This document shows, one piece after another, positions 1 to 64,000 of a DNA stretch of 64,000 nt; positions within the stretch are counted from its first letter, which is position 1; every line of letters begins with the position of its first letter. This stretch comes from Acidilobus saccharovorans 345-15. GTDB taxonomy: Archaea > Thermoproteota > Thermoprotei_A > Sulfolobales > Acidilobaceae. The stretch lies in NCBI RefSeq assembly GCF_000144915.1, contig NC_014374.1, forward strand, positions 620,001 to 684,000, in the 5' to 3' direction. The notes under the pieces were generated by a model. It saw only the letters and a program-made list of their open reading frames with translations, was not told the DNA's origin and did no database searches. A program made the translations under genes and the position numbers.

Positions 1-1061
1 ACCCCCTTCAGCTTCCCGAACCTCACTCCCCCTCCCATGTCGTAGACCACCTCCCTGAGGCTGACGCCGAACTCCACCTCGTAGAGCCCAGGCCTCGAGA
101 ACGTTGAGCTCAGGCTCAGCACCTTGGTGCCCCTGCTCCTGCTGAAGCCGAGCTCCGCGTAGGCATCGCCTCCGTTCTCAACTATCCAGGGGACGCTGGA
201 GAGCGTCTCCACGTTGTTCACAACTGTCGGCATGCCGAATAGCCCCCTCTCGGTTGGGTAAGGAGGCCTCGGGGTTGGCTCGGGCCTCCTGCCCATTATG
301 GCGTTTATCATAGCCGTCTCCTCGCCCACAACGTAGGAGCCCCTGCCAACGTGGACCTCAAGTTCAGACGGCAGAGGGGGCGACAGGTAGCCGGCCTCCC
401 TGACCTCCTCTACTGCCCTCCTGACGGCTGCGACGGCGCCCGGGTACTCCCTCCTTATGTAGAAGTAGACCCTGCCTGCGCCTATGGCATAGGCAGCTAT
501 GAGGGCCCCCTCAATAACAAGGTATGGGTCCCACTCCATGAGGAACCTGTCCACGTAGGCCCCCGCGTCCCCCTCGTCCCCGTTGACAATGACGTACTTT
601 GCGGGCGCCGCCTGCCTCATGGCTGACTCCCACTTGAGGCCCGTTGGGAAGTATGCCCCTCCCCTGCCCCTGAGCTGGGACCTCTTTACCTCATCAATGA
701 CCTCGGCCTGGGGCATGGAGAGGGCCCTCTCCAGGCCCCTCATGCCTCCCCTGGCCAGGTAGTCCCTGAGGGACTTGACTGGCCCGTCCACTATGTGCCT
801 GAGCACTATGGCCTTCCTGGACCTGACCTCGACGTGAGGGGCGCCGCCGGTCAGCGTGCTTGAGGGCCCGGCGTAGCACTTGCCGAGGCAGTAGGTCGGC
901 GGCTGCTGTGCCACAGCCTTCTTCCAGGCCTCAGGGTCAAGGGACCTGGCGGCGTAGCACGCCAGACCCCTGCAGTGCTCCTCGGGCGGCGCGAAGTCAG
1001 GGAACGAGTAGAATGTGTTCACCTCCTGCTTTGGAAGGTTAATCCTAATCGTCAGAGGCAC
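1..1061 (-). CDS. NuoF/HydB-type NADH-binding flavoprotein subunit (3' end cut by window)
   Basis: The minus strand is open from a GTG at 1061, just after an in-frame stop, to the window edge. The translation shows NuoF-family landmarks in order: RGRGGAYFPTGLKWE (FMN/NADH site), NGDEGDAGAYVDR, GSYVVGEETAMINAI, and RPPYPTERGLFGMPTVVNNVET. The family oxidises or reduces NAD(P) through FMN and an Fe-S cluster in complex I, NAD-reducing hydrogenases and NAD-dependent formate dehydrogenases. A thioredoxin-like or NuoE domain is not present upstream; an N-terminal stretch of about 80 residues carries cysteines (HCRGLACYAARS, YCLGKCYAG), reminiscent of the 2Fe-2S-type extension fused in some NuoF relatives. 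The C-terminal 4Fe-4S part lies outside the window, so the complex it serves cannot be decided. It lies downstream of the aminotransferase on the same strand. Confidence 0.88.
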   Translation of the reverse strand, partial: MPLTIRINLPKQEVNTFYSFPDFAPPEEHCRGLACYAARSLDPEAWKKAVAQQPPTYCLGKCYAGPSSTLTGGAPHVEVRSRKAIVLRHIVDGPVKSLRDYLARGGMRGLERALSMPQAEVIDEVKRSQLRGRGGAYFPTGLKWESAMRQAAPAKYVIVNGDEGDAGAYVDRFLMEWDPYLVIEGALIAAYAIGAGRVYFYIRREYPGAVAAVRRAVEEVREAGYLSPPLPSELEVHVGRGSYVVGEETAMINAIMGRRPEPTPRPPYPTERGLFGMPTVVNNVETLSSVPWIVENGGDAYAELGFSRSRGTKVLSLSSTFSRPGLYEVEFGVSLREVVYDMGGGVRFGKLKG

Positions 1062-1096
1062 CCTATTGCCTTAAGTATCCTAAGATAGATAAATTC

Positions 1097-2299
1097 CTAC
1101 TGCCCCGCCTCCCCCAGGGCCTCCCCAATCCTCCTTATGCCTTCCTCGAGCCTCTCCGGCGGCTGGCTGACGAAGGTGACCCTTATGAAGGTCCTGTTGG
1201 CCGGCCCGAAGGCAGTCCCAGGCATCACCGTGACCCTGTACTTTGAGGCCAGCCTTGAGGCGAAGGACTCAGCATCGTTGACCAGCGGCGAGAGGTCGGC
1301 GTAGAGGTACATGGAGGCCCGGGGCTCCGTGAACCTCGCCGAGGGCACGTACCTCCTCATAGCCTTTACTGCAGCGTCCCTCCTTCTCCTGTACTCGGCG
1401 ACCACGGACTCTATGAACTTCTCCCTCCCCTCCCACCTCAGGTAACGCAGGACGTAGAGCTGTGACATGTTTGAAGCCCCGAAGAAGGCGTGCCCATTGA
1501 AGGAGGCGTATGCGTCTATGAAGTCCTTGGGGCCGTAGATGTAGCCGAGCCTCAGGCCGGGGACGCCGGGGTCCTTGGAGAAGGTGCCCAGGCCTATCAC
1601 GCTGTCAGGCGCGTACGGCTGGACGCTCCTGTAGGAGCCCTCGTAGACTATCCTCCTGTAGGCCTCGTCAACCATTAGGTAGACCCCCCTGTCCTGGGCC
1701 AGCTCAGCTATCGCCCTGCCTATGTCGGGGTCAAGGAGCCTGCCAGTTGGGTTGTCAGGGTCAACGAGGACTATCGCCTTAGTCCTGTCGTTTATGGCTG
1801 CGGCCACTGCATCCGGGTCGGGCTGGAAGCCCCTCTCGGGGCTCGCCCTGACCCACCTCACCCTGCCGCCCAGGTACTCTATGACAGGCCTGTATATCAT
1901 GAACGTCGGGTCCACCAGTATGACCTCGTCCCCGGGGTCCAGGAGCACGGACATGGCTGAGAATATGGCTGAGGTCCCGCTGGGGGTTATGGCTACCTCG
2001 TCGAAGCTGACAGAAGTGCCGTCGCGCTTCAGCTCCTCGGCGACGGCCTCCCTCAGCTCCGGCAGGCCCCTGGTCGGCGCGTAGGCGTAGCTCTCCGGCC
2101 TCCTCAGGTCGTCAACGAGGGAGTCCACGAGCTCAAGGGGAGGGGGCAGGCTCGGCTCCCCAGCGTGCAGCCTTATGACGTCAGCACCTGCCGGGCCCAG
2201 AAGCGAGTCTATTATCTTCATTGGCGACGCGGCCAGCGAGGACAGCCTGGAGCTGAGCCTCCTGGGCATGCCGGTCTCCGAGGCCCCCGTGTCCCCCAA
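1097..2299 (-). CDS. PLP-dependent class I/II aminotransferase
   Basis: A 400-aa fold-type I aminotransferase. Visible active-site residues are DPDNPTGR (Asn near 183), VDEAYR (Asp 211, Tyr 214), the Schiff-base lysine in GTFSKDPGVPGLRLGY (Lys 242, with Arg 250), and a C-terminal NRTFIRVTF containing the arginine that binds the substrate carboxylate. The family moves amino groups between amino acids and 2-oxo acids in the cytoplasm. Substrate (aspartate, alanine, aromatic or 2-aminoadipate) cannot be read from sequence. The ATG at 2299 is the longest start; an ATG at 2269 (MPRRLSSRLSS) is an alternative and fits a TATA-like gataaaag near 2302-2309. It is divergent from the CLC gene. Confidence 0.92.
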   Translation of the reverse strand: MGDTGASETGMPRRLSSRLSSLAASPMKIIDSLLGPAGADVIRLHAGEPSLPPPLELVDSLVDDLRRPESYAYAPTRGLPELREAVAEELKRDGTSVSFDEVAITPSGTSAIFSAMSVLLDPGDEVILVDPTFMIYRPVIEYLGGRVRWVRASPERGFQPDPDAVAAAINDRTKAIVLVDPDNPTGRLLDPDIGRAIAELAQDRGVYLMVDEAYRRIVYEGSYRSVQPYAPDSVIGLGTFSKDPGVPGLRLGYIYGPKDFIDAYASFNGHAFFGASNMSQLYVLRYLRWEGREKFIESVVAEYRRRRDAAVKAMRRYVPSARFTEPRASMYLYADLSPLVNDAESFASRLASKYRVTVMPGTAFGPANRTFIRVTFVSQPPERLEEGIRRIGEALGEAGQ

Positions 2300-2339
2300 G
2301 CTTTTATCGTTACCCTTGGCCTTAGCCCCTTCGGCCTCA

Positions 2340-2348
2340 CTTTTATAC
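2340..2348. promoter_or_regulatory. TATA-like element in the aminotransferase/CLC divergent gap
   Basis: The stretch cttttatac reads as a TATA box on both strands (tttata one way, tataaaag the other). It lies about 33 bp before the TTG chosen for the CLC gene, the spacing expected for a leaderless archaeal transcript. On the other strand it is about 44 bp before the aminotransferase ATG. Use in both directions is an inference. Confidence 0.45.
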
Positions 2349-2378
2349 CCCAGTTCCAGGTCTACCGCGGGGCCGACG

Positions 2379-4103
2379 TTGAGGTTATCAGAGCTGCCCT
2401 ACTACGAGAGGTGGTTCATAGCTGGCATAGTTATAGGGATCTCAGTGGGCCTAATGGCGTTGGCCCTCTACTACCTCGAGGTCTACGCCCTCGGCAGGCT
2501 TGTCCTGCTAGACGTGCTCCATGTCAACGAGAGGGGCATGACGCTCCACCAGTACTACGCCTCCCTCCCGTGGCTCCTCCTGATGCCCCTGGTGCTCGTG
2601 GCCGCCTTCCCGCTCTCGCTCTTCGTTGCACTTGCAATGAGGACGCCTGAGGTGGGCAGCGACCCTGCGGTGAAGGCCTACCACAGGAACGCCAGGATGA
2701 GGCTTGAGGAGGCCCCGGCGGCGATCATCTCGTCGGCGATAACCATAGGCCTCGGGGGCAGCGCCGGGAGAGAAGGGCCAGCGTCGCACGCCGGGGCTGT
2801 AATATCGCAGTGGCTCTCCAGGATAATGAACATGAGCGCAGAGGACAGGAGGAGGGCGGTGGCCATAGGCCTCGGGGCTGGCATAGGGACAGTCTTCAAG
2901 TCCCCCTTCGCAGGCGCCATACTCTCCGCAGAGCTGCTCTACAGGAGGGACATGGAGCCTGAGGTCATATACCCGTCGCTCATAGCGTCAAGCATAGCGT
3001 ATGTAATATACGGCTCCGTCACGGGCTTCTCCCCAATACTCGGGCTGTGCAGCTGCCCCTTCAACCCGCTCTACCTCCCCCTCTTCGCAGTCCTGGGCCT
3101 GATAACGGGGAGCATGGCAATGCTCTACGTCAGGTCGCTCAACTACTTCTCAAGGCTGTTCAGGTCGCTGGCGAACCCCTTCGTCAGGGCAGCCCTGGGA
3201 GGCGCGCTGGTCGGCCTCCTGGTCATTCTGTTCCCTGAGGACATGGGCGAGGGGCTCAGCTGGGTCAGGTCGCTCATGGGGGGCGGCCAGGTGGTGACCC
3301 TGCTGCCCCTTGTACTTGCCCTGCTGCTCCTGCCCCTCTCAAAGGTCCTCGCCACATCGCTTACCCTCGGGAGCGGGGCCAAGGGCGGCGTCTTCGCCCC
3401 AGGGCTTGACATAGGCGCCTTCACCGGCCTGGCGTTCGGGGAGGCCCTTCACTTCGCCTCGCCCAGCCTCTTCAGGGAGGTCGGCCCCTTCGTTGTAGTT
3501 GGCATGCTGTCGACCTTTGGGGCGGCCAGCTCGGCCCCAGTGAGCTCAATGCTTATGACGGTTGAGATGTCGGGCAGCCTGGCGCTGCTGCCGGGCGAGA
3601 TGATAGCGCTGGCAGTGGCAATGATAGTGTTCAGGGGGCCGACCCTGCTGAGGGAGCAGGTCGAGAGCAGGGCCAGGTCGCCGGTCCACGCCGGCGAGTA
3701 CGCAATACCCGTGCTGAGGAAGGTCAGGGTGGCCGAGGTGCCCCCGAGGCAGCTCTACGTGAGGCAGGACGCCAGGGTCTCCGAGGCCCTCCAGGTCATA
3801 GCGTCAGCGGGCCTCCTGTCGCTGCCCGTGGTGGACCCGCTGGGCAGGGTGCTCGGCATAGTTAACTCTGTTGACCTGAGGCAGGGGAGGCCCGAGGAGC
3901 CAGCGATGAAGTACATGAGGCCCGAGCCGGGGCACGTGAGGCCAGACTCGAGCCTTGAGGAGGCCATAAATATGATGTCAAGGACCAACTCTAGGTACGC
4001 GATAGTTGAGGACAACGGCAAGTTCATGGGCATAGTGACCCTTGACGACGTGGTCAGGGCATACGAGAGGGAGGCCTCTAGGTACTCTGGCCCTCAGGGC
4101 TGA
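2379..4103 (+). CDS. CLC-family chloride channel/antiporter with C-terminal CBS pair
   Basis: A membrane CLC protein of about 574 aa. Selectivity-filter motifs are intact: GSAGREGPASHAG (near 127-139, with the gating glutamate in GREGP), GTVFKSPFAGAI, and GSGAKGGVFAPGLDIGAFTG (near 331-350, the GxFxP motif). The membrane domain is followed by two CBS motifs (about 445-570), which in this family can bind adenine nucleotides and regulate transport. The frame extends upstream to an ATG at 2175, but that would overlap the divergent aminotransferase. The TTG at 2379 (LRLSELPYYERW), just before the first membrane helix and 33 bp after a TATA box, is preferred. Keeping the gating glutamate fits either an H+/Cl- antiporter or a gated channel. 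In an acidophile, charge balance during acid stress is a plausible role. Its 3' end overlaps thiI by 26 bp. Confidence 0.92.
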   Translation: MRLSELPYYERWFIAGIVIGISVGLMALALYYLEVYALGRLVLLDVLHVNERGMTLHQYYASLPWLLLMPLVLVAAFPLSLFVALAMRTPEVGSDPAVKAYHRNARMRLEEAPAAIISSAITIGLGGSAGREGPASHAGAVISQWLSRIMNMSAEDRRRAVAIGLGAGIGTVFKSPFAGAILSAELLYRRDMEPEVIYPSLIASSIAYVIYGSVTGFSPILGLCSCPFNPLYLPLFAVLGLITGSMAMLYVRSLNYFSRLFRSLANPFVRAALGGALVGLLVILFPEDMGEGLSWVRSLMGGGQVVTLLPLVLALLLLPLSKVLATSLTLGSGAKGGVFAPGLDIGAFTGLAFGEALHFASPSLFREVGPFVVVGMLSTFGAASSAPVSSMLMTVEMSGSLALLPGEMIALAVAMIVFRGPTLLREQVESRARSPVHAGEYAIPVLRKVRVAEVPPRQLYVRQDARVSEALQVIASAGLLSLPVVDPLGRVLGIVNSVDLRQGRPEEPAMKYMRPEPGHVRPDSSLEEAINMMSRTNSRYAIVEDNGKFMGIVTLDDVVRAYEREASRYSGPQG

Positions 4104-5256
4104 CCTTTACCACTTCAGCGCTCTTTACGAGCTCCCTGTAGTCGAGGTTCATAGCCTGCTCCGCCTTGATGACGTCCTCGACCCTGGCCCTCGTGGTCGA
4201 GGCCTGGGCTATCGCGCAGTACTCCGGCACCTTAGCTGATACGCTGTAGGTGCCTATCCTCCTCGCGACCTCAGCTATCTCGTCCTTGTCCATGGCTATG
4301 AGGGGCCTCAGCACTGGCAGCTCTATGCCGTGCTCCTCTGCCTCCAGGTTCCACATGGTCTGCGAGGAGACCTGGGAGAGGGACTCGCCAGTGGTTATGG
4401 AGTGCGCCCCCTCGCGGATGGCCAGCGCCTCGGCAAGCCTGTAGAGGACCCTCTTGAGGGTGACCACCCTCAGCTCCCTCCTGACCTCGGCGAGCCCCTT
4501 CATGACCGGGATGCCGTCTACGAAGAACACCTTTATGTCGTGGCGTCCCGACCAGGCCCTAAGCGCTCTGACCTCCTCAAGCACGGCCCTCCTGTGCTCC
4601 TCCCCTCCTATGGACAGGTTAAGCACCAGCGGCACGACGCCCCTCTTCATGATCATCCACGTTGCCACCGGGGAGTCTATGCCCCCTGAGACCAGGGCCA
4701 CGGTCCTGCCCGCGACGCCGACAGGAAGCCCTCTGGCGCCCTCGGCTAGGCCAGTGTGCACGTACGCCAGGCCCCTCTCGACTATGTCAACGTACACCGT
4801 CACCTCCGGGCTCTCAAGGTCAACCCCGGCTGAGGCCTGCAGCAGGGCAGCCCCAAGCTCCCTGTTGACGTCCATGCTGGTGAACCTGTCCTCGCCGCCT
4901 GCCCTCCTGGCCCTCACGGCAAACCTCCTGCCCCTGACGTCCTCCACTACAAGGGCCGAGGCCTTCCTGGTCAGGTCCTGGAGGTCCTCGTACTTGACCG
5001 GGGTGGCCGCGGAGTAGTGAGCTATGCCGAAGACCCTCGAGAGGGCCGGCAGGTCGCCGTCAACCTCCAGCACCAGCGTGCCCCCGTAGGCCCTCCACGA
5101 CCTGAGCCTTACCGTGGCTGAGACGTTCCTTATGAGCTCGTTGACCATGTGGGCCCTCGTGGGCCTCCCCTTTATGCCGAGCTCCCCCGCCAGGGTTGCT
5201 ACCACTGTTGTCAAGGGACCACCGCGACTAGGGCTTAAGGGGAGGCCAAAAAGCAC
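4078..5256 (-). CDS. thiI: tRNA 4-thiouridine / thiazole sulfurtransferase ThiI
   Basis: A 392-aa protein with an N-terminal THUMP region (about 60-170) and an adenylating PP-loop ATPase domain. The PP-loop is ALVSGGIDSPVATWM, followed by SITTGESLSQVSSQTMWNL and LRPLIAMDKDEIAEVA, all characteristic of ThiI. The family activates U8 of tRNA for thiolation and in some organisms supplies sulfur for thiamine thiazole. There is no C-terminal rhodanese domain, as is usual in archaea; a cysteine in PEYCAIAQ may matter. The GTG at 5256 lies 4 nt past the stop of the upstream gene, so the two are probably co-transcribed. A TTG at 5214 (LTTVVATLAGE) is an alternative start. Confidence 0.93.
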   Translation of the reverse strand: MLFGLPLSPSRGGPLTTVVATLAGELGIKGRPTRAHMVNELIRNVSATVRLRSWRAYGGTLVLEVDGDLPALSRVFGIAHYSAATPVKYEDLQDLTRKASALVVEDVRGRRFAVRARRAGGEDRFTSMDVNRELGAALLQASAGVDLESPEVTVYVDIVERGLAYVHTGLAEGARGLPVGVAGRTVALVSGGIDSPVATWMIMKRGVVPLVLNLSIGGEEHRRAVLEEVRALRAWSGRHDIKVFFVDGIPVMKGLAEVRRELRVVTLKRVLYRLAEALAIREGAHSITTGESLSQVSSQTMWNLEAEEHGIELPVLRPLIAMDKDEIAEVARRIGTYSVSAKVPEYCAIAQASTTRARVEDVIKAEQAMNLDYRELVKSAEVVKVSPEGQST

Positions 5257-5259
5257 TGC

Positions 5260-6366
5260 TCAGACCACTACGACGTAGACGAACAGCAGGACCCCTATGA
5301 GCACCAGCGTCAGCCCGGCCACCGTGCCGTACCTCCTGCTCAGCGACATGGCCCTGCCCACGGCCCCCGAGAGGCCGACGTATACGGCCGAGTACCCGGC
5401 GCCAAAAGCTATGGAGCTCATGATGGCCGTCGTTAGGCCCGCCGCGGCCACAGCTGAGATGGCCGCCACGAAGAAGGGGAGGGAGCACTCTAGGCCGGCA
5501 AGGGGCGCAAAGGCGGCCGCTGGGCCGCCCAGCATGACAACCCTGCCCCTCAGCAGCTCGTAGCCCAGGAAGGCGGAGAAGCCCGCGGCGAAGCCCTCCA
5601 GCGAGGACTCTATGAGGGGCGACAGGGAGTACACCTTGGCCAGCAGGGCCCCGAAGGCGGCGACGCCGAGGGTCATGAGGGCCAGCTCAAGGGCCATCCT
5701 GGACAGGGCCCTCCTCCTCGAGGAGGCGGAGTAAAGCGCCAGCATGGGTATGCTGCACGGGCTCACAGCAGCAAGGGCCCCCACGCCAAGGGCTGCCGCG
5801 GGGCTCACGTACTTCAGGTCTGAGGTTGGACTGCCCGCGGCGGCCGGCGCTGGGCCGACGCTGAGGGCCGGGGCTATTGGCCTGCCGCTGAGGGAGCTGT
5901 TGACGAACTGCTCTATGTAGGGCAGCTGGTCAGCCGTGGGAGGGGGCCATATGCCCACGTGGTAGCCGTAGACCATGCCGTGGTATATCACCAGCTCCGT
6001 GGGGGTCCCCTGTATGTCATAATATGAGACCAGCCTCTCGACGAGGCCTGGGTCGTTGGAGTAGAGCAGGTTAAGCTCAACGTTGACCACCTCAACGCCT
6101 GGGTGGGCCTGGGCGTACTGCTCAGCGTAGGGGTCCAGTACGTGACAGTAGACGCAGTCGGTGGCCCCAAATATGAGGAGCACCGGCCTGCTCGTGTTCA
6201 GCGCCGAGGCCAGCTGCTGCCCCGTGGTCACTGTTATCATGGACTGGCGCCTCGCGGTCGCCGGGGCCAGCCTCAGGGCGAGCACTAAGGCAGCGACTAT
6301 CAGGCCTGCCACCACAGCGTACTTCCACCTGACGCCCAGGTTGGATGACCTCCTGGGCAGCTCCAT
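5260..6366 (-). CDS. Thioredoxin domain fused to CcdA/DsbD-like membrane electron carrier
   Basis: A 368-aa protein. Residues ~15-30 form a membrane anchor, followed by an exposed thioredoxin-like domain with redox motif FGATDCVYCHVLDPYA (CVYC). The C-terminal half has about six membrane segments with the CcdA-type cysteines in AVSPCSIPMLALY and LAGLECSLPFFVAAIS. CcdA/DsbD proteins carry reducing equivalents across the membrane to extracytoplasmic thiols or to cytochrome c maturation. Here the donor or acceptor thioredoxin is built into the same chain. The order (Trx first, then CcdA) is the reverse of bacterial DsbD, where the soluble C-terminal domain follows the membrane part. It lies just upstream of thiI. 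Confidence 0.85.
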   Translation of the reverse strand: MELPRRSSNLGVRWKYAVVAGLIVAALVLALRLAPATARRQSMITVTTGQQLASALNTSRPVLLIFGATDCVYCHVLDPYAEQYAQAHPGVEVVNVELNLLYSNDPGLVERLVSYYDIQGTPTELVIYHGMVYGYHVGIWPPPTADQLPYIEQFVNSSLSGRPIAPALSVGPAPAAAGSPTSDLKYVSPAAALGVGALAAVSPCSIPMLALYSASSRRRALSRMALELALMTLGVAAFGALLAKVYSLSPLIESSLEGFAAGFSAFLGYELLRGRVVMLGGPAAAFAPLAGLECSLPFFVAAISAVAAAGLTTAIMSSIAFGAGYSAVYVGLSGAVGRAMSLSRRYGTVAGLTLVLIGVLLFVYVVVV

Positions 6367-6467
6367 CCTGTGGCCTGGCAGGGCTACCGCCTCCCAGACA
6401 GATTAGCTTTGCTCGTAAGTATGCTTAGCGTTTTAACTTCAGGGGACACAGCTGTCGGGGAAAGAGT

Positions 6468-6917
6468 ATGGGTGAGGAGGGAAACAAGTACGACGCCAGG
6501 AAGGACCCTAAGGTAATCAAGATAATGACGCAGCTCATGGCGCAGGGCGGGGTCATGCTGGAGCAGACCTGCCCCATATGCGGCCTCCCCCTCTTCAGGC
6601 TTAAGAGCGGCGACGTCGTCTGCCCGCTCCACGGCAAGGTCTACATAGTGAGCAGCGACGAGGAGGCTCGAGAGGTGGAGATAGACGAGACCATAAAGCG
6701 ACTGGAGTACTTTGCAAGCCTTAAGCTCAGGGAGCTGATGGATAAGGGGGACATAGGCGAGGCCGGCGACCTGCTGGGCATAATGGAGCAGGCGGAGAGG
6801 GTGCTGCGCCTCAGGCTCGAGAGGCTCTCGTCGACCTCAAGGCAGGCCCAGCCGCAGCCGCCCCAGCCGCCGAGGCAGAGGGGCAAGGAGGAAGAGGAGG
6901 AAGAGGAGGAGGCCTAG
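6468..6917 (+). CDS. UPF0148 / autoantigen p27-like zinc-binding protein
   Basis: A 149-aa soluble protein. The N-terminal MGEEGNKYDARKDPKVIKIM region is followed by a four-ligand zinc-binding signature, TCPICGLPLFR ... VVCPLHGKVY (two CPxxG/H knuckles), then a helical segment and a glutamate-rich tail. This matches the archaeal UPF0148 family related to the Sjogren/scleroderma autoantigen 1 (p27). The function is unknown; a link to RNA or transcription is often suggested for the family. The C-terminal run of glutamates comes from a GAG/GAA repeat. The stop codon shares a CTAG with the convergent gene. Confidence 0.85.
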   Translation: MGEEGNKYDARKDPKVIKIMTQLMAQGGVMLEQTCPICGLPLFRLKSGDVVCPLHGKVYIVSSDEEAREVEIDETIKRLEYFASLKLRELMDKGDIGEAGDLLGIMEQAERVLRLRLERLSSTSRQAQPQPPQPPRQRGKEEEEEEEEA

Positions 6918-7540
6918 CCCTTAAGCAGCCTCGCCAGGAGCGGCGAGAGGCTGAGCAGGTCCTCCACGTCCTCGGGCGTCGCCGGGAGGACTATCCTTAT
7001 GCTGTCCAGCCCCGTGGCCTTCAGGACTGCGTTCACCAGCCTCTCGTGCCCCCTGCCCCATATTACGTCGCTCACGCCGTCGAGGAGCTCGTCAACAAGG
7101 CCAGGGACCGTCATGTCGAGGATCCTCAGCAGGTTAACAGAGTTGACCCTCAGCCTGCCGCCTGCTATGAAGCCTGACACGTAGGCGTAGAGCGCCTTGC
7201 CCCTGGGGGACCTGGAGCACGCGTCGCCCATGAGCCTGCAGTCGAAGTAGTCGGCGGGCAGCCAGCCGTCTATGTGGAGCAGCTCGGACTCAACGACGCT
7301 CAGGCCCAGCGAGAAGGAGGCCCCCCGGTACCTGTAAATGACGTACTCGCGGCCCGAGGCCTCCCTGGCGTCGCTCCAGAAGGCCCTGGCCTGGTACTGG
7401 TTAAGCCCAATTCTGGAGAGGAGCCGTGACGTGGCCAGGGGCGGGTCCCTGCACCTCAGCCCCCTCTCCCTGCAGCCCGCTATTAAGGCCCGGGCCGCCT
7501 CTACCATGAAGCCCAGGGAGGCCTTCCTCACGACGCCCAC
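6914..7540 (-). CDS. Conserved hypothetical protein (208 aa)
   Basis: I do not recognise the family. The GTG start at 7540 lies about 26 bp from a TATA-like tttaaa. The protein is soluble, with no signal peptide or membrane span. Features include an N-terminal arginine-rich helix, a pair of cysteines in GCRERGLRCRD, a central VIYRYRGASFSLGLSVVESELLHIDGW and a C-terminal leucine-rich helix. The coding bias matches its neighbours. It ends in a CTAG shared with the UPF0148 gene. Confidence 0.7.
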   Translation of the reverse strand: MGVVRKASLGFMVEAARALIAGCRERGLRCRDPPLATSRLLSRIGLNQYQARAFWSDAREASGREYVIYRYRGASFSLGLSVVESELLHIDGWLPADYFDCRLMGDACSRSPRGKALYAYVSGFIAGGRLRVNSVNLLRILDMTVPGLVDELLDGVSDVIWGRGHERLVNAVLKATGLDSIRIVLPATPEDVEDLLSLSPLLARLLKG

Positions 7541-7561
7541 GGCTTAACTGTAAAGCGACCA

Positions 7562-7570
7562 CTTTAAATG
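7562..7570. promoter_or_regulatory. Shared TATA-like element between divergent genes
   Basis: ctttaaatg contains the self-complementary core tttaaa. It is about 26 bp from the GTG of the minus-strand hypothetical gene and about 37 bp before the TTG of the EamA transporter. One element could therefore serve both directions. Confidence 0.4.
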
Positions 7571-7602
7571 TGTGAGAAGGCCCAGCGCTGTTAGGGTAAG
7601 GC

Positions 7603-8421
7603 TTGGACAGGGCGTCGGCGGGCTGGCTGGGACTCTACGTCGTCGGCTCAGCCCTGCTTTACTTCTTCGTCAAGGCAGGCCTGGCCTACGCCCAGCCGCT
7701 CGAGTACACAGTGCTCAGGTTCGTCCTGTCGGCTGCCGTGCTGCTGGCGCTGACCAGGTCGCTAACGCTCAACAGGTACGTGGCCCTCCTGGCGGCCGCG
7801 AGCTCCGTGGTCTGGGCCTGGGGACTCATGCTGGTCCTCCCAGCGACCTCAGCTAGCCTGAGCTACTTCATGCCGTTCGTGGCAATAATAATGGGCTTCC
7901 TCGCGCTTGGAGAGCGGCTTGACAAGTGGGGGGCCGCCGGCACCGCCATAGGCGCGGTGGGGGTGTCCCTTTACGCAGTCGAGTCCATAAGGGGCAGGAA
8001 CACGGCGCTCGGCGTTGGCCTGACGCTATTTAACACCGTCCTCTGGGCCGGCTACACGGTGCTCTACAGGAAGATAGCTAAGATGGGCAAGAGCGTTGAC
8101 ATGAGCTCGGTTAACCTCTCCATGTTCCTGCTCGGCACGGTCATGATGCTCCCCTTCGTGGCCCTCGACCCCTCCCCTGTCAGGTTTAACCTGACCCTCA
8201 TCGCGAGCCTCGCCTGGGCCTCCACCATGGGAGGGGCGCTGCAGTTCCTCTCCTGGAGCAGGCTGCTCGAGAGGATGAGCGTCTCCAGGGTCACCCTGCT
8301 GAGCTACCTGGTGCCCGCCGCAGCCGCCGGGATACAGGCCGTCATGGGGGAGCCCCCGGACCCGCTCCAGGCCCTCGGCCTTGGAATAATGGTCCTCGGC
8401 GCCTACGTTGCCCTCCGCTGA
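7603..8421 (+). CDS. EamA/DMT-superfamily transporter
   Basis: A 272-aa polytopic membrane protein with about ten hydrophobic segments in two homologous halves. The second EamA half is marked by FNTVLWAGYTVLYRKIAK and a terminal PDPLQALGLGIMVLGAYVAL, typical of drug/metabolite transporters. Substrates of the family include amino acids, nucleotide sugars and metabolites; none can be assigned here. The TTG start at 7603 is supported by the upstream TATA-like element at 7562-7570. Confidence 0.85.
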   Translation: MDRASAGWLGLYVVGSALLYFFVKAGLAYAQPLEYTVLRFVLSAAVLLALTRSLTLNRYVALLAAASSVVWAWGLMLVLPATSASLSYFMPFVAIIMGFLALGERLDKWGAAGTAIGAVGVSLYAVESIRGRNTALGVGLTLFNTVLWAGYTVLYRKIAKMGKSVDMSSVNLSMFLLGTVMMLPFVALDPSPVRFNLTLIASLAWASTMGGALQFLSWSRLLERMSVSRVTLLSYLVPAAAAGIQAVMGEPPDPLQALGLGIMVLGAYVALR

Positions 8422-8482
8422 AGGCCTCATGCACTGGAATCGCGTCAGCCCTTACTAAAGCTTAAAGGCCCCTTGGACAACC

Positions 8483-9850
8483 ATGGAGACGGTGTGCGAC
8501 ATGTCCGAAATACAGATAACGCCCGTGAGGCAGCCCAAGTGGTCATCAGTTCACAGCCACATAAGGGGGCTCGGGCTTGACAAGAACGGCAAGGCGCTCA
8601 GGGTAGCTGACGGCATGATAGGCCAGACGGAGGCCAGGGAGGCGGCGGGCCTCGTCGTTGAGATGGTGAAGCAGGGCAGGCTGGGCGGCAAGGGGGTGCT
8701 GATCGTAGGCCCGAGCGGCACCGGCAAGACAGCAATAGCCGTCGCCATGGCCAGGGAGCTGGGCGAGGACACCCCGTTCGTGGCGATAAACGGCTCCGAG
8801 GTCCTGGCGGCCGAGAACAAGACGGAGTTCCTGATGCAGGCCATGCGCAGGGCCGTGGGCGTCAGGATGAGGGACGAGAGGGAGGTGGTCACGGGAGTAG
8901 TCACGGACCTCAAGTACCTCAAGAGGACCTCGCCGTTCTACCCCTACCCCGTCCTCGGGGGCGCCAAGGTGACCCTCGAGACCAGGGACGACTCGGGCAC
9001 CTTCACCGTGGGCCCAGAGGTCGCGCAGCAGTTCCAGGAGCTCGGCATAAGGAAGGGGGACGTGATAATGATAGACGTCAACACGGGCGAGGTCAGGAGG
9101 CTCGGCAGGGTCAAGGAGAAGGCCGCAGTTAGCTATGACATAGACGTCACTGAGAACGTTGAGATACCGAGCGGCAGGGTCAGGTCCAGGAGGGAGATAG
9201 TCAGGACCCTCACGCTTCACGACATAGACGCCTCGATAGCGGCCCAGAGGGCGGCCTTCACTATATTCGGCTTCCTGAGGGAGGAGTCCGCGATAAGCGA
9301 CGAGGTCAGGTCCAGGACTGACGAGCTTGTGAAGAAGCTGAGGGACGAGGGCAAGGCGGAGCTCGTGCCTGGGATAATGTTCATAGATGACGCCCACATG
9401 CTCGACATAGAGGCCTTCAGCTTCCTGACGAAGGCCATGGAGGGAGAGTTCGCCCCGATAATAGTGCTGGCCACCAACAGGGGCATGACAACAGTAAGGG
9501 GCACCGACGAGGTGTCGCCCCACGGCATGCCGAGGGACCTGCTGGACAGGCTGCTGATAATAACTACAAAACCATACAGCGAGGACGAGATAAGGGAGAT
9601 AATAAGGGTCAGGGCCGAGGAGGAGGAAGTTGAGCTGAGCGACGACGCGCTCAGCGCGCTCACCAAGATAGGGGCGGAGAGGAGCCTTAGGTACGCGGTC
9701 CAGCTCCTGCAGCCGGCCAAGCTCGCGGCCGAGAGGAGGGGGTCGAGCAGGGTCGAGGCGTCCGACGTGGAGCAGGTGTCGAAGCTCTTCGCTGACCTGA
9801 AGACGAGCATAGAGTACGTGGAGAAGTACAAGGACCTGCTGTTACACTAA
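8483..9850 (+). CDS. TIP49/RuvBL-like AAA+ ATPase
   Basis: A 455-aa archaeal relative of eukaryotic Pontin/Reptin. The N-terminus HSHIRGLGLD and GMIGQTEAREAAGLVVEMVK matches the family. Walker A is GPSGTGKTAIAVAMARELG (near 76-90). A beta-rich insertion (about 130-235) corresponds to the OB-like domain II. Walker B is MFIDDAHMLDIEAF (about 300-308), the sensor region is IVLATNRG, and the arginine-finger region is SPHGMPRDLLDRLLII. Eukaryotic members have DEVH at Walker B; this one reads DDAH. The family acts in chromatin, snoRNP or transcription complexes; its archaeal role is not established. An ATG at 8501 (MSEIQITPV) is a plausible alternative start. The stop shares CTAA with the convergent gene. 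Confidence 0.92.
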   Translation: METVCDMSEIQITPVRQPKWSSVHSHIRGLGLDKNGKALRVADGMIGQTEAREAAGLVVEMVKQGRLGGKGVLIVGPSGTGKTAIAVAMARELGEDTPFVAINGSEVLAAENKTEFLMQAMRRAVGVRMRDEREVVTGVVTDLKYLKRTSPFYPYPVLGGAKVTLETRDDSGTFTVGPEVAQQFQELGIRKGDVIMIDVNTGEVRRLGRVKEKAAVSYDIDVTENVEIPSGRVRSRREIVRTLTLHDIDASIAAQRAAFTIFGFLREESAISDEVRSRTDELVKKLRDEGKAELVPGIMFIDDAHMLDIEAFSFLTKAMEGEFAPIIVLATNRGMTTVRGTDEVSPHGMPRDLLDRLLIITTKPYSEDEIREIIRVRAEEEEVELSDDALSALTKIGAERSLRYAVQLLQPAKLAAERRGSSRVEASDVEQVSKLFADLKTSIEYVEKYKDLLLH

Positions 9851-10764
9851 AACGCGCCGAGCCTCCTCATGAGCTCAGCCATGGACTCCCTGAGGCCCCT
9901 CTCGAGCAGGGGCTGAAGTTTTGGAGACGGCCTCAGCAGCGGGGCCCCTGAGTACCTTCTCTGCAGCTCGCTCAGCGCCCCCAGGAGCCTCCTTGAGTAC
10001 TCCTCGGGCACCCTCAGCGCGTACACGGTGTGCGTGCTCGTCTCGGCCCTCCTGACCTCCTCCACGAGCCCCTGCTCAGAGCACCTGTCGAATGCCACCA
10101 GCATGGCGGCAAGCTTGGTCACGGGGACCCTGTAGGCGTACCCCCTGGAGCCCGTCGAGGTGACATACTCCATCACGGACCTGTTGTCAGGCATGAACGT
10201 GGGCCCCCTGACGTTCAGCCCCCTCCTCCTGGCCTCCTCCATAAGCCACGAGACCCTCTCGTAGCTGCTCCTGCTGTTGGCCTTGGCCACTATCTCCACC
10301 GGGGAGTCCTCGACCGCGTCGGGCAGGGGCAGGTAGAGGGTGTTCTCGGCAGTGACGCTCACGTCTGCGACCCCGGCGCTGTCAAGCTCCTCTGCAACCT
10401 CGTCGGGCAGCCTGCCGGCCAGGGAGACGCTCATGAGGTCCGGGGCCACTATTATGAGCCCCCTGTTCCTCGAGAGCGCGTCAAGTATGAACTTCACCAT
10501 GTGCTCAGTCCTGTCGCCCTCCGGCACCTCGGCCACCCGCTCGTACTCGTAGATCTCAGCGAAGTCAAAGGAGTCCAGGAGGGCATTGAGCAGGGGCACC
10601 TCGTCTATGCTCGGCTCGTGGACGCTCTTGACAAGCAGGGAGACCTCGCCGCCGGTCACCTCAGGGCTCGGGGCCTCCCTCAGCTCGACGCTTGCCCTGT
10701 AGACCCTTGAAGTGAGGTATATCCCCTCAAGCTCCTCGGCGCAGTCCTCTGGGGACGCCTTCAA
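9847..10764 (-). CDS. Conserved hypothetical protein (305 aa)
   Basis: An unrecognised soluble protein that starts at a TTG (10764), about 35 bp after a minus-strand TATA-like cataaaatc. It is mixed alpha/beta with notable stretches: VSLLVKSVHEPSIDEVPLLNALLD, GLIIVAPDLMSVSLAGRLPDEVAEEL, a repeat-like ETSTHTVYALRVPEEYSRRLLG, and an arginine-rich C-terminal helix. Composition and strand fit a real gene. It is convergent with TIP49 and may be peculiar to crenarchaea, but I cannot assign a function. Confidence 0.7.
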   Translation of the reverse strand: MKASPEDCAEELEGIYLTSRVYRASVELREAPSPEVTGGEVSLLVKSVHEPSIDEVPLLNALLDSFDFAEIYEYERVAEVPEGDRTEHMVKFILDALSRNRGLIIVAPDLMSVSLAGRLPDEVAEELDSAGVADVSVTAENTLYLPLPDAVEDSPVEIVAKANSRSSYERVSWLMEEARRRGLNVRGPTFMPDNRSVMEYVTSTGSRGYAYRVPVTKLAAMLVAFDRCSEQGLVEEVRRAETSTHTVYALRVPEEYSRRLLGALSELQRRYSGAPLLRPSPKLQPLLERGLRESMAELMRRLGAF

Positions 10765-10858
10765 ACGCGCTGCCTGTCTAACACTTGGCCTCCAGGGATT
10801 TTATGTGAAGCGTTCACAGCCCTCGCTGGCCCGCGGGGCCTCGCCCTCAGGGCGGGGG

Positions 10859-11512
10859 TCAGCTGTTGGCGTAGGCGTAGACCGCCAGGAAGGCAACAGC
10901 GAATATCGGTATAAGCAGGAGGTCGCTGGGCGAGTAGAAGGCCTCAGTGTACCAGAAGGCTGAGAAGGTGAGGAGCATGGCTGAGACGAAGTTCTTGAGC
11001 AGGGCCACCCTTATCCTGAGTATGTTCTGCTTCAGGAAGTAGGCGAGCACCGCAACCAGGGCCGCGCCCACGGCGAAGCCGAGGGCGGCGGAGGCGTAGC
11101 TCTCCGGCAGCAGTGCAAGTATAACAATGGCCGCCTCGAGGGCCTCCGTGGCGCCCACGCTGAAGGCGGTGGCGGCCAGCCCCCTGCCCTCCGAGAGCTC
11201 CGAGGCCACGGAGGCCGCGGCCCCCTTCCTCGACCTCAGCACGGTCCTCCTCGTGCTCCTGGCCAGCCGGAGGCCGAAGTACAGGAGGAGGGTTGCTGAG
11301 AACAGGCGGACGTAGGTCACGGGCACCTCCTCTATGACCTTGCCCGCCACGAACGTGGGCACCAGCACCAGGGCCTCGCCGGCAACCATGGCGCCGAAGG
11401 ACGCCAGCGCGCTCCTGAGCTCGGCGTAGACCGCAACCCCAACCGCCGCTGCCTCGGAGAGCTCGAGCAGGGTTATGCCTAGGGCGGCCAGGGCCACTCC
11501 AGGGTCTATCAA
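10859..11512 (-). CDS. Polytopic membrane protein with paired glutamate helices
   Basis: A 217-aa integral membrane protein with six or seven hydrophobic segments, starting at a TTG (11512). Two halves show a related motif: GITLLELSEAAAVGVAVY near the N-terminus and VGATEALEAAIVILALLPES in the middle, each with acidic residues inside a hydrophobic helix. The halves are linked by a basic loop (RSTRRTVLRSRKG). This layout resembles uncharacterised COG4280-like and FTR1/LysE-like transporters with inverted repeats. A metal or small-ion transporter is a possibility, but the assignment is weak. Confidence 0.65.
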   Translation of the reverse strand: MIDPGVALAALGITLLELSEAAAVGVAVYAELRSALASFGAMVAGEALVLVPTFVAGKVIEEVPVTYVRLFSATLLLYFGLRLARSTRRTVLRSRKGAAASVASELSEGRGLAATAFSVGATEALEAAIVILALLPESYASAALGFAVGAALVAVLAYFLKQNILRIRVALLKNFVSAMLLTFSAFWYTEAFYSPSDLLLIPIFAVAFLAVYAYANS

Positions 11513-11546
11513 CCCCTACCCCAGACGCTCGAGCCTCAAGTCTTTT

Positions 11547-12026
11547 TTAAGCGTTAGCCAGCCTCCCGTCAAACTCTATCCTGAGCCCCCTCAGCGCCCT
11601 CATAACTGAGTCCCTGTAGGCCTCGATTCTCTCCCTGGGCACCCTGGCCTCGGCCTGCTTAAGCACCAGGTCCTCAACCACCGCGTACTTCTTGTAGGTC
11701 TCGTTAAGCCTCCTCCAGTCTATGCCCTTCAGGGCCTGCTCCACCTCAGGGTCCCTCTTTATTACGCCGGCCAGCATGAGGACTGATATTATGGGGTAGC
11801 CCACGTAGCCCCTCAGCTTAGTGCCGTTGTCGTCGCTGTACGCCCTGAAGTGGTCCCCCTCCTTAACTACCTTGACGTGATACCTCCTGTCGCCCTCGCT
11901 GCTGGTCACAACGGCCTCAAGGACGTCGGGGCTCACAGTGTTGAGCAGCTGCACCCTGCCGTCCGCTATGGCCCCTGCGGCCTCAAGCACCTTTATCCTC
12001 GGGGGCTGCCTGAGCGTCCCTGTCAC
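11547..12026 (-). CDS. Conserved hypothetical protein (159 aa)
   Basis: A small soluble protein beginning with GTG at 12026. The N-terminus PPRIKVLEAAGAIADGRVQLL is followed by a beta-rich segment (SSEGDRRYHVKVVKEGDHFRAYSDDNGTKLRGYVGYPIISVLM) and a basic helical tail (DWRRLNETYKKYAVVEDLVLKQAEARVPRERIEAYRD). I do not recognise a named family. It lies on the same strand as the 217-aa membrane protein, with a gap of about 35 bp, so they may be co-transcribed. It is divergent from the creatininase-like gene. Confidence 0.7.
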   Translation of the reverse strand: MTGTLRQPPRIKVLEAAGAIADGRVQLLNTVSPDVLEAVVTSSEGDRRYHVKVVKEGDHFRAYSDDNGTKLRGYVGYPIISVLMLAGVIKRDPEVEQALKGIDWRRLNETYKKYAVVEDLVLKQAEARVPRERIEAYRDSVMRALRGLRIEFDGRLANA

Positions 12027-12035
12027 CTATAAATA
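12027..12035 (+). promoter_or_regulatory. TATA box of creatininase-like gene
   Basis: ctataaata lies about 35-40 bp upstream of the TTG at 12069, consistent with a short-leader archaeal transcript. A second A/T patch (gttaatag, about 12049-12058 on the minus strand) could serve the divergent hypothetical gene. Confidence 0.45.
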
Positions 12036-12068
12036 CGTGGGCCCGGAAGCTATTAACCAGGAACGCCC

Positions 12069-12863
12069 TTGACTGAGGTCTGGGAGCTCCCCGGCTCAAG
12101 GTTTGACTCCTCCCCCAGGTCCATAGCGGTCATACCCATAGGCTCCGTGGAGAGGCACGGCGACCACCTGCCGCTGGGCACCGACGCCATAGAGGCCGCG
12201 TGGGTCGCCCAGAGGGTGGCCGACGCCTTAGGCGCCGACCTCTTCCCAACCATATGGTACGGCGTGTCGCCCGCCCTGGCCAGGTTCCCAGGGACGATAA
12301 ACGTGGAGACTGACGCCTTCATTGCCTATGTGAGGAGCGTCCTGAAGGAGATAGCCAGGAACGGCTACAGGCTCATAGTGATAATAAACGGGCACGGGGG
12401 CAACACTACAGCCATAAGGGTGGCAATGAAGGACGCGGCCTACAGCACTGGGGCCACCTTCGTGATGTTCGACTGGTGGAGGGACGCCGGCAGGGAGGCG
12501 CTGAGGCAGCTCTTCACGAGCCCGGGCCACGCCGGCGAGGACGAGACCAGCGCCATGCTCTACATAGACGGGGCCCACGTAGACATGTCGGCCGCCAGGG
12601 CCTACCCAAGCGGCTGGAGCCCCAGCAGCGAGGGGGAGGCGAGGGACCTGAAGTCCATGAGGAACTCGATGATATACGTCCAGGGGGTGGCCGTGGAGTC
12701 CCAGGCGGTGGACCAGGCGCTCTACCCCTACGCGGTCCTCGGCGACCCCACAAAGGCCTCGGCTGACAGGGGGGCAAAGTGGCTTGAGGCTGTCGTCAGC
12801 GAGATAGTGGACAGGGTCAGGGGGCTTGCGGGCACCCTTGGTGTGCTTCCTCCCCGCCCCTGA
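12069..12863 (+). CDS. Creatininase/mycofactocin MftE-type amidohydrolase
   Basis: A 264-aa protein of the creatininase superfamily. The metal-binding residues are visible: PIGSVERHGDHLPLGTDAIEA (Glu, His, Asp), INGHGGN (His), and HAGEDETSAMLY (Glu). The family hydrolyses cyclic or linear amides at a binuclear metal centre. Members act on creatinine, in riboflavin/F420 precursor formation (ArfB-like formamide hydrolases) and in mycofactocin maturation. The archaeal FAPy deformylase of the riboflavin/F420 route is a reasonable candidate, but not provable here. The 3' end overlaps the convergent PsiE-like gene by 47 bp. Confidence 0.87.
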   Translation: MTEVWELPGSRFDSSPRSIAVIPIGSVERHGDHLPLGTDAIEAAWVAQRVADALGADLFPTIWYGVSPALARFPGTINVETDAFIAYVRSVLKEIARNGYRLIVIINGHGGNTTAIRVAMKDAAYSTGATFVMFDWWRDAGREALRQLFTSPGHAGEDETSAMLYIDGAHVDMSAARAYPSGWSPSSEGEARDLKSMRNSMIYVQGVAVESQAVDQALYPYAVLGDPTKASADRGAKWLEAVVSEIVDRVRGLAGTLGVLPPRP

Positions 12864-13326
12864 ACACGCCGGTTATCACGTAGGCGGCGGCCACGGCAAG
12901 GAAGGCTAGGGCGAGCTCCATTATGGTCACCGGGTTTATCTGCTGCTGGGTTATCGAGCTCGCCACCATCTCCCTCACTATAACTATCATGGCCACCTCC
13001 ACTATGCTCCTTATTGATATGTAGCCCTCCCTCACGCTTATTACTATGGTCCTCATGAGGTCGGCCGCCAGGAGCATAATAATTACAAGGTCCACCATGC
13101 TGAGTATCGTCACGTGGGCCGCGGCCGCGTCGCCAGAGGAGAGCTGGGCCGAGGCAGCCTCGACCTCCACCAGGAGGTTCCAGAGCGAGAGGACCATGAC
13201 CACTATTATTGCCAGGGCTATGAGGAGCTCCACCGCCAGCAGGAGGAGCCTTGAGGTCCTTCCAAGGCTTGCTGACAATAAATTTCCCTGTGGGTCCTGG
13301 GCGGCCTGCAAATTAAAAAGGGTCAC
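12817..13326 (-). CDS. PsiE-like membrane protein
   Basis: A 169-aa protein with four hydrophobic segments. The central region DLVIIMLLAADLMRTIVISVREGYISIRSIVEVAMIVIVREMV is the hallmark of the PsiE (phosphate-starvation-inducible E) family. The molecular role of PsiE is unknown. The start overlaps the stop of the upstream 108-aa gene by 4 nt, indicating one operon with translational coupling. Confidence 0.82.
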   Translation of the reverse strand: MTLFNLQAAQDPQGNLLSASLGRTSRLLLLAVELLIALAIIVVMVLSLWNLLVEVEAASAQLSSGDAAAAHVTILSMVDLVIIMLLAADLMRTIVISVREGYISIRSIVEVAMIVIVREMVASSITQQQINPVTIMELALAFLAVAAAYVITGVFRGGEEAHQGCPQAP

Positions 13327-13649
13327 GGGTCCTTCATTATCTCCTGCAGCTTCTTCCTGGCCTCCTCCAGGGCCATGGGGTCGCTGGGCTTCGTTGTCTT
13401 GGGGTCGAACGGGTACTGGCTCATAACTAGCTTCACCTCGCCGTTCTCCAGCTGGGCGAAGAGCTGGGGGAGCCAGGCCATGCCAAGGTCGTCCTTGTCG
13501 CCGTAGGATATGGCGTAGACGTAGTCCTCCTTCTTGACCTCAAGCTCGACGTTGAGCTCCTTGGCCAGCTGCTGGGCCAGGTTCATCCAGTTCTTGTGCA
13601 GGGGGTGGAAGTCCTCCGTGTCGAGCACAAGCTTAACTACCTTGCCCAA
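13323..13649 (-). CDS. Conserved small protein (108 aa), operon partner of PsiE-like gene
   Basis: A small soluble protein: MGKVVKLVLDTEDFHPLHKN, a helix rich in acidic and basic residues (LAQQLAKELNVELEVKKEDY), AISYGDKDDLGMAWLPQLFAQL, and a lysine-rich C-terminus. No family is recognised. It overlaps the PsiE-like start by 4 nt and is the first gene of a two-gene unit. The alpha/beta pattern and lack of cysteines give no functional clue. Confidence 0.7.
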   Translation of the reverse strand: MGKVVKLVLDTEDFHPLHKNWMNLAQQLAKELNVELEVKKEDYVYAISYGDKDDLGMAWLPQLFAQLENGEVKLVMSQYPFDPKTTKPSDPMALEEARKKLQEIMKDP

Positions 13650-13737
13650 GGCCTCTCGCCTGCCCCTCAGGGTGTCCGAGGGGTTTTAAGCGTAGAGGTA
13701 AAGGCGTGGCCCAAGGCTTGGGCCCTCCTGGTAAAAA

Positions 13738-13747
13738 CCATTTATTA
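13738..13747 (+). promoter_or_regulatory. TATA box of MDR dehydrogenase gene
   Basis: ccatttatta lies about 35 bp before the TTG at 13777, the normal spacing for a leaderless or short-leader transcript. Confidence 0.4.
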
Positions 13748-13776
13748 GTGGTGTACACGGGACCCTGGGGTCAGGC

Positions 13777-14808
13777 TTGAAGGCCGTGGTCTTCAACTCC
13801 CACGGAGGCCCTGAGGTGCTCCACGAGGCCGAGGTCCCTGACCCGAGGCCGGGCCCTGGGGAGGTGGTCGTCAGGGTCAGGTACACCTCGCTCAACAGGA
13901 TAGACTCGCTGGTCCGCAGGGGCTACCCCGGCATAAAGGTGAAGCTCCCCCACATACTCGGCTCTGACGTCTCTGGCACTGTTGAGGAGGTCGGCGAGGG
14001 CGTCGACTTCCTGAGGGAGGGGCAGCAGGTGATAGCTGCCCCGGTTCACGGCTGCGGCCACTGCGAGTACTGCCTCACGGGCAGGGAGAACATGTGCAGG
14101 CTCTGGTCAATGCTCGGCTTCCAGGAGGACGGGTCGTACGCGGAGCTCGTCAAGGTGCCGGCCAGGGCCGTGATACCCGCCGAGGGTGACCCGGAGGAGC
14201 TGGGCGCCCTGCCCCTCTCCCTGTTGGTCGCCTACAGGTCGCTGGTGAGCGTGGCCAACGTCTCCAGGGGGCAGTACGTGCTCATATGGGGCGCGACCGG
14301 GGGCATCGGCACGCTTGCCATACAGGTGGCCAAGGCCTTCGGGGCCAGGGTTATAGCAACGACCAGGAGCGAGGAGAAGGCGAAGGTGCTCAGGGAGGCG
14401 GGCGCTGACCTTATAGTTAACACGAGCGAGGAGGACGCGGTCTCAAGGGTCATGGAGTTCACCGACGGCCACGGGGCTGACGTGGTGATAGACTATGTAG
14501 TGGGCACAACCCTCGACAAGAGCCTCGAGGCCCTGGCCATTGGGGGCACCATAGTTGTCTTCGGCTACCTAGGGGGGCCAGTGAAGGAGATAAACTGGAA
14601 CAGGTTTTACCTGAAGCACGCAAGGGTCGTCGGCACCCACACGGGGAGCCCGTGGGAGATGGCTAAGGCATACCAGCTCTACGCCCAGGGCCTCGTGAGG
14701 CCAATAATAACTAGGAGGCTGGGCCTCTCCCAGGCGGCCGAGGCCCACAGGGTGATGGAGGAGGGCTCCCTGGCGGGCAAGCTGACCATGAAGGTCGACC
14801 TAGGCTAG
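13777..14808 (+). CDS. Zinc-containing medium-chain dehydrogenase/reductase (alcohol dehydrogenase family)
   Basis: A 343-aa MDR protein. The structural-zinc cysteines are present in HGCGHCEYCLTGRENMCRL and the Rossmann nucleotide-binding turn is GATGGIGTLAIQVAKAFGARV. The catalytic-zinc Cys is replaced: the equivalent region reads TSLNRIDSLVRRG with a conserved GSDVSGTVEEVGEGV. That pattern is found in quinone-oxidoreductase-like and reductase-type MDRs that keep the structural zinc only. It probably uses NAD(P)H to reduce or oxidise a carbonyl or enoyl substrate. The TTG start at 13777 is favoured by the TATA box. The 3' end overlaps the convergent GNAT gene by 9 bp. Confidence 0.88.
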   Translation: MKAVVFNSHGGPEVLHEAEVPDPRPGPGEVVVRVRYTSLNRIDSLVRRGYPGIKVKLPHILGSDVSGTVEEVGEGVDFLREGQQVIAAPVHGCGHCEYCLTGRENMCRLWSMLGFQEDGSYAELVKVPARAVIPAEGDPEELGALPLSLLVAYRSLVSVANVSRGQYVLIWGATGGIGTLAIQVAKAFGARVIATTRSEEKAKVLREAGADLIVNTSEEDAVSRVMEFTDGHGADVVIDYVVGTTLDKSLEALAIGGTIVVFGYLGGPVKEINWNRFYLKHARVVGTHTGSPWEMAKAYQLYAQGLVRPIITRRLGLSQAAEAHRVMEEGSLAGKLTMKVDLG

Positions 14809-15297
14809 GACCTTAACCATGAGTATGCCGTCCTCGTCGCCGTAGTACCTGGGGAGCCTCCTCGCCGGCCTGTAGCCGAACTTGAGGTAGAGGTTTATGG
14901 CAGGGTAGTTCGTCTCCCTGACCTCAAGCTTGACCGCCACCGCGCCCTCACCCTTCAGCACCCTCTCAGCCTCGGCCAGGAGGGCCGACGCTATCCCCCT
15001 CCTCCTGAAGGCGGGCCTCACCGCCAGCGACGCCAGGTGCCCGACCCCCCTGCCCTCCACGTAGCCCAGGGCGTAGCCCGCGACCTCGCCGTCCTCCTCG
15101 GCCACTATCATGAATGAGCCCCTGAGGGAGAGGAGGTAATCAAAGGTCTCCGGCGTGTACCTCTGCCTTGGAGGGAAGCTCTCCTCCTCAACCCTCAGTA
15201 TGGCCTCAATGTCCTCCGGCCTGTAGGGCCTCAGCCTGACCAAGCTGCCCCACGCTGCCCTGTTAGGCGGGGTTAAAGGCCTTGAGGCTTGGCACAT
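14800..15297 (-). CDS. rimI: GNAT N-acetyltransferase (RimI/Naa-like)
   Basis: A 165-aa GNAT protein. The fold starts VRLRPYRPEDIEAILRVEEESFP, and the acetyl-CoA pyrophosphate loop is LAVRPAFRRRGIASALLAEAE. The C-terminal VKLEVRETNYPAINLYLKFGYRPARRLPRYY matches archaeal RimI/Naa10-like alpha-N-acetyltransferases, which acetylate protein N-termini. The longest frame starts at 15297, but the TTG at 15243 (LVRLRPYR) begins exactly at the domain and is more likely. Confidence 0.85.
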   Translation of the reverse strand: MCQASRPLTPPNRAAWGSLVRLRPYRPEDIEAILRVEEESFPPRQRYTPETFDYLLSLRGSFMIVAEEDGEVAGYALGYVEGRGVGHLASLAVRPAFRRRGIASALLAEAERVLKGEGAVAVKLEVRETNYPAINLYLKFGYRPARRLPRYYGDEDGILMVKVLA

Positions 15298-15324
15298 AAG
15301 TGCGCCTTGGAGTTAGCGGTTGAG

Positions 15325-16245
15325 TCAGGGCAGGGCGCGGGGCAGCGAGAGGGCCACAAGGTAAGTCACGGTCAGCGCGAGCACAGTGTAAAACCTGAAC
15401 TTCACTGCGGTGCTCAGCTGGACCCTCACGACGCCGACCACTATGAGCGTGGAGTAGATGGCCATCGGCGCGACGGCTAGGCTCAGGAGGCCCCAGGGCC
15501 ACACCATGAAGGCCGGGAGGAGAAGTGAGGTGAAGACCAGGGCCGCGTACAGCGCTGAGGTGGCCCTCATGCCTACTCTGACGGGCAGGGTCCTCACCCC
15601 GTGGGCTTTGTCCCACTTGTAGTCCCTCATGTTGTCAGCCAGGAGGACTGACGTGGTTATGATTGACGGAGGCAGCGAGAGGGCCACCTCCCTGAGGGAC
15701 AGCGCGCCTGAGACGGCGTAGGCGGTGCCCACAACCATGAGGATGCCCATCAGGAGCACGTCTATCTCCCCTACGCCGCCGTACTTGAAGCCGCGAGGGG
15801 CGGGGTAAAGGAAAAGCAGGGGGGAGCCCAGGGCCAGGAACAGCGGGAGCAGCGGCCTGTTGGGCAGAAACGTCGCCAGGGCCACTATCGCTGAGCCGGC
15901 GCCGAAGAGGGCCAGGCTGTAGTTCCTCAGCTGGCCCACGCTCATGCCCAGCGAGTAGAAGCCGTGGGGGTTATAGGTGATCCTCGGCGCTCCAGGCATG
16001 TCAACGCCCCTGAGGGTGTCCAGGTAATCGTCGAACACGTTCTCAGCCGCGAGGAAGAGCGAGAGGCCCACGGCGGCCACCAGCGTCACTGCAGCCCCTG
16101 CTATGGTGAAGCCGGTGTAGAGCCTCATGGCTATGACGCCGCCCGTCAGCGCGAGGGAGATACTCGAGAGGAGGGCGCACGGCCTCGTGGCCAGGAAGTA
16201 CCTCCTTAGGCCTTCCCTCAGGCCTCCCTTCAAGCCGACACCCAT
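15325..16245 (-). CDS. UbiA-family prenyltransferase
   Basis: A 306-aa polytopic membrane enzyme. The two aspartate-rich motifs are NVFDDYLDTLRGVD (near 90) and DNMRDYKWDKAHGVRTLPVRVG (near 205). UbiA enzymes attach isoprenoid chains to aromatic rings (quinones) or to glycerol-phosphate backbones of archaeal lipids. The second motif and length suit a MenA/quinone-type or digeranylgeranylglyceryl-phosphate synthase-like enzyme. In an organism with a quinol-type NO reductase a quinone role is attractive, but not proven. Confidence 0.85.
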   Translation of the reverse strand: MGVGLKGGLREGLRRYFLATRPCALLSSISLALTGGVIAMRLYTGFTIAGAAVTLVAAVGLSLFLAAENVFDDYLDTLRGVDMPGAPRITYNPHGFYSLGMSVGQLRNYSLALFGAGSAIVALATFLPNRPLLPLFLALGSPLLFLYPAPRGFKYGGVGEIDVLLMGILMVVGTAYAVSGALSLREVALSLPPSIITTSVLLADNMRDYKWDKAHGVRTLPVRVGMRATSALYAALVFTSLLLPAFMVWPWGLLSLAVAPMAIYSTLIVVGVVRVQLSTAVKFRFYTVLALTVTYLVALSLPRALP

Positions 16246-16349
16246 GTTACACCACTAAAGAGTTGTGTAAAAAAGCTTTCATAAAAAGCTGATTATAATG
16301 TCGCCGCCTGCCTTCGCTAAGCGTTAATAGCGGCCCAAAAACCGTTGAC

Positions 16350-18332
16350 GTGGGCGGCGCCTTGGACGTCGTGGCGGTCGACGTGGGAGGCACCTTTACG
16401 GACGTGATATACGTTGACAGCTCCGGCTCCGTGAGGCTCTCCAAGGTGCCGACGACTCCCAGGAGGCCCGAGGATGGGGTCGTCAGCGGCGTCCGCTCCG
16501 TCTCCCCCTCGGGGGCCTTCGAGGTGCTGCACGCCACCACTATAGCAACCAACGCCCTCCTCGGCCAGGTGGGGCTCGAGCTCCCAAGGACGGCCCTGTT
16601 GACCACGAGGGGCTTCAGGGACGTAATAGAGATAGGGAGGCAGGCGAGGCCAAGGCTCTACGACCTCCTCTTCGCCAAGCCGAGGCCGCTGGTGCCGAGG
16701 GAGCTCAGGTTTGAGGTGGACGAGAGGACGCTCAGCGACGGCACCGTGGTCAAGGAGGTCAGCGAGCCCGAGCTCGACGAGGTGGCCTCAAGGATGGAGT
16801 CCATGGGGGTCGAGGCCGTGGCCATAAGCTTCATCAACAGCTACGCCAACCCCTCCAACGAGGCCAGGGCCAGGGACCTACTGTCGAGGAGGTTCGCTTA
16901 CGTCACTGCCTCCCACGAGGTCGCCATGGAGCCCAGGGAGTACGAGAGGACCTCAACCGCCGTGATCAACGCGGCCCTGAGGCCCATAGTCTCAAGGTAC
17001 CTCTCGTCGCTGCGGTCATCGCTGGGCTCCATGGGCGCCTCCTCGCTGTCGGTTATGTCAAGCGCCGGGGGGCTTGTAGACGTCGAGGAGGCGGCCCTGA
17101 GGCCCGTGCAGCTGATAGAGTCCGGCCCCGCCGCGGGGGCGATAGCGGCCTCGTGGCTTGCCAGGGAGCTGGAGGTGGGCAGCGCCATAGGCTTCGACAT
17201 GGGCGGCACCACGGCCAAGGCCAGCTCCATAGTGGGCGGCGAGGTCCAGGTCACAACTGAGTACGAGGTCGGTGGCGAGGCGCACCACGGCAGGGTGGTC
17301 AAGGGCTCGGGCTACCCGGTCAGGTTCCCGTTCGTTGACCTTGCTGAGGTCTCGGCCGGGGGAGGGACCATAATATGGAGGGACGAGGCGGGGGCCCTCA
17401 GGGTTGGCCCGCTGAGCGCGGGGGCAGACCCGGGGCCGGCGTCATACGGAAGGGGAGGCTCGCAGCCCACCATAACTGACGCCAACCTCGTGCTTGGCAG
17501 GCTCGGCACCTCCCTCGCAGGGGGCGCCGTGGAGCTCAGGCCGGAGCTCGCGGCCCAGGCCCTCTCAAGGCTTGGGGACCCCGAGGGCGTCGCCCAGGAG
17601 GCCCTGGAGCTGGCCATAGTTGAGATGGCCAGGGCCGTGAGGCTGGTAACTGTTGAGAGGGGCCTGGACCCCTCGGGCATGACGTTAATTGCCTTCGGCG
17701 GGGCCGGCCCCCAGGTGGCGGCGGAGCTCGCGGACGAGATGGGGGTCGGCAGGGTCCTCGTGCCCCCTGACCCGGGCCTCTTCTCAGCCCTGGGCCTCCT
17801 GGTAGCTGACTCAAAGTACGAGGCCAGGCTCCCGTTCCCGAGGGACCTGGAGGCGGCATTTGAGGGCCTCGAGGCCTCCCTGGCCAGGAGGCTCGGCAGG
17901 GTGGACCACTTCATCAGGCTCCTCGACGTGAGGTACAGCGGCCAGGGCTGGGAGCTCACCATAAGGGCCCCGGCGGACCTCTCGCCCGCCTCGGTCAGGG
18001 AGGAGTTCGACAGGGCCCACGAGGCGGCCTACGGCTTCACCTTAGACAGGCCGATAGAGGTGGTCGCCGCCAGGGTCTTCGCAGTTATCTCCAGGCCAAA
18101 GCCCAGGCTCAGAGGGCCGCCGAGGGAGGGGGAGCCGAGGCCCGTGGCCCAGAGGAGGGCCTGGATAGGCGGCAGCTGGGACGAGGTCCCCATATACAGG
18201 AGGGAGTCCCTGCCCCAGGGCTTCAGGCTGAGGGGGCCGGCGGTGGTGGAGGAGTACAGCTCGACCACAGCTGTGCCCAGGGGGTGGACGCTCGAGGTAG
18301 GCCCCATGGGTGTCCTGGAGCTGAGGCGGTGA
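16350..18332 (+). CDS. hyuA: Hydantoinase/oxoprolinase subunit A (HyuA family)
   Basis: A 660-aa protein with the ATP-binding HyuA fold: N-terminal VDVGGTFTDVIYVDSSG (actin-like phosphate loop), HATTIATNALLGQVG, LIESGPAAGAIAAS, GFDMGGTTAKASSI and GAGPQVAAELADEMGV. With HyuB it forms ATP-dependent amidohydrolases (N-methylhydantoinase, 5-oxoprolinase) or, in variants, acetone/acetophenone carboxylases. The start is GTG 16350; a TTG at 16362 (LDVVAVDVGG) is equally plausible. A TATA-like gttaatag lies near 16322-16330. The gap to hyuB is 3 bp, so they are coupled. Confidence 0.92.
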   Translation: MGGALDVVAVDVGGTFTDVIYVDSSGSVRLSKVPTTPRRPEDGVVSGVRSVSPSGAFEVLHATTIATNALLGQVGLELPRTALLTTRGFRDVIEIGRQARPRLYDLLFAKPRPLVPRELRFEVDERTLSDGTVVKEVSEPELDEVASRMESMGVEAVAISFINSYANPSNEARARDLLSRRFAYVTASHEVAMEPREYERTSTAVINAALRPIVSRYLSSLRSSLGSMGASSLSVMSSAGGLVDVEEAALRPVQLIESGPAAGAIAASWLARELEVGSAIGFDMGGTTAKASSIVGGEVQVTTEYEVGGEAHHGRVVKGSGYPVRFPFVDLAEVSAGGGTIIWRDEAGALRVGPLSAGADPGPASYGRGGSQPTITDANLVLGRLGTSLAGGAVELRPELAAQALSRLGDPEGVAQEALELAIVEMARAVRLVTVERGLDPSGMTLIAFGGAGPQVAAELADEMGVGRVLVPPDPGLFSALGLLVADSKYEARLPFPRDLEAAFEGLEASLARRLGRVDHFIRLLDVRYSGQGWELTIRAPADLSPASVREEFDRAHEAAYGFTLDRPIEVVAARVFAVISRPKPRLRGPPREGEPRPVAQRRAWIGGSWDEVPIYRRESLPQGFRLRGPAVVEEYSSTTAVPRGWTLEVGPMGVLELRR

Positions 18333-18335
18333 TCA

Positions 18336-19901
18336 ATGGTAAGCTGGGAGGTAGTGCACAGGGCCACGGTGTTCATAGCGGAGGAGATGGGGGTCGCCCT
18401 GAGGAGGTCCGCCCTGTCGCCCAACATAAGGGAGAGAGCCGACCACAGCTGCGCCGTTGTCGACAGTGACGGCAACATAGTGGCCCAGGCCGAGCACATA
18501 CCAGTCCACCTGGGCTCCCTCAGGGTCGGCGTCAGGAACCTGCTCAGGGCCATGGAGTCCGAGGGCGTGGAGCTCGGGGAGGGCGACGTAGTGGTCTCTA
18601 ACGACCCCTACATAACTGGGACCCACCTCAACGACGTAACCGTTATCTCGCCGGTCTACGTGGACGGCAGGCTCGAGGGCTACGTTGTCAACAAGGCACA
18701 CCACGTTGACGTTGGAGGGCCGGCGTTCGGCAGCATAAACCCTGACGCCAGGACGATATACGAGGAGGGCCTCGTAGTTCCTCCAGTGAAGATAGTCGAG
18801 GGGGGCAGGCTGAGGGATGACATTCTGAGGCTCTACCTGGCAAACGTGAAGTACCCCGAGGCCTCGGAGGGCGACCTGAGGGCGCAGCTGGCGGCCCTGA
18901 GGGTCGGGGCCTCAAGGGTCAGGGAGCTGATAGACAGGTACGGCAGGGGCGCCGTCAGGGAGGGCTGGGCCAGGTCGATTGAATACGCGAGGGAGCTCGC
19001 CTCATCCGAGATATCGTCGTGGCCCGAGGGCACCTACAGGGCCTCTGACGTGCTTGAGGTGGGCCCGGGCGAGGGGGACATGGTTAACATAAGCGCGGAG
19101 GTCAGCGTCTCGAGGGGGAGGGCGAGGGTCTCACTTAACGCCCCTGGGCAGCTCCAGAGGCCAGTCAACGCAGTCCTTGGGGTGACCTACGCAGCCTCCT
19201 CGTTTGCCATAAGGTCCCTCATGAGGGCTGACGTGCCCGTCAACGAGGGGCTCTACTCGACCATAGAGGTGGAGGCGCCGGAGGGCTCAATGCTGAACGC
19301 CAGGCCCCCAGCCCCGGTCGCGGCCGGAAACCTTGAGGTCAGCCAGAGGGTTGTTGACGTTATACTCCTGGCCATGTCAGCGGCCCTGCCGGACAGGGTG
19401 CCGGCGGCCTCCTCAGGCACCATGATGAACGTCATGCTGGGCGGCGTTGACCCCAGGACGGGGAGGACGTGGGCCTACTACGAGACAATAGGCGGCGGCT
19501 CGGGCGCCAGGCCCAACGGCGACGGCGTCTCAGCGGTTCACAACAACATGACCAACACCATGAACACCCCCATAGAGGTCGCGGAGGCCTCGTACCCGGT
19601 GGTGTTCACAGCCTACAGGGTAAGGGAGGGCAGCGGGGGAGCCGGCAAATACAGGGGAGGCGACGGCATAGTGAGGTCCTTCAAGGTCACCGCCCCGGCG
19701 AGGCTCTCAATAATAGCAAGCAGGTTCAGGTCAAGGCCGTGGGGGCTCAGGGGAGGCCTGCCGGGCGCCCCCGCCAGGGTCACAATAGTGAGGGCCTCGG
19801 GCAGGGCTGAGGAGGTCGCGCCCTTCTCCACCGTTGACCTTGGCCCCGGCGACGAGGTGATCATTGAGACGCCCGGGGGAGGCGGCTACGGGAGCCCCTA
19901 G
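18336..19901 (+). CDS. hyuB: Hydantoinase/oxoprolinase subunit B (HyuB family)
   Basis: A 521-aa partner of HyuA, starting directly after it. Family landmarks include VVSNDPYITGTHLNDVTVI, KAHHVDVGGPAFGS, GTMMNVMLGGVD, and YETIGGGSGARPNGDGVSAVHNNMTNTMNTP. HyuB carries the hydrolase or metal-binding part of the heteromer. The last residues (IETPGGGGYGSP) match the conserved HyuB C-terminus, so the gene is complete. The substrate cannot be assigned. The stop codon shares CTAG with the convergent sedolisin-like gene. Confidence 0.92.
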   Translation: MVSWEVVHRATVFIAEEMGVALRRSALSPNIRERADHSCAVVDSDGNIVAQAEHIPVHLGSLRVGVRNLLRAMESEGVELGEGDVVVSNDPYITGTHLNDVTVISPVYVDGRLEGYVVNKAHHVDVGGPAFGSINPDARTIYEEGLVVPPVKIVEGGRLRDDILRLYLANVKYPEASEGDLRAQLAALRVGASRVRELIDRYGRGAVREGWARSIEYARELASSEISSWPEGTYRASDVLEVGPGEGDMVNISAEVSVSRGRARVSLNAPGQLQRPVNAVLGVTYAASSFAIRSLMRADVPVNEGLYSTIEVEAPEGSMLNARPPAPVAAGNLEVSQRVVDVILLAMSAALPDRVPAASSGTMMNVMLGGVDPRTGRTWAYYETIGGGSGARPNGDGVSAVHNNMTNTMNTPIEVAEASYPVVFTAYRVREGSGGAGKYRGGDGIVRSFKVTAPARLSIIASRFRSRPWGLRGGLPGAPARVTIVRASGRAEEVAPFSTVDLGPGDEVIIETPGGGGYGSP

Positions 19902-22900
19902 GCCTGAGGGGCCCGCCTGGGCCTCCTGGGCATCACATGCAGCAGGGCCAGGGCTAGGGCAGCTATGGCCAGGGCGAGCCCAGCCACAGCAACAGCCGTG
20001 GCCCTGGCGAGCGACGACGCCTGCGACGACAGCCTGCTGCCCTGGGCGCTGACCGACGACGACAGCTGGAGGAGCTGGGAGCGCAGTGCGGTGTAGTTCC
20101 CGCCTATCCACGAGGACAGCCTCGAGGCCTCGGCCTCCTGGTACGACATGAGCTGCGTCACGTTCTGCCTGAGCCCTGTTATGTTTGCCTCAGCCATTGA
20201 AAGGGCCCTGCCCAGCGACGACACGTTAGACTCAAGCGCGCTGACGAGCTCGGCCTCAGCTGTGACGTTAGACCTCAGCTGGGAGGCCAGCGACCTGAAC
20301 TCGCCGACTACATAGCCCGCCTGGCTGACAGCGGAGTTGGCCTCCTGTAGCATGGCCTTGGCGTACGCCAGGGAGGCGTTGATGGCGTACCCGAGGGCCG
20401 TCACGTTGGCCCTCAGCCCCTCCAGGCGCTGCCACGCGGCCGTGAGGTTCTCCATGGTCTGGTAGAGCTGGCCCTGGAGCAGGCTTACGTTGAACCTAAC
20501 GCCTGACAGCTCGTCGCTCAGGCGCCCCAGGTCGCCCAGGAGCTCCTCCCTGACGAGGCTCACGTTACCCATGGCCTGGGAGAAGTAGTCAGCCACGAGC
20601 GACTGGAGGTAGCCCACGGCCTCCCTAACGTAGGCTGGGACCACCACGCTGACCCTCGACCCGGGGCCCACGGCAAGGCCGCTCACGTTGGACCAGAGCA
20701 TGGTGAGGCTGGAGTTCACCAGGACGACGCGGCCGAGGCGGCTGTAGGCGAGGGTCACGTTGGAGTCGACTATCACCAGGACGCCATAGGAGCTGGAGTA
20801 AAGGATAGTCACGTTGCTGTCAACTATGTAGTCAGTCCCCGCGAACACGTCGTTGTAGAGGGCGCCGCTGAAGGTCATGTTCACGTCGTCAAAGTACGAG
20901 TCCACGGGGTAGAACTGGCCGGCCCCCAGGGTCCTGTTGAAATAGTAGTACACGGGCACCTCAATTACCTGAGTTTCCACGGGGGCCAGCTGCGAGTAGA
21001 CCCCCTGGCCGTAGACCTCGAGGTCCCAGGCCTGGGGCTGCCCTGCGCTAATGCCTTCAAGGCTCCCGTTGCTCCAGGGCAGCGTCACCGTGGCCTCCCA
21101 CAGGCCCAGGGTGGAGTTGAACTCCATGGGAAGGGAGGCCGAGGGGCCCCCGCTGACAGGCCTCACGGAGAGGGTGAAGTAGCCCAGCCTCGCCGGGGTC
21201 CCGTTGAGGTAGGTCACGTTGGCGTAGACCCTGATGGGCTGCCCCATCATTGAGTACGCCGGCGCCTTAAGGGTCGCCCTCAGCGGCGGGGACACGTAGA
21301 CGTAGCCATAGGTGACGCCCTCCACTGCCCCCAGCTCGGCGGAGCTGTAGTTGGTCTCAACTATGACGGCGTAGTAGCCCTGGCCCACGTAGCTGGGCAG
21401 CCTCACGCAGCCCCAGTACTCCCCGAGGGTGGAGTTGTAGTAGACGTAGGCCTGGTAGAAGGTGGACACCAGGCCGCTGCTGTTGGAGGCCAGGTAAACT
21501 GTGACGTTGCTCCCGCGCTCAATCATGGCCGAGGCCTCAGGCCCCGCCTCAGCAGGGGCCTTCAGGGAGACTGTGAAGTAGAGGCAGCCCCCCGGCGAAG
21601 GCGCGTAGCCCCCTGCGGCCTCGGGCGAGTAGCCCACGGCCACCAGGGGTCCTGAGACCAGGGGCAGCGACGCGAAGGCGGGCGGCCGGGCCTCGACAAC
21701 GTAGTAGCCCGGCAGCTTAACTTCAATTGAGCCCCCTAGCGCTGTCCCCTCGAGCGCGTAGGTGTTGTTGTTATAGCAGTAGTAGAGGACGTCAAACAGC
21801 GGCGGCACATTAACTGGGGTCCCGTTGAGCTCGACCACCTCATAACTCATGCTGAGGGGGCCCAAGTGGGGTCCCGGGCTCAGGTTGAGGTCCTCCACGA
21901 AGTAGCCAATGAAGGCCTCGTACTCGTAGATCCCCCAGGTGCCGTTGTACCTGGCCTCAACTGCTATCATTGCGGGCCCCGACGCGTTGGCCGGCACCGT
22001 GACAGAGGCCCTCCAGAGGCCGGCCGAGTAGCTCATCGGGACGACCTCAACAACCCCCTGCTGCGCGGTCTCTATGTAGAGGTTCACGAAGCCCGAGGAG
22101 ACGGTCTCGTTATAATAGGTCACCGATGCAACCACGCTGAGCCTCTGGCCAGGCAGCAGCTCGGGCCCCTGAGGGCTCAGGCTCGCCGAGACCAGCAGCC
22201 TGGGCACGGTGCAGTTTATCGCCCTCAGGAGGGACCCATTGGCGAGCCACCTGGCCAGCTGGCCCGCGTTTACGGCGCCCAGGCCGTCGAGCACGCTGTA
22301 GCCGCGCCCAGCGAGCCACGGGAAGCTGTAGCCAGGGTAGGCCTGCTCAAAGGCTGACCTCGTGGACGCGTTGCACGGGGTCCCCCTGTACATGAGGTAC
22401 AGCGTGGGCGCTATGAGGCCGAGCCTGTGGCCCACGTAGCCCTCAACGTCGGCCAGCTCGCCTGCCACCACTGCAGCTGCCAGCCCGTTGCCCCAGGCGG
22501 AGCCCTGGCCGGAGGCGGTGACCACGCTCAGCCCCGTGGCCGGGCTGGCGTCTGCCACCACGTCAGGCGAGCTCCTGCCGTGGGGGAAGCCCTGGGGAGG
22601 CGCTTGCCTCAGCAGGCCCTGCCACCACGGCATCGGCTCAACCCCGCTGACCCCGGCCTGGCTGCCCAGGTCGCCCTCAGCTGACCAGGAGGACTGGGCC
22701 GTCAGGTTGCCTGAGACGAATGACGTGGAGCCCCCCACTGAGAGCACCCACGGCGACGACGCCGGGTAGTAGAGCGAGCCCAGGGGCCCGTAGGGGTAGA
22801 GGCTTCCGTTGTTTCCAGTGGGCGCTACAAAGGTTATTCCCTCGGCGGCCCCAAGGGCGAAGTAGGCGTCCGCCAGGTAGAAGTTGAAGAGGTAGAAGCC

Positions 22901-23791
22901 GTAGCCCAGGTAGTTGACAAGGCCCTCGGGGGCCCCGAAGGGGATAAGAACTACCGGCGTCGCGTTCAGCTGGTCCACCTCTGCGGCTATAGCCGAGAAG
23001 GGGAGCCCCTGCCAGGCAGCATATATTACAATTGGAGAGCCCGGGGCCATGGAGTGCACTGCCTCGGCCAGGGCCTCGGCCTCCTCGGCCCACCCGGAGT
23101 AGAGCCCCAGGTTAGGGTCGTAGGGGCCTACGGGCACGTATGACATGGAGGCCCCCGGCAGCCCGTAGGCGGCGTCGAAGGCCCTCAGCTCGTCCTCAAG
23201 CAGGGGGTCGCCGTAGTAAGTGACTATGCCGACGGGCACCCCGGAGCCAGTCATGTTGCCAACGCCGTATGCCTCCCTGAGCTCGCCCGGCCCGACGCCC
23301 TGAAGGCCTGAGGTCAGGCCAAGGGGCTGGAGCGTGAAGTTCGAGGCGTATACGTAGCCCATGCCCGGCACGTATGAGGCGTAGACGAAGTACTCACGGC
23401 CCATGTAGCTGAAGTACCTGGCCTGGCCGCCGAAGTCCTCCTCGAGCTGCCCGAGGCGGGCCCCGAAGAGTATCATGGAGCCCTCCAGGACGCCCAGCAC
23501 CCTGAAGCCCATGCCCTGCAGCAGGGAGGCGTTGCCGCTCACCTGGGACGGAGGGGGGAGCACCAGGGAGAGCATGGTCGAGTTCATCAGGTGGCCGTAG
23601 AGTGGGTTGCCCGGCGTCGACGAGGCCTCGGCGTAGAGGAAGACTAGGCCCAGGTCCCTGAGGGGCACGTAAAGCACGGCCACCGTCTCGGGCCCCTGGG
23701 ACGAGGCCACTGGCAGCGAGGGAATCGCTGAGATTACCATGAGGGCCACGAGCGCCAGGACCAGCCCCTTGGCCAAGTTCATGGGCTGCAC
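19898..23791 (-). CDS. Giant sedolisin-like (S53) surface protein with coiled-coil stalk and C-terminal anchor
   Basis: A 1297-aa exported protein. Residues ~5-30 are a signal peptide. A pro-kumamolisin-like segment and S53-type domain follow (about 35-520): LREAYGVGN, LYSGWAEEAEALAEAVHSMAP, PTGNNGS, YYPASSPWVLSVGG, SSPDVVADASPATG, and GQGSAWGNGLAAAVVAG. Ig-like beta domains (about 530-960) and a beta-helix-like stretch precede a long coiled coil (about 1075-1255), a membrane helix and a basic tail (RRPRRAPQA). The layout resembles S-layer-anchored stalk proteins such as SlaB or the tetrabrachion-bound protease. The Asp of the catalytic pair and the oxyanion Asp appear as Leu and Asn, so activity is uncertain. 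Many N-glycosylation sequons are present. GTG at 23791 or ATG at 23782 may be the start. Confidence 0.82.
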   Translation of the reverse strand: MQPMNLAKGLVLALVALMVISAIPSLPVASSQGPETVAVLYVPLRDLGLVFLYAEASSTPGNPLYGHLMNSTMLSLVLPPPSQVSGNASLLQGMGFRVLGVLEGSMILFGARLGQLEEDFGGQARYFSYMGREYFVYASYVPGMGYVYASNFTLQPLGLTSGLQGVGPGELREAYGVGNMTGSGVPVGIVTYYGDPLLEDELRAFDAAYGLPGASMSYVPVGPYDPNLGLYSGWAEEAEALAEAVHSMAPGSPIVIYAAWQGLPFSAIAAEVDQLNATPVVLIPFGAPEGLVNYLGYGFYLFNFYLADAYFALGAAEGITFVAPTGNNGSLYPYGPLGSLYYPASSPWVLSVGGSTSFVSGNLTAQSSWSAEGDLGSQAGVSGVEPMPWWQGLLRQAPPQGFPHGRSSPDVVADASPATGLSVVTASGQGSAWGNGLAAAVVAGELADVEGYVGHRLGLIAPTLYLMYRGTPCNASTRSAFEQAYPGYSFPWLAGRGYSVLDGLGAVNAGQLARWLANGSLLRAINCTVPRLLVSASLSPQGPELLPGQRLSVVASVTYYNETVSSGFVNLYIETAQQGVVEVVPMSYSAGLWRASVTVPANASGPAMIAVEARYNGTWGIYEYEAFIGYFVEDLNLSPGPHLGPLSMSYEVVELNGTPVNVPPLFDVLYYCYNNNTYALEGTALGGSIEVKLPGYYVVEARPPAFASLPLVSGPLVAVGYSPEAAGGYAPSPGGCLYFTVSLKAPAEAGPEASAMIERGSNVTVYLASNSSGLVSTFYQAYVYYNSTLGEYWGCVRLPSYVGQGYYAVIVETNYSSAELGAVEGVTYGYVYVSPPLRATLKAPAYSMMGQPIRVYANVTYLNGTPARLGYFTLSVRPVSGGPSASLPMEFNSTLGLWEATVTLPWSNGSLEGISAGQPQAWDLEVYGQGVYSQLAPVETQVIEVPVYYYFNRTLGAGQFYPVDSYFDDVNMTFSGALYNDVFAGTDYIVDSNVTILYSSSYGVLVIVDSNVTLAYSRLGRVVLVNSSLTMLWSNVSGLAVGPGSRVSVVVPAYVREAVGYLQSLVADYFSQAMGNVSLVREELLGDLGRLSDELSGVRFNVSLLQGQLYQTMENLTAAWQRLEGLRANVTALGYAINASLAYAKAMLQEANSAVSQAGYVVGEFRSLASQLRSNVTAEAELVSALESNVSSLGRALSMAEANITGLRQNVTQLMSYQEAEASRLSSWIGGNYTALRSQLLQLSSSVSAQGSRLSSQASSLARATAVAVAGLALAIAALALALLHVMPRRPRRAPQA

Positions 23792-23902
23792 CGAATGTTA
23801 TGGCGAGGAACAAATGTAATAAGGGTTAGCCTCCTTTCCTTTAGCCCGCCAAGGCTAGGGCTTGGCCTACTTTAATACCGTTTAGGCCGCGTCTGCATAC
23901 AC

Positions 23903-23915
23903 GATAAAATACTTT
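23903..23915 (+). promoter_or_regulatory. TATA-like element before ABC-ATPase pseudogene
   Basis: gataaaatacttt lies about 45-55 bp before the remnant TTG (23959) of the decayed ABC ATPase. It is probably the fossil or still active promoter. The 23792-23958 gap otherwise shows no gene. Confidence 0.3.
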
Positions 23916-23958
23916 TAGCCACCCCATGTTAACACCTAGAGACAGAAAGGGGTTTCCT

Positions 23959-24765
23959 TTGGACGCAGCTGTGGAGGTCAGGGGCTGAGGGCTGGCTACT
24001 TAACCTAGGACGGCGGCTACGTCAGGGTCCTCAGGGGCGTGGACCTCGACGTCCCCAGGGGGCATAACCGGCGTGGTGGGCGAGTCGGGGTCCGGCAAGT
24101 CAACGCTCGCCAATATAATGGTCGGCCTCGTCAAGCTCCCCCTCGTCGTAGAGTCCGGCTCAGTGATGATAGAGGGCAAGGTGGACGTCCTGAGGGCCTC
24201 CCAGGAGGAGCTCAACAGGGTCAGGGGCACAGTTATCTATCAGCTACGTGCCCCAGGCCGCCCAGAACTCCCTGAACCCGGTGAGGAAGGTCAAGGACAC
24301 CATAAAGGACATACTGGCCTCCCACGGCATTGACTACGAGGAGCACGTGGACCTGGTCCTTGACACCCTCCAGGAGGTGGGGCTGGCCAGGGACAAGCAG
24401 GTGCTTGAGCTCTTCCCGTTCCAGATGTCGGGGGCATGAAGCAGAGGCTCATACTTGCCATGGCCCTCATGCTCAACCCGAGGATAGTTGTAATGGACGA
24501 GCCCACCACAGGCCTTGACGTAGTGACGCAGCACGACATACTCAGACTGATAAGGAGGGTGCAGAGGCAGAGGGACCTCACAATGGTTTTCATAAGCCAC
24601 GACATAGCCACGGTGGGCTACATAACTGACAGGGTCTATGTGATGAAGGAGGGGAGAATCGTGGAGGAGGGTCCGACAGAGGAGGTGCTCACCCACCCAA
24701 GGCATGAGTACACGAGGCTGCTCATAGAGAGCGTGCCGAACCCATATTCAAGGATCGAGGCTTAA
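23959..24765 (+). pseudogene. Decayed oligopeptide/dipeptide ABC transporter ATPase (DppD/OppD type)
   Basis: Joining several frames restores an ABC ATPase: LDAAVEVRG, VRVLRGVDLDVPRG, GVVGESGSGKSTLANIMVGL (Walker A), SYVPQAAQNSLNPVRKV, FQMSGG-MKQRLILAMALML (signature), VVMDEPTTGLDVVTQ (Walker B) and an intact C-terminus with FISHDIATVGYITDRVYVM. Breaks are a stop near 23986, a stop at 24006-24008, a shift in the G run near 24060, a 4-bp tandem TATC duplication at 24234-24241, and a lost G near 24432. With that many breaks, decay is more likely than sequencing error. No partner permease or binding protein is nearby. The stop lies 3 bp before the next gene's longest start. Confidence 0.85.
24234..24241 (+). 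repeat. 4-bp tandem duplication (TATC x2) causing frameshift
   Basis: Removing one TATC restores GTVISYVPQ across the junction of the ABC ATPase frames, so the duplication is the lesion. Confidence 0.7.
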
Positions 24766-24803
24766 GAGTGCTTCCAGCGTGGAATTGGTTGGTCGAAGGA
24801 GCC

Positions 24804-25973
24804 TTGAGCTCAGCCGGCCCGATCTCAGTCATAGTCACCGCCTACAACAGGAGACAGTACCTTCCCTACGCCCTGCGAAGCCTTGAGGCGCAGACGCTCC
24901 CAAGGGACAGGTTCGAGGTAATAGTCGTCAAGAACTTTGAGGACAAAGAGAGCGACGAGATAATTCGCAGGAACGGCTGGAAGGAGGTCTACAGCGACGA
25001 GCAGTGGCAGGGCAGGTTCCTCCTGGCGGGCCTCGAGGAGGCGAAGGGGGACATAATAACCTTCCTGGAGGACGACGACATGTACAGGGAGGTCAGGCTC
25101 GAGAAGGTCTACAGGGGGCTTGGGTCTCACGCCATGTTCTACAACCTGCAGCAGCCCATAGACGCAAATGGCAGGGAAATAGGCGTGAGGCTCAGGCCCA
25201 GGGAGCCTCCCAGGGAGCTTGAGGTCAGCGACGCCAGAGAGGTTGTCCTGTATAATCTTGACTTCAACGCCAGCTCCATGGCCGTCCAGAGGCGCGTGGC
25301 CGAGAGGGCAAGGCTTGACCTGGTGAGGAAGTCAGTAGACACCGCACTGGCTGCGGCCGCCCTTGAGGCGGGCAGCATAAGGGTTGTGCCTGAGAGGCTG
25401 ACGCTTTACAGGGTTCACTCAGAGAACACATCGGCCACCAGGGGGCTCACGGCCGAGGCGCTGGCAAGGAAGTACATGGAGTACTACAGGGACTACATGG
25501 CGTTAAGGGAGGCAACCACGTCTAAGGTCTCCAGGGAGCTCCTTGACTTCAGGGCCACGTACTTTGGAAGCATACTCTGCCTTGGAAGGGGGATTGAGGG
25601 CGTGGAGGTGAAGGTGAGGCCCCTGAAGGCCGTCTGGCTCCGCCTGAGGGGCTGGCCGGTGAACAGGGGGGCCGTGCTGGGCTCCATATTGTGCCTCGTG
25701 CCTGCGGACCTCGTCAGGGCCCTGCGACTTCGGCGATTTTTATTGCCGGCAGGCGAGGAGCCCGGGGGGTCGGCAGTGAAGGCTGCAAAGGTCCTCTTTG
25801 TCGCCCCCTCACCCCGACGACGAGTGCATCAACGCCGGTGGGCTGCTCTCAATGCTAGTGTCCCTGGGCCTAGCCTGGGACAACCCATCAAGGATAGAGG
25901 AGGGCTGCAGGGTCGACCCTGGGTACCTGGACCACTATGTAGGCAGCGCGGCCTCCCTGGAGCTCAACGATGA
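24804..25973 (+). CDS. GT2 glycosyltransferase, run into deacetylase remnant
   Basis: A GT-A fold glycosyltransferase: ISVIVTAYNRRQYLPYALRS, EIIRRNGWKEV, GLEEAKGDIITFLEDDDMY (the DDD metal site), then a variable acceptor half ending around VPADLVRALRLRR. The longest frame starts at GTG 24768; a TTG at 24804 just after gaaggag (LSSAGPISVIV) is a better start. The frame runs without a stop into the start of a PIG-L deacetylase (VKAAKVLFVAP from 25776), then off-frame to 25973, so roughly the last 65 residues are not native. A TATA-like tttttatt at 25737-25744 suggests the original GT2 ended before it. The N-terminal DNA is nearly identical to three genes 27-32 kb away. Confidence 0.82.
   Translation: MSSAGPISVIVTAYNRRQYLPYALRSLEAQTLPRDRFEVIVVKNFEDKESDEIIRRNGWKEVYSDEQWQGRFLLAGLEEAKGDIITFLEDDDMYREVRLEKVYRGLGSHAMFYNLQQPIDANGREIGVRLRPREPPRELEVSDAREVVLYNLDFNASSMAVQRRVAERARLDLVRKSVDTALAAAALEAGSIRVVPERLTLYRVHSENTSATRGLTAEALARKYMEYYRDYMALREATTSKVSRELLDFRATYFGSILCLGRGIEGVEVKVRPLKAVWLRLRGWPVNRGAVLGSILCLVPADLVRALRLRRFLLPAGEEPGGSAVKAAKVLFVAPSPRRRVHQRRWAALNASVPGPSLGQPIKDRGGLQGRPWVPGPLCRQRGLPGAQR
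24822..24983 (+). repeat. GT2 N-terminal DNA block, copy 1
   Basis: Encodes SVIVTAYNRRQYLPYALRS through NGWK. It matches copies at 52335, 53563 and 57020, with some silent and a few coding differences. A second matching block (25027-25110) encodes GLEEAKGDIITFLEDDDMY and is almost identical to 57228-57310. Confidence 0.85.
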
Positions 25974-26119
25974 GAAGTACGTCAAGGCGTGGATAATGCT
26001 CAGGACGCCCCGGCCGACGACAACATGGCCGTTGTTGGCGAGCTTGCTGGGCCCGAGGAGGAGCTCATAGCCTCCCTTCTGCCGGAGTTCAGCAGGGTAA
26101 AGCTTGAGCCTGTCACGTG
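25776..26119 (+). pseudogene. PIG-L (LmbE-type) deacetylase remnant
   Basis: GTG at 25776 opens KAAKVLFVAP; one frame over, HPDDECINAGGLLSMLVSLGL follows, the zinc/active-site motif of PIG-L deacetylases (HPDDE). One extra C in the run near 25807 separates the frames. After about 25875 the similarity stops. The rest (CRVDPGYLDHYVGSAASLELNDEKYVKAW; then, in another frame, DNAQDAPADDNMAVVGELAGPEEELIASLLPEFSRVKLEPVT and a stop) is not recognisable. PIG-L enzymes remove acetyl groups from N-acetylated sugars, which fits a glycan locus. The gene is broken and truncated. Confidence 0.78.
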
Positions 26120-26122
26120 ACC

Positions 26123-28102
26123 TCAGACCTCAACTACGTCGCCCTCGCTTACCTTGACCTCCCTGAGGGCGCCGTCATAGTATACCAGCGTCCCGGGCGC
26201 CCTGGCCCTCACCCTGTTTCCCTCCACAGTAACGCCGGCGGGCGGCACCAGGAGCTCAGCTATGCCTATCACTGCGACGCCGTCCACCGCTGGGGAGAGT
26301 GTCAGCAGCTCCGCCTCGAGCTCCCCGAGCTCCAGGTTAACGCTCCCGGAGCCGCCGATGACCCCAGCCTCGCCGCTGACGGACTTGTAGTAGGCCAGCC
26401 TCTCGGCGGTCGGCGGCCTCGGCAGGTAAGACGGCCTGAGGGCCTCCCTGACCCTTGAGCCCCTCCTGGTCACGTTGATGGCCCCGACCACGGGGACCCC
26501 CGAGGCGGCGGAGGCCACCTTCAGCAGGACGTCCTCGTTGTATGGGTCCCTGAGCAGCACGTCCCTGGTCACGAGGCCCGGCTCGTCAGCTACAGCCAAG
26601 GTGCCGTCGGGCAGCGTCAGCCTCCTCAGCAGGTCCACGTTAGTCCTGTCCGGGAACCTGTCTGTTATGTACACCGGCCCGCCGCTCACCGCAGCGGCCA
26701 CGGCGTAGGCCAGGGCGCCCTGGTCGTAGGACATGAACATGTCGTAGTCAGGGTAAAGTATGGGCGACAGGAAGGTGCCGGCGTAGGCGCTGAACATTAT
26801 GTGCAGCTTGGCCCCGGCCCTCCAGAAAGGTATGTAGTCCACCGAGGCCCTGGCGGTCGCCGCCGCTGAGAAGTTAGAGTAGGCCTCAGGCACCAGGGCC
26901 ATGCACATCAGCAGCTCGAGCCCCTTCCTTGAAGCCACGGACTGAAGGGCCTCCTCGACGCCCCCAGCAGCCTCGGCTGAGGGGACGTCGACGTAGCCGT
27001 CGTGGAGCCAGACCTGGTTGTCAACCTTGACGAAGCTGACCCCCTGCGAGGCCATCCAGCCCAGGTAGTCCTCGTAGAACCTGTCGGCCGAGTCGGGCCT
27101 CACGAAGTGGCCGTCCCTGACCTTTGCCTTGGGGTAGCGGCCCGCCAGGCCCTCGGACAGGCTCCCCCAGTAGCCGTTTATCGTCGTCCACAGGCCCATC
27201 CTGAGCCCCATGGACCTGAGCTCCTCGGACAGGCCCCTCAGCCCTCCGGGGAACTTTGAGCCGTCGGCTGAGAACTCCCTCAGCGACTTCCCCTCAAGGG
27301 ACTCCCAGCCGTCGTCAACCAGAGCCCACCCGAGCCTCACGCCCCTGGCTATCAGGGAGCTGACGGTGGCCTTCACGTCAGCCTCGGTAACGTTGCCGAG
27401 GAACGCGTTCCATGAGCACCAGCCGAGCCTCCTTGAGAACGATGGCCTGGGCTTCTGGGACCTCAGCCTGACCTTGGCGCGCCCCGAGGCCCTGGCCCAC
27501 GCCTGGGCTATGGCGTCGTATGGGTCGCCCGAGAGCGCATATGCAAGGACGTGGCCTGAGGCCGAGGCGGCCGGGGAGCCGAGGTAAACTGAGAGCCTGG
27601 GCCCTGGGCCCAGGTAGCCGGTGAGCCTGCCAGACGATATGGCCACCGCGGCCAGCCACTCGTCCCCCGTGAAGGCTATCAGGCCGGCCGTCAGGGGAGG
27701 TATTGAGCCCTCGTCCCTGAGCCATATGGGGTAAAGCCATGACGTTGGCCTCCCTCCCCTGAACTCCCTGGGAGGGTACTCGACGTCGTCAGGGGGCCTC
27801 TCAACGGAGGGCGTGGCCCCAGTCCCGAGCAGGTTGTAGTACCTGAAGCCAACTGCATAGGCTGAGTCAGGGGCGGGGTCGTTAGTCAGGGCCAGGCCTC
27901 CCGAGACCCTCAGCGAGAGGCTAAGGCTGAGGGGCCACGAGCGGTCCACCTGCCCGAGGGATGTGAAGCTGACGAACAGTGAGCCCCCGTCGTCAGTCAC
28001 TTCCACCTCGGCCGAGGGGCACCTGAACCTGTTGCCGGCCCCCTCGCAGGCCTCCTCGCCGCTGGGCCCCCTGACGGCGAGCCCCCTGAGCTCTAAGGTC
28101 AT
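26123..28102 (-). CDS. GH36-family alpha-galactosidase / raffinose-synthase-like hydrolase
   Basis: A protein of about 659 aa with the (beta/alpha)8 landmarks of GH36/Sip1: LGWCSWNAFLGNVTEADVKA, GWALVDDGWESLEG, GLRMGLWTTINGYWG, and GVSFVKVDNQVWLHDGYVD, whose Asp is the expected nucleophile. An N-terminal beta-sandwich (about 1-220) precedes the barrel. Sulfolobus has a GH36 alpha-galactosidase of similar length. It likely releases galactose from oligosaccharides; no signal peptide is seen, so it should be cytoplasmic. The ATG at 28102 (MTLELRGLAVRG) is preferred over 28126 because a minus-strand TATA box lies 34 bp upstream of it. No sugar transporter is adjacent. Confidence 0.88.
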   Translation of the reverse strand: MTLELRGLAVRGPSGEEACEGAGNRFRCPSAEVEVTDDGGSLFVSFTSLGQVDRSWPLSLSLSLRVSGGLALTNDPAPDSAYAVGFRYYNLLGTGATPSVERPPDDVEYPPREFRGGRPTSWLYPIWLRDEGSIPPLTAGLIAFTGDEWLAAVAISSGRLTGYLGPGPRLSVYLGSPAASASGHVLAYALSGDPYDAIAQAWARASGRAKVRLRSQKPRPSFSRRLGWCSWNAFLGNVTEADVKATVSSLIARGVRLGWALVDDGWESLEGKSLREFSADGSKFPGGLRGLSEELRSMGLRMGLWTTINGYWGSLSEGLAGRYPKAKVRDGHFVRPDSADRFYEDYLGWMASQGVSFVKVDNQVWLHDGYVDVPSAEAAGGVEEALQSVASRKGLELLMCMALVPEAYSNFSAAATARASVDYIPFWRAGAKLHIMFSAYAGTFLSPILYPDYDMFMSYDQGALAYAVAAAVSGGPVYITDRFPDRTNVDLLRRLTLPDGTLAVADEPGLVTRDVLLRDPYNEDVLLKVASAASGVPVVGAINVTRRGSRVREALRPSYLPRPPTAERLAYYKSVSGEAGVIGGSGSVNLELGELEAELLTLSPAVDGVAVIGIAELLVPPAGVTVEGNRVRARAPGTLVYYDGALREVKVSEGDVVEV

Positions 28103-28131
28103 GAGTCCACCTGAGTGAAGGCGCAAGTGTG

Positions 28132-28140
28132 CATAAATTA
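28132..28140 (-). promoter_or_regulatory. TATA box of the GH36 gene
   Basis: On the minus strand taatttatg lies about 34 bp upstream of the ATG at 28102, which supports that start. It also overlaps the longer start at 28126, making that one unlikely. Confidence 0.5.
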
Positions 28141-28461
28141 AACTTCAAGGACCGCAGAGCGCTTGAGGCGCCTACCACCTCAATGGCCGACCCCGGCCCT
28201 GGCCATAGCACTGCCAAGGTAGCCCTCGACGCTCGGGCCTCCCACCAGGCCGTTGAGGGGCTCCTGAAGATCGCGAAGGCCCTGCTTGACGCAGTAGCCC
28301 TTTGGCTGCAGCGGGCCTGTGGCTATTATAAGCGGCTACATGGGCGGCAGAGGCGGCTCCCTGTGGAGGCTCACCCTGAGCACGCTGTGCCCGCGCTACA
28401 CTATAATGTTAAGAACGATCGTTCTCGTTTATAAGGGCTTTTAGGTTCCGCGCTGGATACA

Positions 28462-28470
28462 TTTTTAAAT
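28462..28470 (+). promoter_or_regulatory. TATA box of thermopsin gene
   Basis: tttttaaat lies about 35 bp before the TTG at 28501 and fits a leaderless transcript. Confidence 0.5.
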
Positions 28471-28500
28471 TTCAGGGTCATCACCACCGCGGCGACAGTC

Positions 28501-30927
28501 TTGAGTCGCGCGCACCTAATAATAGTCCTGTTGGCGTTGATCCTCCTGGCGCCTCAGCAGCACGCTGCAGGCCTCCACGTTAGCAGGCCATCGGTGCCGA
28601 GGCTTCCCGTGATGCCTTTTCCTGAGGCCGCCACTGAGAATGCCGTTGGGATAAACGACAACGGCACAGCGCTCGTTAACGGCAGCCAGGTTAACTACTA
28701 TTACACAACCCGCTCCCTGCTGGGTGTCTTCAACTTCTACGGCGGCTCCTTCTACTCTGGTCCGCCGGTGAACGCTAACTGGTCCTCAGTGCAGCTCAAC
28801 GCCAACCTCAACGTGACCCCTGACGTGGTGCTCTGGGCCCAGGACGTGATACATATCTACGCGGCGGGCAACGGCACATACTACGTGGAGATAGAGGACA
28901 ACCTGTGGAACGCGACTAACAACCTGTGGAACGCGACTAACAACCTGTGGAACGCGACTAACAACCTGTGGAACGCGACTAACAACCTGTGGAACGCGAC
29001 TAACAACCTGTGGAACGCGACTAACCCTGCAGTGCTCAGCGCCAGCGGCAACGGGAACATAAGCAGCTATCATGGTGAGCAGTACTACGCCTATACCTAC
29101 CCAGTTCAGTTTGAGAGCAGCGAGCCGTTCCACGTCTACGTCATGATGAACGTCAGCGTCAACGCCGCCATGGAGCCGGTCATATACATGTACTTCAGGT
29201 TCGTCAACTCGACCTACGACAGCGGCTGGGTGCTCTACGACACCATAACAGCTAACGAGACCGCGTTCAACGACAACCCGACCTTCCTCGCGGGCAGCGT
29301 GCCCGGGGTGGCCAGCAACGGCTACCCATACGTCATACAGTTCGTCACGGCCGGCTGCGGGGAAGGGTCAACGCTCTACGCCTACTCCTGGGACGCCAGC
29401 ATGATGCTTTACTACAGGTACGACGGCAGGTTCTACGCCGTGCCGGGGGCCTTCTCCCTGGAGCCGTACAACTTCTCCGGCGGCGTGACGGCCGAGAACG
29501 TCAGCGCGGTGCAGGGCATAGCGGAGTACTACTATGACGGCCTCGTGTACCAGCTATCCGGCAGCAGCTACCAGGAGGCCCTGTGGCAGGCCTCGGCAAG
29601 CAGCTACTCGCCGGCCCCGAACGAGGTCTCCGTTAACCTGACGCCGGCCGGCGCCCTGTGGGTCGTGAGCGTCATGGGCGTGAACGTGAGCTTCTCAAGT
29701 ACTGTGGCGGTGACGTCGCCCCAGGCCCTGATTCAGGTGCCCTCCGGCGAGTACATCGTTACCGCAACCCTCTACGCCGGCAGCAGCCCGGTGTACTCCT
29801 TCAGCTCCGAAGTGGCCGTGGCGGGCATGCAGCAGGTGATAGCGCTTAACGTGAGCTCGCAGACGCCGTTCATATACAACGGGCAGATGTTCATGGCGGG
29901 CAACTACACTTTCTACTCGCAGCAGCCCTTCGTGGCGAACTTGACCTTCGTAGCCTACATGCCGTCGGCAGGCATCAGGGTGCTCCCCAGCGAGGTCCTG
30001 GTCAACGGCACCCCTGCGCACGTCACCTCGCTCCTGCTGGCGGTCAACGGCAACACCACTGTGGTAGAGGGGGCCGTGCTGCAGTACTACGTCAACCTGA
30101 GCCAGCCTGTCCCTGCTAACGTTAACGGGATCAACGCCACGCTGACCAGCGGCTGGTACAACGCCTCGACAAGGATAATCATATACAGGTACTTCTACAT
30201 CGGCGAGGCTGAGAGGCTCTACGTCAGCCCGGAGATGATAGTCATCAACCTGAGCTCCCCGCTCACGCTGCCCCTGAGGCCCGTGCTGCAGTACTACGTG
30301 CACATATCGCTTCCCAACGGGACCATCAGCGGCTGGTACGCAAACGGCACCGTGATAAGGCCGCCCGAGGTGATATACGTCAACGGCTCCGCCAGGTACG
30401 TGCTCCAGGTCGGCGGCCCCCTCGTCGTTGACTCCCCGGTGAACGAGACCCCGGCCTACCAGCTGCAGGTGCTCGTCAGCTACGCCCTGCCCAACGGGAC
30501 TGCGTTCGTAGGCTGGCTACCGCTGGGCTACACGCTCAGGTTCCCAACAACAATAAACGTGAGCAGCGGCGTGTCCTACGAGCTGGTGTCTCCTGAGGAG
30601 GTGGCCGTCACCTCGCCTGGGGCCATAGTGGTCGAGTACTCACCCAGGTTCCTGGTCACAGTGACGTACGCCAACGGCACCACCAGGAGCTTCTGGGCGC
30701 CGCAGGGCTACACGGTTAAGCTTGAGGCGCCCGCCCCGCCGCTCCACGCCGTGAGGTGGGTCGGCACCCTGGACCTCCCCAACGGCGCCTCGGTTAGCGT
30801 GGGCGAGCCCATGGCTGAGAGGGAGGCTGTAACCATCAACGCGGCCGAGGTCGGGGGGCTGGGGGCCGCGGCCGTCGCAGTAGCGGTCGTCGCTGTGGCG
30901 CTCCTGCTGCTGAGGAGGAGGCCTTAG
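28501..30927 (+). CDS. Thermopsin-family (A5) acid protease with tandem NLWNATN repeats
   Basis: An 808-aa exported protein. A signal peptide (about 1-24) is followed by a thermopsin-like domain (about 45-390): NYYYTTRSLLGVFNFYGGSF, VVLWAQDVIHIYAAGNGTY, IEDNLWN (the family's DNxWN motif), and a segment equivalent to the family's glycine-rich DAELV region (IQFVTAGCGEGSTLYAYSWD). Thermopsins are extracellular acid peptidases of thermoacidophilic archaea. Residues about 134-175 are six exact copies of NLWNATN. The C-terminal half has beta-sandwich repeats ending in a single membrane helix and RRR tail (LLLLRRRP), so the enzyme is cell-bound. Sequons are abundant. Confidence 0.85.
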   Translation: MSRAHLIIVLLALILLAPQQHAAGLHVSRPSVPRLPVMPFPEAATENAVGINDNGTALVNGSQVNYYYTTRSLLGVFNFYGGSFYSGPPVNANWSSVQLNANLNVTPDVVLWAQDVIHIYAAGNGTYYVEIEDNLWNATNNLWNATNNLWNATNNLWNATNNLWNATNNLWNATNPAVLSASGNGNISSYHGEQYYAYTYPVQFESSEPFHVYVMMNVSVNAAMEPVIYMYFRFVNSTYDSGWVLYDTITANETAFNDNPTFLAGSVPGVASNGYPYVIQFVTAGCGEGSTLYAYSWDASMMLYYRYDGRFYAVPGAFSLEPYNFSGGVTAENVSAVQGIAEYYYDGLVYQLSGSSYQEALWQASASSYSPAPNEVSVNLTPAGALWVVSVMGVNVSFSSTVAVTSPQALIQVPSGEYIVTATLYAGSSPVYSFSSEVAVAGMQQVIALNVSSQTPFIYNGQMFMAGNYTFYSQQPFVANLTFVAYMPSAGIRVLPSEVLVNGTPAHVTSLLLAVNGNTTVVEGAVLQYYVNLSQPVPANVNGINATLTSGWYNASTRIIIYRYFYIGEAERLYVSPEMIVINLSSPLTLPLRPVLQYYVHISLPNGTISGWYANGTVIRPPEVIYVNGSARYVLQVGGPLVVDSPVNETPAYQLQVLVSYALPNGTAFVGWLPLGYTLRFPTTINVSSGVSYELVSPEEVAVTSPGAIVVEYSPRFLVTVTYANGTTRSFWAPQGYTVKLEAPAPPLHAVRWVGTLDLPNGASVSVGEPMAEREAVTINAAEVGGLGAAAVAVAVVAVALLLLRRRP
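28900..29025 (+). repeat. Six perfect 21-bp in-frame tandem repeats
   Basis: Six identical 21-bp units, each encoding NLWNATN with an NAT glycosylation sequon, sit at the conserved thermopsin DNxWN position. Identity at DNA level means the array is recent and likely unstable in copy number. Confidence 0.97.
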
Positions 30928-30939
30928 AGTCAGTAAAAC

Positions 30940-30950
30940 GGTTCTTTTTT
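30940..30950 (+). terminator. Candidate T-tract terminator after thermopsin gene
   Basis: ggttctttttt lies 13 bp after the thermopsin stop. Archaeal termination commonly occurs at such T-rich tracts. Confidence 0.4.
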
Positions 30951-30999
30951 CACCTCCTTATTACTTCTGGGGCAGAAGTAAGCTTCTGGGGCAGAACCC

Positions 31000-32055
31000 T
31001 TGCTGTTTGACTAGAGGCCCAAGGGCAGGAGGGAGGGACCTCTTCGACAGGGACTCGGAGGTCTCGCAGGTCGTTGAGGGCCTGGGCCACCGCTCACGGT
31101 GATAAGCGGCATCAGGAGGATCGGCAAGACCTCGGTGCTCAACGTGGCCCTGAGCGAGGTAAACGCGGTCACCTTAATCATAGACTGCAGGACGCTCAGG
31201 CCCAACTACAGCAGGGCCGAGCTCTACTCCCTGTTCTCGGAGGCCCTCTCATCAAGGCTTGACAGGGTGGTTGACCTGCTGAGGGGCCTGAGGGGAGCGT
31301 CCATTATGGGGAGCGGCGTCGAGCTGAGGTGGAGGGGGAGGGACTCCGTCAGCCTGGCCGACCTGCTGGACAGGCTGAACTCGAGGAGGGCTGTGATAGC
31401 CCTGGACGAGGCCCAGAGGCTCAGGAGACCCCTCTCTACGGAGGCCAGGGACGCCATAGCACACGCCTACGATTACGATAGGAACGTGAGCCTCGTGCTT
31501 ACCGGCAGCGAGGCAGGCCTGCTCTACGACTTCATAGGCCTCAAGGACGAGTCCTCGCCCCTCTACGGCAGGTACTTCAGGGAGGTGAGGCTCGAGAGGT
31601 TCAGCCGCGGTCAGTCGGTCGAGTTCCTCAGGAGGGGCTTCGACGAGCTCGGCGTTGAGGTAAGCGATGACGTGATTGAGGGGATAGCCGAGTACTTTGA
31701 CGGAATCCCCGGCTGGCTCACCTTCGCCGGCCTCAGGGTGGCCGAGGGCAGGGGCCTTGAGGATGTCAGGGAGGAGGCGGTTAAGGTTGCCGAGGGCGAG
31801 CTGCTCGACCTGCTGAGGTCCAGGGCCTTCACGCCCGAGGTGACCTACAGGAGGTACAGGGCCCTGCTCTCCTGCATAGCCAGGGGGAGCGACAGCTGGG
31901 GCAAGGTTATGTCGTGCCTGGGCCAGGAGCTGGGCTCCACGCTATCGTCCAGCGTCCTGGACAACATGCTCAGGACCCTGGAGAGGCTCAGCATAGTCAA
32001 GGACTACAGGTTCCTTGACAACGTCTACAGGGAGGCGGCCCTGAGGCTGAGGTAA
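31000..32055 (+). pseudogene. Archaeal AAA ATPase (PF01637-type) with broken 5' end
   Basis: From a GTG at 31099 the frame gives 318 aa: Walker A ISGIRRIGKTSVL, Walker B RAVIALDEAQRL, sensor LVLTGSEAGLLYDFIG, and FSRGQSVEFLRRGF, all typical of PF01637 ATPases. The expected N-terminal 30 residues lie upstream but are damaged. LLFD (TTG 31000) runs into a TAG, RPKGRRE is followed by one extra G, DLFDRDSEVSQVVEGL is in a second frame, and another shift precedes the GTG. The ATPase core is complete, so a shortened protein could still be made. The promoter side carries two copies of cttctggggcagaa 19 bp apart. Confidence 0.65.
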
Positions 32056-32193
32056 CCAGCGGTCCCTTAAGCTGGCAGGCAGGGGAGGCCGCTCTGTGGG
32101 AGTAGTAAAGTTGCTTTATAGCTTATAAATTGCTTACAACGAGTTCTTTTGCAACTAAACGAAAGCTGTATACTGAAGTTTACGCACGACAGT

Positions 32194-32239
32194 GTTTAAA
32201 TAGGTCCCCGTGTAAGAAAGTGTAGAATTAGGGAGGTAG
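32194..32239 (+). promoter_or_regulatory. TATA box and Shine-Dalgarno of the solute-binding protein gene
   Basis: gtttaaata (about 32194-32202) is a good TATA box roughly 46-54 bp before the ATG, which leaves a leader of about 25 nt. That leader carries gggaggtag (about 32231-32239), a strong ribosome-binding site. Most genes here look leaderless, so this leadered, SD-bearing promoter stands out. Confidence 0.5.
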
Positions 32240-32247
32240 GTGCCCGT

Positions 32248-33804
32248 ATGAGGTCCTCACTCAGCACCGCGGCCATAGCGGCCATAGTTATAGTCATCGT
32301 GGTGGTCGCCGCCGTGGGCGGCTACCTCGCGTACGTCTCGACGAGGCACCACGTGACCACGACAACGCCCACCACTACCACAACCAGCGTGACGACGCCG
32401 ATAACGACCACTACAACTACAACGGTCACTACCATAACGTTCTACACGTGGTGGGCGACCACGGGCAGGGTGGCGCTGGACCACCTCATACCGGCCTTTG
32501 AGGCCGCCTACCCGCAGTACACCGTGCAGAAGGAGATAATCCCAGGGGCGGGCGGCACCAACGCCAGGTACGCCATAATGGGCATGATAATAGCTGGCAG
32601 GCCTCCGGACCTCTTCCAGAGCCTGCTGGGGGCCAACATGCTTAGCTATGCCGAGGCCGCCCCGCAGGGGGTCAAGGCTTTTCTCAACCTGACCCCCGCG
32701 TTGAAGTCCATGGGCTTCCTGAACCCATCCGTGGTCTCCCTGCCCATAATTGAGGCCGCGGCCTACAACGGCACCACACTCAACGCCCCAGTGAGCGTGC
32801 ACAGCGGCTTCGTGCTCTACATCAACATGAAGGTGCTCAGGCAGTACAACCTGCCGCTGCCAACAAACATGAGCACGCTCATCTACGACACCGTCCAGCT
32901 GGCCGAGCACGGGGTCACCCCGTGGATGGTGCCAGGCGCGGACGGAGGTTATGACCAGGAGCAGCTCTGGTTTGCAATATTCCTCTCGCTGGGAGGCCCC
33001 AGGCTCCTGGACGAGGTCCTCTACGGCACTGTTAACTTCAGCAGCCCGACCTTCTGGAGCGTCTTCAACGAGACAAACAGGCTGTTCCTCAACTTCACCT
33101 CCTACAACTACCCGGCCTGGAGGTCCATGACGTGGTCCCAGGGAATAGCTGACGTGGCCCTGGGCAAGGCCGTCTTCGAGGTTGACGTCGACTCGGCCAC
33201 TAACTACCTCTACGACTTCGACAACATAACCGTCTACCCTGCCACCGAGCCCTACATAAGCTGGCCCAACGTGACCGTGGTCGCCGAGCCGTTCCCGGGC
33301 ACGCAGGACTACTTCGTAGTGGTCTCTGACGCCGTAGCAATACCCGTCTCGCCCTACCAGGAAGCCGCGCTTACATTCATGAAGTACTGGCTGTCCTACA
33401 GCGGCCAGCAGGCCTGGACCAGGTGGAAGGCGGTCACATACTACCTCAACGGCACGGACTGGTACAACACGCCGCAGCAGTGGTGGATGTACCAGCACCT
33501 GGTCAACCTGAGCAGGACGGCGCCGCAGAACTTCGTCATAGACCCGCTGTCCCTGTTCGCAGACACTGACGAGACCATCTACAGCGGCCTCCTGGCGCTC
33601 CAGAGCACGGGGCCCTCGTACCTGCAGGGCTGGACGTCAATGTTTGAGAACGCCATGCACGAGGAGTGCGAGGAGTGGCTGACGGGCGCAAAGATGGGCC
33701 TCGGCTACCTCGGCCTGCCGGGCGAGCCCTTCGGAGGGTACGTGCCGCCGTGGGTCAACCCGTCAACTTTCACGTTCACCTCTAACTACACCTGCCTCTC
33801 GTGA
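32248..33804 (+). CDS. ABC transporter sugar-binding protein (family 1 solute-binding)
   Basis: A 518-aa secreted binding protein. The N-terminus RSSLSTAAIAAIVIVIVVVAAVGGYLAYVS is a pilin-like (class III) signal/anchor, followed by a Thr-rich linker (about 37-65). The periplasmic-binding fold starts ITFYTWWATTGRVALDHLIPAFEAAYPQYTV, as in glucose- and oligosaccharide-binding proteins of Sulfolobus; later AGGYDQEQLWFAIFLSLGG fits the family. It captures sugars at the cell surface for an ABC importer, but no permease or ATPase gene adjoins it. The neighbouring GH36 enzyme suggests a plant-type alpha-galactoside substrate. Many N-x-S/T sites are present. Confidence 0.88.
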   Translation: MRSSLSTAAIAAIVIVIVVVAAVGGYLAYVSTRHHVTTTTPTTTTTSVTTPITTTTTTTVTTITFYTWWATTGRVALDHLIPAFEAAYPQYTVQKEIIPGAGGTNARYAIMGMIIAGRPPDLFQSLLGANMLSYAEAAPQGVKAFLNLTPALKSMGFLNPSVVSLPIIEAAAYNGTTLNAPVSVHSGFVLYINMKVLRQYNLPLPTNMSTLIYDTVQLAEHGVTPWMVPGADGGYDQEQLWFAIFLSLGGPRLLDEVLYGTVNFSSPTFWSVFNETNRLFLNFTSYNYPAWRSMTWSQGIADVALGKAVFEVDVDSATNYLYDFDNITVYPATEPYISWPNVTVVAEPFPGTQDYFVVVSDAVAIPVSPYQEAALTFMKYWLSYSGQQAWTRWKAVTYYLNGTDWYNTPQQWWMYQHLVNLSRTAPQNFVIDPLSLFADTDETIYSGLLALQSTGPSYLQGWTSMFENAMHEECEEWLTGAKMGLGYLGLPGEPFGGYVPPWVNPSTFTFTSNYTCLS

Positions 33805-33828
33805 CCGTAGGCCTCAAGCCCCTTTACC

Positions 33829-33892
33829 TTGTTTTTAACTTTTTGGTTTCTCCCTCCATCTCTTCCTTCTTCTTCCTTTTCTTTGTCCCCTC
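33829..33892 (+). terminator. Pyrimidine/T-rich terminator region
   Basis: A 60-bp run of T and C with several T4-5 tracts (tttttaactttttgg and later) follows the binding-protein stop by about 25 bp. It fits archaeal U-tract termination; no hairpin is obvious. Confidence 0.5.
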
Positions 33893-33988
33893 AGGGAGCC
33901 GATGCCAACCTCTGGCGGCCCCCGCGGCCCTCAGGCACCTTAAGCTTTAGGCTTCAGCTCAAATCCCTGGCCCGCCCACTGCCCGCCA

Positions 33989-34675
33989 GTGAAAGCCTTG
34001 AGGGTCGCTCACGGCCTCATGAGCCTGGGCCTGCTCACAGTTGCACTCTCAGCGCTGACCCTTGACCTGTCGCCCGCCCTCCTCACGGCCGTAGCCCTTG
34101 GGCTCGCCACGGTGTTCGCCGCGAACTTCGCCCTCTGGAGGCCCCGCTCGCCGGCCTCCGTGGCCTTAGCAGCAGCCTTAGCAGCTGCATACGCGCTCGC
34201 CGGCCCCAGGGTGCTCGCGGCCTCGGTGCCCGCGGGCGTTGCCATGCTCTCCTCGTGGGCGCTGGAGCTGGCAAGGAGGAGGGACGCGTCAACGGTCCTG
34301 GGCTCCCTCGGGGTCTCGCTGTTGATCCTCCCCCTGGCGTCCCTGGGCAGAGGGGTCCCGGCGGGCATAGCCATCGCCTGGGCGTCCTCGGCCCTGGCGG
34401 TCTCGCTGGCCGCCCTGGGCGTCGTGAAGGAGGCGAACAGGGCCAGGGCCACAGCGCTCTCAGCTGTGACGGCGGCCGCCGGCGCGGCCCTTGACTTGGC
34501 TCTCGGGTGCCACGCCTGCGCCTTAGCCCTGGCGCCGCCGGCCGCGCTCACAGCCGCGCTGAGCAGGACCTCGCTAAGGGACCTTGGGCCGAGGCCCCTC
34601 AGGAGGCTCGGCGTGATCTCCGCGGCGGCGTCCGCCGCCTCCTTCGCTGTCCTGGCCGCCGTGGAGCTCCTCTAG
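33989..34675 (+). CDS. Alanine/leucine-rich polytopic membrane protein
   Basis: A 228-aa protein with about seven hydrophobic segments separated by short basic loops. The start MKALRVAHGLMSLGLLTVAL recalls the HG-containing first helix of YwiC-like membrane proteins, but similarity is too weak to assign. Composition is extreme in Ala/Leu. It is convergent with the Bat-type regulator, and their 3' ends overlap by about 100 bp. Confidence 0.6.
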   Translation: MKALRVAHGLMSLGLLTVALSALTLDLSPALLTAVALGLATVFAANFALWRPRSPASVALAAALAAAYALAGPRVLAASVPAGVAMLSSWALELARRRDASTVLGSLGVSLLILPLASLGRGVPAGIAIAWASSALAVSLAALGVVKEANRARATALSAVTAAAGAALDLALGCHACALALAPPAALTAALSRTSLRDLGPRPLRRLGVISAAASAASFAVLAAVELL

Positions 34676-35340
34676 CCACCTGCACGCTATGTCGTCCGGC
34701 CCCTCGCTGAGCCCCCTGCTCGAGAGGTACCAGCCTATGACCTTGAACAGCGCCTTCCTCAGGTTCTCGCTGAGCGTCGCGGGTGAGACGCCGAGCTCCT
34801 TAGCAACGTCAATTAGCCTGGCCCTCCTCTCCGGGCAGAAGGCCCCCATCCTGTAGGCAGTCAGGAGGGCGGCCAGCTGCGCCTGGGAGAGGGCCGGCTC
34901 CCTTAGGCAGTCAGGAGGGCGGCCAGCTGCGCCTGGGAGAGGGCCGGCTCCCTGTAGGGCTCCCTGGAGAGGACCCTGGGACTGAGCCCCCTCTGCTCCA
35001 GGGCCTCAAGGACGCTGCCGAGCCTGTTCCTGTGGACGATTATATCATAAACTACCGCGTCGCCGCCCTCCGACCTCCCCCCGAGGACTATGACCCCCAG
35101 CTCAGAGAGCGCCCTGCACGCCGAGCAGCTGGACGTCGTCACGAGGTATAGGCTCCGACCTATCTTAACCCTCCTCAGGCCCCTCAGCTCCTCCTCGTCC
35201 TCGACCTCGACGAGGTGGGTTGAGAGCCCCCTGCTTGCAGACATCCTCACAATACTGAAGCCTCCCCTGCCCCCGAGCGCCTTGGCTACCTCGCAGTCGT
35301 GCCTCGTTAGCCTTACCCTGACCCTGAGCGCGCTTACCAA
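34574..35340 (-). pseudogene. Bat/HTH_10-type regulator interrupted by 50-bp tandem duplication
   Basis: The minus strand from TTG 35340 encodes an N-terminal sensor-like domain (VSALRVRVRLTRHDCEVAKALGG; a cysteine pair in TTSSCSACRALSELG) and the start of a PF04967 HTH_10 domain (LSQAQLAALLTA), then a stop at 34903. Deleting one copy of the duplicated 50 bp continues in frame as YRMGAFCPERRARLIDVAKELGVSPATLSENLRKAL, the complete HTH. No other lesion is present, so one reversible event breaks the gene. It is divergent from the nitric oxide reductase and is its likely regulator (inference). The 3' end overlaps the convergent membrane-protein gene. Confidence 0.85.
34854..34953. repeat. Perfect 50-bp tandem duplication inside regulator gene
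   Basis: Copies 34854-34903 and 34904-34953 are identical. Because 50 is not a multiple of three, the duplication shifts the frame and places a TAA immediately at the junction. Loss of one copy would restore the regulator. Confidence 0.97.
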
Positions 35341-35347
35341 ACGCCTC

Positions 35348-35361
35348 CCTAAAATTTTAGG
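35348..35361. promoter_or_regulatory. 14-bp perfect palindrome in regulator/NO-reductase gap (operator candidate)
   Basis: cctaaaattttagg is an exact inverted repeat. It is 8 bp from the regulator start and about 48 bp from the TTG of the NO reductase gene, directly abutting a TATA-like gttataatg (35361-35369). The position fits an operator through which the HTH_10 protein could act on both genes. Confidence 0.6.
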
Positions 35362-35409
35362 TTATAATGTTAATCCCAGTTAAAGCCCTTAATGAAATTG
35401 GTGAGCTGA

Positions 35410-37632
35410 TTGAGCCTCAGGCGTGACGCCCTGCCCGTCCTCTTGGCCATAATAGTGGTGTTCGCGTTCTCAGGAGCGCTCTTCGCCTACACGTTCTCCA
35501 GGCTCCCGCCCGTGCCTCCGGCGGTCGTGACCCAGAACGGCACGGTCCTCTTCACGAGGCAGCAGGTGATAATGGGCAAATACTACCTCCAGAAGTACGG
35601 CCTGATGGACTACGGCTCCATAGAGGGGATGGGGGCGTACTTCGGGGTCGACTTCACCTCCTACACCCTTGAGCTCTACGAGCTCTACCTGGCCCAGAGG
35701 CTCAACCTGACGGTCTCGTATAAAGGCGGGGTCCCTGTCCTGCCGCCGTCTGAGGCGGCCGAGGTCAAGAGGCTCATCCTTGACCCAGGGGGCACGATGA
35801 GCTGGGGCAGGAACTACACCGTAAGCGACTACATGTTGGGCGCCTTCAACTACGCCGTGGACCTCTACTCCCAGTACCTCGGCCAGAACTCCTCGGAGCT
35901 CAGGCTGAGGCCCGACTTCATAACTAACAGGACCGTGGTGAGGGACCTCGTGGCATACTTCACGTGGAGCGCCCTCATATCACTAAACAACTACACCCAG
36001 GGGTTCCCCTACATGCCCGGCCTGACGTCGCCCTCCACGAACGCCTGGGCCGCGACCATGATAATGATAGCGGCCATACTGGCAGTGGGCTTCCCGGTGG
36101 GGGCCTTCATAGTCAGGGACCTGGTCTCCCACTGGAACGACCCACTGCTAAAGGTCGACCTTCCATCCCCGGGCCCGGCACAGAGGGCCGTCATACCATT
36201 CATGGTACTCCTCATGGTGGCCGCCGGCGTTCAGGGCCTCCTGGGCACGTACCTCATGCACCTATATGCAACCCAGTCCCTCTACGGCCTCGACCTCATC
36301 GGCCTCCTCCCCTTCAACGTCGCCAGGGCCCTCCACATATGGCTGGCGATATACTGGATAGCTCTCACCTGGGTGGCGTTCTCCCTCTTCGTGCTCCCCT
36401 ACTTCGGGGTCGAGCTTTCGAGGAGGAAGGTCATAGCAATAATGGGCTTCCTCTCAGCCGTAGCGGTGGCCTCGCTTGCAGGGGTCTGGCTCGACTACCT
36501 AGGCTATGTGCCCTTCAGCTCGGGCCCCGTTGAGCCGTGGTTCATGTTTGGTGCGGAGGGGAGGGACGTAATAGAGGTCGGCTCGCTCTGGCTGCTTCTC
36601 ACAGCAGTTGGCGTCTTCTACCTCTCCTACCTCTTCCACAGGGCCTCAAGGCTGGCCGCCGAGCCCCTGAGGCCATTCGCCAGCGTGCTCTCCTACGTGC
36701 TGGCCGGCTTCGGGGTGGGCGTCGTCGTGGGGGCCCTTCCTGTGGTGAGGCCCTGGCCGTACTTCACCGAGGACGAGTTCTTCAGGTGGATATTCATACA
36801 CGCCGCCGTCGAGGGCTTCTGGCCCTCCATAGTGATAACGGTCCTCGCGGTCCTCCTCGTCGTCAGGGGCCTCATACCCGCCGGCCTCGCCAGGTCGGTC
36901 GTAATGATTGACGCGGTGACCGAGGTCATAACTGGTATGATAGGGGCCGCCCACCACTACTACTGGACTGGCTTCCCGGCCGTCTGGATGTACGTCGGGG
37001 CAGCGCTGAGCATCCTCGAGGCAATACCGCTTGGCTTCGCCATGGCATACGTCGTACTAGTCGCCAGGAGGGCCGGCACGCTGGGCACGCTGACCTCCTT
37101 TGACAGGACGCTGCTGACCCTCGTGCTGGTCGCTGGGATAGGGGGAAGCATGGGCGTCGTCTTCCTCGGGGCGGGGCTCATAAACGCCCCAATAGTTAAC
37201 TACTACGTCCACGACCTCCAGTACACGATGGCCCACGCCCACGCGGCGTTCCCGCTCGCCTACGGGCTGCCGAGCATAACGATGTGGTTCGTGGCCCTGT
37301 ACCTGGCAGGCCACGTGAGGGAGTCCCACCTGAAGTACATAAGGCTCGGGGCGATAGGCTACGGGGTCGGCTTCTACCTCCAGGCCCTCCTCTCCCTCGT
37401 GCCGCTCGGCGTCCTGCAGACCGTCTACGAGCTGAGGTACGGCTTCTGGTACGCGAAGACAGTCATAGTGCCGTCAGTCGGCCTCGACCCAGCCCCAGGC
37501 TTCTGGGAGACTCGGTTGGCGCAGCTGTTCATATGGCTCAGGATGCCGGGCGACCTGACGGCAGCGGCCTCGTTCGCGATAATAGTGGTGCCCATGGCCC
37601 TGGACTGGGTCCTCTCAAGGAGGTCCACCTAA
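35410..37632 (+). CDS. norB: Quinol-dependent nitric oxide reductase (qNOR)
   Basis: A 740-aa membrane protein. An N-terminal anchor and extracellular cytochrome c-like fold lacking heme-binding cysteines (about 30-205) precede twelve or so membrane helices of the heme-copper family. Heme/FeB ligands are visible: RALHIWLAIYW (His 309), FIHAAVEGFW (His 464, Glu 468), GAAHHYYWTGFP (His 515, 516) and TMAHAHAAFPLAYG (His 609, 611). The N-terminal fusion identifies qNOR, which reduces NO to N2O with quinol electrons. The second Glu of the usual HxxxEGFxE motif is Pro (472). The likely role is NO detoxification. TTG at 35410 has ggtgag upstream. Confidence 0.92.
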   Translation: MSLRRDALPVLLAIIVVFAFSGALFAYTFSRLPPVPPAVVTQNGTVLFTRQQVIMGKYYLQKYGLMDYGSIEGMGAYFGVDFTSYTLELYELYLAQRLNLTVSYKGGVPVLPPSEAAEVKRLILDPGGTMSWGRNYTVSDYMLGAFNYAVDLYSQYLGQNSSELRLRPDFITNRTVVRDLVAYFTWSALISLNNYTQGFPYMPGLTSPSTNAWAATMIMIAAILAVGFPVGAFIVRDLVSHWNDPLLKVDLPSPGPAQRAVIPFMVLLMVAAGVQGLLGTYLMHLYATQSLYGLDLIGLLPFNVARALHIWLAIYWIALTWVAFSLFVLPYFGVELSRRKVIAIMGFLSAVAVASLAGVWLDYLGYVPFSSGPVEPWFMFGAEGRDVIEVGSLWLLLTAVGVFYLSYLFHRASRLAAEPLRPFASVLSYVLAGFGVGVVVGALPVVRPWPYFTEDEFFRWIFIHAAVEGFWPSIVITVLAVLLVVRGLIPAGLARSVVMIDAVTEVITGMIGAAHHYYWTGFPAVWMYVGAALSILEAIPLGFAMAYVVLVARRAGTLGTLTSFDRTLLTLVLVAGIGGSMGVVFLGAGLINAPIVNYYVHDLQYTMAHAHAAFPLAYGLPSITMWFVALYLAGHVRESHLKYIRLGAIGYGVGFYLQALLSLVPLGVLQTVYELRYGFWYAKTVIVPSVGLDPAPGFWETRLAQLFIWLRMPGDLTAAASFAIIVVPMALDWVLSRRST

Positions 37633-37685
37633 CGCTTTAGGCTAGCCCATTTTAACCATAACCCATACCTCCTTTTGGGATCAGC

Positions 37686-38048
37686 TTGAGGGTAATGGTG
37701 GCCAGAGTTTACGAGAGCCGCGAGGCCGGCGGCTGCCTCGCAGTCCTCGCCGAGAGGCTCTGGCCAAGGGGCGTCAGCAGGGAGGAGCTCAAGGTGGACG
37801 TCTGGCCAAAGGAGCTCACGCCCTCCGACGAGCTGAGGAGGTGGTTCTCCCACGACCCAGCCAAGTGGGAGGAGTTCAAGTCAAGGTACTTCAGGGAGCT
37901 CGACTCCCGCCGGGAGGCGGTCAAGGAGCTCTGCTCGAGGATAAGGGAGAGGGGCTGCGCTGTACTCCTTTACTCGGCCAGGGACAGGGAGCACAACAGC
38001 GCGGTGGCGCTGGCTGAATACCTTCAGAGGGCCTGCCAGGAGGCGTAA
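37686..38048 (+). CDS. DUF488 family protein
   Basis: A 120-aa soluble protein matching DUF488 from end to end: VYESREAGGCLAVLAERLWPRGVSREEL, KELTPSDELRRWFSHDPAKWEEFKSRYFREL, and CAVLLYSARDREHNSAVALAEYL. The function is unknown; a redox or nucleic-acid link has been proposed for relatives. It starts at TTG 37686, 53 bp after the NO reductase stop, on the same strand. Confidence 0.9.
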   Translation: MRVMVARVYESREAGGCLAVLAERLWPRGVSREELKVDVWPKELTPSDELRRWFSHDPAKWEEFKSRYFRELDSRREAVKELCSRIRERGCAVLLYSARDREHNSAVALAEYLQRACQEA

Positions 38049-38334
38049 ACGTTGAGGCCGCCAACCAGGACGCAGGAGGGGCTTCGAGGTCTTACCTTCA
38101 CTGCACATAAAATTCACGTAGCGGAAACCGTTGACGGCGGCAGCCGCGGCTTTGTCAACGTCCGCCCGCCAGGGGCGATAGCGCGGGCCTTGAGGCCCCG
38201 CCACCCACGCCCGTTTAACCTACGTCAGCACCGTGGCGTGCCAAAGTTTTATACAAGGCATTTAACCGCGTCCCCACAGTAGGTGGGCGGCCTGATAGGC
38301 CCTCCGCCGGAGGTTTGTCAGGCTGAGCTGGTGA
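38049..38334. other. Intergenic region with TATA box and leader hairpin
   Basis: No gene is seen. gttttatac at 38246-38254 is a TATA box about 85 bp before the TTG of the beta-helix protein, implying a leader of roughly 55 nt. That leader contains ggcctgataggcc (a short hairpin) and ccggaggt, a possible ribosome-binding site. A long leader is unusual in this window. Confidence 0.45.
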
Positions 38335-41300
38335 TTGTTGACCGCGGCCTACTTCAGGGAGCTCAGGGGGCCCGCGGCGGCCCCCATCGCTATAGCGTTT
38401 TTCTTTTTCCTCCTCCTCTTCCTGCTCGTCCCCCTCGCGCTCCCAGGCCCGCCCTCCAGGGCCCAGGGTGGCGGAGGGGTCACCATAATAACCGGGCCCA
38501 CCAACATAACGAGGCCCGGGTACTACGAGCTTGCAGGCGATGTATCCTGCGCCCAGCCCTCGGGGATAGCCATAGGGGTGCTGGCGGACAACGTAGTCCT
38601 AAACGGGAGCTGGCACCAGCTGAGGGGGTGCGGCGACGGCACGGGCATCTACATAAGGGGGGACAACGTCACGGTAGTGGACCTGACGGTGCTCAACTAC
38701 ACCTACGGCGTCAGGGCATTTGGCGACTACATTACCTTTGACTACCTGGTGGTAAACTCCAACTTCTCGGTGGAGGCCGCGGGCTCCCACATAACGCTCA
38801 ACAACACCTGGGACAACTACATCTTCGCCGGCCCGTGGTTTGCCGGGGGCTACGGCATAAACGTCAGCGGGAGCTACATAGTCATGCGCAACGTCAGCTC
38901 CACGAGCAGGCTCAGGGGCTACGGCATAGTTGTCAGCGGCGATCATGTAAGCCTCACGGGCTCAAAGGACATAGTAGACAACAACACGCTTTACTTCGAG
39001 GGCGACTACATAAACATAAGCGACGTCAGCGTCGTAGCGGTGGGCAACGGCACCGGGGTCAGGGTGAGAGGAAGCCATGTAATGCTGAGCGACGTGAACG
39101 TCACGGGCTCGACCCACAGCTATTACTACGCCCCCACGGTCGGCATAAACGTCACGGGCACGGATATAGCCCTGGAGGGCTCCACCCTGCTTGACAACAA
39201 CATAGCGCTCTACGTCGACGGCAGCAACGTCAGCCTAGTCGACGTGGGTATGTACGATAACCTGTGGCAGAACGGCACCGGCCTCGTGGCCCTGGGGGAC
39301 AACATATCCGCCAGGAACCTGACCGGGGTCTGGGAGGCAGACGACGTGATCTTCAGCGGGCAGGGGCTCACGATAAACGGCTCCCTCCTCAAGTTCTTCA
39401 AGGACGGCGTGGTGGCACACGGCAATAACGTAGTGGTGGCCCGCGCCTCCATGACTTACGGGACCAACGGCACCGTCATAGTTGGCGACGGGCCTCTGCT
39501 CTACGGGGACAGCGTTAGCGTCTCAACAGACGCCATAAACGTCACGGGCAACGACGCTGAAATACTATATGACAACACATCCGGCGGGGCTGGGATAATA
39601 GTGAAGGGCGACAGCCCTGAGCTCGTCGGCGACGTAATCTACGGCCCGGGCAGGTGGGGGCTAAACGTTACCGGTTCCCATCCCGTGATAAGGGACACTA
39701 AGGCCCTGTTCGCGCTCACCGTTAACGTCACCGGGAACGACGCGTACCTCGCTGGGGACAACTTCACCTACCCAATGGTCTTCATAAGCGGCAGCAGCCC
39801 CACGATTGTGAACACGACGCTCCTCTCCTCTTTGGGCCTCTTCATATCGGGAGACCACGTCAACATGACTGGAGTCTCAATAAGCGTGACCCCTCTCAAC
39901 AACGGCACCGGCCTCAGCATAGACGGCAACGACCTCCACCTTGAGGGCGTCCTCTTATATGGCTCCACTGCTAACATAAGCGGCTACAACGTCACTGTGG
40001 TGGACTCCAACTTCACCTTCGGGCAAAGCGCCGTTAACCGCGTCCCCCCGTTCACGCTGCTCCGCTACTACGGGGGCAACCTGACCATAGTCAACACCAC
40101 GCTCTACAACCCCTTCGGCGCCTGCCTCGAGGCGGACGCGAGCGACGTCACCGTGGTGGGCTCGCGCCTGCTCTACGGCTGGTGGGACATATACATGGTT
40201 GGAGACAACCTCAGCGTGAGCGGCACCGAGCTGCTTGGGGCCAAGTACGGGATCTACGTTGTGGGAAGCCACGTCACGCTTAACGACGACAACATATCTG
40301 AGGACGGCTACGGCGGCGTCAACATGACTGGCGACTACCTTGTCGTTGAGAACTCCACGTTCTTCTTCGACTGGGGAGGCATACCGCCTTCAGGCTACGG
40401 GGTCTATCTCAACGGCAGCCACGCCACCATAGCGGGCTCCAACTTCACGGACGACGTTAACGACGTTGTAATAGTGGGGGACGACGTCACCCTGGCCAAC
40501 TCGACGCTGGCAAACACCGTGTTCTCCCTGGCGGGGCAGCCGGACAGCTTCATAGCCAGGTACGGGGTGGGCCTGGTCCTCGTCAACTCCACGGGCGACC
40601 TGGTCTACAACAACGTCTTCAACAACAGCAGGAACGTCGTCATGGTGAACAGCGAGGCCGCCTTCTACGTGAGCCCGAGGCCGGGCACCAACATAGTGGG
40701 CGGCCTCGTGATAGCCGGCAACGCCTGGCTCAGCCCCTTCGGGGGAGGCTTCTCGCAGGTGACCCCGCCGCTGCCCTTCGACCCGTACCTGTGCGACGCG
40801 CCCTACGTCAACGGGAGCGTGGTGGACCTCTACCCCCTCAGGTACCCCGCGGCGGCCCCGGCGAGGCTCTACAGGGTCACCTTCACGGAGAGCGGCCTGC
40901 CGCCCGGCACAGCGTGGTCGGTTGACGTAAACGGGACCACGGTGAGCTCGAACTCGACCAGCATAACACTGCTCATGGCGGCCGGGGAGTACTACTACAG
41001 CGTCGGGGCCGTCCAGGGCTATGAGCCCAGCCCGCCCTCGGGCGTGGTGGGCGTCGCGGGCCCCGCGGCTGTGACAATATCGTTCACTGCGTCTACCACA
41101 ACAACGACCACTACAACCAATACCACGACCGCGCCCCCGCCGACAACCACGACTACATCAAGTACCTCCACTACTACAACGTCCAGCGCCGCGACGGCCA
41201 CGGCGAGCGCGACCACAACAACCTCGACCAGCAGCACTACGACCACGTCCAGCGCTGCCGCCACGGCAACCACAGCCACGTCGACAACTTCGACATCCGT

Positions 41301-41424
41301 TAGCTCGGCGACCTCGACGGCCCCGCCGCGCAGGCCAGCTTTAACGGGCCTCTACGTGGGCGTGGCCGTGGTAGTAATCATAATTGTCGTTGTCGCCGCC
41401 GTCCTGCTGCTCAGGAGGCGCTGA
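38335..41424 (+). CDS. Giant beta-helix surface protein with Ser/Thr-rich stalk and C-terminal anchor
   Basis: A 1029-aa exported protein. An N-terminal hydrophobic segment (about 15-40) is followed by about 700 residues of short beta-strand repeats (VSGSYIVMRNVS, VSGDHVSLTG, VVGSHVTLND, etc.), a right-handed parallel beta-helix as in NosD/CASH and pectate-lyase-like proteins. Next comes an FTESGLPPGTAWSVDVNGT domain (about 845-915), common on thermopsin-linked archaeal surface proteins, a Thr/Ser stalk, a membrane helix (VVVIIIVVVAAVLLL) and RRR. It is probably an extracellular sugar-binding or structural protein. Sequons are dense. Confidence 0.85.
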   Translation: MLTAAYFRELRGPAAAPIAIAFFFFLLLFLLVPLALPGPPSRAQGGGGVTIITGPTNITRPGYYELAGDVSCAQPSGIAIGVLADNVVLNGSWHQLRGCGDGTGIYIRGDNVTVVDLTVLNYTYGVRAFGDYITFDYLVVNSNFSVEAAGSHITLNNTWDNYIFAGPWFAGGYGINVSGSYIVMRNVSSTSRLRGYGIVVSGDHVSLTGSKDIVDNNTLYFEGDYINISDVSVVAVGNGTGVRVRGSHVMLSDVNVTGSTHSYYYAPTVGINVTGTDIALEGSTLLDNNIALYVDGSNVSLVDVGMYDNLWQNGTGLVALGDNISARNLTGVWEADDVIFSGQGLTINGSLLKFFKDGVVAHGNNVVVARASMTYGTNGTVIVGDGPLLYGDSVSVSTDAINVTGNDAEILYDNTSGGAGIIVKGDSPELVGDVIYGPGRWGLNVTGSHPVIRDTKALFALTVNVTGNDAYLAGDNFTYPMVFISGSSPTIVNTTLLSSLGLFISGDHVNMTGVSISVTPLNNGTGLSIDGNDLHLEGVLLYGSTANISGYNVTVVDSNFTFGQSAVNRVPPFTLLRYYGGNLTIVNTTLYNPFGACLEADASDVTVVGSRLLYGWWDIYMVGDNLSVSGTELLGAKYGIYVVGSHVTLNDDNISEDGYGGVNMTGDYLVVENSTFFFDWGGIPPSGYGVYLNGSHATIAGSNFTDDVNDVVIVGDDVTLANSTLANTVFSLAGQPDSFIARYGVGLVLVNSTGDLVYNNVFNNSRNVVMVNSEAAFYVSPRPGTNIVGGLVIAGNAWLSPFGGGFSQVTPPLPFDPYLCDAPYVNGSVVDLYPLRYPAAAPARLYRVTFTESGLPPGTAWSVDVNGTTVSSNSTSITLLMAAGEYYYSVGAVQGYEPSPPSGVVGVAGPAAVTISFTASTTTTTTTTNTTTAPPPTTTTTSSTSTTTTSSAATATASATTTTSTSSTTTTSSAAATATTATSTTSTSVSSATSTAPPRRPALTGLYVGVAVVVIIIVVVAAVLLLRRR
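41091..41325 (+). repeat. Low-complexity Thr/Ser-coding stalk
   Basis: A run of AC-rich codons encodes about 75 residues of Thr/Ser/Ala, a typical flexible or O-glycosylated cell-wall spacer. Such tracts are prone to length change. Confidence 0.85.
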
Positions 41425-41454
41425 GCCGCAGGCAAAGGTCACTGAAGCGATAAA

Positions 41455-41486
41455 CCCATTCTTTCCTTATCCTTTCCCTTTTGTTA
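41455..41486 (+). terminator. Pyrimidine-rich tract after beta-helix gene
   Basis: cccattctttccttatcct followed by ttcccttttgtt lies about 30 bp past the stop. It resembles the T/C tracts behind the other exoprotein genes. Confidence 0.4.
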
Positions 41487-41493
41487 GACTCCC

Positions 41494-41772
41494 CTAAGCC
41501 CTCCTTTTCCTGGCCGCCGGCATTGATCCCCGTGCACGCGCCGACCTTATGATTACGGCTATAAACGTCCCCAAGAGGCACCCAGCGGCCTCGAGGGCCC
41601 CTGAGACCACAGGGGAGGCCAGGGGCAGGGCAATAGTCGGCAGGCCGGCTACCTCAGCGGCTGCCGCCGCCTCGACCACCGCTGGGGCGCCGAGGGCCAG
41701 GTAAGCCAGCAGCCTCAGGACAGGGCCACACCTGAGGTATGGGGTCGGCCTGACGTAGGCAGTGAGGCCCAC
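41494..41772 (-). CDS. Small hydrophobic protein (92 aa), uncertain
   Basis: A short frame on the same strand as and 40 bp downstream of the sulfatase-like gene. It has two or three hydrophobic segments (ALEAAGCLLGTFIAVII) and ends in a basic tail. There is no family match; it may be a real membrane peptide or a remnant. Confidence 0.35.
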   Translation of the reverse strand: MGLTAYVRPTPYLRCGPVLRLLAYLALGAPAVVEAAAAAEVAGLPTIALPLASPVVSGALEAAGCLLGTFIAVIIRSARARGSMPAARKRRA

Positions 41773-41811
41773 TATGAGGTCAAGGGAGGCCGTAGGCGAT
41801 GTAAGGCCAAG

Positions 41812-43137
41812 TCAGCTCGAGGGGAGGTGGCCCCTCAGCTCGTCAATAACTCCCTTAGCCTTGTCAGAGCCCAGGTCAAGGGGCCTCCCGGCCTCTGCGA
41901 CCTCCTCTACCTTGTCGTCGTTGAGCCTGAACACGGCCTTGTGCCTGCCGAGGAAGACGGCGACCCTCCTTATTCCCCTGCCCGCGTTCGGGTCAGGCGC
42001 CACGGCCTCGTAGGACTCCGCCAGCCCTGGGCCGCAGGATGGGGCCCACTCCCGGTCACCCGAGGCCGCGGCCATTGCTAGGCCGTAGAGCTCGTGCAGG
42101 CCGACGTAGCAGTCGCTCCTGGAGAGCTTCATTCCCTCCGGAGGCTTTACGATGATTGGTATGCCTATGTTCTCCTCATAAAGGTGGCCGCTGTTGTGGC
42201 CTATTGCGCCGTGCTCAGCGAACTCCTGGCCGTGGTCAGAGGTGAAGATGAAGAGGGTTCTGCCAAGAAGCCCCTTGGACCTGAGGACGTTAGCTATCTC
42301 GGCGGCAGCCCTTACACACGTGGAGGCGCCCTTAAGGTACCCCTTAAACTCCCTCCTCACGCACCTTGCGCAACTTATGATCTTGTAGTCCCATTTGGCG
42401 TTATTGATGAAATAGGGATCGTTATAGTAATAGGGCTCGTGGGCCTCCATGATGTTGACGAAAAGTAAAAACGGTTCGCCCTTAACGTCCCAGAGGACTG
42501 TAGATATAGCGTCCGTGTAGCCCTTGTCAGCGACGTAGTCTGATAATGCTCTGAGCAGCCTGACCTTAAAGTAAAGGGCAGTGATGGAGGCCGCGCCGCT
42601 GACCCCTTTGTTCTTCAGGATGTCCAGGAAGGCGCTCAGGTACTTCAGCCTCCCGCGGTGCTTCGCTCCAAGCTCCTCAATAATTTTAAGGTTATTAAGC
42701 GCGATAATGGGAGTAAAGAGGGGCCCGTATATCAACCATGAGTCATTAACGGCTAAACACTCAAATCCCTTGTTCAGCCCGCTGATGTAGCTGACCAGGC
42801 TGTTTGCCGAGAACCCTATGGTGTAAAAACCCCTTCTCTTGAGCTCTGACGCTAGAGTGTGTCCAGAAAACGACCTTCCCAGCCCGCTGACGGACATGAG
42901 TGTATTCCTGTTAGGCCCCTCATGGACGCCGTGCCTGTCCACCTGCAGCCCCGTGAAGAGGCTGAAGTGCGAGGGGACCGTCCAGAAGGAGTTTGAGTAG
43001 CCGGTGTAGACGATGGCCCTGTTGCCGAGGGCCTCAAGCAGCGGCCTCGTAGATACCGTGCCCCCATAGACGTCGAGCACGTCCCTTCTGAGCGTGTCGC
43101 AGAGCACTATGGCTACATTAGTCGGCGCCCCTGCCAC
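41812..43137 (-). CDS. Sulfatase/alkaline-phosphatase superfamily protein
   Basis: A 441-aa protein of the arylsulfatase/phosphoglycerol-transferase fold. Motifs: VLCDTLRRDVLDVYGG (metal Asp), FWTVPSHFSLFTGL with a serine where sulfatases carry formylglycine, and IFTSDHGQEFAEHGAIGHNSGHLYEENIGIPIIV (metal Asp-His and His). With Ser as nucleophile a phosphate or alkyl-phosphate transferase or a serine-type sulfatase is possible. No signal peptide is seen. Its place beside a glycan island suggests modification of surface polysaccharide. Confidence 0.82.
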   Translation of the reverse strand: MAGAPTNVAIVLCDTLRRDVLDVYGGTVSTRPLLEALGNRAIVYTGYSNSFWTVPSHFSLFTGLQVDRHGVHEGPNRNTLMSVSGLGRSFSGHTLASELKRRGFYTIGFSANSLVSYISGLNKGFECLAVNDSWLIYGPLFTPIIALNNLKIIEELGAKHRGRLKYLSAFLDILKNKGVSGAASITALYFKVRLLRALSDYVADKGYTDAISTVLWDVKGEPFLLFVNIMEAHEPYYYNDPYFINNAKWDYKIISCARCVRREFKGYLKGASTCVRAAAEIANVLRSKGLLGRTLFIFTSDHGQEFAEHGAIGHNSGHLYEENIGIPIIVKPPEGMKLSRSDCYVGLHELYGLAMAAASGDREWAPSCGPGLAESYEAVAPDPNAGRGIRRVAVFLGRHKAVFRLNDDKVEEVAEAGRPLDLGSDKAKGVIDELRGHLPSS

Positions 43138-43324
43138 CGCTAAACACCCAAAATTTTAGCTCGTATGGCCTCGTGCGGTGCTGAATAAAAAGCGTTAACT
43201 CGTTTTCACGTAATTGATTTGCAATTACGGCAAGCTGCTATCAGGCGCCTCGATTAATTCAGAGGCGGCTGGTAGTCCGTGAAGCCAGCTCTCTCAAAGA
43301 TACGCGGGCTCTCACGAATATATC

Positions 43325-43424
43325 CTAGGGGCCTACTTTGACACCACAATAATATGGACGCTCACGAGCTTCGCCCTGACGTGGCCGGCCCAGGGCTTCA
43401 ACAGGTTCGTGACGGGCGAGTACT
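43325..43424 (+). pseudogene. Flippase gene fragment (about 100 bp)
   Basis: This encodes LGAYFDTTIIWTLTSFALTWPAQGFNRFVTGEY then a stop, almost the same DNA as 47253-47350 in the intact flippase. It is a detached duplicate of an internal segment. Sequence outside the block is not related. Confidence 0.85.
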
Positions 43425-43443
43425 AAGCTGACGCGGGGCACGG

Positions 43444-43451
43444 CTTTTATA
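43444..43451 (+). promoter_or_regulatory. TATA box of G1 peptidase gene
   Basis: cttttata lies about 38 bp before the GTG at 43485. Confidence 0.5.
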
Positions 43452-43484
43452 CCTCCTGGCACGACTTCCCCACGGTCGGTCCCC

Positions 43485-44315
43485 GTGAACCCAAGGTACC
43501 TTGCGCTGGCGGCGCTCGTCATACTCCTGGCTGCGGCAGCGCCGCACGGCGGCGGGGCGGCCAGGGCCCAGGCCAAGCTCTACCCGAGGCTCCCGCTCAG
43601 GGGCTCGACGAGCGAGAGCCTCAACTGGGCCGGCTACGCAGACGTACTTGCACCTCACTCGTTCATATCTGTAAACGCCAGCTGGTACGTGCCCGACGTG
43701 CAGTGCAGCCCCAGGAGCAGCGACGTGGCAGTATGGGTTGGCATAGACGGCTTCAACGACAGCACGGTGGAGCAGACCGGCATACTTGTGCAGTGCCAGG
43801 GCGGCAGGGCATACTACAGCGCGTGGTACGAGTTCTACCCTGCGTCCCCGGTTTACGCGCCCTCAAGCTATGTTGTGAGGCCAGGCGACAAGGTCGTCGG
43901 CTGGGTCATCTACAACACCTCCACCGGCGAGTACAGGACGGTGCTAGTTGACGTCACCCAGGGCTGGAACTTCACCTCCCCGTGGACGGCCGTGAGCGGG
44001 GCGGAGGACAGCAGCGCTGAGTGGGTCGTCGAGCGGCCAGCTGTGGGAGGGAGCCTGACGACGCTCGCAGACTTCGGCACGGCCTACTTCAACGTCAAGT
44101 ACACCGGTGTGCTGCCGCCCGGGGGAGTCTATGTGAGGCTGGCCAACGGCTCGGCAGGCAACATATCGAGCTTCAACTACTACGAAATGATTATGGTGAA
44201 CGACCAGGGCAAGGTGCTGGCTCAGCCGTCGGGGCTCTACGCCTACGGCTCGAGCTTCTACGTCTGCTACGGCCCCTGCGGCTCGTCTGGCAGCGGAGGG
44301 CACCACGGCAAGTAA
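43485..44315 (+). CDS. Secreted glutamic peptidase (family G1)
   Basis: A 276-aa exported acid peptidase. A signal peptide (about 1-28) is followed by the eqolisin/G1 fold: LNWAGYADV, VNASWYVPDVQC, VAVWVGIDGFNDSTVEQTGILV (Gln 97 as the catalytic glutamine), YYSAWYEFYPASPVY, and SSAEWVVERPAVGG with the catalytic glutamate (179 or 183). The enzymes are best known from fungi and some bacteria and archaea, working at low pH. Cysteines near 74, 104 and at the C-terminus may form disulfides. There is no membrane anchor; the tail ends in GSGGHHGK, so the enzyme is released. Confidence 0.87.
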   Translation: MNPRYLALAALVILLAAAAPHGGGAARAQAKLYPRLPLRGSTSESLNWAGYADVLAPHSFISVNASWYVPDVQCSPRSSDVAVWVGIDGFNDSTVEQTGILVQCQGGRAYYSAWYEFYPASPVYAPSSYVVRPGDKVVGWVIYNTSTGEYRTVLVDVTQGWNFTSPWTAVSGAEDSSAEWVVERPAVGGSLTTLADFGTAYFNVKYTGVLPPGGVYVRLANGSAGNISSFNYYEMIMVNDQGKVLAQPSGLYAYGSSFYVCYGPCGSSGSGGHHGK

Positions 44316-44590
44316 AAAGACGATGGCGGGCCGTCGCCTTAACCTTAACCTTTCCTTTCTTTTTGGCTCAGTACTCATACCTTATGCCGGCGTAGCCCCA
44401 GCCAGCGAGATGGCTATGAACAATATGTTATCGTAGGGGAGCAGCATCACCTTAGTGCCCGTGCTGCCGAGGTACGATATCACCATGGTGGCGCCAGGTG
44501 GAGGGGCAGCCGGCCCCCGCTCTGAAGTCCCTGGAGCTCAGCCTCCTTTCTCCCTGCTGTAGTGGAAGTAGAGTAGGAACAGAGGCCAGG
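44316..44590. other. Gene-poor stretch, possible remnant on minus strand
   Basis: No intact gene. The minus strand near 44395-44500 reads ATMVISYLGSTGTKVMLLPY then NILFIAISLAGATPA and a stop, which could be the end of a lost membrane protein. I cannot identify it. Confidence 0.35.
44347..44366 (+). terminator. T-rich tract after G1 peptidase gene
   Basis: aacctttcctttctttttgg follows the stop by about 30 bp. Confidence 0.4.
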
Positions 44591-44768
44591 GGCAGCCCAA
44601 GATGATGAGCGTGAGCTTCCACGTCAGGATAATATGGGGCCAGGGAGGATAAGGGCCCTCAGGGAGTTCATAAAGTACATAAAGTCCTTCGACGACGTCT
44701 GGATGGCCAGGAGGGACGAGATAGCGGAGTTCTGGGTGAAGAACTTCGGCAAGCAGGTGCCTGGGTAG
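44591..44768 (+). pseudogene. C-terminal remnant of a polysaccharide deacetylase
   Basis: GQPKMMSVSFHVRI in one frame, then GPGRIRALREFIKYIKSFDD and VWMARRDEIAEFWVKNF in the next. This is the conserved C-terminus of PuuE/polysaccharide-deacetylase-like proteins (H-R-I-GRPGR...FDDVWxARR). A frameshift lies near 44632. The N-terminal catalytic part is missing. Confidence 0.75.
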
Positions 44769-45033
44769 TCTGCAGGCCCGGCCTCATGTGCCTCGCGCAG
44801 GGCCAGGGGCCCCTCGGCAGAACGATGAGGCAGTGGTCCCCTGAGGATAGAGCAATTCCTCGAGAGCTCCAAGTGCTAAGTGGAGGGGCTGAGCCTGGTG
44901 CCTCATCCTGCTGGGGCAGGCTTCAAAGTTGAAGGTGAGAAATGGGTCTTTAAGACGTTAGGCCCTGCGGCTGCCGCCGTCACCTAGAGAGCTTTTAAGT
45001 GAAAAAGTGTGAAAGCTGTGGTGAGAGGAGACA
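44769..45033. other. Non-coding stretch before FkbM gene
   Basis: No gene is recognised. A TATA-like gcttttaagtg (about 44991-45001) precedes the start at 45034, with gagaggaga as a possible ribosome-binding site directly upstream of the ATG. Confidence 0.4.
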
Positions 45034-46025
45034 ATGCAGGCGTTAAGCTACGTAACCAGGTCAAGGGAGGTGCTCAGGCTCTACAGAGGGGCCTACAGCA
45101 ACTGGCCCCTGGTGCTGCTCAACCTGGTCCTGAGGGGGAGGGCTAAGGCCAGGACGAGGCTGGGCGTCGAGCTCAGCGGGGACGCGGCCTTACTAGGCCT
45201 TGTCGCGAGGCTAATGGCCGTGGAGAACATCGCCACGGAGGTTAAGAGGAGGCTGATAGAAATGGCCTCTCAGAACGGCGCGCGCCAAAAGGGCTAACAC
45301 ATCTGTTAGGTCTTTATGGTGTAAAGTGCTGCAGGCTCGTCGGGGTTTCTGACGATCTTGACTCAATAACGATAGACGTCAGCGGAAGCAGGGCGGTGCT
45401 CTACTTCTGGCATAACATACAGTTTTTGGCTGACTTAAACGACTACGTCATGCTTAACGTGGAGGGCAGGTCGGTACTTGACGTAGGCGCGTTCGTGGGC
45501 GACTCGGCTATATACTTTGCCCTGAGGGGCGCGAGGAGGGTCGTCGCCGTTGAGCCCTCCCCCTGGGCGTTCCAGGCGGCTAAGAAGAACGTTGAGGTAA
45601 ACGGGCTCTCGGACAGGGTGACGCTCCTTAACTGCGCCGTGGGAAGGGATGAGGGCAAGGCCCTGAGGCTCGCAGAGTCGGAGACAAATACCGTCTTCAG
45701 CGCCGAGAGGGCAGACGGCAGCGGCAGCTACGAGGTGCCGACCTGCACTATTGACTCGCTCATTGAGAAGTACGGGCCGTTCGAGGTCCTGAAGGTGGAC
45801 TGCGAGGGGTGCGAGTACGGCTCTATACCTTACAGCAAGAGGTTAGGTGAGCTCAGGGAGGTCCTGATAGAGTACCACGACGGTTATGAGCCCCTCGCTA
45901 AAAAGCTCGGGGAGGAGGGCTTCGAGGTTATGTACTCAGGTCATTACTCCGGCGGCAGGCTCGCTCACAAGCCGTTTGACCCAAAGCTTGGCTACATATA
46001 CGCGGTGAAGAAGAGGCAAGGCTAA
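45034..46025 (+). pseudogene. FkbM-family methyltransferase split by one frameshift
   Basis: The first part (45034-45297, 87 aa) and the second (GTG 45396-46025, 209 aa) join through an open stretch, APKGLTHLLGLYGVKCCRLVGVSD..., if the frame shifts once near 45285 in the run ccaaaaggg. The second part holds the SAM motif VLDVGAFVGDSAIYFALRGA, VVAVEPSPWAF and LKVDCEGCEYG, diagnostic of FkbM methyltransferases that O-methylate sugars. It may be a true inactivation, a sequencing error, or expression from the internal start. The protein would suit the glycan locus. Confidence 0.8.
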
Positions 46026-46073
46026 GGCTAAGGGCTTGGACTCCCTTAGCTCGTCAGAGAGTCCGCAACCTCC

Positions 46074-46849
46074 ATATACAGCGATGCTAAGAACGTATCT
46101 GAGCTGGTAAGATCCCTTGACCCAGTAACCCTGCTCCTTGAGAGCGGCGCCTCAGTAAATATTAACGGGAGTCCAAGGTCATTGGAGGTGGCCAAGGGGA
46201 GGCTTAGGGTCCAGCAGGACCCTTAATGTATTAACGTAGCCGTATATGAGACCTTCGGCCTAATGCAGTACGACCTGCCTGACGCGCTGGGCGGCCTCAG
46301 GGGCTTTGACGTAATAGATATCGCGCCAACGTAGGCGACTCGTCCATATTTTTCGCAATAAACGGCGCTAGCACAGTTGTAGCCGTGGAGCCCCTGCCGA
46401 ACCTGGCCGAGTGCGCTAAGAAAACGTCATGCTTAATAGGCTCAGTGATAAAGTGAAGGTATTAAATGCAGCTATTGGATACAGCGCCTCAAAGATTAGG
46501 TTCCCTGCATGCACTCTGTGCGTGACTCCGGAGGCTTCTCGACGGTCTCGTCAACATCGCCAGGTAATGAGGGGTGCTGGGTCCCTGCGGTTAGCCTTGA
46601 AAGCCTGCTCTCGGAGGTGAGGAGCCCCTACCTACTAAAGGTCGACTGCGAGGGATGTGAGGCTGATTTAGTTAGCAGGGAGCCCCACGCAGTAGAAGCG
46701 TTTAAATATATAATTTTGAAGTCGCATCCTCACGTCACTGGAATCCCTCACGAGAGACTGATATCGTCAATAGAGGGCCTTGGCTTTACCTGCAGACGCC
46801 TTGGAGTCACCGTGTCTGACGCTACCACCTTCTATTGCACCAAGCGATG
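46074..46849 (+). pseudogene. Second FkbM-family methyltransferase, heavily decayed
   Basis: Fragments in several frames: SATSIYSDAKNVSELVRSL, then a TAA, INVAVYETFGLMQYDLPDAL, NVGDSSIFFAINGASTVVAVEPLPN, NVMLNRLSDKVKVLNAAIG, and finally LLKVDCEGCEADLVSREPH through to FYCTKR. The order matches FkbM proteins. At least one stop and three frameshifts separate them. Confidence 0.85.
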
Positions 46850-47130
46850 AACTTGCTGGCTATTGGCTGCGGCCCTGATTGGAGTCCCAAAGAGGGCTCG
46901 GCTAGGCGTCTTTTTGTTCACAGCTCTGATGCGAGGAAGACTTAAATTGAGCTCCTACCTAAGGACTAGGCTCTTTAATGCGCTAGTTTTTCCAGAAAAT
47001 GCCTGTTGTAGGACACCTTAACTTAAAAGCTGCCCATTTAACTCCACATAGAGGATTTCCTAAACATTTTTAGTGTAGAAGGATCAAACAGTTTTAAGGA
47101 CTATTCAAGAGGCTGGGAAGTGCTGAGTCA
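46850..47130. other. A/T-richer intergenic region before flippase
   Basis: 281 bp without a gene. Several TATA-like patches occur (for example gacttaaattg near 46938-46948, and catttttag near 47065). The flippase ATG at 47131 is probably served by one of them. Confidence 0.35.
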
Positions 47131-48666
47131 ATGTCGCTGAGGGCCAGGGTCTTCAGGGGGGCCGCCAAGCTGCTGTCGGCGAGCACCTTTGTCACACTTC
47201 TTCAGTTCGCCTTCTACATTACCATTGTCAGGGTGCTCGGACTTCAGGGCCTGGGCGCTTACTTTGACACGACGATTTTATGGACGCTCACGGGCTTCGC
47301 CCTGACGTGGCCGGCCCAGGGCTTCAACAGGTTCGTGACGGGCGAGTACCAGGCAGGCAGGGTTGAGAGGGCGAGGCACCTATACAGGCTCGGCGTGATG
47401 ATAGGCCTCCTCGGCGGGCTCTCGGCGGCCACAGCCTTCATTGTGCTAGCTCCTCAGGCCGCGGCCCTTATGTTCAGGAGCGCCCACTACGCAGGCCTCG
47501 TCAGGGTACTTGCAGTTGACATGGTCCTCAGCAGCTACAACTCCTACGCCGGCATAGGCCTCGGGGCCACCATGAGGTTCGGCAAGATATCACTGGTGCA
47601 GGTCCTCTGGGCGCTTGCAAGGTACCTGACGGGCATAGCGCTGCTCATTGCAGGCTACGGCCCGCTAGGGCTCATAGCTGGCTGGGTGGCCGGCGACCTG
47701 GTCAACGCTGTCTTTAACACCTACTGGTCCAGGGACTTGCTCCTAGGCCCCACGTCGGCCCACCCGTTAAGACCCGTGATAAAGTTCGCTGCGCCCCTCG
47801 CCCTTAGCGGCGCTGTCGTCTCAGTGCTGCAGAGCTTCGACAGAATCTTCGTGCTGGCCAAGCTGGGCCTAGCAGAGCTGGGGTCATACTCAACAATAAT
47901 GCTGGCGTCAGGCGTGCCACAGATGCTCCCGGGAGCCATAGCGGGGGCCCTTGGGCCTGCCATGATAGGCCTAGAGGAGAGGGGGGAGCTGAGGCCTGAG
48001 GCCGTGGAGAAAGCAGTTAGGTACATCACGACGCTCTCAATACCGCCCCTGCTCCTCATAGCTGCTGTTGGAAGGCCCCTGGTGCTCCTCTTCCTGGGGC
48101 CTAGCTTCGTCCACGACTGGGAGGCCTTCACCATACTGACAGTGGGGCACAGCCTCATGACATACGACATACCGATAAGCATGGTCCTAGCAGCTAAAAG
48201 GGACTCAAAGGCATTAGCAATGCAGTCAGTGGTAACCGCCGCTACGATAGCCCTGCTCGCGCCGCCGCTCATAGACCTCTGGTTCGCTGCGGGGGCGGCG
48301 ATAGCCTACGTGGTCGCCAGGCTCGTGGGCTTCCTGGCAGTGGCGATGCCCAGGGTTAAGCGCTACGGCCTGCTGAGGGTAGACTTGGGCGATTATGCAA
48401 GGCTCGCGCTTGCCTCAATAATTGTGTTCGCCGGGACCCTGTCCCTTGGGCTCGCCACTGGGCTGAGGCTGGTCCTCCTGCCGGCCTACATAGCCTTTGG
48501 CCTCGCCCTCACGTGGGCCAGCGTCAGGGCCCTTCACGTATTGGACGCCGACGACTACGGGGCCCTGATGGAGGCCCTGCCAGCCGAGCTCCACGGGGTG
48601 ATGTCGCGGCTGTGGAGGGGGCTCGGGCTCCCCCTGCCCAACGGATACTTGGACGACGCTAGATGA
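47131..48666 (+). CDS. Polysaccharide/lipid-linked oligosaccharide flippase (MOP superfamily, Wzx-like)
   Basis: A 511-aa polytopic protein with about 12-14 membrane segments. The N-terminus SLRARVFRGAAKLLSASTFVTLLQFAFYITIVRVLGLQGLGAYF and GLGATMRFGKISLVQVLWALARYL are typical of RfbX/Wzx and archaeal oligosaccharide flippases. It would flip lipid-linked sugar repeats across the membrane for the glycan made by the genes downstream. It directly precedes the rml operon. A 100-bp piece of it is duplicated at 43325-43424. Confidence 0.88.
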   Translation: MSLRARVFRGAAKLLSASTFVTLLQFAFYITIVRVLGLQGLGAYFDTTILWTLTGFALTWPAQGFNRFVTGEYQAGRVERARHLYRLGVMIGLLGGLSAATAFIVLAPQAAALMFRSAHYAGLVRVLAVDMVLSSYNSYAGIGLGATMRFGKISLVQVLWALARYLTGIALLIAGYGPLGLIAGWVAGDLVNAVFNTYWSRDLLLGPTSAHPLRPVIKFAAPLALSGAVVSVLQSFDRIFVLAKLGLAELGSYSTIMLASGVPQMLPGAIAGALGPAMIGLEERGELRPEAVEKAVRYITTLSIPPLLLIAAVGRPLVLLFLGPSFVHDWEAFTILTVGHSLMTYDIPISMVLAAKRDSKALAMQSVVTAATIALLAPPLIDLWFAAGAAIAYVVARLVGFLAVAMPRVKRYGLLRVDLGDYARLALASIIVFAGTLSLGLATGLRLVLLPAYIAFGLALTWASVRALHVLDADDYGALMEALPAELHGVMSRLWRGLGLPLPNGYLDDAR

Positions 48667-48749
48667 CCTCACGCAACTTGGCCGCCAGGCTTCCTTGAGT
48701 AATGGCTTCCCGCTAGCATTTAGCGGGCGAAGGCCTCCCGTGGGAAAGG

Positions 48750-48758
48750 TTTTATTTT
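48750..48758 (+). promoter_or_regulatory. TATA box of the rml operon
   Basis: ttttatttt lies about 35 bp before the TTG of rmlC. The four rml genes follow with gaps of at most 9 bp, so this is the probable operon promoter. Confidence 0.5.
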
Positions 48759-48788
48759 TGGTGTACGCAACATCGCAGGGTAAACGGG

Positions 48789-49346
48789 TTGCCCTTTGAG
48801 TTCGAGAGGCTCGACATCCCAGACGTGGTCCTCGTTAAGCCAAAGGTCTTCAGGGACCAGAGGGGCTACTTCATGGAGACCTTTGTTGCGAAGGCTTTTG
48901 AGCAGGCCGGGGTCAAGTTCAACGTTGTCCAGGAGAACCAGTCATACTCAAGGAGGGGCGTGATCAGGGGGCTCCACTACCAGAGGGGGCAGTGGGCCCA
49001 GGCCAAGATAGTGAGGGCCGTCAAGGGGGAGATATACGACGTGGCCGTCGACATAAGGCCCTGGTCGCCCACCTTTGGAAAGCACGTGGCCGTGAGGCTG
49101 TCCGAGGACAACGGCTACGCCCTCTACATACCGAGGGGCTTTGCCCACGGCTTCCAGGTCCTCAGCGAATATGCAATAGTGGTTTACCTTGTTGATAACG
49201 ACTATGCCCCGCAGGCCGAGGGAGGCATAAGGTGGGACGACTCAGACATAGCTATCAGCTGGCCCATAAGCGGCCCGGTGCTCTCTGAGAAGGACGCCAG
49301 GTGGCCAACGCTGAGGGAGGCCCTGCAGGGGGGCTTCATACCGTGA
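48789..49346 (+). CDS. rmlC: dTDP-4-dehydrorhamnose 3,5-epimerase
   Basis: A 185-aa cupin. Motifs: FRDQRGYFMETF, NQSYSRRGVIRGLHYQRG (catalytic His), GEIYDVAVDIRPWSPTFGKH, IPRGFAHGFQVLSEYAIVVYLVDNDYAP (Tyr) and GIRWDDSDIAI. It epimerises C3 and C5 of dTDP-4-keto-6-deoxyglucose, the third step to dTDP-L-rhamnose. It is the first gene of the operon; the start is a TTG. Confidence 0.95.
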   Translation: MPFEFERLDIPDVVLVKPKVFRDQRGYFMETFVAKAFEQAGVKFNVVQENQSYSRRGVIRGLHYQRGQWAQAKIVRAVKGEIYDVAVDIRPWSPTFGKHVAVRLSEDNGYALYIPRGFAHGFQVLSEYAIVVYLVDNDYAPQAEGGIRWDDSDIAISWPISGPVLSEKDARWPTLREALQGGFIP

Positions 49347-49355
49347 GGTGATAAC

Positions 49356-50207
49356 ATGGGGGAGAGGTACCTGGTGCTGGGAACCGGCCAGCTGGGCTCT
49401 GAGCTGGTGGGGCTGCTGAGGGGCGAGAGGGAGAAGGGGAAGGACGTAGCTTACACCTACCACGGCTCTGACCCCTTCGGCTTCGGCCAACAGCTTGACG
49501 TGACCAACTTCGAGCTGCTCGAGGACCTCATAATAAAGGTCTCCCCGGACGTCATAATAAACGCCGTGGCCATGACAAACGTTGACGCGTGCGAGAGCGA
49601 CAGGGCGAGGGCGCTTAAGGTTAACGCTGAGGCGGTAAAGCACGTGGCCAGGGCGGTGAGGGTGGTCGGCTCCTATATGATCCACGTGAGCACGGACTAC
49701 GTCTTTGACGGGACGAAGGGACTGTACAGGGAGGACGAGGAGCCGAACCCGATAAACTACTACGGGCTCACGAAGCTCCTAGGCGAGGCGTACGCCCTCT
49801 CCTACGACGACTCCCTAGTGGTCAGGACCTCGGGGGTCTTCAGGGACAAGGGCTTCCCCTCGTTCGTGGTCAGGCAGCTCAGGCAGGGCAGGGCAGTGAA
49901 GGCCTACGCGGGCTTCTACAGCCCAATATCGGCCAGGAAGCTGGCCGAGGCGATACTCGCGCTTGCAGAGCTCAGGAAGACCGGGATCATAAACGTGGCG
50001 GGCGAGAGGGTCTCGAGGTACCAGCTTGCCGTTGAGGTCGCCAAGGCCTTCGGCCTCGACCCCTCCCCGGTAACGGAGGTCAAGGAGGTGGAGGGCTGGG
50101 TCGCCAAGAGGCCCTACGACTCCTCCCTGGACATTTCAAGGGCCAGGGCGCTGCTTAACTTCGACTTCTACAGCCTGAGGGAGAACCTGAGGCACGCGGT
50201 GGTGTGA
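49356..50207 (+). CDS. rmlD: dTDP-4-dehydrorhamnose reductase
   Basis: A 283-aa short-chain reductase: NAD(P) loop GTGQLGSELVGLL, NAVAMTNVDACES, HVSTDYVFDGTKGLYREDE, and active-site YYGLTKLLGE (Tyr-x3-Lys). It reduces the 4-keto group to give dTDP-L-rhamnose. The start ATG is preceded by a strong gaggtgat, 9 bp after the rmlC stop, so the gene has its own ribosome-binding site inside the operon. Confidence 0.94.
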   Translation: MGERYLVLGTGQLGSELVGLLRGEREKGKDVAYTYHGSDPFGFGQQLDVTNFELLEDLIIKVSPDVIINAVAMTNVDACESDRARALKVNAEAVKHVARAVRVVGSYMIHVSTDYVFDGTKGLYREDEEPNPINYYGLTKLLGEAYALSYDDSLVVRTSGVFRDKGFPSFVVRQLRQGRAVKAYAGFYSPISARKLAEAILALAELRKTGIINVAGERVSRYQLAVEVAKAFGLDPSPVTEVKEVEGWVAKRPYDSSLDISRARALLNFDFYSLRENLRHAVV

Positions 50208-50208
50208 G

Positions 50209-51252
50209 ATGGAGGCCGTGGTGCTTCACGGCGGCCAGGGGACCAGGCTCAGGCCGCTGACCCACACGGGCCCGAAGCAGCTCATAAAGGTGGCCGGCAA
50301 GCCCGTCTCCCAGTGGGTCCTCGAGCAGGTGAGGGACGCCGGCATAAAGGACGTTATAGTTGTGCTTGGGGACAACAACCCCCAGAGGGTTGTTGAATAT
50401 TACGGCGACGGCTCCTGGCTCGGCCTCAGGATAAGGTACCTCTACCAAGGGAGGGCGAGGGGGCTGGCGGACGCCGTCTACAGGGTTAAGAACCTGGTCG
50501 GCGACAGGTTCATAGTCTACCTGGGGGACAACGTGGTGCCCTACGACCTTAAGAGGCTTCTCAGCTTCAGGGGGTCCGCCTCAATACTGCTGGCCAGGGT
50601 GCCCAACCCGCAGAGGTTCGGCGTCGCTGTGCTCAAGGATAACAGGGTCGTCAGGGTGGTCGAGAAGCCGAGGGAGCCCATAAGTGACCTTGCCCTGGTG
50701 GGAGTCTACGGCTTCACAAGGGAGGTCTTCGATGTCATAGAGGGGTTAAAGCCCAGCTGGAGGGGCGAGCTTGAGATAACGGACGCGATACAGGGCCTCA
50801 TAGACAGGGGCAGGGAGGTGACCTATGACGTCGTTGACGGCTGGTGGAAGGACACGGGGACGCCCGAGGACATACTGGAGGCAAACATGGTGCTGCTGGA
50901 CAGGCACGCCACGAGGTCAATAAGGGGGCTCGTCTCCAACTCCAGGATCGACGGCAGGGTCATAGTTGAGGATGGCGCCCAGGTGGTTAACAGCAGGGTA
51001 GTGGGGCCCGCCTTCATAGGCAAAGGCTCGGTCGTCAGGGACTCCTACCTGGGGCCCTACACCATGGTCGGGGACGGCTGCACCGTAGAGGACTCCGAGG
51101 TTGAGAACTCCGTCATACTTGACGGGGCAACCGTGGCTGGCATCTCGCTGAGGGACTCGATAATAGGCCAGGGGTCCAGGGTGGCCAGGGGAAACGGGAA
51201 GCCGAAGGCCACGAGGTTAATAGTCGGCGAGAGCTCCGTGCTCGAGGTGTGA
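50209..51252 (+). CDS. rmlA: Glucose-1-phosphate thymidylyltransferase (long archaeal form)
   Basis: A 347-aa nucleotidyltransferase. N-terminal GGQGTRLRPLTHTGPKQLIKVAGKP is the sugar-nucleotide signature, followed by VYLGDNVV and VEKPREPISDLALVGVY. The C-terminal third is a left-handed beta-helix (repeats such as VIVEDGAQVVNSRVVGPAFI). This is the long form known from Sulfolobales and other crenarchaea, larger than bacterial RmlA (about 290 aa). It makes dTDP-glucose. It starts 1 bp after rmlD stops. Confidence 0.94.
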   Translation: MEAVVLHGGQGTRLRPLTHTGPKQLIKVAGKPVSQWVLEQVRDAGIKDVIVVLGDNNPQRVVEYYGDGSWLGLRIRYLYQGRARGLADAVYRVKNLVGDRFIVYLGDNVVPYDLKRLLSFRGSASILLARVPNPQRFGVAVLKDNRVVRVVEKPREPISDLALVGVYGFTREVFDVIEGLKPSWRGELEITDAIQGLIDRGREVTYDVVDGWWKDTGTPEDILEANMVLLDRHATRSIRGLVSNSRIDGRVIVEDGAQVVNSRVVGPAFIGKGSVVRDSYLGPYTMVGDGCTVEDSEVENSVILDGATVAGISLRDSIIGQGSRVARGNGKPKATRLIVGESSVLEV

Positions 51253-51255
51253 GAG

Positions 51256-52233
51256 TTGACGGAGACCGTCAGGGTTGCGGTGCTCGGAGGGGCCGGCTTC
51301 ATAGGCTCTGCTGTCGTGAGGGAGCTCAACAGGAGGGGGATGAGGCCCCTAGTGTTTGACCTGCTCACCTACGCCGGAAGGCCTGAGAACCTCCAGGGAA
51401 CTGACCACGAGTTCGTCAGGGGCGACATAAGGGGGCCGGAGCTCCACGAGGCCCTCTCCAGGTTCAGGCCCGAGGTTATAATTAACCTGGCCGCGGAGAC
51501 CCACGTGGACCGCTCGATATACTCCCCCCAGGACTTCGTGACGACCAACGTAATTGGTGCTGTAAACGTGCTTGAGGCCGCCAGGAGGCTTGGGGTCAGG
51601 CTGCTCCACGTGTCAACCGACGAGGTCTTCGGGGACGCCTCAGTATATGGCTGCGCTGATGAAAGCTCGCCACTCAGGCCGTCGTCGCCTTACAGCGCCT
51701 CAAAGGCCTCCGCGGAGCACTTTGTGTTAGCCTACGTCAGGACGTACGGTCTTGAGGCGCTGGTAGCAAGGCCTTCAAATAACTACGGGCCGAGGCAGCA
51801 CCCTGAGAAGCTCATACCCAAGGCCATAATCAGGACGCTCCTGGGCCTTGAGGTGCCTGTCTACGGCTCAGGGCTGCAGAGGAGGGACTGGATGTACGTT
51901 GAGGACACGGCGAGGCTGCTGGTGGACCTCGCCTTAAAGGGGGAAGCCGGGAGGGGCTACAACCTGCCCGGGGGACACGTGGCCACCAACCTGGAGATAC
52001 TGGGGCTCATAGGGAGGGCCCTGGGAAGGGAGGTAAAAATTAAGCACGTGGAGGACAGGCCCGGCCATGACGTTGAGTACTGCATGAGGCCAAGTTTCAG
52101 CTACTGGACCACGCCGCTGGAGGACGGCATTGGGAGAACCGTTAGGTGGTACATTGAAAACCAGGAGTGGTGGAGGCCGCTGTTAGGTAATAAGTTCTTC
52201 GTAAACGAGGTTCCATGGAGATCTGTTGGTTAA
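51256..52233 (+). CDS. rmlB: dTDP-glucose 4,6-dehydratase
   Basis: A 325-aa extended SDR: NAD loop VLGGAGFIGSAVVREL, NLAAETHVDRSI, LHVSTDEVFGDAS, and YSASKASAEHFVLAY (Tyr-x3-Lys), then RPSNNYGPRQHPEKLIPKAI. It converts dTDP-glucose to the 4-keto-6-deoxy intermediate. It starts at a TTG 3 bp after rmlA and is the last rml gene; the order C-D-A-B differs from the common bacterial B-D-A-C. Confidence 0.95.
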   Translation: MTETVRVAVLGGAGFIGSAVVRELNRRGMRPLVFDLLTYAGRPENLQGTDHEFVRGDIRGPELHEALSRFRPEVIINLAAETHVDRSIYSPQDFVTTNVIGAVNVLEAARRLGVRLLHVSTDEVFGDASVYGCADESSPLRPSSPYSASKASAEHFVLAYVRTYGLEALVARPSNNYGPRQHPEKLIPKAIIRTLLGLEVPVYGSGLQRRDWMYVEDTARLLVDLALKGEAGRGYNLPGGHVATNLEILGLIGRALGREVKIKHVEDRPGHDVEYCMRPSFSYWTTPLEDGIGRTVRWYIENQEWWRPLLGNKFFVNEVPWRSVG

Positions 52234-52275
52234 GGCTTTTCAGTCTCTCAGCGCTTAGCAGCTTATTACCTGTAG

Positions 52276-52284
52276 TTTATATAT
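52276..52284 (+). promoter_or_regulatory. TATA box of GT2 gene inside rmlB tail
   Basis: tttatatat? region (tttatatatt around 52277-52286) is just past the rmlB stop and about 35-40 bp before a GTG at 52317. It supports that GTG rather than an upstream start at 52215 within rmlB. Confidence 0.5.
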
Positions 52285-52316
52285 TGGCTGTTGTCGCCAC
52301 TCAGCGAGGGCCTGTC

Positions 52317-53459
52317 GTGAGCTCAAAAAGCCTTGTCTCAGTCATCGTCACCGCCTACAACAGGAAACAGTACCTTCCCCACGCGCTGCGAAGCCTCGAG
52401 ATGCAGACGCTCCCAAGGGACAGGTTCGAGGTAATTGTGGTCAAGAACTTCGAGGACAAAGAGAGCGACGAGATAATAAGGAGGAACGGGTGGAAGGAAG
52501 TCTACAGCGACGAGGAGTGGCAGGGGCCCTTCGTGCTTGCAGGCCTCGAGGAGGCAAAGGGCGACATAATAACCTTCCTGGATGACGACGACATGTACAG
52601 GGAGGACAGGCTCTCATACATTTATAGGGCCTTTGCTTCGTCACGTGACGTGGTTTACTTTCACAACGAGCAAGTAATAATTAACGAGGAGGGCAAAGTG
52701 ATCTCTGACAAGAGCCCGCTTCCTGCAGTCAAAGCCCAGAGGGATTTCGTCCTTAGCTCTTCCCTGCTCTCAAAAGTTGAGGACAGGCTGGGCATCTGTT
52801 ACTATCAGCTGCTCCCTCTCCTCAGGGAGTTCGGTCCATACTTTGACTTCAATAGCAGCTCTATTGCAGTTAGGAGGGAGGTGATCGATAAGGAAAAGCT
52901 GAAGCCTTTGGAGGTGGGAATTGACAATATGCTTTTTGCCTTAGCTCTTAGACTCGGGGACGAGCGCTCGCTCCTCTACCTTACAGGTGTGCCGCTCACA
53001 TATTATAGGGTCCACGGCAACAGCTTTTCCGCTAAGGCCTATGGCAAGATTAAGGCCTCCCATTTCAAGGACCTGAGGCTAGTTGAAAAGGTGATGTCGC
53101 TTCTTAAGTCAAACAGGGCGGCCAGCCGCGTGGCCGGAGAGCTCCCAGAAGGGTGCAAGTGTAACAATTATGAACTCTTTGCAGCCTACCTAAGGTTAGA
53201 GGCCCTGTACCTTCCAACGCGGCTTGCCAGGGAGCTCTCACAAAGCTTAGTGTTGCGGCCCTCCGAGATTCTCAGGTTTCTTCGCTGCGACCTGGTCAAC
53301 TCGGCGCTGTCACAGGAAAGAAGCGCCACCTCGTTAGTTATGCACGAAGCGTGGTCACTGATGTATATGACACTCTCCTACGTGTTGGCCTTCATAGACA
53401 GAGTGGCCCCTCGCAGCTCAGAGGTCCCCTTGCGCCTCAGGGGGCGCTTGAGGCGGTGA
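52317..53459 (+). CDS. GT2 glycosyltransferase (mosaic family, copy 2)
   Basis: An approximately 380-aa GT-A transferase: VSVIVTAYNRKQYLPHALRS, NGWKEVYSDEEWQG, GLEEAKGDIITFLDDDDMYRE (metal site), then FHNEQVIINEEGKVISD and LLPLLREFGPYFDFNSSSIAVRRE. The C-terminal half resembles the copy at 56996 (about half the residues). The frame is open from 52215, but the TATA box and family alignment favour the GTG at 52317. DNA 52371-52496 is identical to the broken copy at 53599-53724. It acts in glycan assembly; donor and acceptor are unknown. Confidence 0.9.
   Translation: MSSKSLVSVIVTAYNRKQYLPHALRSLEMQTLPRDRFEVIVVKNFEDKESDEIIRRNGWKEVYSDEEWQGPFVLAGLEEAKGDIITFLDDDDMYREDRLSYIYRAFASSRDVVYFHNEQVIINEEGKVISDKSPLPAVKAQRDFVLSSSLLSKVEDRLGICYYQLLPLLREFGPYFDFNSSSIAVRREVIDKEKLKPLEVGIDNMLFALALRLGDERSLLYLTGVPLTYYRVHGNSFSAKAYGKIKASHFKDLRLVEKVMSLLKSNRAASRVAGELPEGCKCNNYELFAAYLRLEALYLPTRLARELSQSLVLRPSEILRFLRCDLVNSALSQERSATSLVMHEAWSLMYMTLSYVLAFIDRVAPRSSEVPLRLRGRLRR
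52335..52496 (+). repeat. GT2 N-terminal DNA block, copy 2
   Basis: From 52371 to the end (126 bp) it is identical to copy 3. Upstream codons differ (AYNRKQ versus AHDRRR). Confidence 0.95.
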
Positions 53460-53510
53460 GGGCAAGGCTCGGGGCGAGGCTTAGGCTTCCTCGCTAATAA
53501 ATGCATTGAA

Positions 53511-53519
53511 TTTTTAATT
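53511..53519 (+). promoter_or_regulatory. TATA-like element before GT2 copy 3
   Basis: atttttaat lies about 40 bp before the TTG at 53557. Confidence 0.35.
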
Positions 53520-53562
53520 AGGCGTTCCTAGAAGCAGTAGTTCCTGGGAAGGCCTTTTGCAG

Positions 53563-53724
53563 GTCTCAGTCATCGTCACTGCCCACGACCGTAGGAGGTA
53601 CCTTCCCCACGCGCTGCGAAGCCTCGAGATGCAGACGCTCCCAAGGGACAGGTTCGAGGTAATTGTGGTCAAGAACTTCGAGGACAAAGAGAGCGACGAG
53701 ATAATAAGGAGGAACGGGTGGAAG
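53563..53724 (+). repeat. GT2 N-terminal DNA block, copy 3
   Basis: 149 bp (53569-53717) identical to copy 4 and 126 bp identical to copy 2. Confidence 0.95.
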
Positions 53725-53751
53725 AACTCCTTTAGCGAAGAAGGAAGCTAC

Positions 53752-53783
53752 GGTAAGTTAATACTGTGGTAAGTTCATACTGT
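53752..53783 (+). repeat. 16-bp tandem duplication with one mismatch
   Basis: Units ggtaagttaatactgt and ggtaagttcatactgt are adjacent; removing one restores the GT2 frame (GKFILSDLEEARG). Confidence 0.85.
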
Positions 53784-54705
53784 CAGACCTGGAGGAGGCA
53801 AGGGGTGACATAATTTAGTTCCTTGAAGATGGTGACATGTATGAGCCTCAGAAGCTCTCAGAGGTCTATAAGGTCTTTGAGGAAAGGGCGGACATAACGT
53901 ATTTCCACGACACCAGGAAGTATATGATACTAAATAAATTAATTTTTGATGGAATTAACAAACAGGCTGCATATGAGGACACGTGGCTTGAGGGTGCCAT
54001 TGGATACCTTGAGTCAATAACTCCCACGGATCAGGACGTCTTAGTTGACCCCAAGGATAGCGGTGCAGCAGGCTATTTACTGAAATATCATGGGATGGTC
54101 GCCACGGTCAGCCTTATGGCTGTGCGTAGGAGCTGCCTGGATAGGTGGGTCCACATCCTCAAGGACATAGAAATTTCGGCTGAAAGGGCCATTCCCGCCA
54201 TAGCTGCGGAGTGCGGCAAGCTTTACCATATGTCGAGAAGGCTCACCGTCTACAGGTTCCATATCAATAACTCATCCATAGGGCTTGACGCCCCTGGACG
54301 GCTGAGGGCGTTAAGGAACCTCTCAAGGGCCGTCGAGGACCACGAAAGGTTACTTGGAACAATTTCGCCCAGGAACCCCATGAGAACGGTCATAGCTAAC
54401 GATATGCTTTCGGCCAAGCTGACCCTCTTCCTCGCGGACAAGGAGCTGAGGAAGGAGCTTAACGTGAGGTCAGGCCCTAGGGAGAAGCTAGATGTCCTAA
54501 GGTCGTGGTGCAACTTAAATAATATGCCTCTAAAGGACTGCATGATATTTGCCACATCGTTAATTCTTCCCGATGGTTTGAGGAGAGCCCTAGGAAGGCT
54601 GTTGACATACTATATAGAAAGAAAGGGTGCAGCCACTCTACAGGCGAGCAGGGCTATGGGCATAGGCCTGCGGGGGCCCTCAACATAATTGCGAGGAGGT
54701 CGTTC

Positions 54706-55620
54706 GTGGTCCCATGTGATGGCCAGAAGCTGAACTTAAGGCCTAGCGAGCTCGTCGCCCTGGGGGACCTCGTAAGGAGAGGCTTAGTCGAGTTCAGTGG
54801 CTGCGAGGTCATATTTAATGTCAACGGAGCTAAAGTGCACGTGCCCATCTCTGAAGTCATGGCCTCTAACGGAGGGCTTGCCGCCATTCGTAAAGCGATT
54901 CTTCACGGGTGGCTCTTCAGGGACGATAGATGGAGTAAGGACGGGGTCTCTTTCGTTCACATGCACGAGGAGATCCTTGGCACCTTTGATGACGAGGAGT
55001 ACTCCTTCCTTGAAGTTAACAACAGGCCCGTGATAGACGTTGGCGCCTACATAGGTGACACGGCGCTGTACTTTGTGAAGAAGGGCGCGAGCAAGGTGAT
55101 AGCAGTGGAGCCTAGCCCAGGCGCCTTTAAAGAGCTAACTGACGATATAATAAAAATTAACGGAGCGCAGGCGAAAGTCGTGGCGGTAAACGCTGCTATA
55201 GCCGAGGCAGGCCCTGTACCTATCAGTAAGGACGCCGCTGACGTGAAGGGAGCCCGAGTCCGGTGGGTAGGGAGGTCAAAGGTTGAAAGAAAGGACGACA
55301 CCCTAACTTCTGTTAAGGCCATGGGGCTCTACGAGGTAGTCAAATTATACGGCGTCGATAACGCTGCCCTGAAGGCCGACTGCGAGGGCTGCGAGTATCA
55401 CATAGCGATGCGCGAGCCGGAGGCCCTCAGTGGCTTTGAAGAGATAGGGCTGGAATATCACGCCTTTAACTCTGGTATACCTGTCTCCGAGCTCATCAGG
55501 GCCCTCTCAAACGCTGGGTTCGTTTGCGAGAGGGCAAACGACTGGGTCTACCTGAAGAACGCGGGCTCGTCCTGGAACAGCGAGATGATCGGGATGCTGC
55601 ACTGCGTCAGGAGGCGCTAG
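54706..55620 (+). CDS. FkbM-family methyltransferase (intact copy)
   Basis: A 304-aa protein. The N-terminal 100 residues are a family-specific extension (LNLRPSELVALGDLVRRGLVEFSG). The SAM-binding core is PVIDVGAYIGDTALYFVKKGASKVIAVEPSP, NGAQAKVVAVNAAI, and LKADCEGCEYHIA. FkbM enzymes O-methylate hydroxyls on sugars or polyketides. A good gaggaggt lies 8 bp before the GTG start. This is the only unbroken FkbM in the window. The stop shares CTAG with the convergent GT4. Confidence 0.9.
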   Translation: MVPCDGQKLNLRPSELVALGDLVRRGLVEFSGCEVIFNVNGAKVHVPISEVMASNGGLAAIRKAILHGWLFRDDRWSKDGVSFVHMHEEILGTFDDEEYSFLEVNNRPVIDVGAYIGDTALYFVKKGASKVIAVEPSPGAFKELTDDIIKINGAQAKVVAVNAAIAEAGPVPISKDAADVKGARVRWVGRSKVERKDDTLTSVKAMGLYEVVKLYGVDNAALKADCEGCEYHIAMREPEALSGFEEIGLEYHAFNSGIPVSELIRALSNAGFVCERANDWVYLKNAGSSWNSEMIGMLHCVRRR

Positions 55621-56777
55621 TCGCCCTGCCTCTGGAGCTCCTCCTCAATTGCCCTCCTGGTCCTATCGACGACGAGCCTAAAGTCCCACCTCCTCGCGGT
55701 CTCAAGGCCGCCCTGGGCCAGTGACTGCCTCAGCTCCCTGTTGTCTAGGGCCTGCACCAGGAGGTCGGCAATCTCGCCGGGATCAAAGGTCTTGGCCACC
55801 AGGGCGTTGTAGCCGTTCACCATGTAGTCCATGTTCCCTTTAGCGTTGGTACTTACAACGGCGGTCCCGCAGGCCATGGCCTCAAGGGGTGGAAGCCCAA
55901 AGCCCTCGGCCCTAGAGGTGAAGAGGAAGACGTCAGAGGAGCTGTAGATCCTTGCGAGCTCCTCATCACTTACGCCGCTCTGGTAGAACACATAAGGGAA
56001 CCTTGGCCTGAACTTAAGCCTAAACTCGTCCTCGGGGAACTCTGATATCACAATAGCCTTAAACGTAGTCCTCATAGCAGCTAAGTTCAGCGACTCAACC
56101 GCAATGTCAGAACCTTTAAACCTCGGTCTGCGCAGAATTACGCTCACCAACGGCTCGTCGCCTCTCGTGACCTTCCTAGGGTAAAACGTGTCAAGGTCCA
56201 CTCCATTGCCTATATAATATATTTTCGCTGAAGGGTTTTCCGACTTTATGATTTCAGTTATATAGGACGAAATTGAGAGGAAGCCGAGGGGCGCCCTTAA
56301 GACGGCCTTAAATAGCCTGAGCCCAACATTACCCATGGTCTCAGCTACTAGCTCAGGGAAGTCCTGGAGGAGGATCATGGGCTTAGCGTCGCTCTGCAAG
56401 GCTATGAATGCCGTCGGAAACCACGTAGCAATGGCGACGTCAAAGTCCTTTAGTAACCCGAGCAGCGCGCGCTGCTCGTCAAGCCTGAAGCCCGTTAGCC
56501 TCTGAATCACAAAGTCTAATGTAGGTAGACCGGCCTTGCCCTTGCGGCCCGAGACCCTTTTGCCGAAGTTCAACAGCGAACCCAATATGGGTGGCATTTT
56601 TGGGCTTACTATAGGAACCTTGTACTGGGGCCACGGGTTACCTGGCTCTGGGGAGACGACCTTAGAATCGAAATGTTCTCCTAAAGCGTTAGCCAACGCG
56701 AGTGCCACACGTATGCCGCCGGCTATAAAGAGGCCAGGGACAATGAAGGCAATTTTACGCCTCTGTTCCACACTCAA
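55617..56777 (-). CDS. GT4-family glycosyltransferase
   Basis: A 386-aa GT-B enzyme: N-terminal GLFIAGGIRVALALANALGE, middle YIGNGVDLDTFYP, and the nucleotide-sugar site SRAEGFGLPPLEAMACGTAVVSTN (E-x7-E). C-terminal DNRELRQSLAQGGLETARRWDF is standard. It probably adds one sugar to a lipid-linked glycan. The start at 56777 is an ATG/TTG-type start before VEQRRKIAFIVPG. Confidence 0.9.
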   Translation of the reverse strand: MSVEQRRKIAFIVPGLFIAGGIRVALALANALGEHFDSKVVSPEPGNPWPQYKVPIVSPKMPPILGSLLNFGKRVSGRKGKAGLPTLDFVIQRLTGFRLDEQRALLGLLKDFDVAIATWFPTAFIALQSDAKPMILLQDFPELVAETMGNVGLRLFKAVLRAPLGFLSISSYITEIIKSENPSAKIYYIGNGVDLDTFYPRKVTRGDEPLVSVILRRPRFKGSDIAVESLNLAAMRTTFKAIVISEFPEDEFRLKFRPRFPYVFYQSGVSDEELARIYSSSDVFLFTSRAEGFGLPPLEAMACGTAVVSTNAKGNMDYMVNGYNALVAKTFDPGEIADLLVQALDNRELRQSLAQGGLETARRWDFRLVVDRTRRAIEEELQRQGD

Positions 56778-56995
56778 CGCGCCTGAAGCCTAGGAACTAT
56801 GGGGCCTGCGTGGTAATATAAGTACATTTTATGGTTTTGACGCGCTTCTTAATGGCAGGAATTACTTTGTTTAGTAATACAGGTATTGCAGGCACTGACG
56901 TCTCTACAACCATTATACTAACTTTACAGCCGCCCTTTTAGGATACGCTTTAATACATCCATCTAGTTTCAAAATTAATAAGGGCTACAGGTTAC

Positions 56996-58171
56996 ATGAA
57001 TTCAACGGATAATTTGCAGGTTTCCGTCATCGTCACTGCCCACGACCGTAGGAGGTACCTTCCCCACGCGCTGCGAAGCCTCGAGATGCAGACGCTCCCA
57101 AGGGACAGGTTCGAGGTAATTGTGGTCAAGAACTTCGAGGACAAAGAGAGCGACGAGATAATAAGGAGGAACGGCTGGAAAAACGTTGTAACAGACGTCG
57201 TGCCCCTCGGGGGCAAGATAGCCATAGGCCTCGAGGAGGCGAAGGGTGACATAATAACCTTCCTGGAGGACGACGACATGTACAGGGAGGTCAGGCTCGA
57301 GAAGGTCTACAAGGTTTTTACCTTGCATAGGGACGTCATCTACTTCCACAACGAGCAGGTTCTTATAGACGAAAGGGGCGATGTCATCTCGGATGAGAGC
57401 CTCTTCCCTGCAGTAAGGGATCGAGGCGACTATGTTATCAGGTCCAGCCTTTTGAGCAAGGTGGAAAGGAAAATGGGAGTCTGTTATTATCAGCTGCTCC
57501 CCCTGCTTAAGGCTTTCGGTCCAGGCCTTGGCCTTAACAACAGCTCAATAGCTGTTAGAAGGGGGGTAGTAAGCGCAGACAAATTGAAGGACATTGAAAT
57601 CACTGTAGACATAGAGCTCTTCGCCTCGGCCTTAAAGTATAAGGGCGAGGCCTCGACCCTTTACTTTACTGGCAAACCCCTTACGTATTTTAGGGTTCAT
57701 GAAGATAATGCGAGCAGCATAGCTTTCAATACAGCTTTCGGTAAGGCAGCCCTTCTTAATCAGCTAAACAACGAAGCCTACCTGGTTAACAGAGTTAAGT
57801 GGTTGTTAAAGTTAGCCAGGTGGCATGGCTTTGTGAGTAAGGAGCTTCCGCAGGAATGTGTTTGTAACGCCTATGGCTTCTCGTCAACTATTGCTAGGTT
57901 AGAGGCCATATATTTGCCAATGCCGCTGGCCAGAACGTTATCTCAAAGCTTGACGCCCCCAGCCAGTGAGCTCATAAAGATCGCTAAGTGCGCCGTGACG
58001 AACTTTGCTTTGTCGTCGAGCAAGGAAAGCGTAAAAATATTAGGTACCCTGAGATTTCTTGCATTCCTGTTAATGCCTTATGTTTTGGTACTCGTAGACA
58101 GAGCCTTCCCGCACAATTCTGGCGTCCCCTTGTATGTTAGAAGAGCGCTGAGCTTCTTAAGGTCAAGGTAG
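56996..58171 (+). CDS. GT2 glycosyltransferase (mosaic family, copy 4)
   Basis: A 391-aa GT-A enzyme: VSVIVTAHDRRRYLPHALRS, NGWKNVVTDVVPLGGKIAIG, LEEAKGDIITFLEDDDMYREVRLEKVY (metal site), then IYFHNEQVLIDERGDVISD and NNSSIAVRRGVVS, with a C-terminal hydrophobic patch (FLAFLLMPYVLVLVDRAF). It starts at ATG 56996 or TTG 57013. The N-terminal block matches copy 3, and the metal-site block matches copy 1 32 kb away, while the segment between them is unique. It lies next to two further GT2 remnants. Confidence 0.9.
   Translation: MNSTDNLQVSVIVTAHDRRRYLPHALRSLEMQTLPRDRFEVIVVKNFEDKESDEIIRRNGWKNVVTDVVPLGGKIAIGLEEAKGDIITFLEDDDMYREVRLEKVYKVFTLHRDVIYFHNEQVLIDERGDVISDESLFPAVRDRGDYVIRSSLLSKVERKMGVCYYQLLPLLKAFGPGLGLNNSSIAVRRGVVSADKLKDIEITVDIELFASALKYKGEASTLYFTGKPLTYFRVHEDNASSIAFNTAFGKAALLNQLNNEAYLVNRVKWLLKLARWHGFVSKELPQECVCNAYGFSSTIARLEAIYLPMPLARTLSQSLTPPASELIKIAKCAVTNFALSSSKESVKILGTLRFLAFLLMPYVLVLVDRAFPHNSGVPLYVRRALSFLRSR
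57020..57181 (+). repeat. GT2 N-terminal DNA block, copy 4
   Basis: 149 bp identical to copy 3. A second block at 57228-57310 is almost identical to 25027-25110. Confidence 0.95.
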
Positions 58172-58241
58172 ATTACGTCCCCCTTAGGGTTTGCTGGAAA
58201 GCAAAGCAAAATCGCCCTATAACTCTAACGTTGGGGGTTAG

Positions 58242-58623
58242 ATGCAAATAATAACAACAATCATTACAGTGCACAAGCGTAGAAGGCAGTACCTGCCCCA
58301 GGCCCTGGCTTCCGTGCTAGCTCAGGAGGCGGGGGACTTTAAGCTGGAGACTGTTGTTATGGCTGATTACGAGGATAACACAAGTGGCCTCGCCACGGGT
58401 GTCAGGTGGGTCTCCGTAGACAATGAATGAAAGCCTTGGAGCAAAGATAGCCGAGGGCATAGAAGAGTCAAAGAGTGAGGTAATCGCCTTACTGGAGGAC
58501 GATGACGTGTGGCTGCCGGGCAAGTTGAGGTTCGTGGCTAGTCGCTTTAAGGAGGTGAAGGGCCTCGCGTTCCTTCACTACCTCCACCTCACAACCTTAG
58601 GGGTTATATATAGGTCCCCTTGA
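58242..58623 (+). pseudogene. GT2 glycosyltransferase remnant (4-bp duplication, truncated)
   Basis: IITTIITVHKRRRQYLPQALAS...GVRWVSVDNE then a stop; one frame over, ESLGAKIAEGIEESKSEVIALLEDDDVWLPGKLRFVASRF continues the GT2 fold. A tandem AATG duplication at 58422-58429 causes the shift. The gene then stops early (58621-58623), so the acceptor half is lost. Confidence 0.85.
58422..58429 (+). repeat. 4-bp tandem duplication (AATG x2) causing frameshift
   Basis: Removing one AATG restores VSVDNESLGAKIAEG, continuous with the GT2 frame. Confidence 0.75.
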
Positions 58624-58672
58624 TCAATCAGTAAAATATAGAAAAGCCAGGGATCGATATAGATAAGATGTT

Positions 58673-59265
58673 TTAATATATTAAGCCTTTTTCAACTATC
58701 TCCTTTTTAATAGCCATCGCGCAATTAAAAAGGGAGGCCCAAGTAACTGCTATCAAAAGATCAGTCACCCTTCTCTTCACACTGTCTTGAATTAGCATAT
58801 CATGATATGGATAGTAATGCTCCCTTGGTCCAAGGTAAACTCCTTTATCATCAATATAACCATAGTCGTTATGGAAATAAACTAATTTTTTATGACTAAT
58901 AAAAGTCATAATAAACTTTAATCGATCAGTCTCATAAACGTCATCGTCATCTAAAATAGTAATGATTTCCCCTCTGGCTTCTTCTACCCCTACGGCTACC
59001 TTGCCTCCAACGTGCGGCTCCGAAGTAACTATGTTTTTCCATCCGTTTCTACTTAACTATACTGTCTATTTAATAATCTTCATAAGGCCTAACAACTGTT
59101 ACATCAAATAACGCTTTATCCAAGCTCTGCTGCTCTAAGCTCCTTAGCACTCTTGGAATGAAGTTCCTCCTTTCGTGAGCTAATACTAGAAACTGATATG
59201 AAAGGCTCTGGCACTGTGTGCTCCGCTAAATCTTCCAAAGTTGAGGTTATATTTATTTTATTCAT
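58673..59265 (-). pseudogene. A/T-rich GT2 glycosyltransferase remnant
   Basis: On the minus strand an ATG at 59265 opens MNKINITSTLEDLAEHTVPEPFISV. After a 1-bp shift the frame gives LVLAHERRNFIPRVLRSLEQ, then DVTVVRPYEDY and a stop, then NGWKNIVTSEPHVGGKVAVGVEEARGEIITILDDDDVYETDRLKF, then LVYFHNDYGYIDDKGVYLGP to a stop at 58673. The order is that of the other GT2 proteins. Unlike its neighbours it is rich in A/T, suggesting a foreign or differently evolving origin. Confidence 0.85.
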
Positions 59266-59294
59266 TCTCTAAAGGCATATGTATAACCCTAAAT

Positions 59295-60503
59295 TTACAG
59301 AAGCTCCTTGTAAAAATGTTCTAGGCTATCAACTATCCTTTCTTGGTTCCATTTAGCCAAGGCGGTTTCCCTTGCTCTTAAGCCCATGTTTCTTAGCTCC
59401 TCTCTTGATATAGAACTTATCTCTATCAAAGACCTCGCAAATTCCTCCACTTTGTACACATTAACGTGAAATCCCGTTACCTTATCCTCTACTTGCTCAA
59501 CAAGCCCTCCGTTACCTTTGGTGACAATAACGGGCCTTCCGGACAGCATAGCCTCTGTGACAACCCTTGCCCAGGTTTCAAACACCATGGATGGAACAAC
59601 TACAACGTCAACGTCCCTGAGCAGATCCTCAAGCGAGGAGACGAAGTTCTCAAAGGGCGCCCAACCAGTTAGCTCCACTTTATCCCTTATCCCCAGCTCC
59701 CCTACTAACCTTACAACGTCAGGGTTTGTTAGCCCGCCGTATATCTTAAGTCTTAGCTTAGGGTTTGCTTTAATGGCCAGGGCAAAGGCCTTGATCAGCT
59801 GGAAGATCCCTTTACCCTCGTCGGGGTAGCTCAGGTAGGCGAAAGTAAAGGCGTCGGAGGGCTCATAGGGCGAGTACTCTATGTTGTACGGCATTAAGGC
59901 GCTAATATATACGACCCTTATCTTGGCCTCTTCATAACCTGCCTTTACGAGCAGTTCTTTTGTAAATTTGCTGATAGCCAAAATTGCACTGGACCCCATT
60001 AAGTTCCTCCTGATCCACGACCTCTTCAGCTTCCAGTAGAGGGCCTCCCCCAGGGCAAAGGCCTTTCTCGGCCCTCTCCTCCTGCTGTAGATACACTTGG
60101 CGGCCTCCAGCACGCTTGAGGTGCAGTCGCAGGCGTTGTAGCTATAGGCGTTAAAGTAGCATATGGGCCATGCGTAATGAACAGCGATTGCACTCTTAAC
60201 GCCCTGACCGTGAGCAAGGTATGCCAGCTCATGCATGGCGTTCATTGAATGAACTATGGAGTCCTTAGGCGGGTTGATCACTTTCAAGACTTTTCTCGCA
60301 TAAGTTGGAAGGTTGACAGCCACGTCATAACCAAAGGGCTTAAATGAGGGGGGCCTAGGAAGAACGTTGAACTCTGAGGGAAAGGTTGTCCACAATCTAA
60401 CTTCATGTCCCCTCTCTCTAAGCTTTTGGAAAACCACTTTTGTTGTGGCATATGTACCTCGTTGGTTGGTCTCTATAACTAGATTAATGTTAAGACTCTC
60501 CAA
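59295..60503 (-). CDS. GT4-family glycosyltransferase
   Basis: A 402-aa GT-B enzyme. INLVIETNQRGTYATTKVVFQKLRERGHEV is the N-terminal Rossmann half. SYPDEGKGIFQLIKAFALAI and VPSMVFETWARVVTEAMLSGRPVIVTKGNGGL (E-x7-E) form the donor site. A cysteine cluster (YNACDCTSSVLEAAKC) in the middle is unusual. Codon use is more A/T-rich than the rml genes, similar to the adjacent GT2 remnant. Confidence 0.9.
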   Translation of the reverse strand: MESLNINLVIETNQRGTYATTKVVFQKLRERGHEVRLWTTFPSEFNVLPRPPSFKPFGYDVAVNLPTYARKVLKVINPPKDSIVHSMNAMHELAYLAHGQGVKSAIAVHYAWPICYFNAYSYNACDCTSSVLEAAKCIYSRRRGPRKAFALGEALYWKLKRSWIRRNLMGSSAILAISKFTKELLVKAGYEEAKIRVVYISALMPYNIEYSPYEPSDAFTFAYLSYPDEGKGIFQLIKAFALAIKANPKLRLKIYGGLTNPDVVRLVGELGIRDKVELTGWAPFENFVSSLEDLLRDVDVVVVPSMVFETWARVVTEAMLSGRPVIVTKGNGGLVEQVEDKVTGFHVNVYKVEEFARSLIEISSISREELRNMGLRARETALAKWNQERIVDSLEHFYKELL

Positions 60504-60599
60504 ATTTTCTGTCGCCCAAGCTATAGGTCATAATAACCTTAAGTTTTTAAATGTTATCAATGTATACAGTTGCGCTAACATAGTCTCTTGGAGACATAT

Positions 60600-61372
60600 A
60601 TGTGTTATAGCAGGACGTTCTTGAAGCCTATATTGCCTGTGAGAGCTGGCCACAGCGAACTCACCGCAAGTTCCTTAAGGCATTGTCGAAGCCTGCAACC
60701 TACCTTGCTATATCTCCCTATGAGGAGGCCCTAGTCTTTTATGTATCAGGCCCTTCTCGAGATATCAAAAGCCCAGAACCCGCTTCATATCTAATAACTT
60801 CCTGAGGGATAAGTTCGCAAGGAATTGCAGCCAAGAGCCTCCCTCCAGGAGGCCAAGGGTATAGGAACTATAGCCAGTAGAAGCTCATTAGAAGTTCATT
60901 TAAGGACTTTAGGCTGTTCGTAGAGTCGATGAATAAGCTTTAGGAAAGGAGGCAGGACTTCAGCGTTGCTATATTCAACACCGATAGAGTTAGAATCGGC
61001 AATGCAAAGTTCCCCCTACGTTGAGCTTGGCCCTGCTCCTGATGAAATCCTAGCTAAGTTCTACGAAAGCCTCTACGTCTTTGTCTCCACAAGCCGCTTT
61101 GAGAGCTTGGTCTGCCTCCGCTTGAGGCCATGGCTTGCGGCACGCCAGTGGTTATGACCAAGAACCTGGGATCCCTCTCTTATGCTAGACACGGCTATAA
61201 CAGCCTGATAGTCGAGGAAAGGAGCCCGGAGACAGTGGCTTCTGCAGTCTCGCAGCTCCTTGACAACCCAGCCTTAGCTGATGAGCTTCCCCTTAATGCT
61301 AGGAGAACTGCGGCCAACTTCAGGTTTGAGGATTTCATGAAGAGGTTTAAGGCGTGCGTAGGCCTCCCTTAA
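60600..61372 (+). pseudogene. GT4 glycosyltransferase, decayed
   Basis: Pieces in order: LEAYIACESWPQRTHRKFLK then ALSKPATYLAISPYEEALVF; DFRLFVESMNKL, stop, RRQDFSVAIFNTDRVRIGNAKF; SSPYVELGPAPDEILAKFYESLYVFVSTSRFES, then one lost T, GLPPLEAMACGTPVVMTKNLGSL and an intact C-terminus ending RFKACVGLP. The E-x7-E motif is split by the frameshift near 61105. At least four breaks are present. Confidence 0.82.
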
Positions 61373-61397
61373 CAGGCCTTATTTAACAATTAGGAGG

Positions 61398-62435
61398 TCA
61401 AAGAAACTTGGTAATTATATTAATCAGCCTATCAGTGTATGCGCCGAGCGAGAACCGCTGCGCGATGCTTCTCATCAGGCTCGCCTTCTCATAGTCCCAG
61501 GACTCAACGGCCTTTTCAACCTTATCTATGGCGTCGTCAATGCCGTTGAACATGTAATCCTCAGGCGCGTAATCCAAGTGTCCCCCAACGTTCCTAACCA
61601 CGGGGAGGGCTCCGGCGGCCATGCCCTCAACAACCGCTATTCCGAAGCCCTCCACGAACATGTTGGCGTTGAAGTAGGCCCGAGAAGCCTGAAGGTATGC
61701 CTTCTTCGTCGGCTCGTCCGCGTTTGGAATCACCTTAACGTTGCGCGGTAGCCTTGAAAGCTCCTTGAGCGAGCTGACGTTTTTGACTGAGCCCATGACG
61801 ACGAACTCGTAGTCAAGGGAGGAGGCCACCTCCTTAATTACCTTAAGCATGTAGTCATCAAGCCTGTGTACGGTTGCTACCCTCCTCGGCCTTGGCCCGT
61901 CAGGCCAGTCGCTGTACCTCTCCACGTGAACTGGTGGATGAAGGACCTCAACGTTGGTGAGCCCCCAGAAGTGCCTGGCCTCCGCCATCGTGAACGTGGA
62001 GTTCACCAGGACAAGCCTGTTGTTCTCCTTCACTCTCTCAAGGAACCTCCTCCTGATCTCCCACTGGGGGAGGAGCTTCAGCCTGACCCTAGCGCTGCTC
62101 CTGAAGCCGTAGTCTACGTTGAACTGGTGAAAGTAAATTATGTCGGCGTCCACGGGCTGCACGTCGCCGTGAAAGTTAAACCTCAGCCCGCAGTCGGAGG
62201 GAAAGGACTGAACCGCATCCAGTATTATGTTAGCCGTGGAGGTCGGTAGGGGCCTCCTGAGAGCTACCTGCACACTTCCCATGGACAGAAGCCTCCTTAA
62301 GAACCAGCTGCCCACTCGCCTAGTGACCAGTGTCACGCGAAAGCCGCCCTTAAACAGTGACTCAACGGTGTCAAGAGCCATTAGCTGGATGCCGCCCAGC
62401 GTCTCGGCATCGTCTAACAGCAGACAAACGTTCAA
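61398..62435 (-). CDS. GT4-family glycosyltransferase
   Basis: A 345-aa GT-B enzyme: CLLLDDAETLGGIQLMALDTVE (N-terminal), HGDVQPVDADIIYFHQFNVDYG, LVNSTFTMAEARHFWGLTNVEVLHPPV, and donor site FNANMFVEGFGIAVVEGMAAGALPVVRNVGGH (E-x7-E). The pattern resembles ALG11-like mannosyltransferases of archaeal N-glycan loci. It is divergent from a GT2 gene. Confidence 0.88.
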   Translation of the reverse strand: MNVCLLLDDAETLGGIQLMALDTVESLFKGGFRVTLVTRRVGSWFLRRLLSMGSVQVALRRPLPTSTANIILDAVQSFPSDCGLRFNFHGDVQPVDADIIYFHQFNVDYGFRSSARVRLKLLPQWEIRRRFLERVKENNRLVLVNSTFTMAEARHFWGLTNVEVLHPPVHVERYSDWPDGPRPRRVATVHRLDDYMLKVIKEVASSLDYEFVVMGSVKNVSSLKELSRLPRNVKVIPNADEPTKKAYLQASRAYFNANMFVEGFGIAVVEGMAAGALPVVRNVGGHLDYAPEDYMFNGIDDAIDKVEKAVESWDYEKASLMRSIAQRFSLGAYTDRLINIITKFL

Positions 62436-62465
62436 GCTCCATCACCCGTTAAGGCTACGCCTCAG

Positions 62466-62476
62466 CTTTAATTTAT
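62466..62476 (+). promoter_or_regulatory. TATA box of GT2 gene at 62503
   Basis: tttaatttatt lies about 30-35 bp before the ATG at 62503, which supports that start rather than an upstream TTG inside the divergent GT4 gene. Confidence 0.5.
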
Positions 62477-62502
62477 TTCTACCAGGCTTTAGCAGATTTA
62501 TC

Positions 62503-63513
62503 ATGGATTCAAAAGCTTTGGTGGTTGCAGTGGCGTCCCAAGGCCTCTGCCTCTACGGCACTGTGCTTAACTCCGTTGACACCGTAGAGCGGTCGATACG
62601 CAGCGTCTACAGGCCCGACGCGGAGATAGTGGTTGTAGACGGAGGCTCAAGGGACAGCACCTACGAGAGGCTCCTTGAGATTGCCAAGGACTACAACGTG
62701 AAGGTGTACAGGCTGCCTGGCTCAAGCAGGGGCAGGGGCAGGGACTACGCGCTGCGCATGTGCCCAGAGGGCTCCTATGCAGCATACTTTGACCTTGACG
62801 ACGAGTACAACGCTTACTTCCACAGGGCTATAGAGTGGGGCATGGCCACCGGCAGCCAGAGGCCTCTGTACTACCTTGTAAAGAGGGACTACGCGGTTGC
62901 CAGGGGAGGCTGGAGGGACCTTAACGTGGCTGAGGACGTGGAGTTCTTCGCAAGGGTTGGGCTTGACTTTCATGTGCCGGTGCTGTTCAGGAGGCCTTTA
63001 TCAGGGCCTCGCAGAGGGAGCCTGATGGGAGACGCCAGGCGTTACGTGAGGGGAACCCTTGGCGCGGTCTCTAGGTCTGTAAGAAACGTCGTTGACCTAA
63101 TTAGAGGTAACGGATTTAAATATGGCGAGTTAGCGTCCCTACCTTACATAAGGCGAAGGCCTTACCTACTTGTGGCCCCAGTCCCGCTGATTTACACTAT
63201 GGCCCTTGTTAAAGGCATATACAGGTACGATCCGCTGCTTAACAACCACGACTTAATGTTTAAGTACATGGTTAGCGGGCTTGTAGACCCAATTAAGGAG
63301 GTCGGGGCCGACGACGACCATGCAGTGTTCTCGGTACCCCTCTCAACAGCCAGTAGGCTAGGTTTTAATTGGGTAGTCGCAAAGGTCAGGTCAGCTAACC
63401 TTAAACCCTACACATGCAGCCAGGGCGGCTCAAAGGTGTTGATAGGCGTGACCTCAAGCGGAGCCCTGGCATCAGTGGGCTTCAGGGACTGCGATGAGGT
63501 GGATTCGCCATGA
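62503..63513 (+). CDS. GT2-family glycosyltransferase
   Basis: A 336-aa protein: VVAVASQGLCLYGTVLNSVDTVERSIRSVY, EIVVVDGGSRDSTYERLLEIAKDYNV (nucleotide site), YAAYFDLDDEYNAYFHRAIEWG (metal site) and AEDVEFFARVGLDFHVPVLF. The frame extends to 62227, but that region is antisense to the GT4 gene; the ATG at 62503 with a TATA box is the real start. It lacks the shared mosaic block, so it is a more distant GT2. Its stop overlaps the next start by 4 nt. Confidence 0.87.
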   Translation: MDSKALVVAVASQGLCLYGTVLNSVDTVERSIRSVYRPDAEIVVVDGGSRDSTYERLLEIAKDYNVKVYRLPGSSRGRGRDYALRMCPEGSYAAYFDLDDEYNAYFHRAIEWGMATGSQRPLYYLVKRDYAVARGGWRDLNVAEDVEFFARVGLDFHVPVLFRRPLSGPRRGSLMGDARRYVRGTLGAVSRSVRNVVDLIRGNGFKYGELASLPYIRRRPYLLVAPVPLIYTMALVKGIYRYDPLLNNHDLMFKYMVSGLVDPIKEVGADDDHAVFSVPLSTASRLGFNWVVAKVRSANLKPYTCSQGGSKVLIGVTSSGALASVGFRDCDEVDSP

Positions 63514-64000
63514 CGAGGGTTTCCGTCGTCATCCCCACCCTGTGCAGGCCTGAGCTCAGGGACCTCCTCTCGTCCCTGGGCCTGCAGAGGAGGCGGCCAG
63601 ACGATGTGATTATAATATACGCGTGCGAGACTGCAAGGCTTAGACCCCTGATAGAGGACGAGCCACTGCCTATACAGGCCTACCCCCAGAGGGGCGTTGG
63701 GGTCACGGGGGCCGTCAACCAGGGCCTGGAGTCCGCCGAGGGGGAAATCATAGTAATCATAGACGATGATGCAGTGGCCCCCTCCCCCCTCCTGCTGAAG
63801 TACGAGGAGCTGTTAGGAAGGCTGCCCAGGGCCTTCGCCGGGGCGTGCAGCCGCGACATACTTTATGAGAGGGACAGGGGCCCTGTGAAGGGTCCCGACG
63901 ACAGCGCCCTCGTAAAGCTCTACAGGAGGCTCTACGTGGCTAACCTAGTGAGACCCTACCCAGGCCTTGAGGCGTTTGCAAGGGGGGTCTTCGTTGACAG
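63510..64000 (+). CDS. GT2-family glycosyltransferase (3' end cut by window)
   Basis: Starts ATG 63510 (ATGA overlap with the upstream gene): TRVSVVIPTLCRPELRDLLSSLGLQ, GVGVTGAVNQGLESAEGEIIVIIDDDAV (DDD metal site), LLLKYEELLGRLPRAFAGACSRDIL. The order is that of GT2 enzymes. The frame stays open to the window end, so the acceptor half is unseen. Translational coupling suggests it works with the preceding GT2. Confidence 0.88.
   Translation, partial: MTRVSVVIPTLCRPELRDLLSSLGLQRRRPDDVIIIYACETARLRPLIEDEPLPIQAYPQRGVGVTGAVNQGLESAEGEIIVIIDDDAVAPSPLLLKYEELLGRLPRAFAGACSRDILYERDRGPVKGPDDSALVKLYRRLYVANLVRPYPGLEAFARGVFVD

Follow-up and report, generated by a model that had tools for sequence, protein, structure and literature searches.

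Shared front halves and diverged back halves among dispersed GT2 glycosyltransferase genes of Acidilobus saccharovorans

Several glycosyltransferase genes of the thermoacidophilic archaeon Acidilobus saccharovorans 345-15 open with almost the same DNA and close with very different sequence, which raises the question of whether the catalytic front has been exchanged repeatedly between loci and, if so, by a dedicated system or as a by-product of ordinary recombination. The stretch of DNA analysed here, referred to as the window, is 64,000 nucleotides long and corresponds to positions 620001-684000 of a complete genome consisting of one contig of 1,496,453 bases; coordinates are those of the window unless the genome is named.

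Six copies of one GT-A front

The front block of this GT2 (GT-A fold) family is present in six copies, four in the window (g1-g4) and two at most about 9 kb past its end (g5 and g6), and about 97 front codons are common to all of them. Codons are counted from the S of the SVIVTA motif, the codon of which lies at 24825 in g1, 52338 in g2, 53566 in g3, 57023 in g4, genome ~688316-688318 in g5, and genome 692306 in g6. The four blocks of the window, placed at 24822, 52335, 53563, and 57020 in a first-pass annotation made from the sequence, are present there to within a base. In a Pfam profile search, all five intact copies match PF00535 above the curated cut-off (E from 1e-12 to 1e-18; 2.3e-16 for g1).

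The gene g1 (ORF 24768-25973, + strand) serves to introduce the common anatomy. Its block A, delimited by sequence comparison and PF00535, begins at about the start codon, runs to codon 52 (24804-24980), and is followed by an inter-block cassette (24981-25028), which alignment and fold placement assign to the HV1 position and which is of the type EVYSDEQWQGRFLLA, common to g2 and g5. Next come block B (25029-25115), which contains the DDD metal site, and a diverged back half (25116-25973). On the same strand, g2 (ORF 52215-53459, likely start GTG at 52317) is composed of block A (52318-52493, with an exact run of 120 bp with g4 and one with g3), a cassette of type 1 (52494-52541), block B (52542-52628, with a 72-bp exact run with g5), and a back half (52629-53459) that is sister to that of g4. 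The gene g4 (ORF 56996-58171, +) has block A at 57013-57178, a cassette of the type NVVTDVVPLGGKIAI at 57179-57226, which it has in common with g6, block B at 57227-57313, and a back half at 57314-58171 with a GC content of 0.47 vs 0.56 in the front. The near-identity of g1 and g4 around the metal site that had been described earlier is borne out, as 83 of 84 bases match and 64 bp among them form an exact run. The roughly 45 bp between the blocks, on the other hand, had been thought unique to each gene and are instead distributed over types, one in g1, g2, and g5, another in g4 and g6, and a third in g3.

The third copy, previously counted as a gene, is a pseudogene. Its block A (53556-53721, +) is followed by a frame-shifting 16-bp tandem duplication (53752-53783, GGTAAGTTMATACTGT twice), a TAG at 53816-53818, and a change of the metal motif from EDDD to EDGD at 53825, and a remnant back half remains as an open frame (53819-54688, +). 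This remnant had been called unrelated to the other backs but is a diverged relative of them (25-33% identical, E ~1e-7 to 1e-9). The identity of g3 and g4 over 149 bp is an exact run (53569-53717 = 57026-57174), and that of g2 and g3 is likewise exact, its length being 127 bp rather than 126 bp. Within 160 bp, the g3 front is a chimera, g4-like in its 5' part and g2-like at its 3' end. Two decayed fragments of the same family lie at 58243-58580 (+) and 58680-59192 (-), next to g4 in a region where GC falls as low as 0.35.

The structural meaning of the front can be judged from a predicted model of g4 (pLDDT 77 overall, ~95 in the front), which has strands at residues 9-15, 39-45, 62-65, and 86-91, with the DxD after the last. 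The metal site, EDDD or DDDD, follows strand 86-91, and D92, D93, and D94 are invariant, g3 having EDGD. Foldseek matches the model to the solved structures of SpsA, TarP, TarS, and the rhamnosyltransferase RmlT (E ~1e-10 to 1e-11). Given that the front ends at about residue 106, inside helix 100-110, the shared part is on this model the nucleotide-binding half. The cassette that switches between genes occupies residues 62-77, that is, strand 3, the loop after it, and the first part of the next helix, and so coincides with HV1, one of three hypervariable regions of GT-A enzymes said to carry acceptor-specific motifs (PMC7185993). The earlier assignment of the N-terminal half to the donor side and of the rest to the acceptor side fits both the fold of the model and what is published on GT-A anatomy (PMC7185993). 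Homologues of the dTDP-rhamnose genes rmlC, rmlD, rmlA, and rmlB lie directly upstream of g2 (48789-52233, +), in a locus that also has sugar-nucleotide, flippase, and many glycosyltransferase genes; from these rml neighbours and the RmlT and SpsA fold matches, dTDP-rhamnose is possibly the donor sugar, a reasonable guess.

Recombination within the front

When the five intact genes are aligned by codon, silent sites are 67-96% identical in blocks A and B and 31-42% identical in the backs, with Fisher p values for the contrast from 6e-4 to 8e-11; the backs have 22-48% protein identity and saturated silent sites. The change is a cliff at about codon 97, which sliding-window identity also places there. 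Codon usage alone predicts a silent identity of ~0.56 for ordinary genes of the region and of 37% for the glycosyltransferase backs. Part of the silent contrast therefore reflects unbiased backs, and the main weight is accordingly placed on run permutation and PHI, on partner switching, and on tree conflict; exact runs and conflicting trees are independent of codon bias.

Permutation of exact runs inside the front gives p=1e-4 for each of g1/g4, g2/g4, g4/g6, g2/g3, and g3/g4, and the PHI test gives p=0.0005. The tracts are bounded at both ends by non-identical sequence, one end being close to the start codon and the other at codon 97, and g4 changes partner along the front, pairing with g3 and g2 in block A, with g6 in the cassette, and with g1 in block B. 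The trees of the two halves disagree. In the back tree, g2 joins g4 (support 99/98), and g6 joins the sister-genus gene G011b (94/89), whereas the front rejects g2+g4 at the amino acid level (p-AU 0.002) and g6 with the sister-genus gene at the nucleotide level (p-AU 1e-4). It is in the converted part only that paralogues are closer than orthologues, as g6 and G011b join in the back and are rejected in the front. Conversely, the back data reject g4+g6 (p-AU 3e-7), though these two have the same HV1 cassette type. The front nucleotide tree does not reject g2+g4 at the 5% level (p=0.066), as would follow from an exchange of block A between these two genes.

Base composition separates the halves as well. 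Third-position GC is homogeneous among the five fronts (77-85%, heterogeneity p=0.78) and heterogeneous among the backs (44-84%, p=4.5e-22), the GC of which ranges from 0.41 to 0.66; in g5, it falls from 79% in the front to 44% in the back (p=8.5e-10). The fronts thus come from one pool and the backs not, and the composition suggests that some of the backs may be of outside origin.

Collapse of repeats in the assembly, an objection raised at the outset, is unlikely because the genome is one closed contig, the flanks of each copy are unique, and relatives that were assembled independently contain comparable tracts, among them a 359-bp exact run in a sister species. With sliding identity, silent sites, run permutation, PHI, and AU tests in agreement, the earlier proposal of repeated gene conversion or exchange that keeps the catalytic front alike in copies with differing backs is upheld, and a second family repeats the pattern.

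A second family and the distribution in relatives

That family, h1/h2, came up within the control set, namely, the other GT2 genes of the same genome, and is unrelated to g1-g6. The ORF of h1 spans 62227-63513 (+), and its counterpart h2 lies 66 kb away at genome 615901-616809 (-). Their fronts, 140 codons at 62542-62961 (+) in h1, are 88% identical in nucleotides, and their backs (62962-63513, +, in h1) are 47% identical. In amino acids, the fronts of h1 and h2 are 92% identical to each other and each ~70% to one sister-species homologue, whereas the backs are 32% identical to each other and 35-36% to that homologue. On the sequences, this is the signature that front-only conversion would be expected to leave. 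Since h1/h2 have the same architecture as g1-g6, the pattern is not an accident of one gene. No further pair alike at the DNA level was found among the GT2 control genes of the genome outside overlapping loci.

Within the taxonomic family, the g-type GT2 subfamily is present in six of 48 genomes, which belong to two genera. In the sister species (G003), two neighbouring copies are identical over the 359 bp mentioned above (codons 62-181) and then fall to ~40%. In the sister genus (loci L049, L050, and L051), three Caldisphaera-like GT2 copies, a, e, and f, agree at ~92-96% along most of the gene; they are near-full-length duplicates, two of them frameshifted or decayed, and no cliff between front and back was found in them. 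Thus, exchange or duplication recurs among these genes, with differing boundaries. No strong second copy of the GT2 gene was found in the Thermocladium, Caldivirga, and Methanomethylicota MAG loci examined, where one locus (L022) has a weak second GT2-like match of 21-29% identity, and phage records were without a match. GT4 genes of two sister species (L053:6192-11682 and L052:3091-7134) show patchy identity of 88-100%, strongest toward the C-terminal half, which is the donor half in GT-B enzymes; as most comparisons have no significant silent contrast, homogenisation of this half is not claimed.

Probable partial-gene concerted evolution and its alternatives

The reading best suited to these observations, and a highly probable one, is that the fronts of dispersed GT2 paralogues are homogenised by ectopic, short-patch, non-reciprocal recombination, while the backs are too diverged to recombine; the g1-g6 case would then be a partial-gene form of concerted evolution. 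The N-terminal halves, which make up the Rossmann half and end shortly after the DxD (about codons 1-97), would be converted recurrently among the dispersed copies, because they are conserved enough to remain substrates of recombination and are thereby kept similar. The C-terminal halves, comprising the rest of the GT-A fold and a helical tail, would have diverged beyond recombination, with independent and partly compositionally foreign histories; once below the similarity threshold, a back would drift or be replaced. A new enzyme would therefore combine the donor-side half that all copies have in common with an HV1 cassette, of which there are two or three, and an acceptor-side half of its own, the donor sugar presumably being common to all copies and a change of acceptor the consequence. 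The enzymatic route would be the one reported for Sulfolobus, namely RadA-type recombination in which strands are replaced locally.

Other histories have to be set against this one. Illegitimate recombination might recently have placed copies of a GT2 front before acceptor domains of unrelated or foreign origin, with no exchange afterwards, a history to which the sharp junction at codon 97 and the varying composition of the backs next to uniform fronts would be congenial. It is nevertheless improbable: the backs are GT2 ends homologous to one another, their relatives from the sister genus and from other genera already have homologous fronts, g2 and g4 have sister backs yet different HV1 types, and the patchwork inside the front would require several events. 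Strong purifying selection on the front at the protein and nucleotide levels, without recombination, is scarcely credible. The front is indeed the more conserved half across genera (51-66% amino acid identity vs 20-38% in the back), and codon usage is biased, but exact runs of 149 and 127 bp start and stop inside the front, the partners differ by block, the longest run involves a pseudogene, and the trees conflict significantly; as far as the present data go, PHI and run permutation refute it.

A dedicated variation system, in which silent cassettes (g3 and the copies at 58243 and 59192) feed an expressed glycosyltransferase and vary surface glycans as pilS does pilE, is very unlikely, even though pseudogene copies adjoin intact genes, recent identity links g3 to g4 and g2, and the locus holds sugar-nucleotide, flippase, and many glycosyltransferase genes. 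Read from the DNA, there are five intact open frames at separate places and not one expression site, the partial copies have decayed at random sites, and it is the conserved half that is exchanged, the reverse of what happens in classical antigenic variation. Nor were invertible repeats found of the kind that flank segments switched by site-specific inversion or in a shufflon: a search of 44 kb for inverted repeats of 40 nt or longer gave a single pair, of 40 nt at 73%, unrelated to the GT2 genes. Doubtful, too, is a standing combinatorial system that refits acquired GT2 genes with the donor-side half and HV1 cassette of the host, continually making new donor/acceptor pairings; if true, sibling strains would carry different surface glycans, for example, in response to pressure from viruses. 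A passive account, in which the copies are still sufficiently alike for recombination in the conserved half only, accounts for the same data as active diversification and is simpler, as special machinery is unneeded.

The pattern has counterparts among known systems. In Neisseria, paralogous glycosyltransferases of a surface glycan recombine into mosaic lgt genes, in another glycosyltransferase family and in a bacterium. As in interlocus gene conversion and concerted evolution generally, paralogues are closer than sister-genus relatives, tracts are bounded, and genes are mosaic; here, however, the process is limited to one structural half, the other being saturated, in two GT2 families of one crenarchaeon. 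In Sulfolobus acidocaldarius, recombination produces short, discontinuous, non-reciprocal tracts in which parental alleles are intermingled (PMC4471258), similar patches in the same archaeal phylum, although measured there on introduced DNA and inferred here among chromosomal paralogues. The pilE/pilS system of Neisseria (PMC11130364) also involves conversion within one family with truncated copies nearby, but moves variable cassettes into one expressed gene, whereas here a constant half is spread across several intact genes. Conversion among dispersed PPE/PE paralogues likewise gives local diversity in M. tuberculosis, where it is shown with 151 long-read genomes (PMC13061034), compared with one genome per species in this study. 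No description of glycosyltransferase mosaics in crenarchaea was found in the open-access literature.

These genes are a clear example from nature of enzymes that have recombined at the boundary between donor and acceptor halves, in an archaeon with little-studied surface glycans, and they extend to natural paralogues the short-patch recombination known from the genetics of Sulfolobus. Whole-protein GT2 gene trees can mislead, as the two halves differ in history. Should the donor sugar be fixed by the shared front, all five intact enzymes would be predicted to use the same nucleotide sugar and different acceptors. Copying of front patches could, to go by the sequences, create new enzyme combinations for surface sugars.

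Two minor observations concern other repeats in the window. A 100-bp piece of a flippase-like gene (47131-48666) at 47250-47349 is duplicated, with 92% identity, at 43324-43423, just upstream of a peptidase A4 gene. In addition, a thermopsin-like gene (28501-30927) contains perfect 21-bp tandem repeats of seven residues each at 28898-29025.

Follow-up and report, generated by a model that had tools for sequence, protein, structure and literature searches.

The window, that is, the whole 64,000-nucleotide stretch of Acidilobus saccharovorans 345-15 DNA analysed here, carries a regulator gene of the HTH_10 family on its minus strand and, divergent from it, an intact gene for a quinol-type nitric oxide reductase (qNOR/NorB, 740 aa; 35410–37632, plus strand). 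The reductase has a COX1 core (PF00115, 1.1e-27) fused to the NorB cytochrome c-like N-terminal domain (PF22085, 1.2e-20), which has no CxxCH motif, and shares 61% identity with its homologue in a Caldisphaera-type genome (G007). It is followed by a gene for a 120-aa protein with a DUF488 domain match (DUF488-N3i; 37686–38048, plus strand). On the opposite side, a small membrane protein gene (33989–34675, plus strand) is convergent with the regulator; Caldisphaera-type loci share this arrangement, and the corresponding ORFs show weak sequence similarity. The gap between regulator and qNOR contains a perfect 14-bp palindrome, CCTAAAATTTTAGG (35348–35361), found as this exact sequence once in the genome. 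Directly downstream of it lies a TATA-like TTATAATG (35362–35369, plus strand), whose position was compared with relatives and which is a possible qNOR promoter element.

The regulator gene is interrupted by a perfect tandem duplication of 50 bp, the two copies of which (34854–34903 and 34904–34953) are identical at 50/50 positions; the period-50 identity stops at their borders. The N-terminal reading frame (34903–35340, minus strand, 145 aa) begins with a TTG start at 35340, runs to 34906 and ends in a TAA (34905–34903) placed exactly on the copy junction, and contains the sensor part with C16, H42, C72 and C75 together with the first HTH helix. The C-terminal part (34574–34903, minus strand) lies in a shifted frame that goes on through the second copy and contains a complete HTH_10 domain (PF04967, 48.1 bits against a curated Pfam cut-off of 23.1). 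The home genome thus has no continuous reading frame for the regulator. Because both halves retain the conserved residues of the family, the duplication is the only disabling lesion. An earlier note on this DNA had made that claim, and had also described a Bat-type (HTH_10) gene divergent from qNOR with a 14-bp palindrome in the gap; all of this is confirmed by the present analysis. The note held that deletion of one copy restores a complete helix–turn–helix; the domain is, however, already complete in the downstream frame, and the duplication has instead cut it off from the start codon and the sensor part. The downstream frame also continues for about 33 residues past the end of its relatives (34574–34699) and overlaps the convergent gene, which may be natural or stem from the loss of a stop codon; an overlap is also present in Caldisphaera-type loci.

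A family profile search found the regulator family spread across the class. Intact homologues match PF04967 with 52.6–65.3 bits, and the broken gene is the only PF04967 match in the home genome, in which no second copy of the regulator scored above threshold. Pfam scans of the window protein and of intact homologues detected neither a PAS nor a GAF domain, and these proteins are therefore distinct from Bat proper, in which both domains precede the HTH. In all 12 family sequences compared (12/12), Cys15, His42, Cys76 and Cys79 are invariant, corresponding to C16, H42, C72 and C75 of the window protein, and this Cys-His-CxxC arrangement suggests a metal or Fe-S site. The SSCSAC pair (residues 70–75) had been put forward in the earlier note as a sensing site; its SCSAC cysteines do belong to the conserved Cys3-His set, which may respond to NO or redox state. 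With conserved N-terminal cysteines and no PAS or GAF domain, the protein is of the NarO/DmsR type, as judged by the presence of cysteines. For an intact homologue, the predicted model (mean pLDDT 86.7) has N-terminal tandem ferredoxin-like folds and a C-terminal HTH, which superimposes on an archaeal transcription factor (8hno_A) with an rmsd of 1.5 over 52 residues. The structural neighbours of the sensor part are common ferredoxin-like or ACT-like folds (NikR, ACT domains, EF1B; Z 7–9), so no function was read from them, and a search of the PDB by sequence returned nothing convincing.

Intact homologues are divergent from qNOR, with a palindrome in the gap, in three genomes (G007, G019 and G042) of the Caldisphaera type, which is another genus of the same family. 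Within the genus of the sequenced strain itself, three other genomes were searched, and both the regulator and a full qNOR are missing from them. Elsewhere the regulator has other neighbours: in many Sulfolobaceae-type loci (f11) a DUF488 gene lies directly upstream of it, and other loci contain hemerythrin genes (PF01814, 4e-20). The regulator is a member of a subfamily within Thermoproteota that has an invariant Cys-His-CxxC set and is encoded beside qNOR, hemerythrin or DUF488 genes. In two loci, hemerythrin-domain genes (L126:1633–2190, with the PF01814 match, and L166:819–1367) lie between qNOR and the regulator with an operator-type site upstream, and their products are candidate NO-stress repair proteins. 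A family of 345–377-aa membrane proteins (L041:4860–5990, L017:9826–10920 and L158:2306–3340) often adjoins the regulator, also with such a site upstream, and is possibly heme- or NO-related; NnrS was considered as an identity for it and rejected, since there was no Pfam match and a direct search with PF05940 gave nothing meaningful.

The palindrome in the gap is conserved as CCTAA-N4-TTAGG, with the counterparts CCTAAAAGGTTAGG, CCTAAAAGATTAGG and CCTAATATATTAGG in the three Caldisphaera-type gaps. Class-wide, 21 exact sites were found in 16 of 30 regulator loci, a set that includes some close relatives. In the same 30 loci, 29 other distinct orders of the arm bases gave a mean of 0.14 sites and a maximum of 1, and other spacers from 0 to 11 gave 0 sites. 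The sites precede genes for qNOR, hemerythrin (PF01814), DUF488, ferredoxin and small membrane proteins, mostly 34–60 nt before the start codon and beside a TATA-like sequence. The home genome has 3 exact sites, of which 2 flank qNOR: the palindrome in the gap and CCTAACGCTTTAGG (37628–37641), 44 nt before the DUF488 start. The third (G000:C1:322786–322799, locus L121) lies close to where a 502-aa ORF on the minus strand begins. An operator-like site with 9/10 arm bases, CCTTAAGCTTTAGG (33938–33951), is found 37 nt before the small membrane protein ORF at 33989, and the homologous position in G007 carries a perfect site. In two genomes in which no qNOR was detected, the operator precedes a gene for a ferredoxin of 116–119 aa that adjoins the regulator (L137:575 and L138:618), and the regulon may therefore be wider than NO reduction.

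CCTAA-N4-TTAGG is thus the probable operator of the HTH_10 regulator, a pairing drawn from co-location. Alternatively, the palindrome and its copies could be bound by another factor, for example of the Lrp or TrmB type, with the HTH_10 protein as a mere neighbour. Co-location leaves room for such a factor, and some regulator loci have no exact site: none was found near the Vulcanisaeta regulator (L039) or in the loci L042–L044. Nevertheless, the regulator is accompanied by the site in several families and beside different target genes, with one spacing only, and the five-base arms and N4 spacer of the site resemble the haloarchaeal motif CGAAYATDKTYG; we consider binding by another factor unlikely.

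The proposed pair of regulator and operator was compared with known systems. Bacterial NO regulons, governed by NorR, NsrR or DNR, have norB and hemerythrin-type repair proteins among their targets; the target set is alike here (an NO reductase and a hemerythrin-domain protein), but the regulator family is unrelated. Bat of Halobacterium salinarum shares with the present family the HTH_10 domain and a site just upstream of the TATA region, which is where the bop UAS lies. It differs in that Bat contains PAS and GAF domains (PMC11218638), neither of which Pfam detected here. Closer precedents are NarO of Haloferax volcanii, which is without PAS and GAF, and the bacterioopsin-activator-like gene E6P09_00735 in the nirK-nor cluster of Haloferax mediterranei, where the promoter motif CGAAYATDKTYG was described (PMC11218638). 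These proteins share with the present family the bacterioopsin-activator-like HTH, the lack of PAS and GAF, and a place in or near denitrification (nor) genes, and the haloarchaeal motif shares the design of two inverted arms around a short spacer. In contrast, the organisms differ, the operator here is CCTAA-N4-TTAGG and the sensor is Cys-His-CxxC; the neighbours are hemerythrin and DUF488 genes instead, and in many of the genomes the stretch examined contains neither a nitrate nor a nitrite reductase. In the literature searched, which covers a minority of subscription papers, we found no description of an HTH_10 regulator of NO genes or of an NO-detoxification regulator in Thermoproteota, and the control system around the broken regulator appears to be undescribed.

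Taken together, we think it likely that a nitric-oxide-related regulon is present at this locus and that its regulator has recently been knocked out in the sequenced strain. In this strain, a tandem duplication between 8-bp direct repeats 51 bp apart, with one base missing, would have given a 50-bp repeat that shifts the frame and places a stop on the junction; the predicted product, 145 aa long, consists of the sensor part and has no usable HTH. The intact protein of relatives is an HTH_10 regulator of the Bat/NarO kind, in which the Cys-His-CxxC set is invariant and the sensor part has tandem ferredoxin-like folds; its probable operator, CCTAA-N4-TTAGG, lies just upstream of the TATA region of the qNOR, hemerythrin, DUF488 and small membrane protein genes. 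The sensor part may bind a metal or an Fe-S centre, with which NO or a redox signal would react and through which the Cys-His set would sense NO or the redox state, and the HTH_10 protein would bind the palindrome and activate the promoters. Activation, as opposed to repression, is suggested by the site just upstream of the TATA region and by the haloarchaeal precedents of the family, and the response of the regulon to NO is inferred from its gene content (qNOR, hemerythrin and DUF488). Since the regulator should be absent from the sequenced strain while the sites are kept, qNOR and DUF488 would be uninduced there, or constitutive if the regulator is a repressor.

The edges of the duplication point to the way in which it arose. 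The duplicated stretch is flanked by an 8-bp direct repeat, CCTGTAGG, at 34850–34857 and 34951–34958, with a spacing of 51 bp in the single-copy state; in this genome, a direct repeat of at least 8 bp at such borders occurs at about 1.3e-3 of random positions. Because the edges lie in this repeat, the duplication looks like a microhomology-mediated event, and because one base is missing at the junction, the stored repeat measures 50 bp instead of 51. A 51-bp event alone would be in frame, so it is the one-base loss that breaks the gene. The missing base could instead be a sequencing or assembly error, in which case the real allele would be a 51-bp in-frame duplication that inserts 17 residues before the HTH, and the gene would be unbroken and the regulator made with the insert. 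The spacing of the flanking repeats, exactly the 51 bp that a clean microhomology event would give, and the lack of decay in either half are consistent with a slip at the junction. However, the missing base lies outside any homopolymer, the genome is a single closed contig, and a true one-base loss at the junction explains the data equally well; overall, we judge an error improbable. The natural reading is a microhomology-mediated duplication with loss of one base at the junction, which, as both halves keep their conserved residues, would be recent. A mutation of this type, with one duplication at an 8-bp direct repeat that shifts the frame, is ordinary. In Sulfolobus acidocaldarius, large deletions and duplications make up ~10% of spontaneous pyrE mutations (PMC7785828), and tandem duplication belongs to the ordinary classes of spontaneous mutation in a related crenarchaeon (PMC7785828, PMC3139894). 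The simplest reading is that the break in the regulator is probably an ordinary, recent loss-of-function mutation.

The earlier note had gone further and proposed a phase switch, in which cells gain or lose the 50-bp copy and so turn the regulator off or on in part of the population. Collapse of the exact copies would in principle restore the frame, both halves are free of decay, and reversion by copy loss is possible, although a recent lesion is not the same as one that is reversible in practice. The comparison with relatives argues against this proposal. The regulator is open and single-copy at all comparable full-length places (33/33) in 30 other genomes, in which no conserved slippage element was found at the gene, and no tandem repeat in the gene was found among the 34 loci examined. 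Nor does the home genome offer a second case. A scan of its complete 1,496,453 bp (a single closed contig) for perfect tandem repeats with periods of 10–300 bp identified the 50-bp duplication as the one with the longest period; just four such repeats have a period of at least 15 bp, and this one alone is not a multiple of 3. Phase-variable tandem-repeat genes also undergo frameshifts by tandem repeats, but known switches use short, high-copy tracts, whereas we found a single two-copy duplication that is absent from all relatives and has no sign of repeated gain and loss; one sequence, moreover, is unable to show switching. A phase switch is therefore very unlikely, and we give slightly less credence still to its broader form, in which a hyperthermophile would hedge its bets by reversibly switching the master regulator of its archaeal NO-stress regulon. 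Least probable of all is cooperation between the two halves, whether a programmed −1 frameshift at the stop fuses them or the sensor and HTH proteins are translated separately. In its favour, the two frames would be joined by a −1 shift at the junction, and the downstream frame holds a complete HTH_10 domain. However, the junction (ACT GCC TAA) is no slippery heptamer, no start codon (ATG, GTG or TTG) is available in the downstream frame until position 34849, which is already within the HTH domain, and the exact duplication accounts for the layout without such cooperation.

With the duplication read as an ordinary mutation, it is the regulon around it that merits further attention. The HTH_10 regulator with its Cys-His-CxxC set and the CCTAA-N4-TTAGG site form a concrete, testable candidate pair of regulator and operator that is common to several families and also occurs in Sulfolobaceae-type genomes, where genetics is possible. 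The sequenced strain, as a putative natural regulator knock-out with its operators in place, would be a useful strain for comparison. Finally, the window has just one further long and perfect tandem array, at 28898–29025, where six perfect in-frame copies of a 21-bp unit encode NLWNATN repeats in an 808-aa secreted-looking protein.
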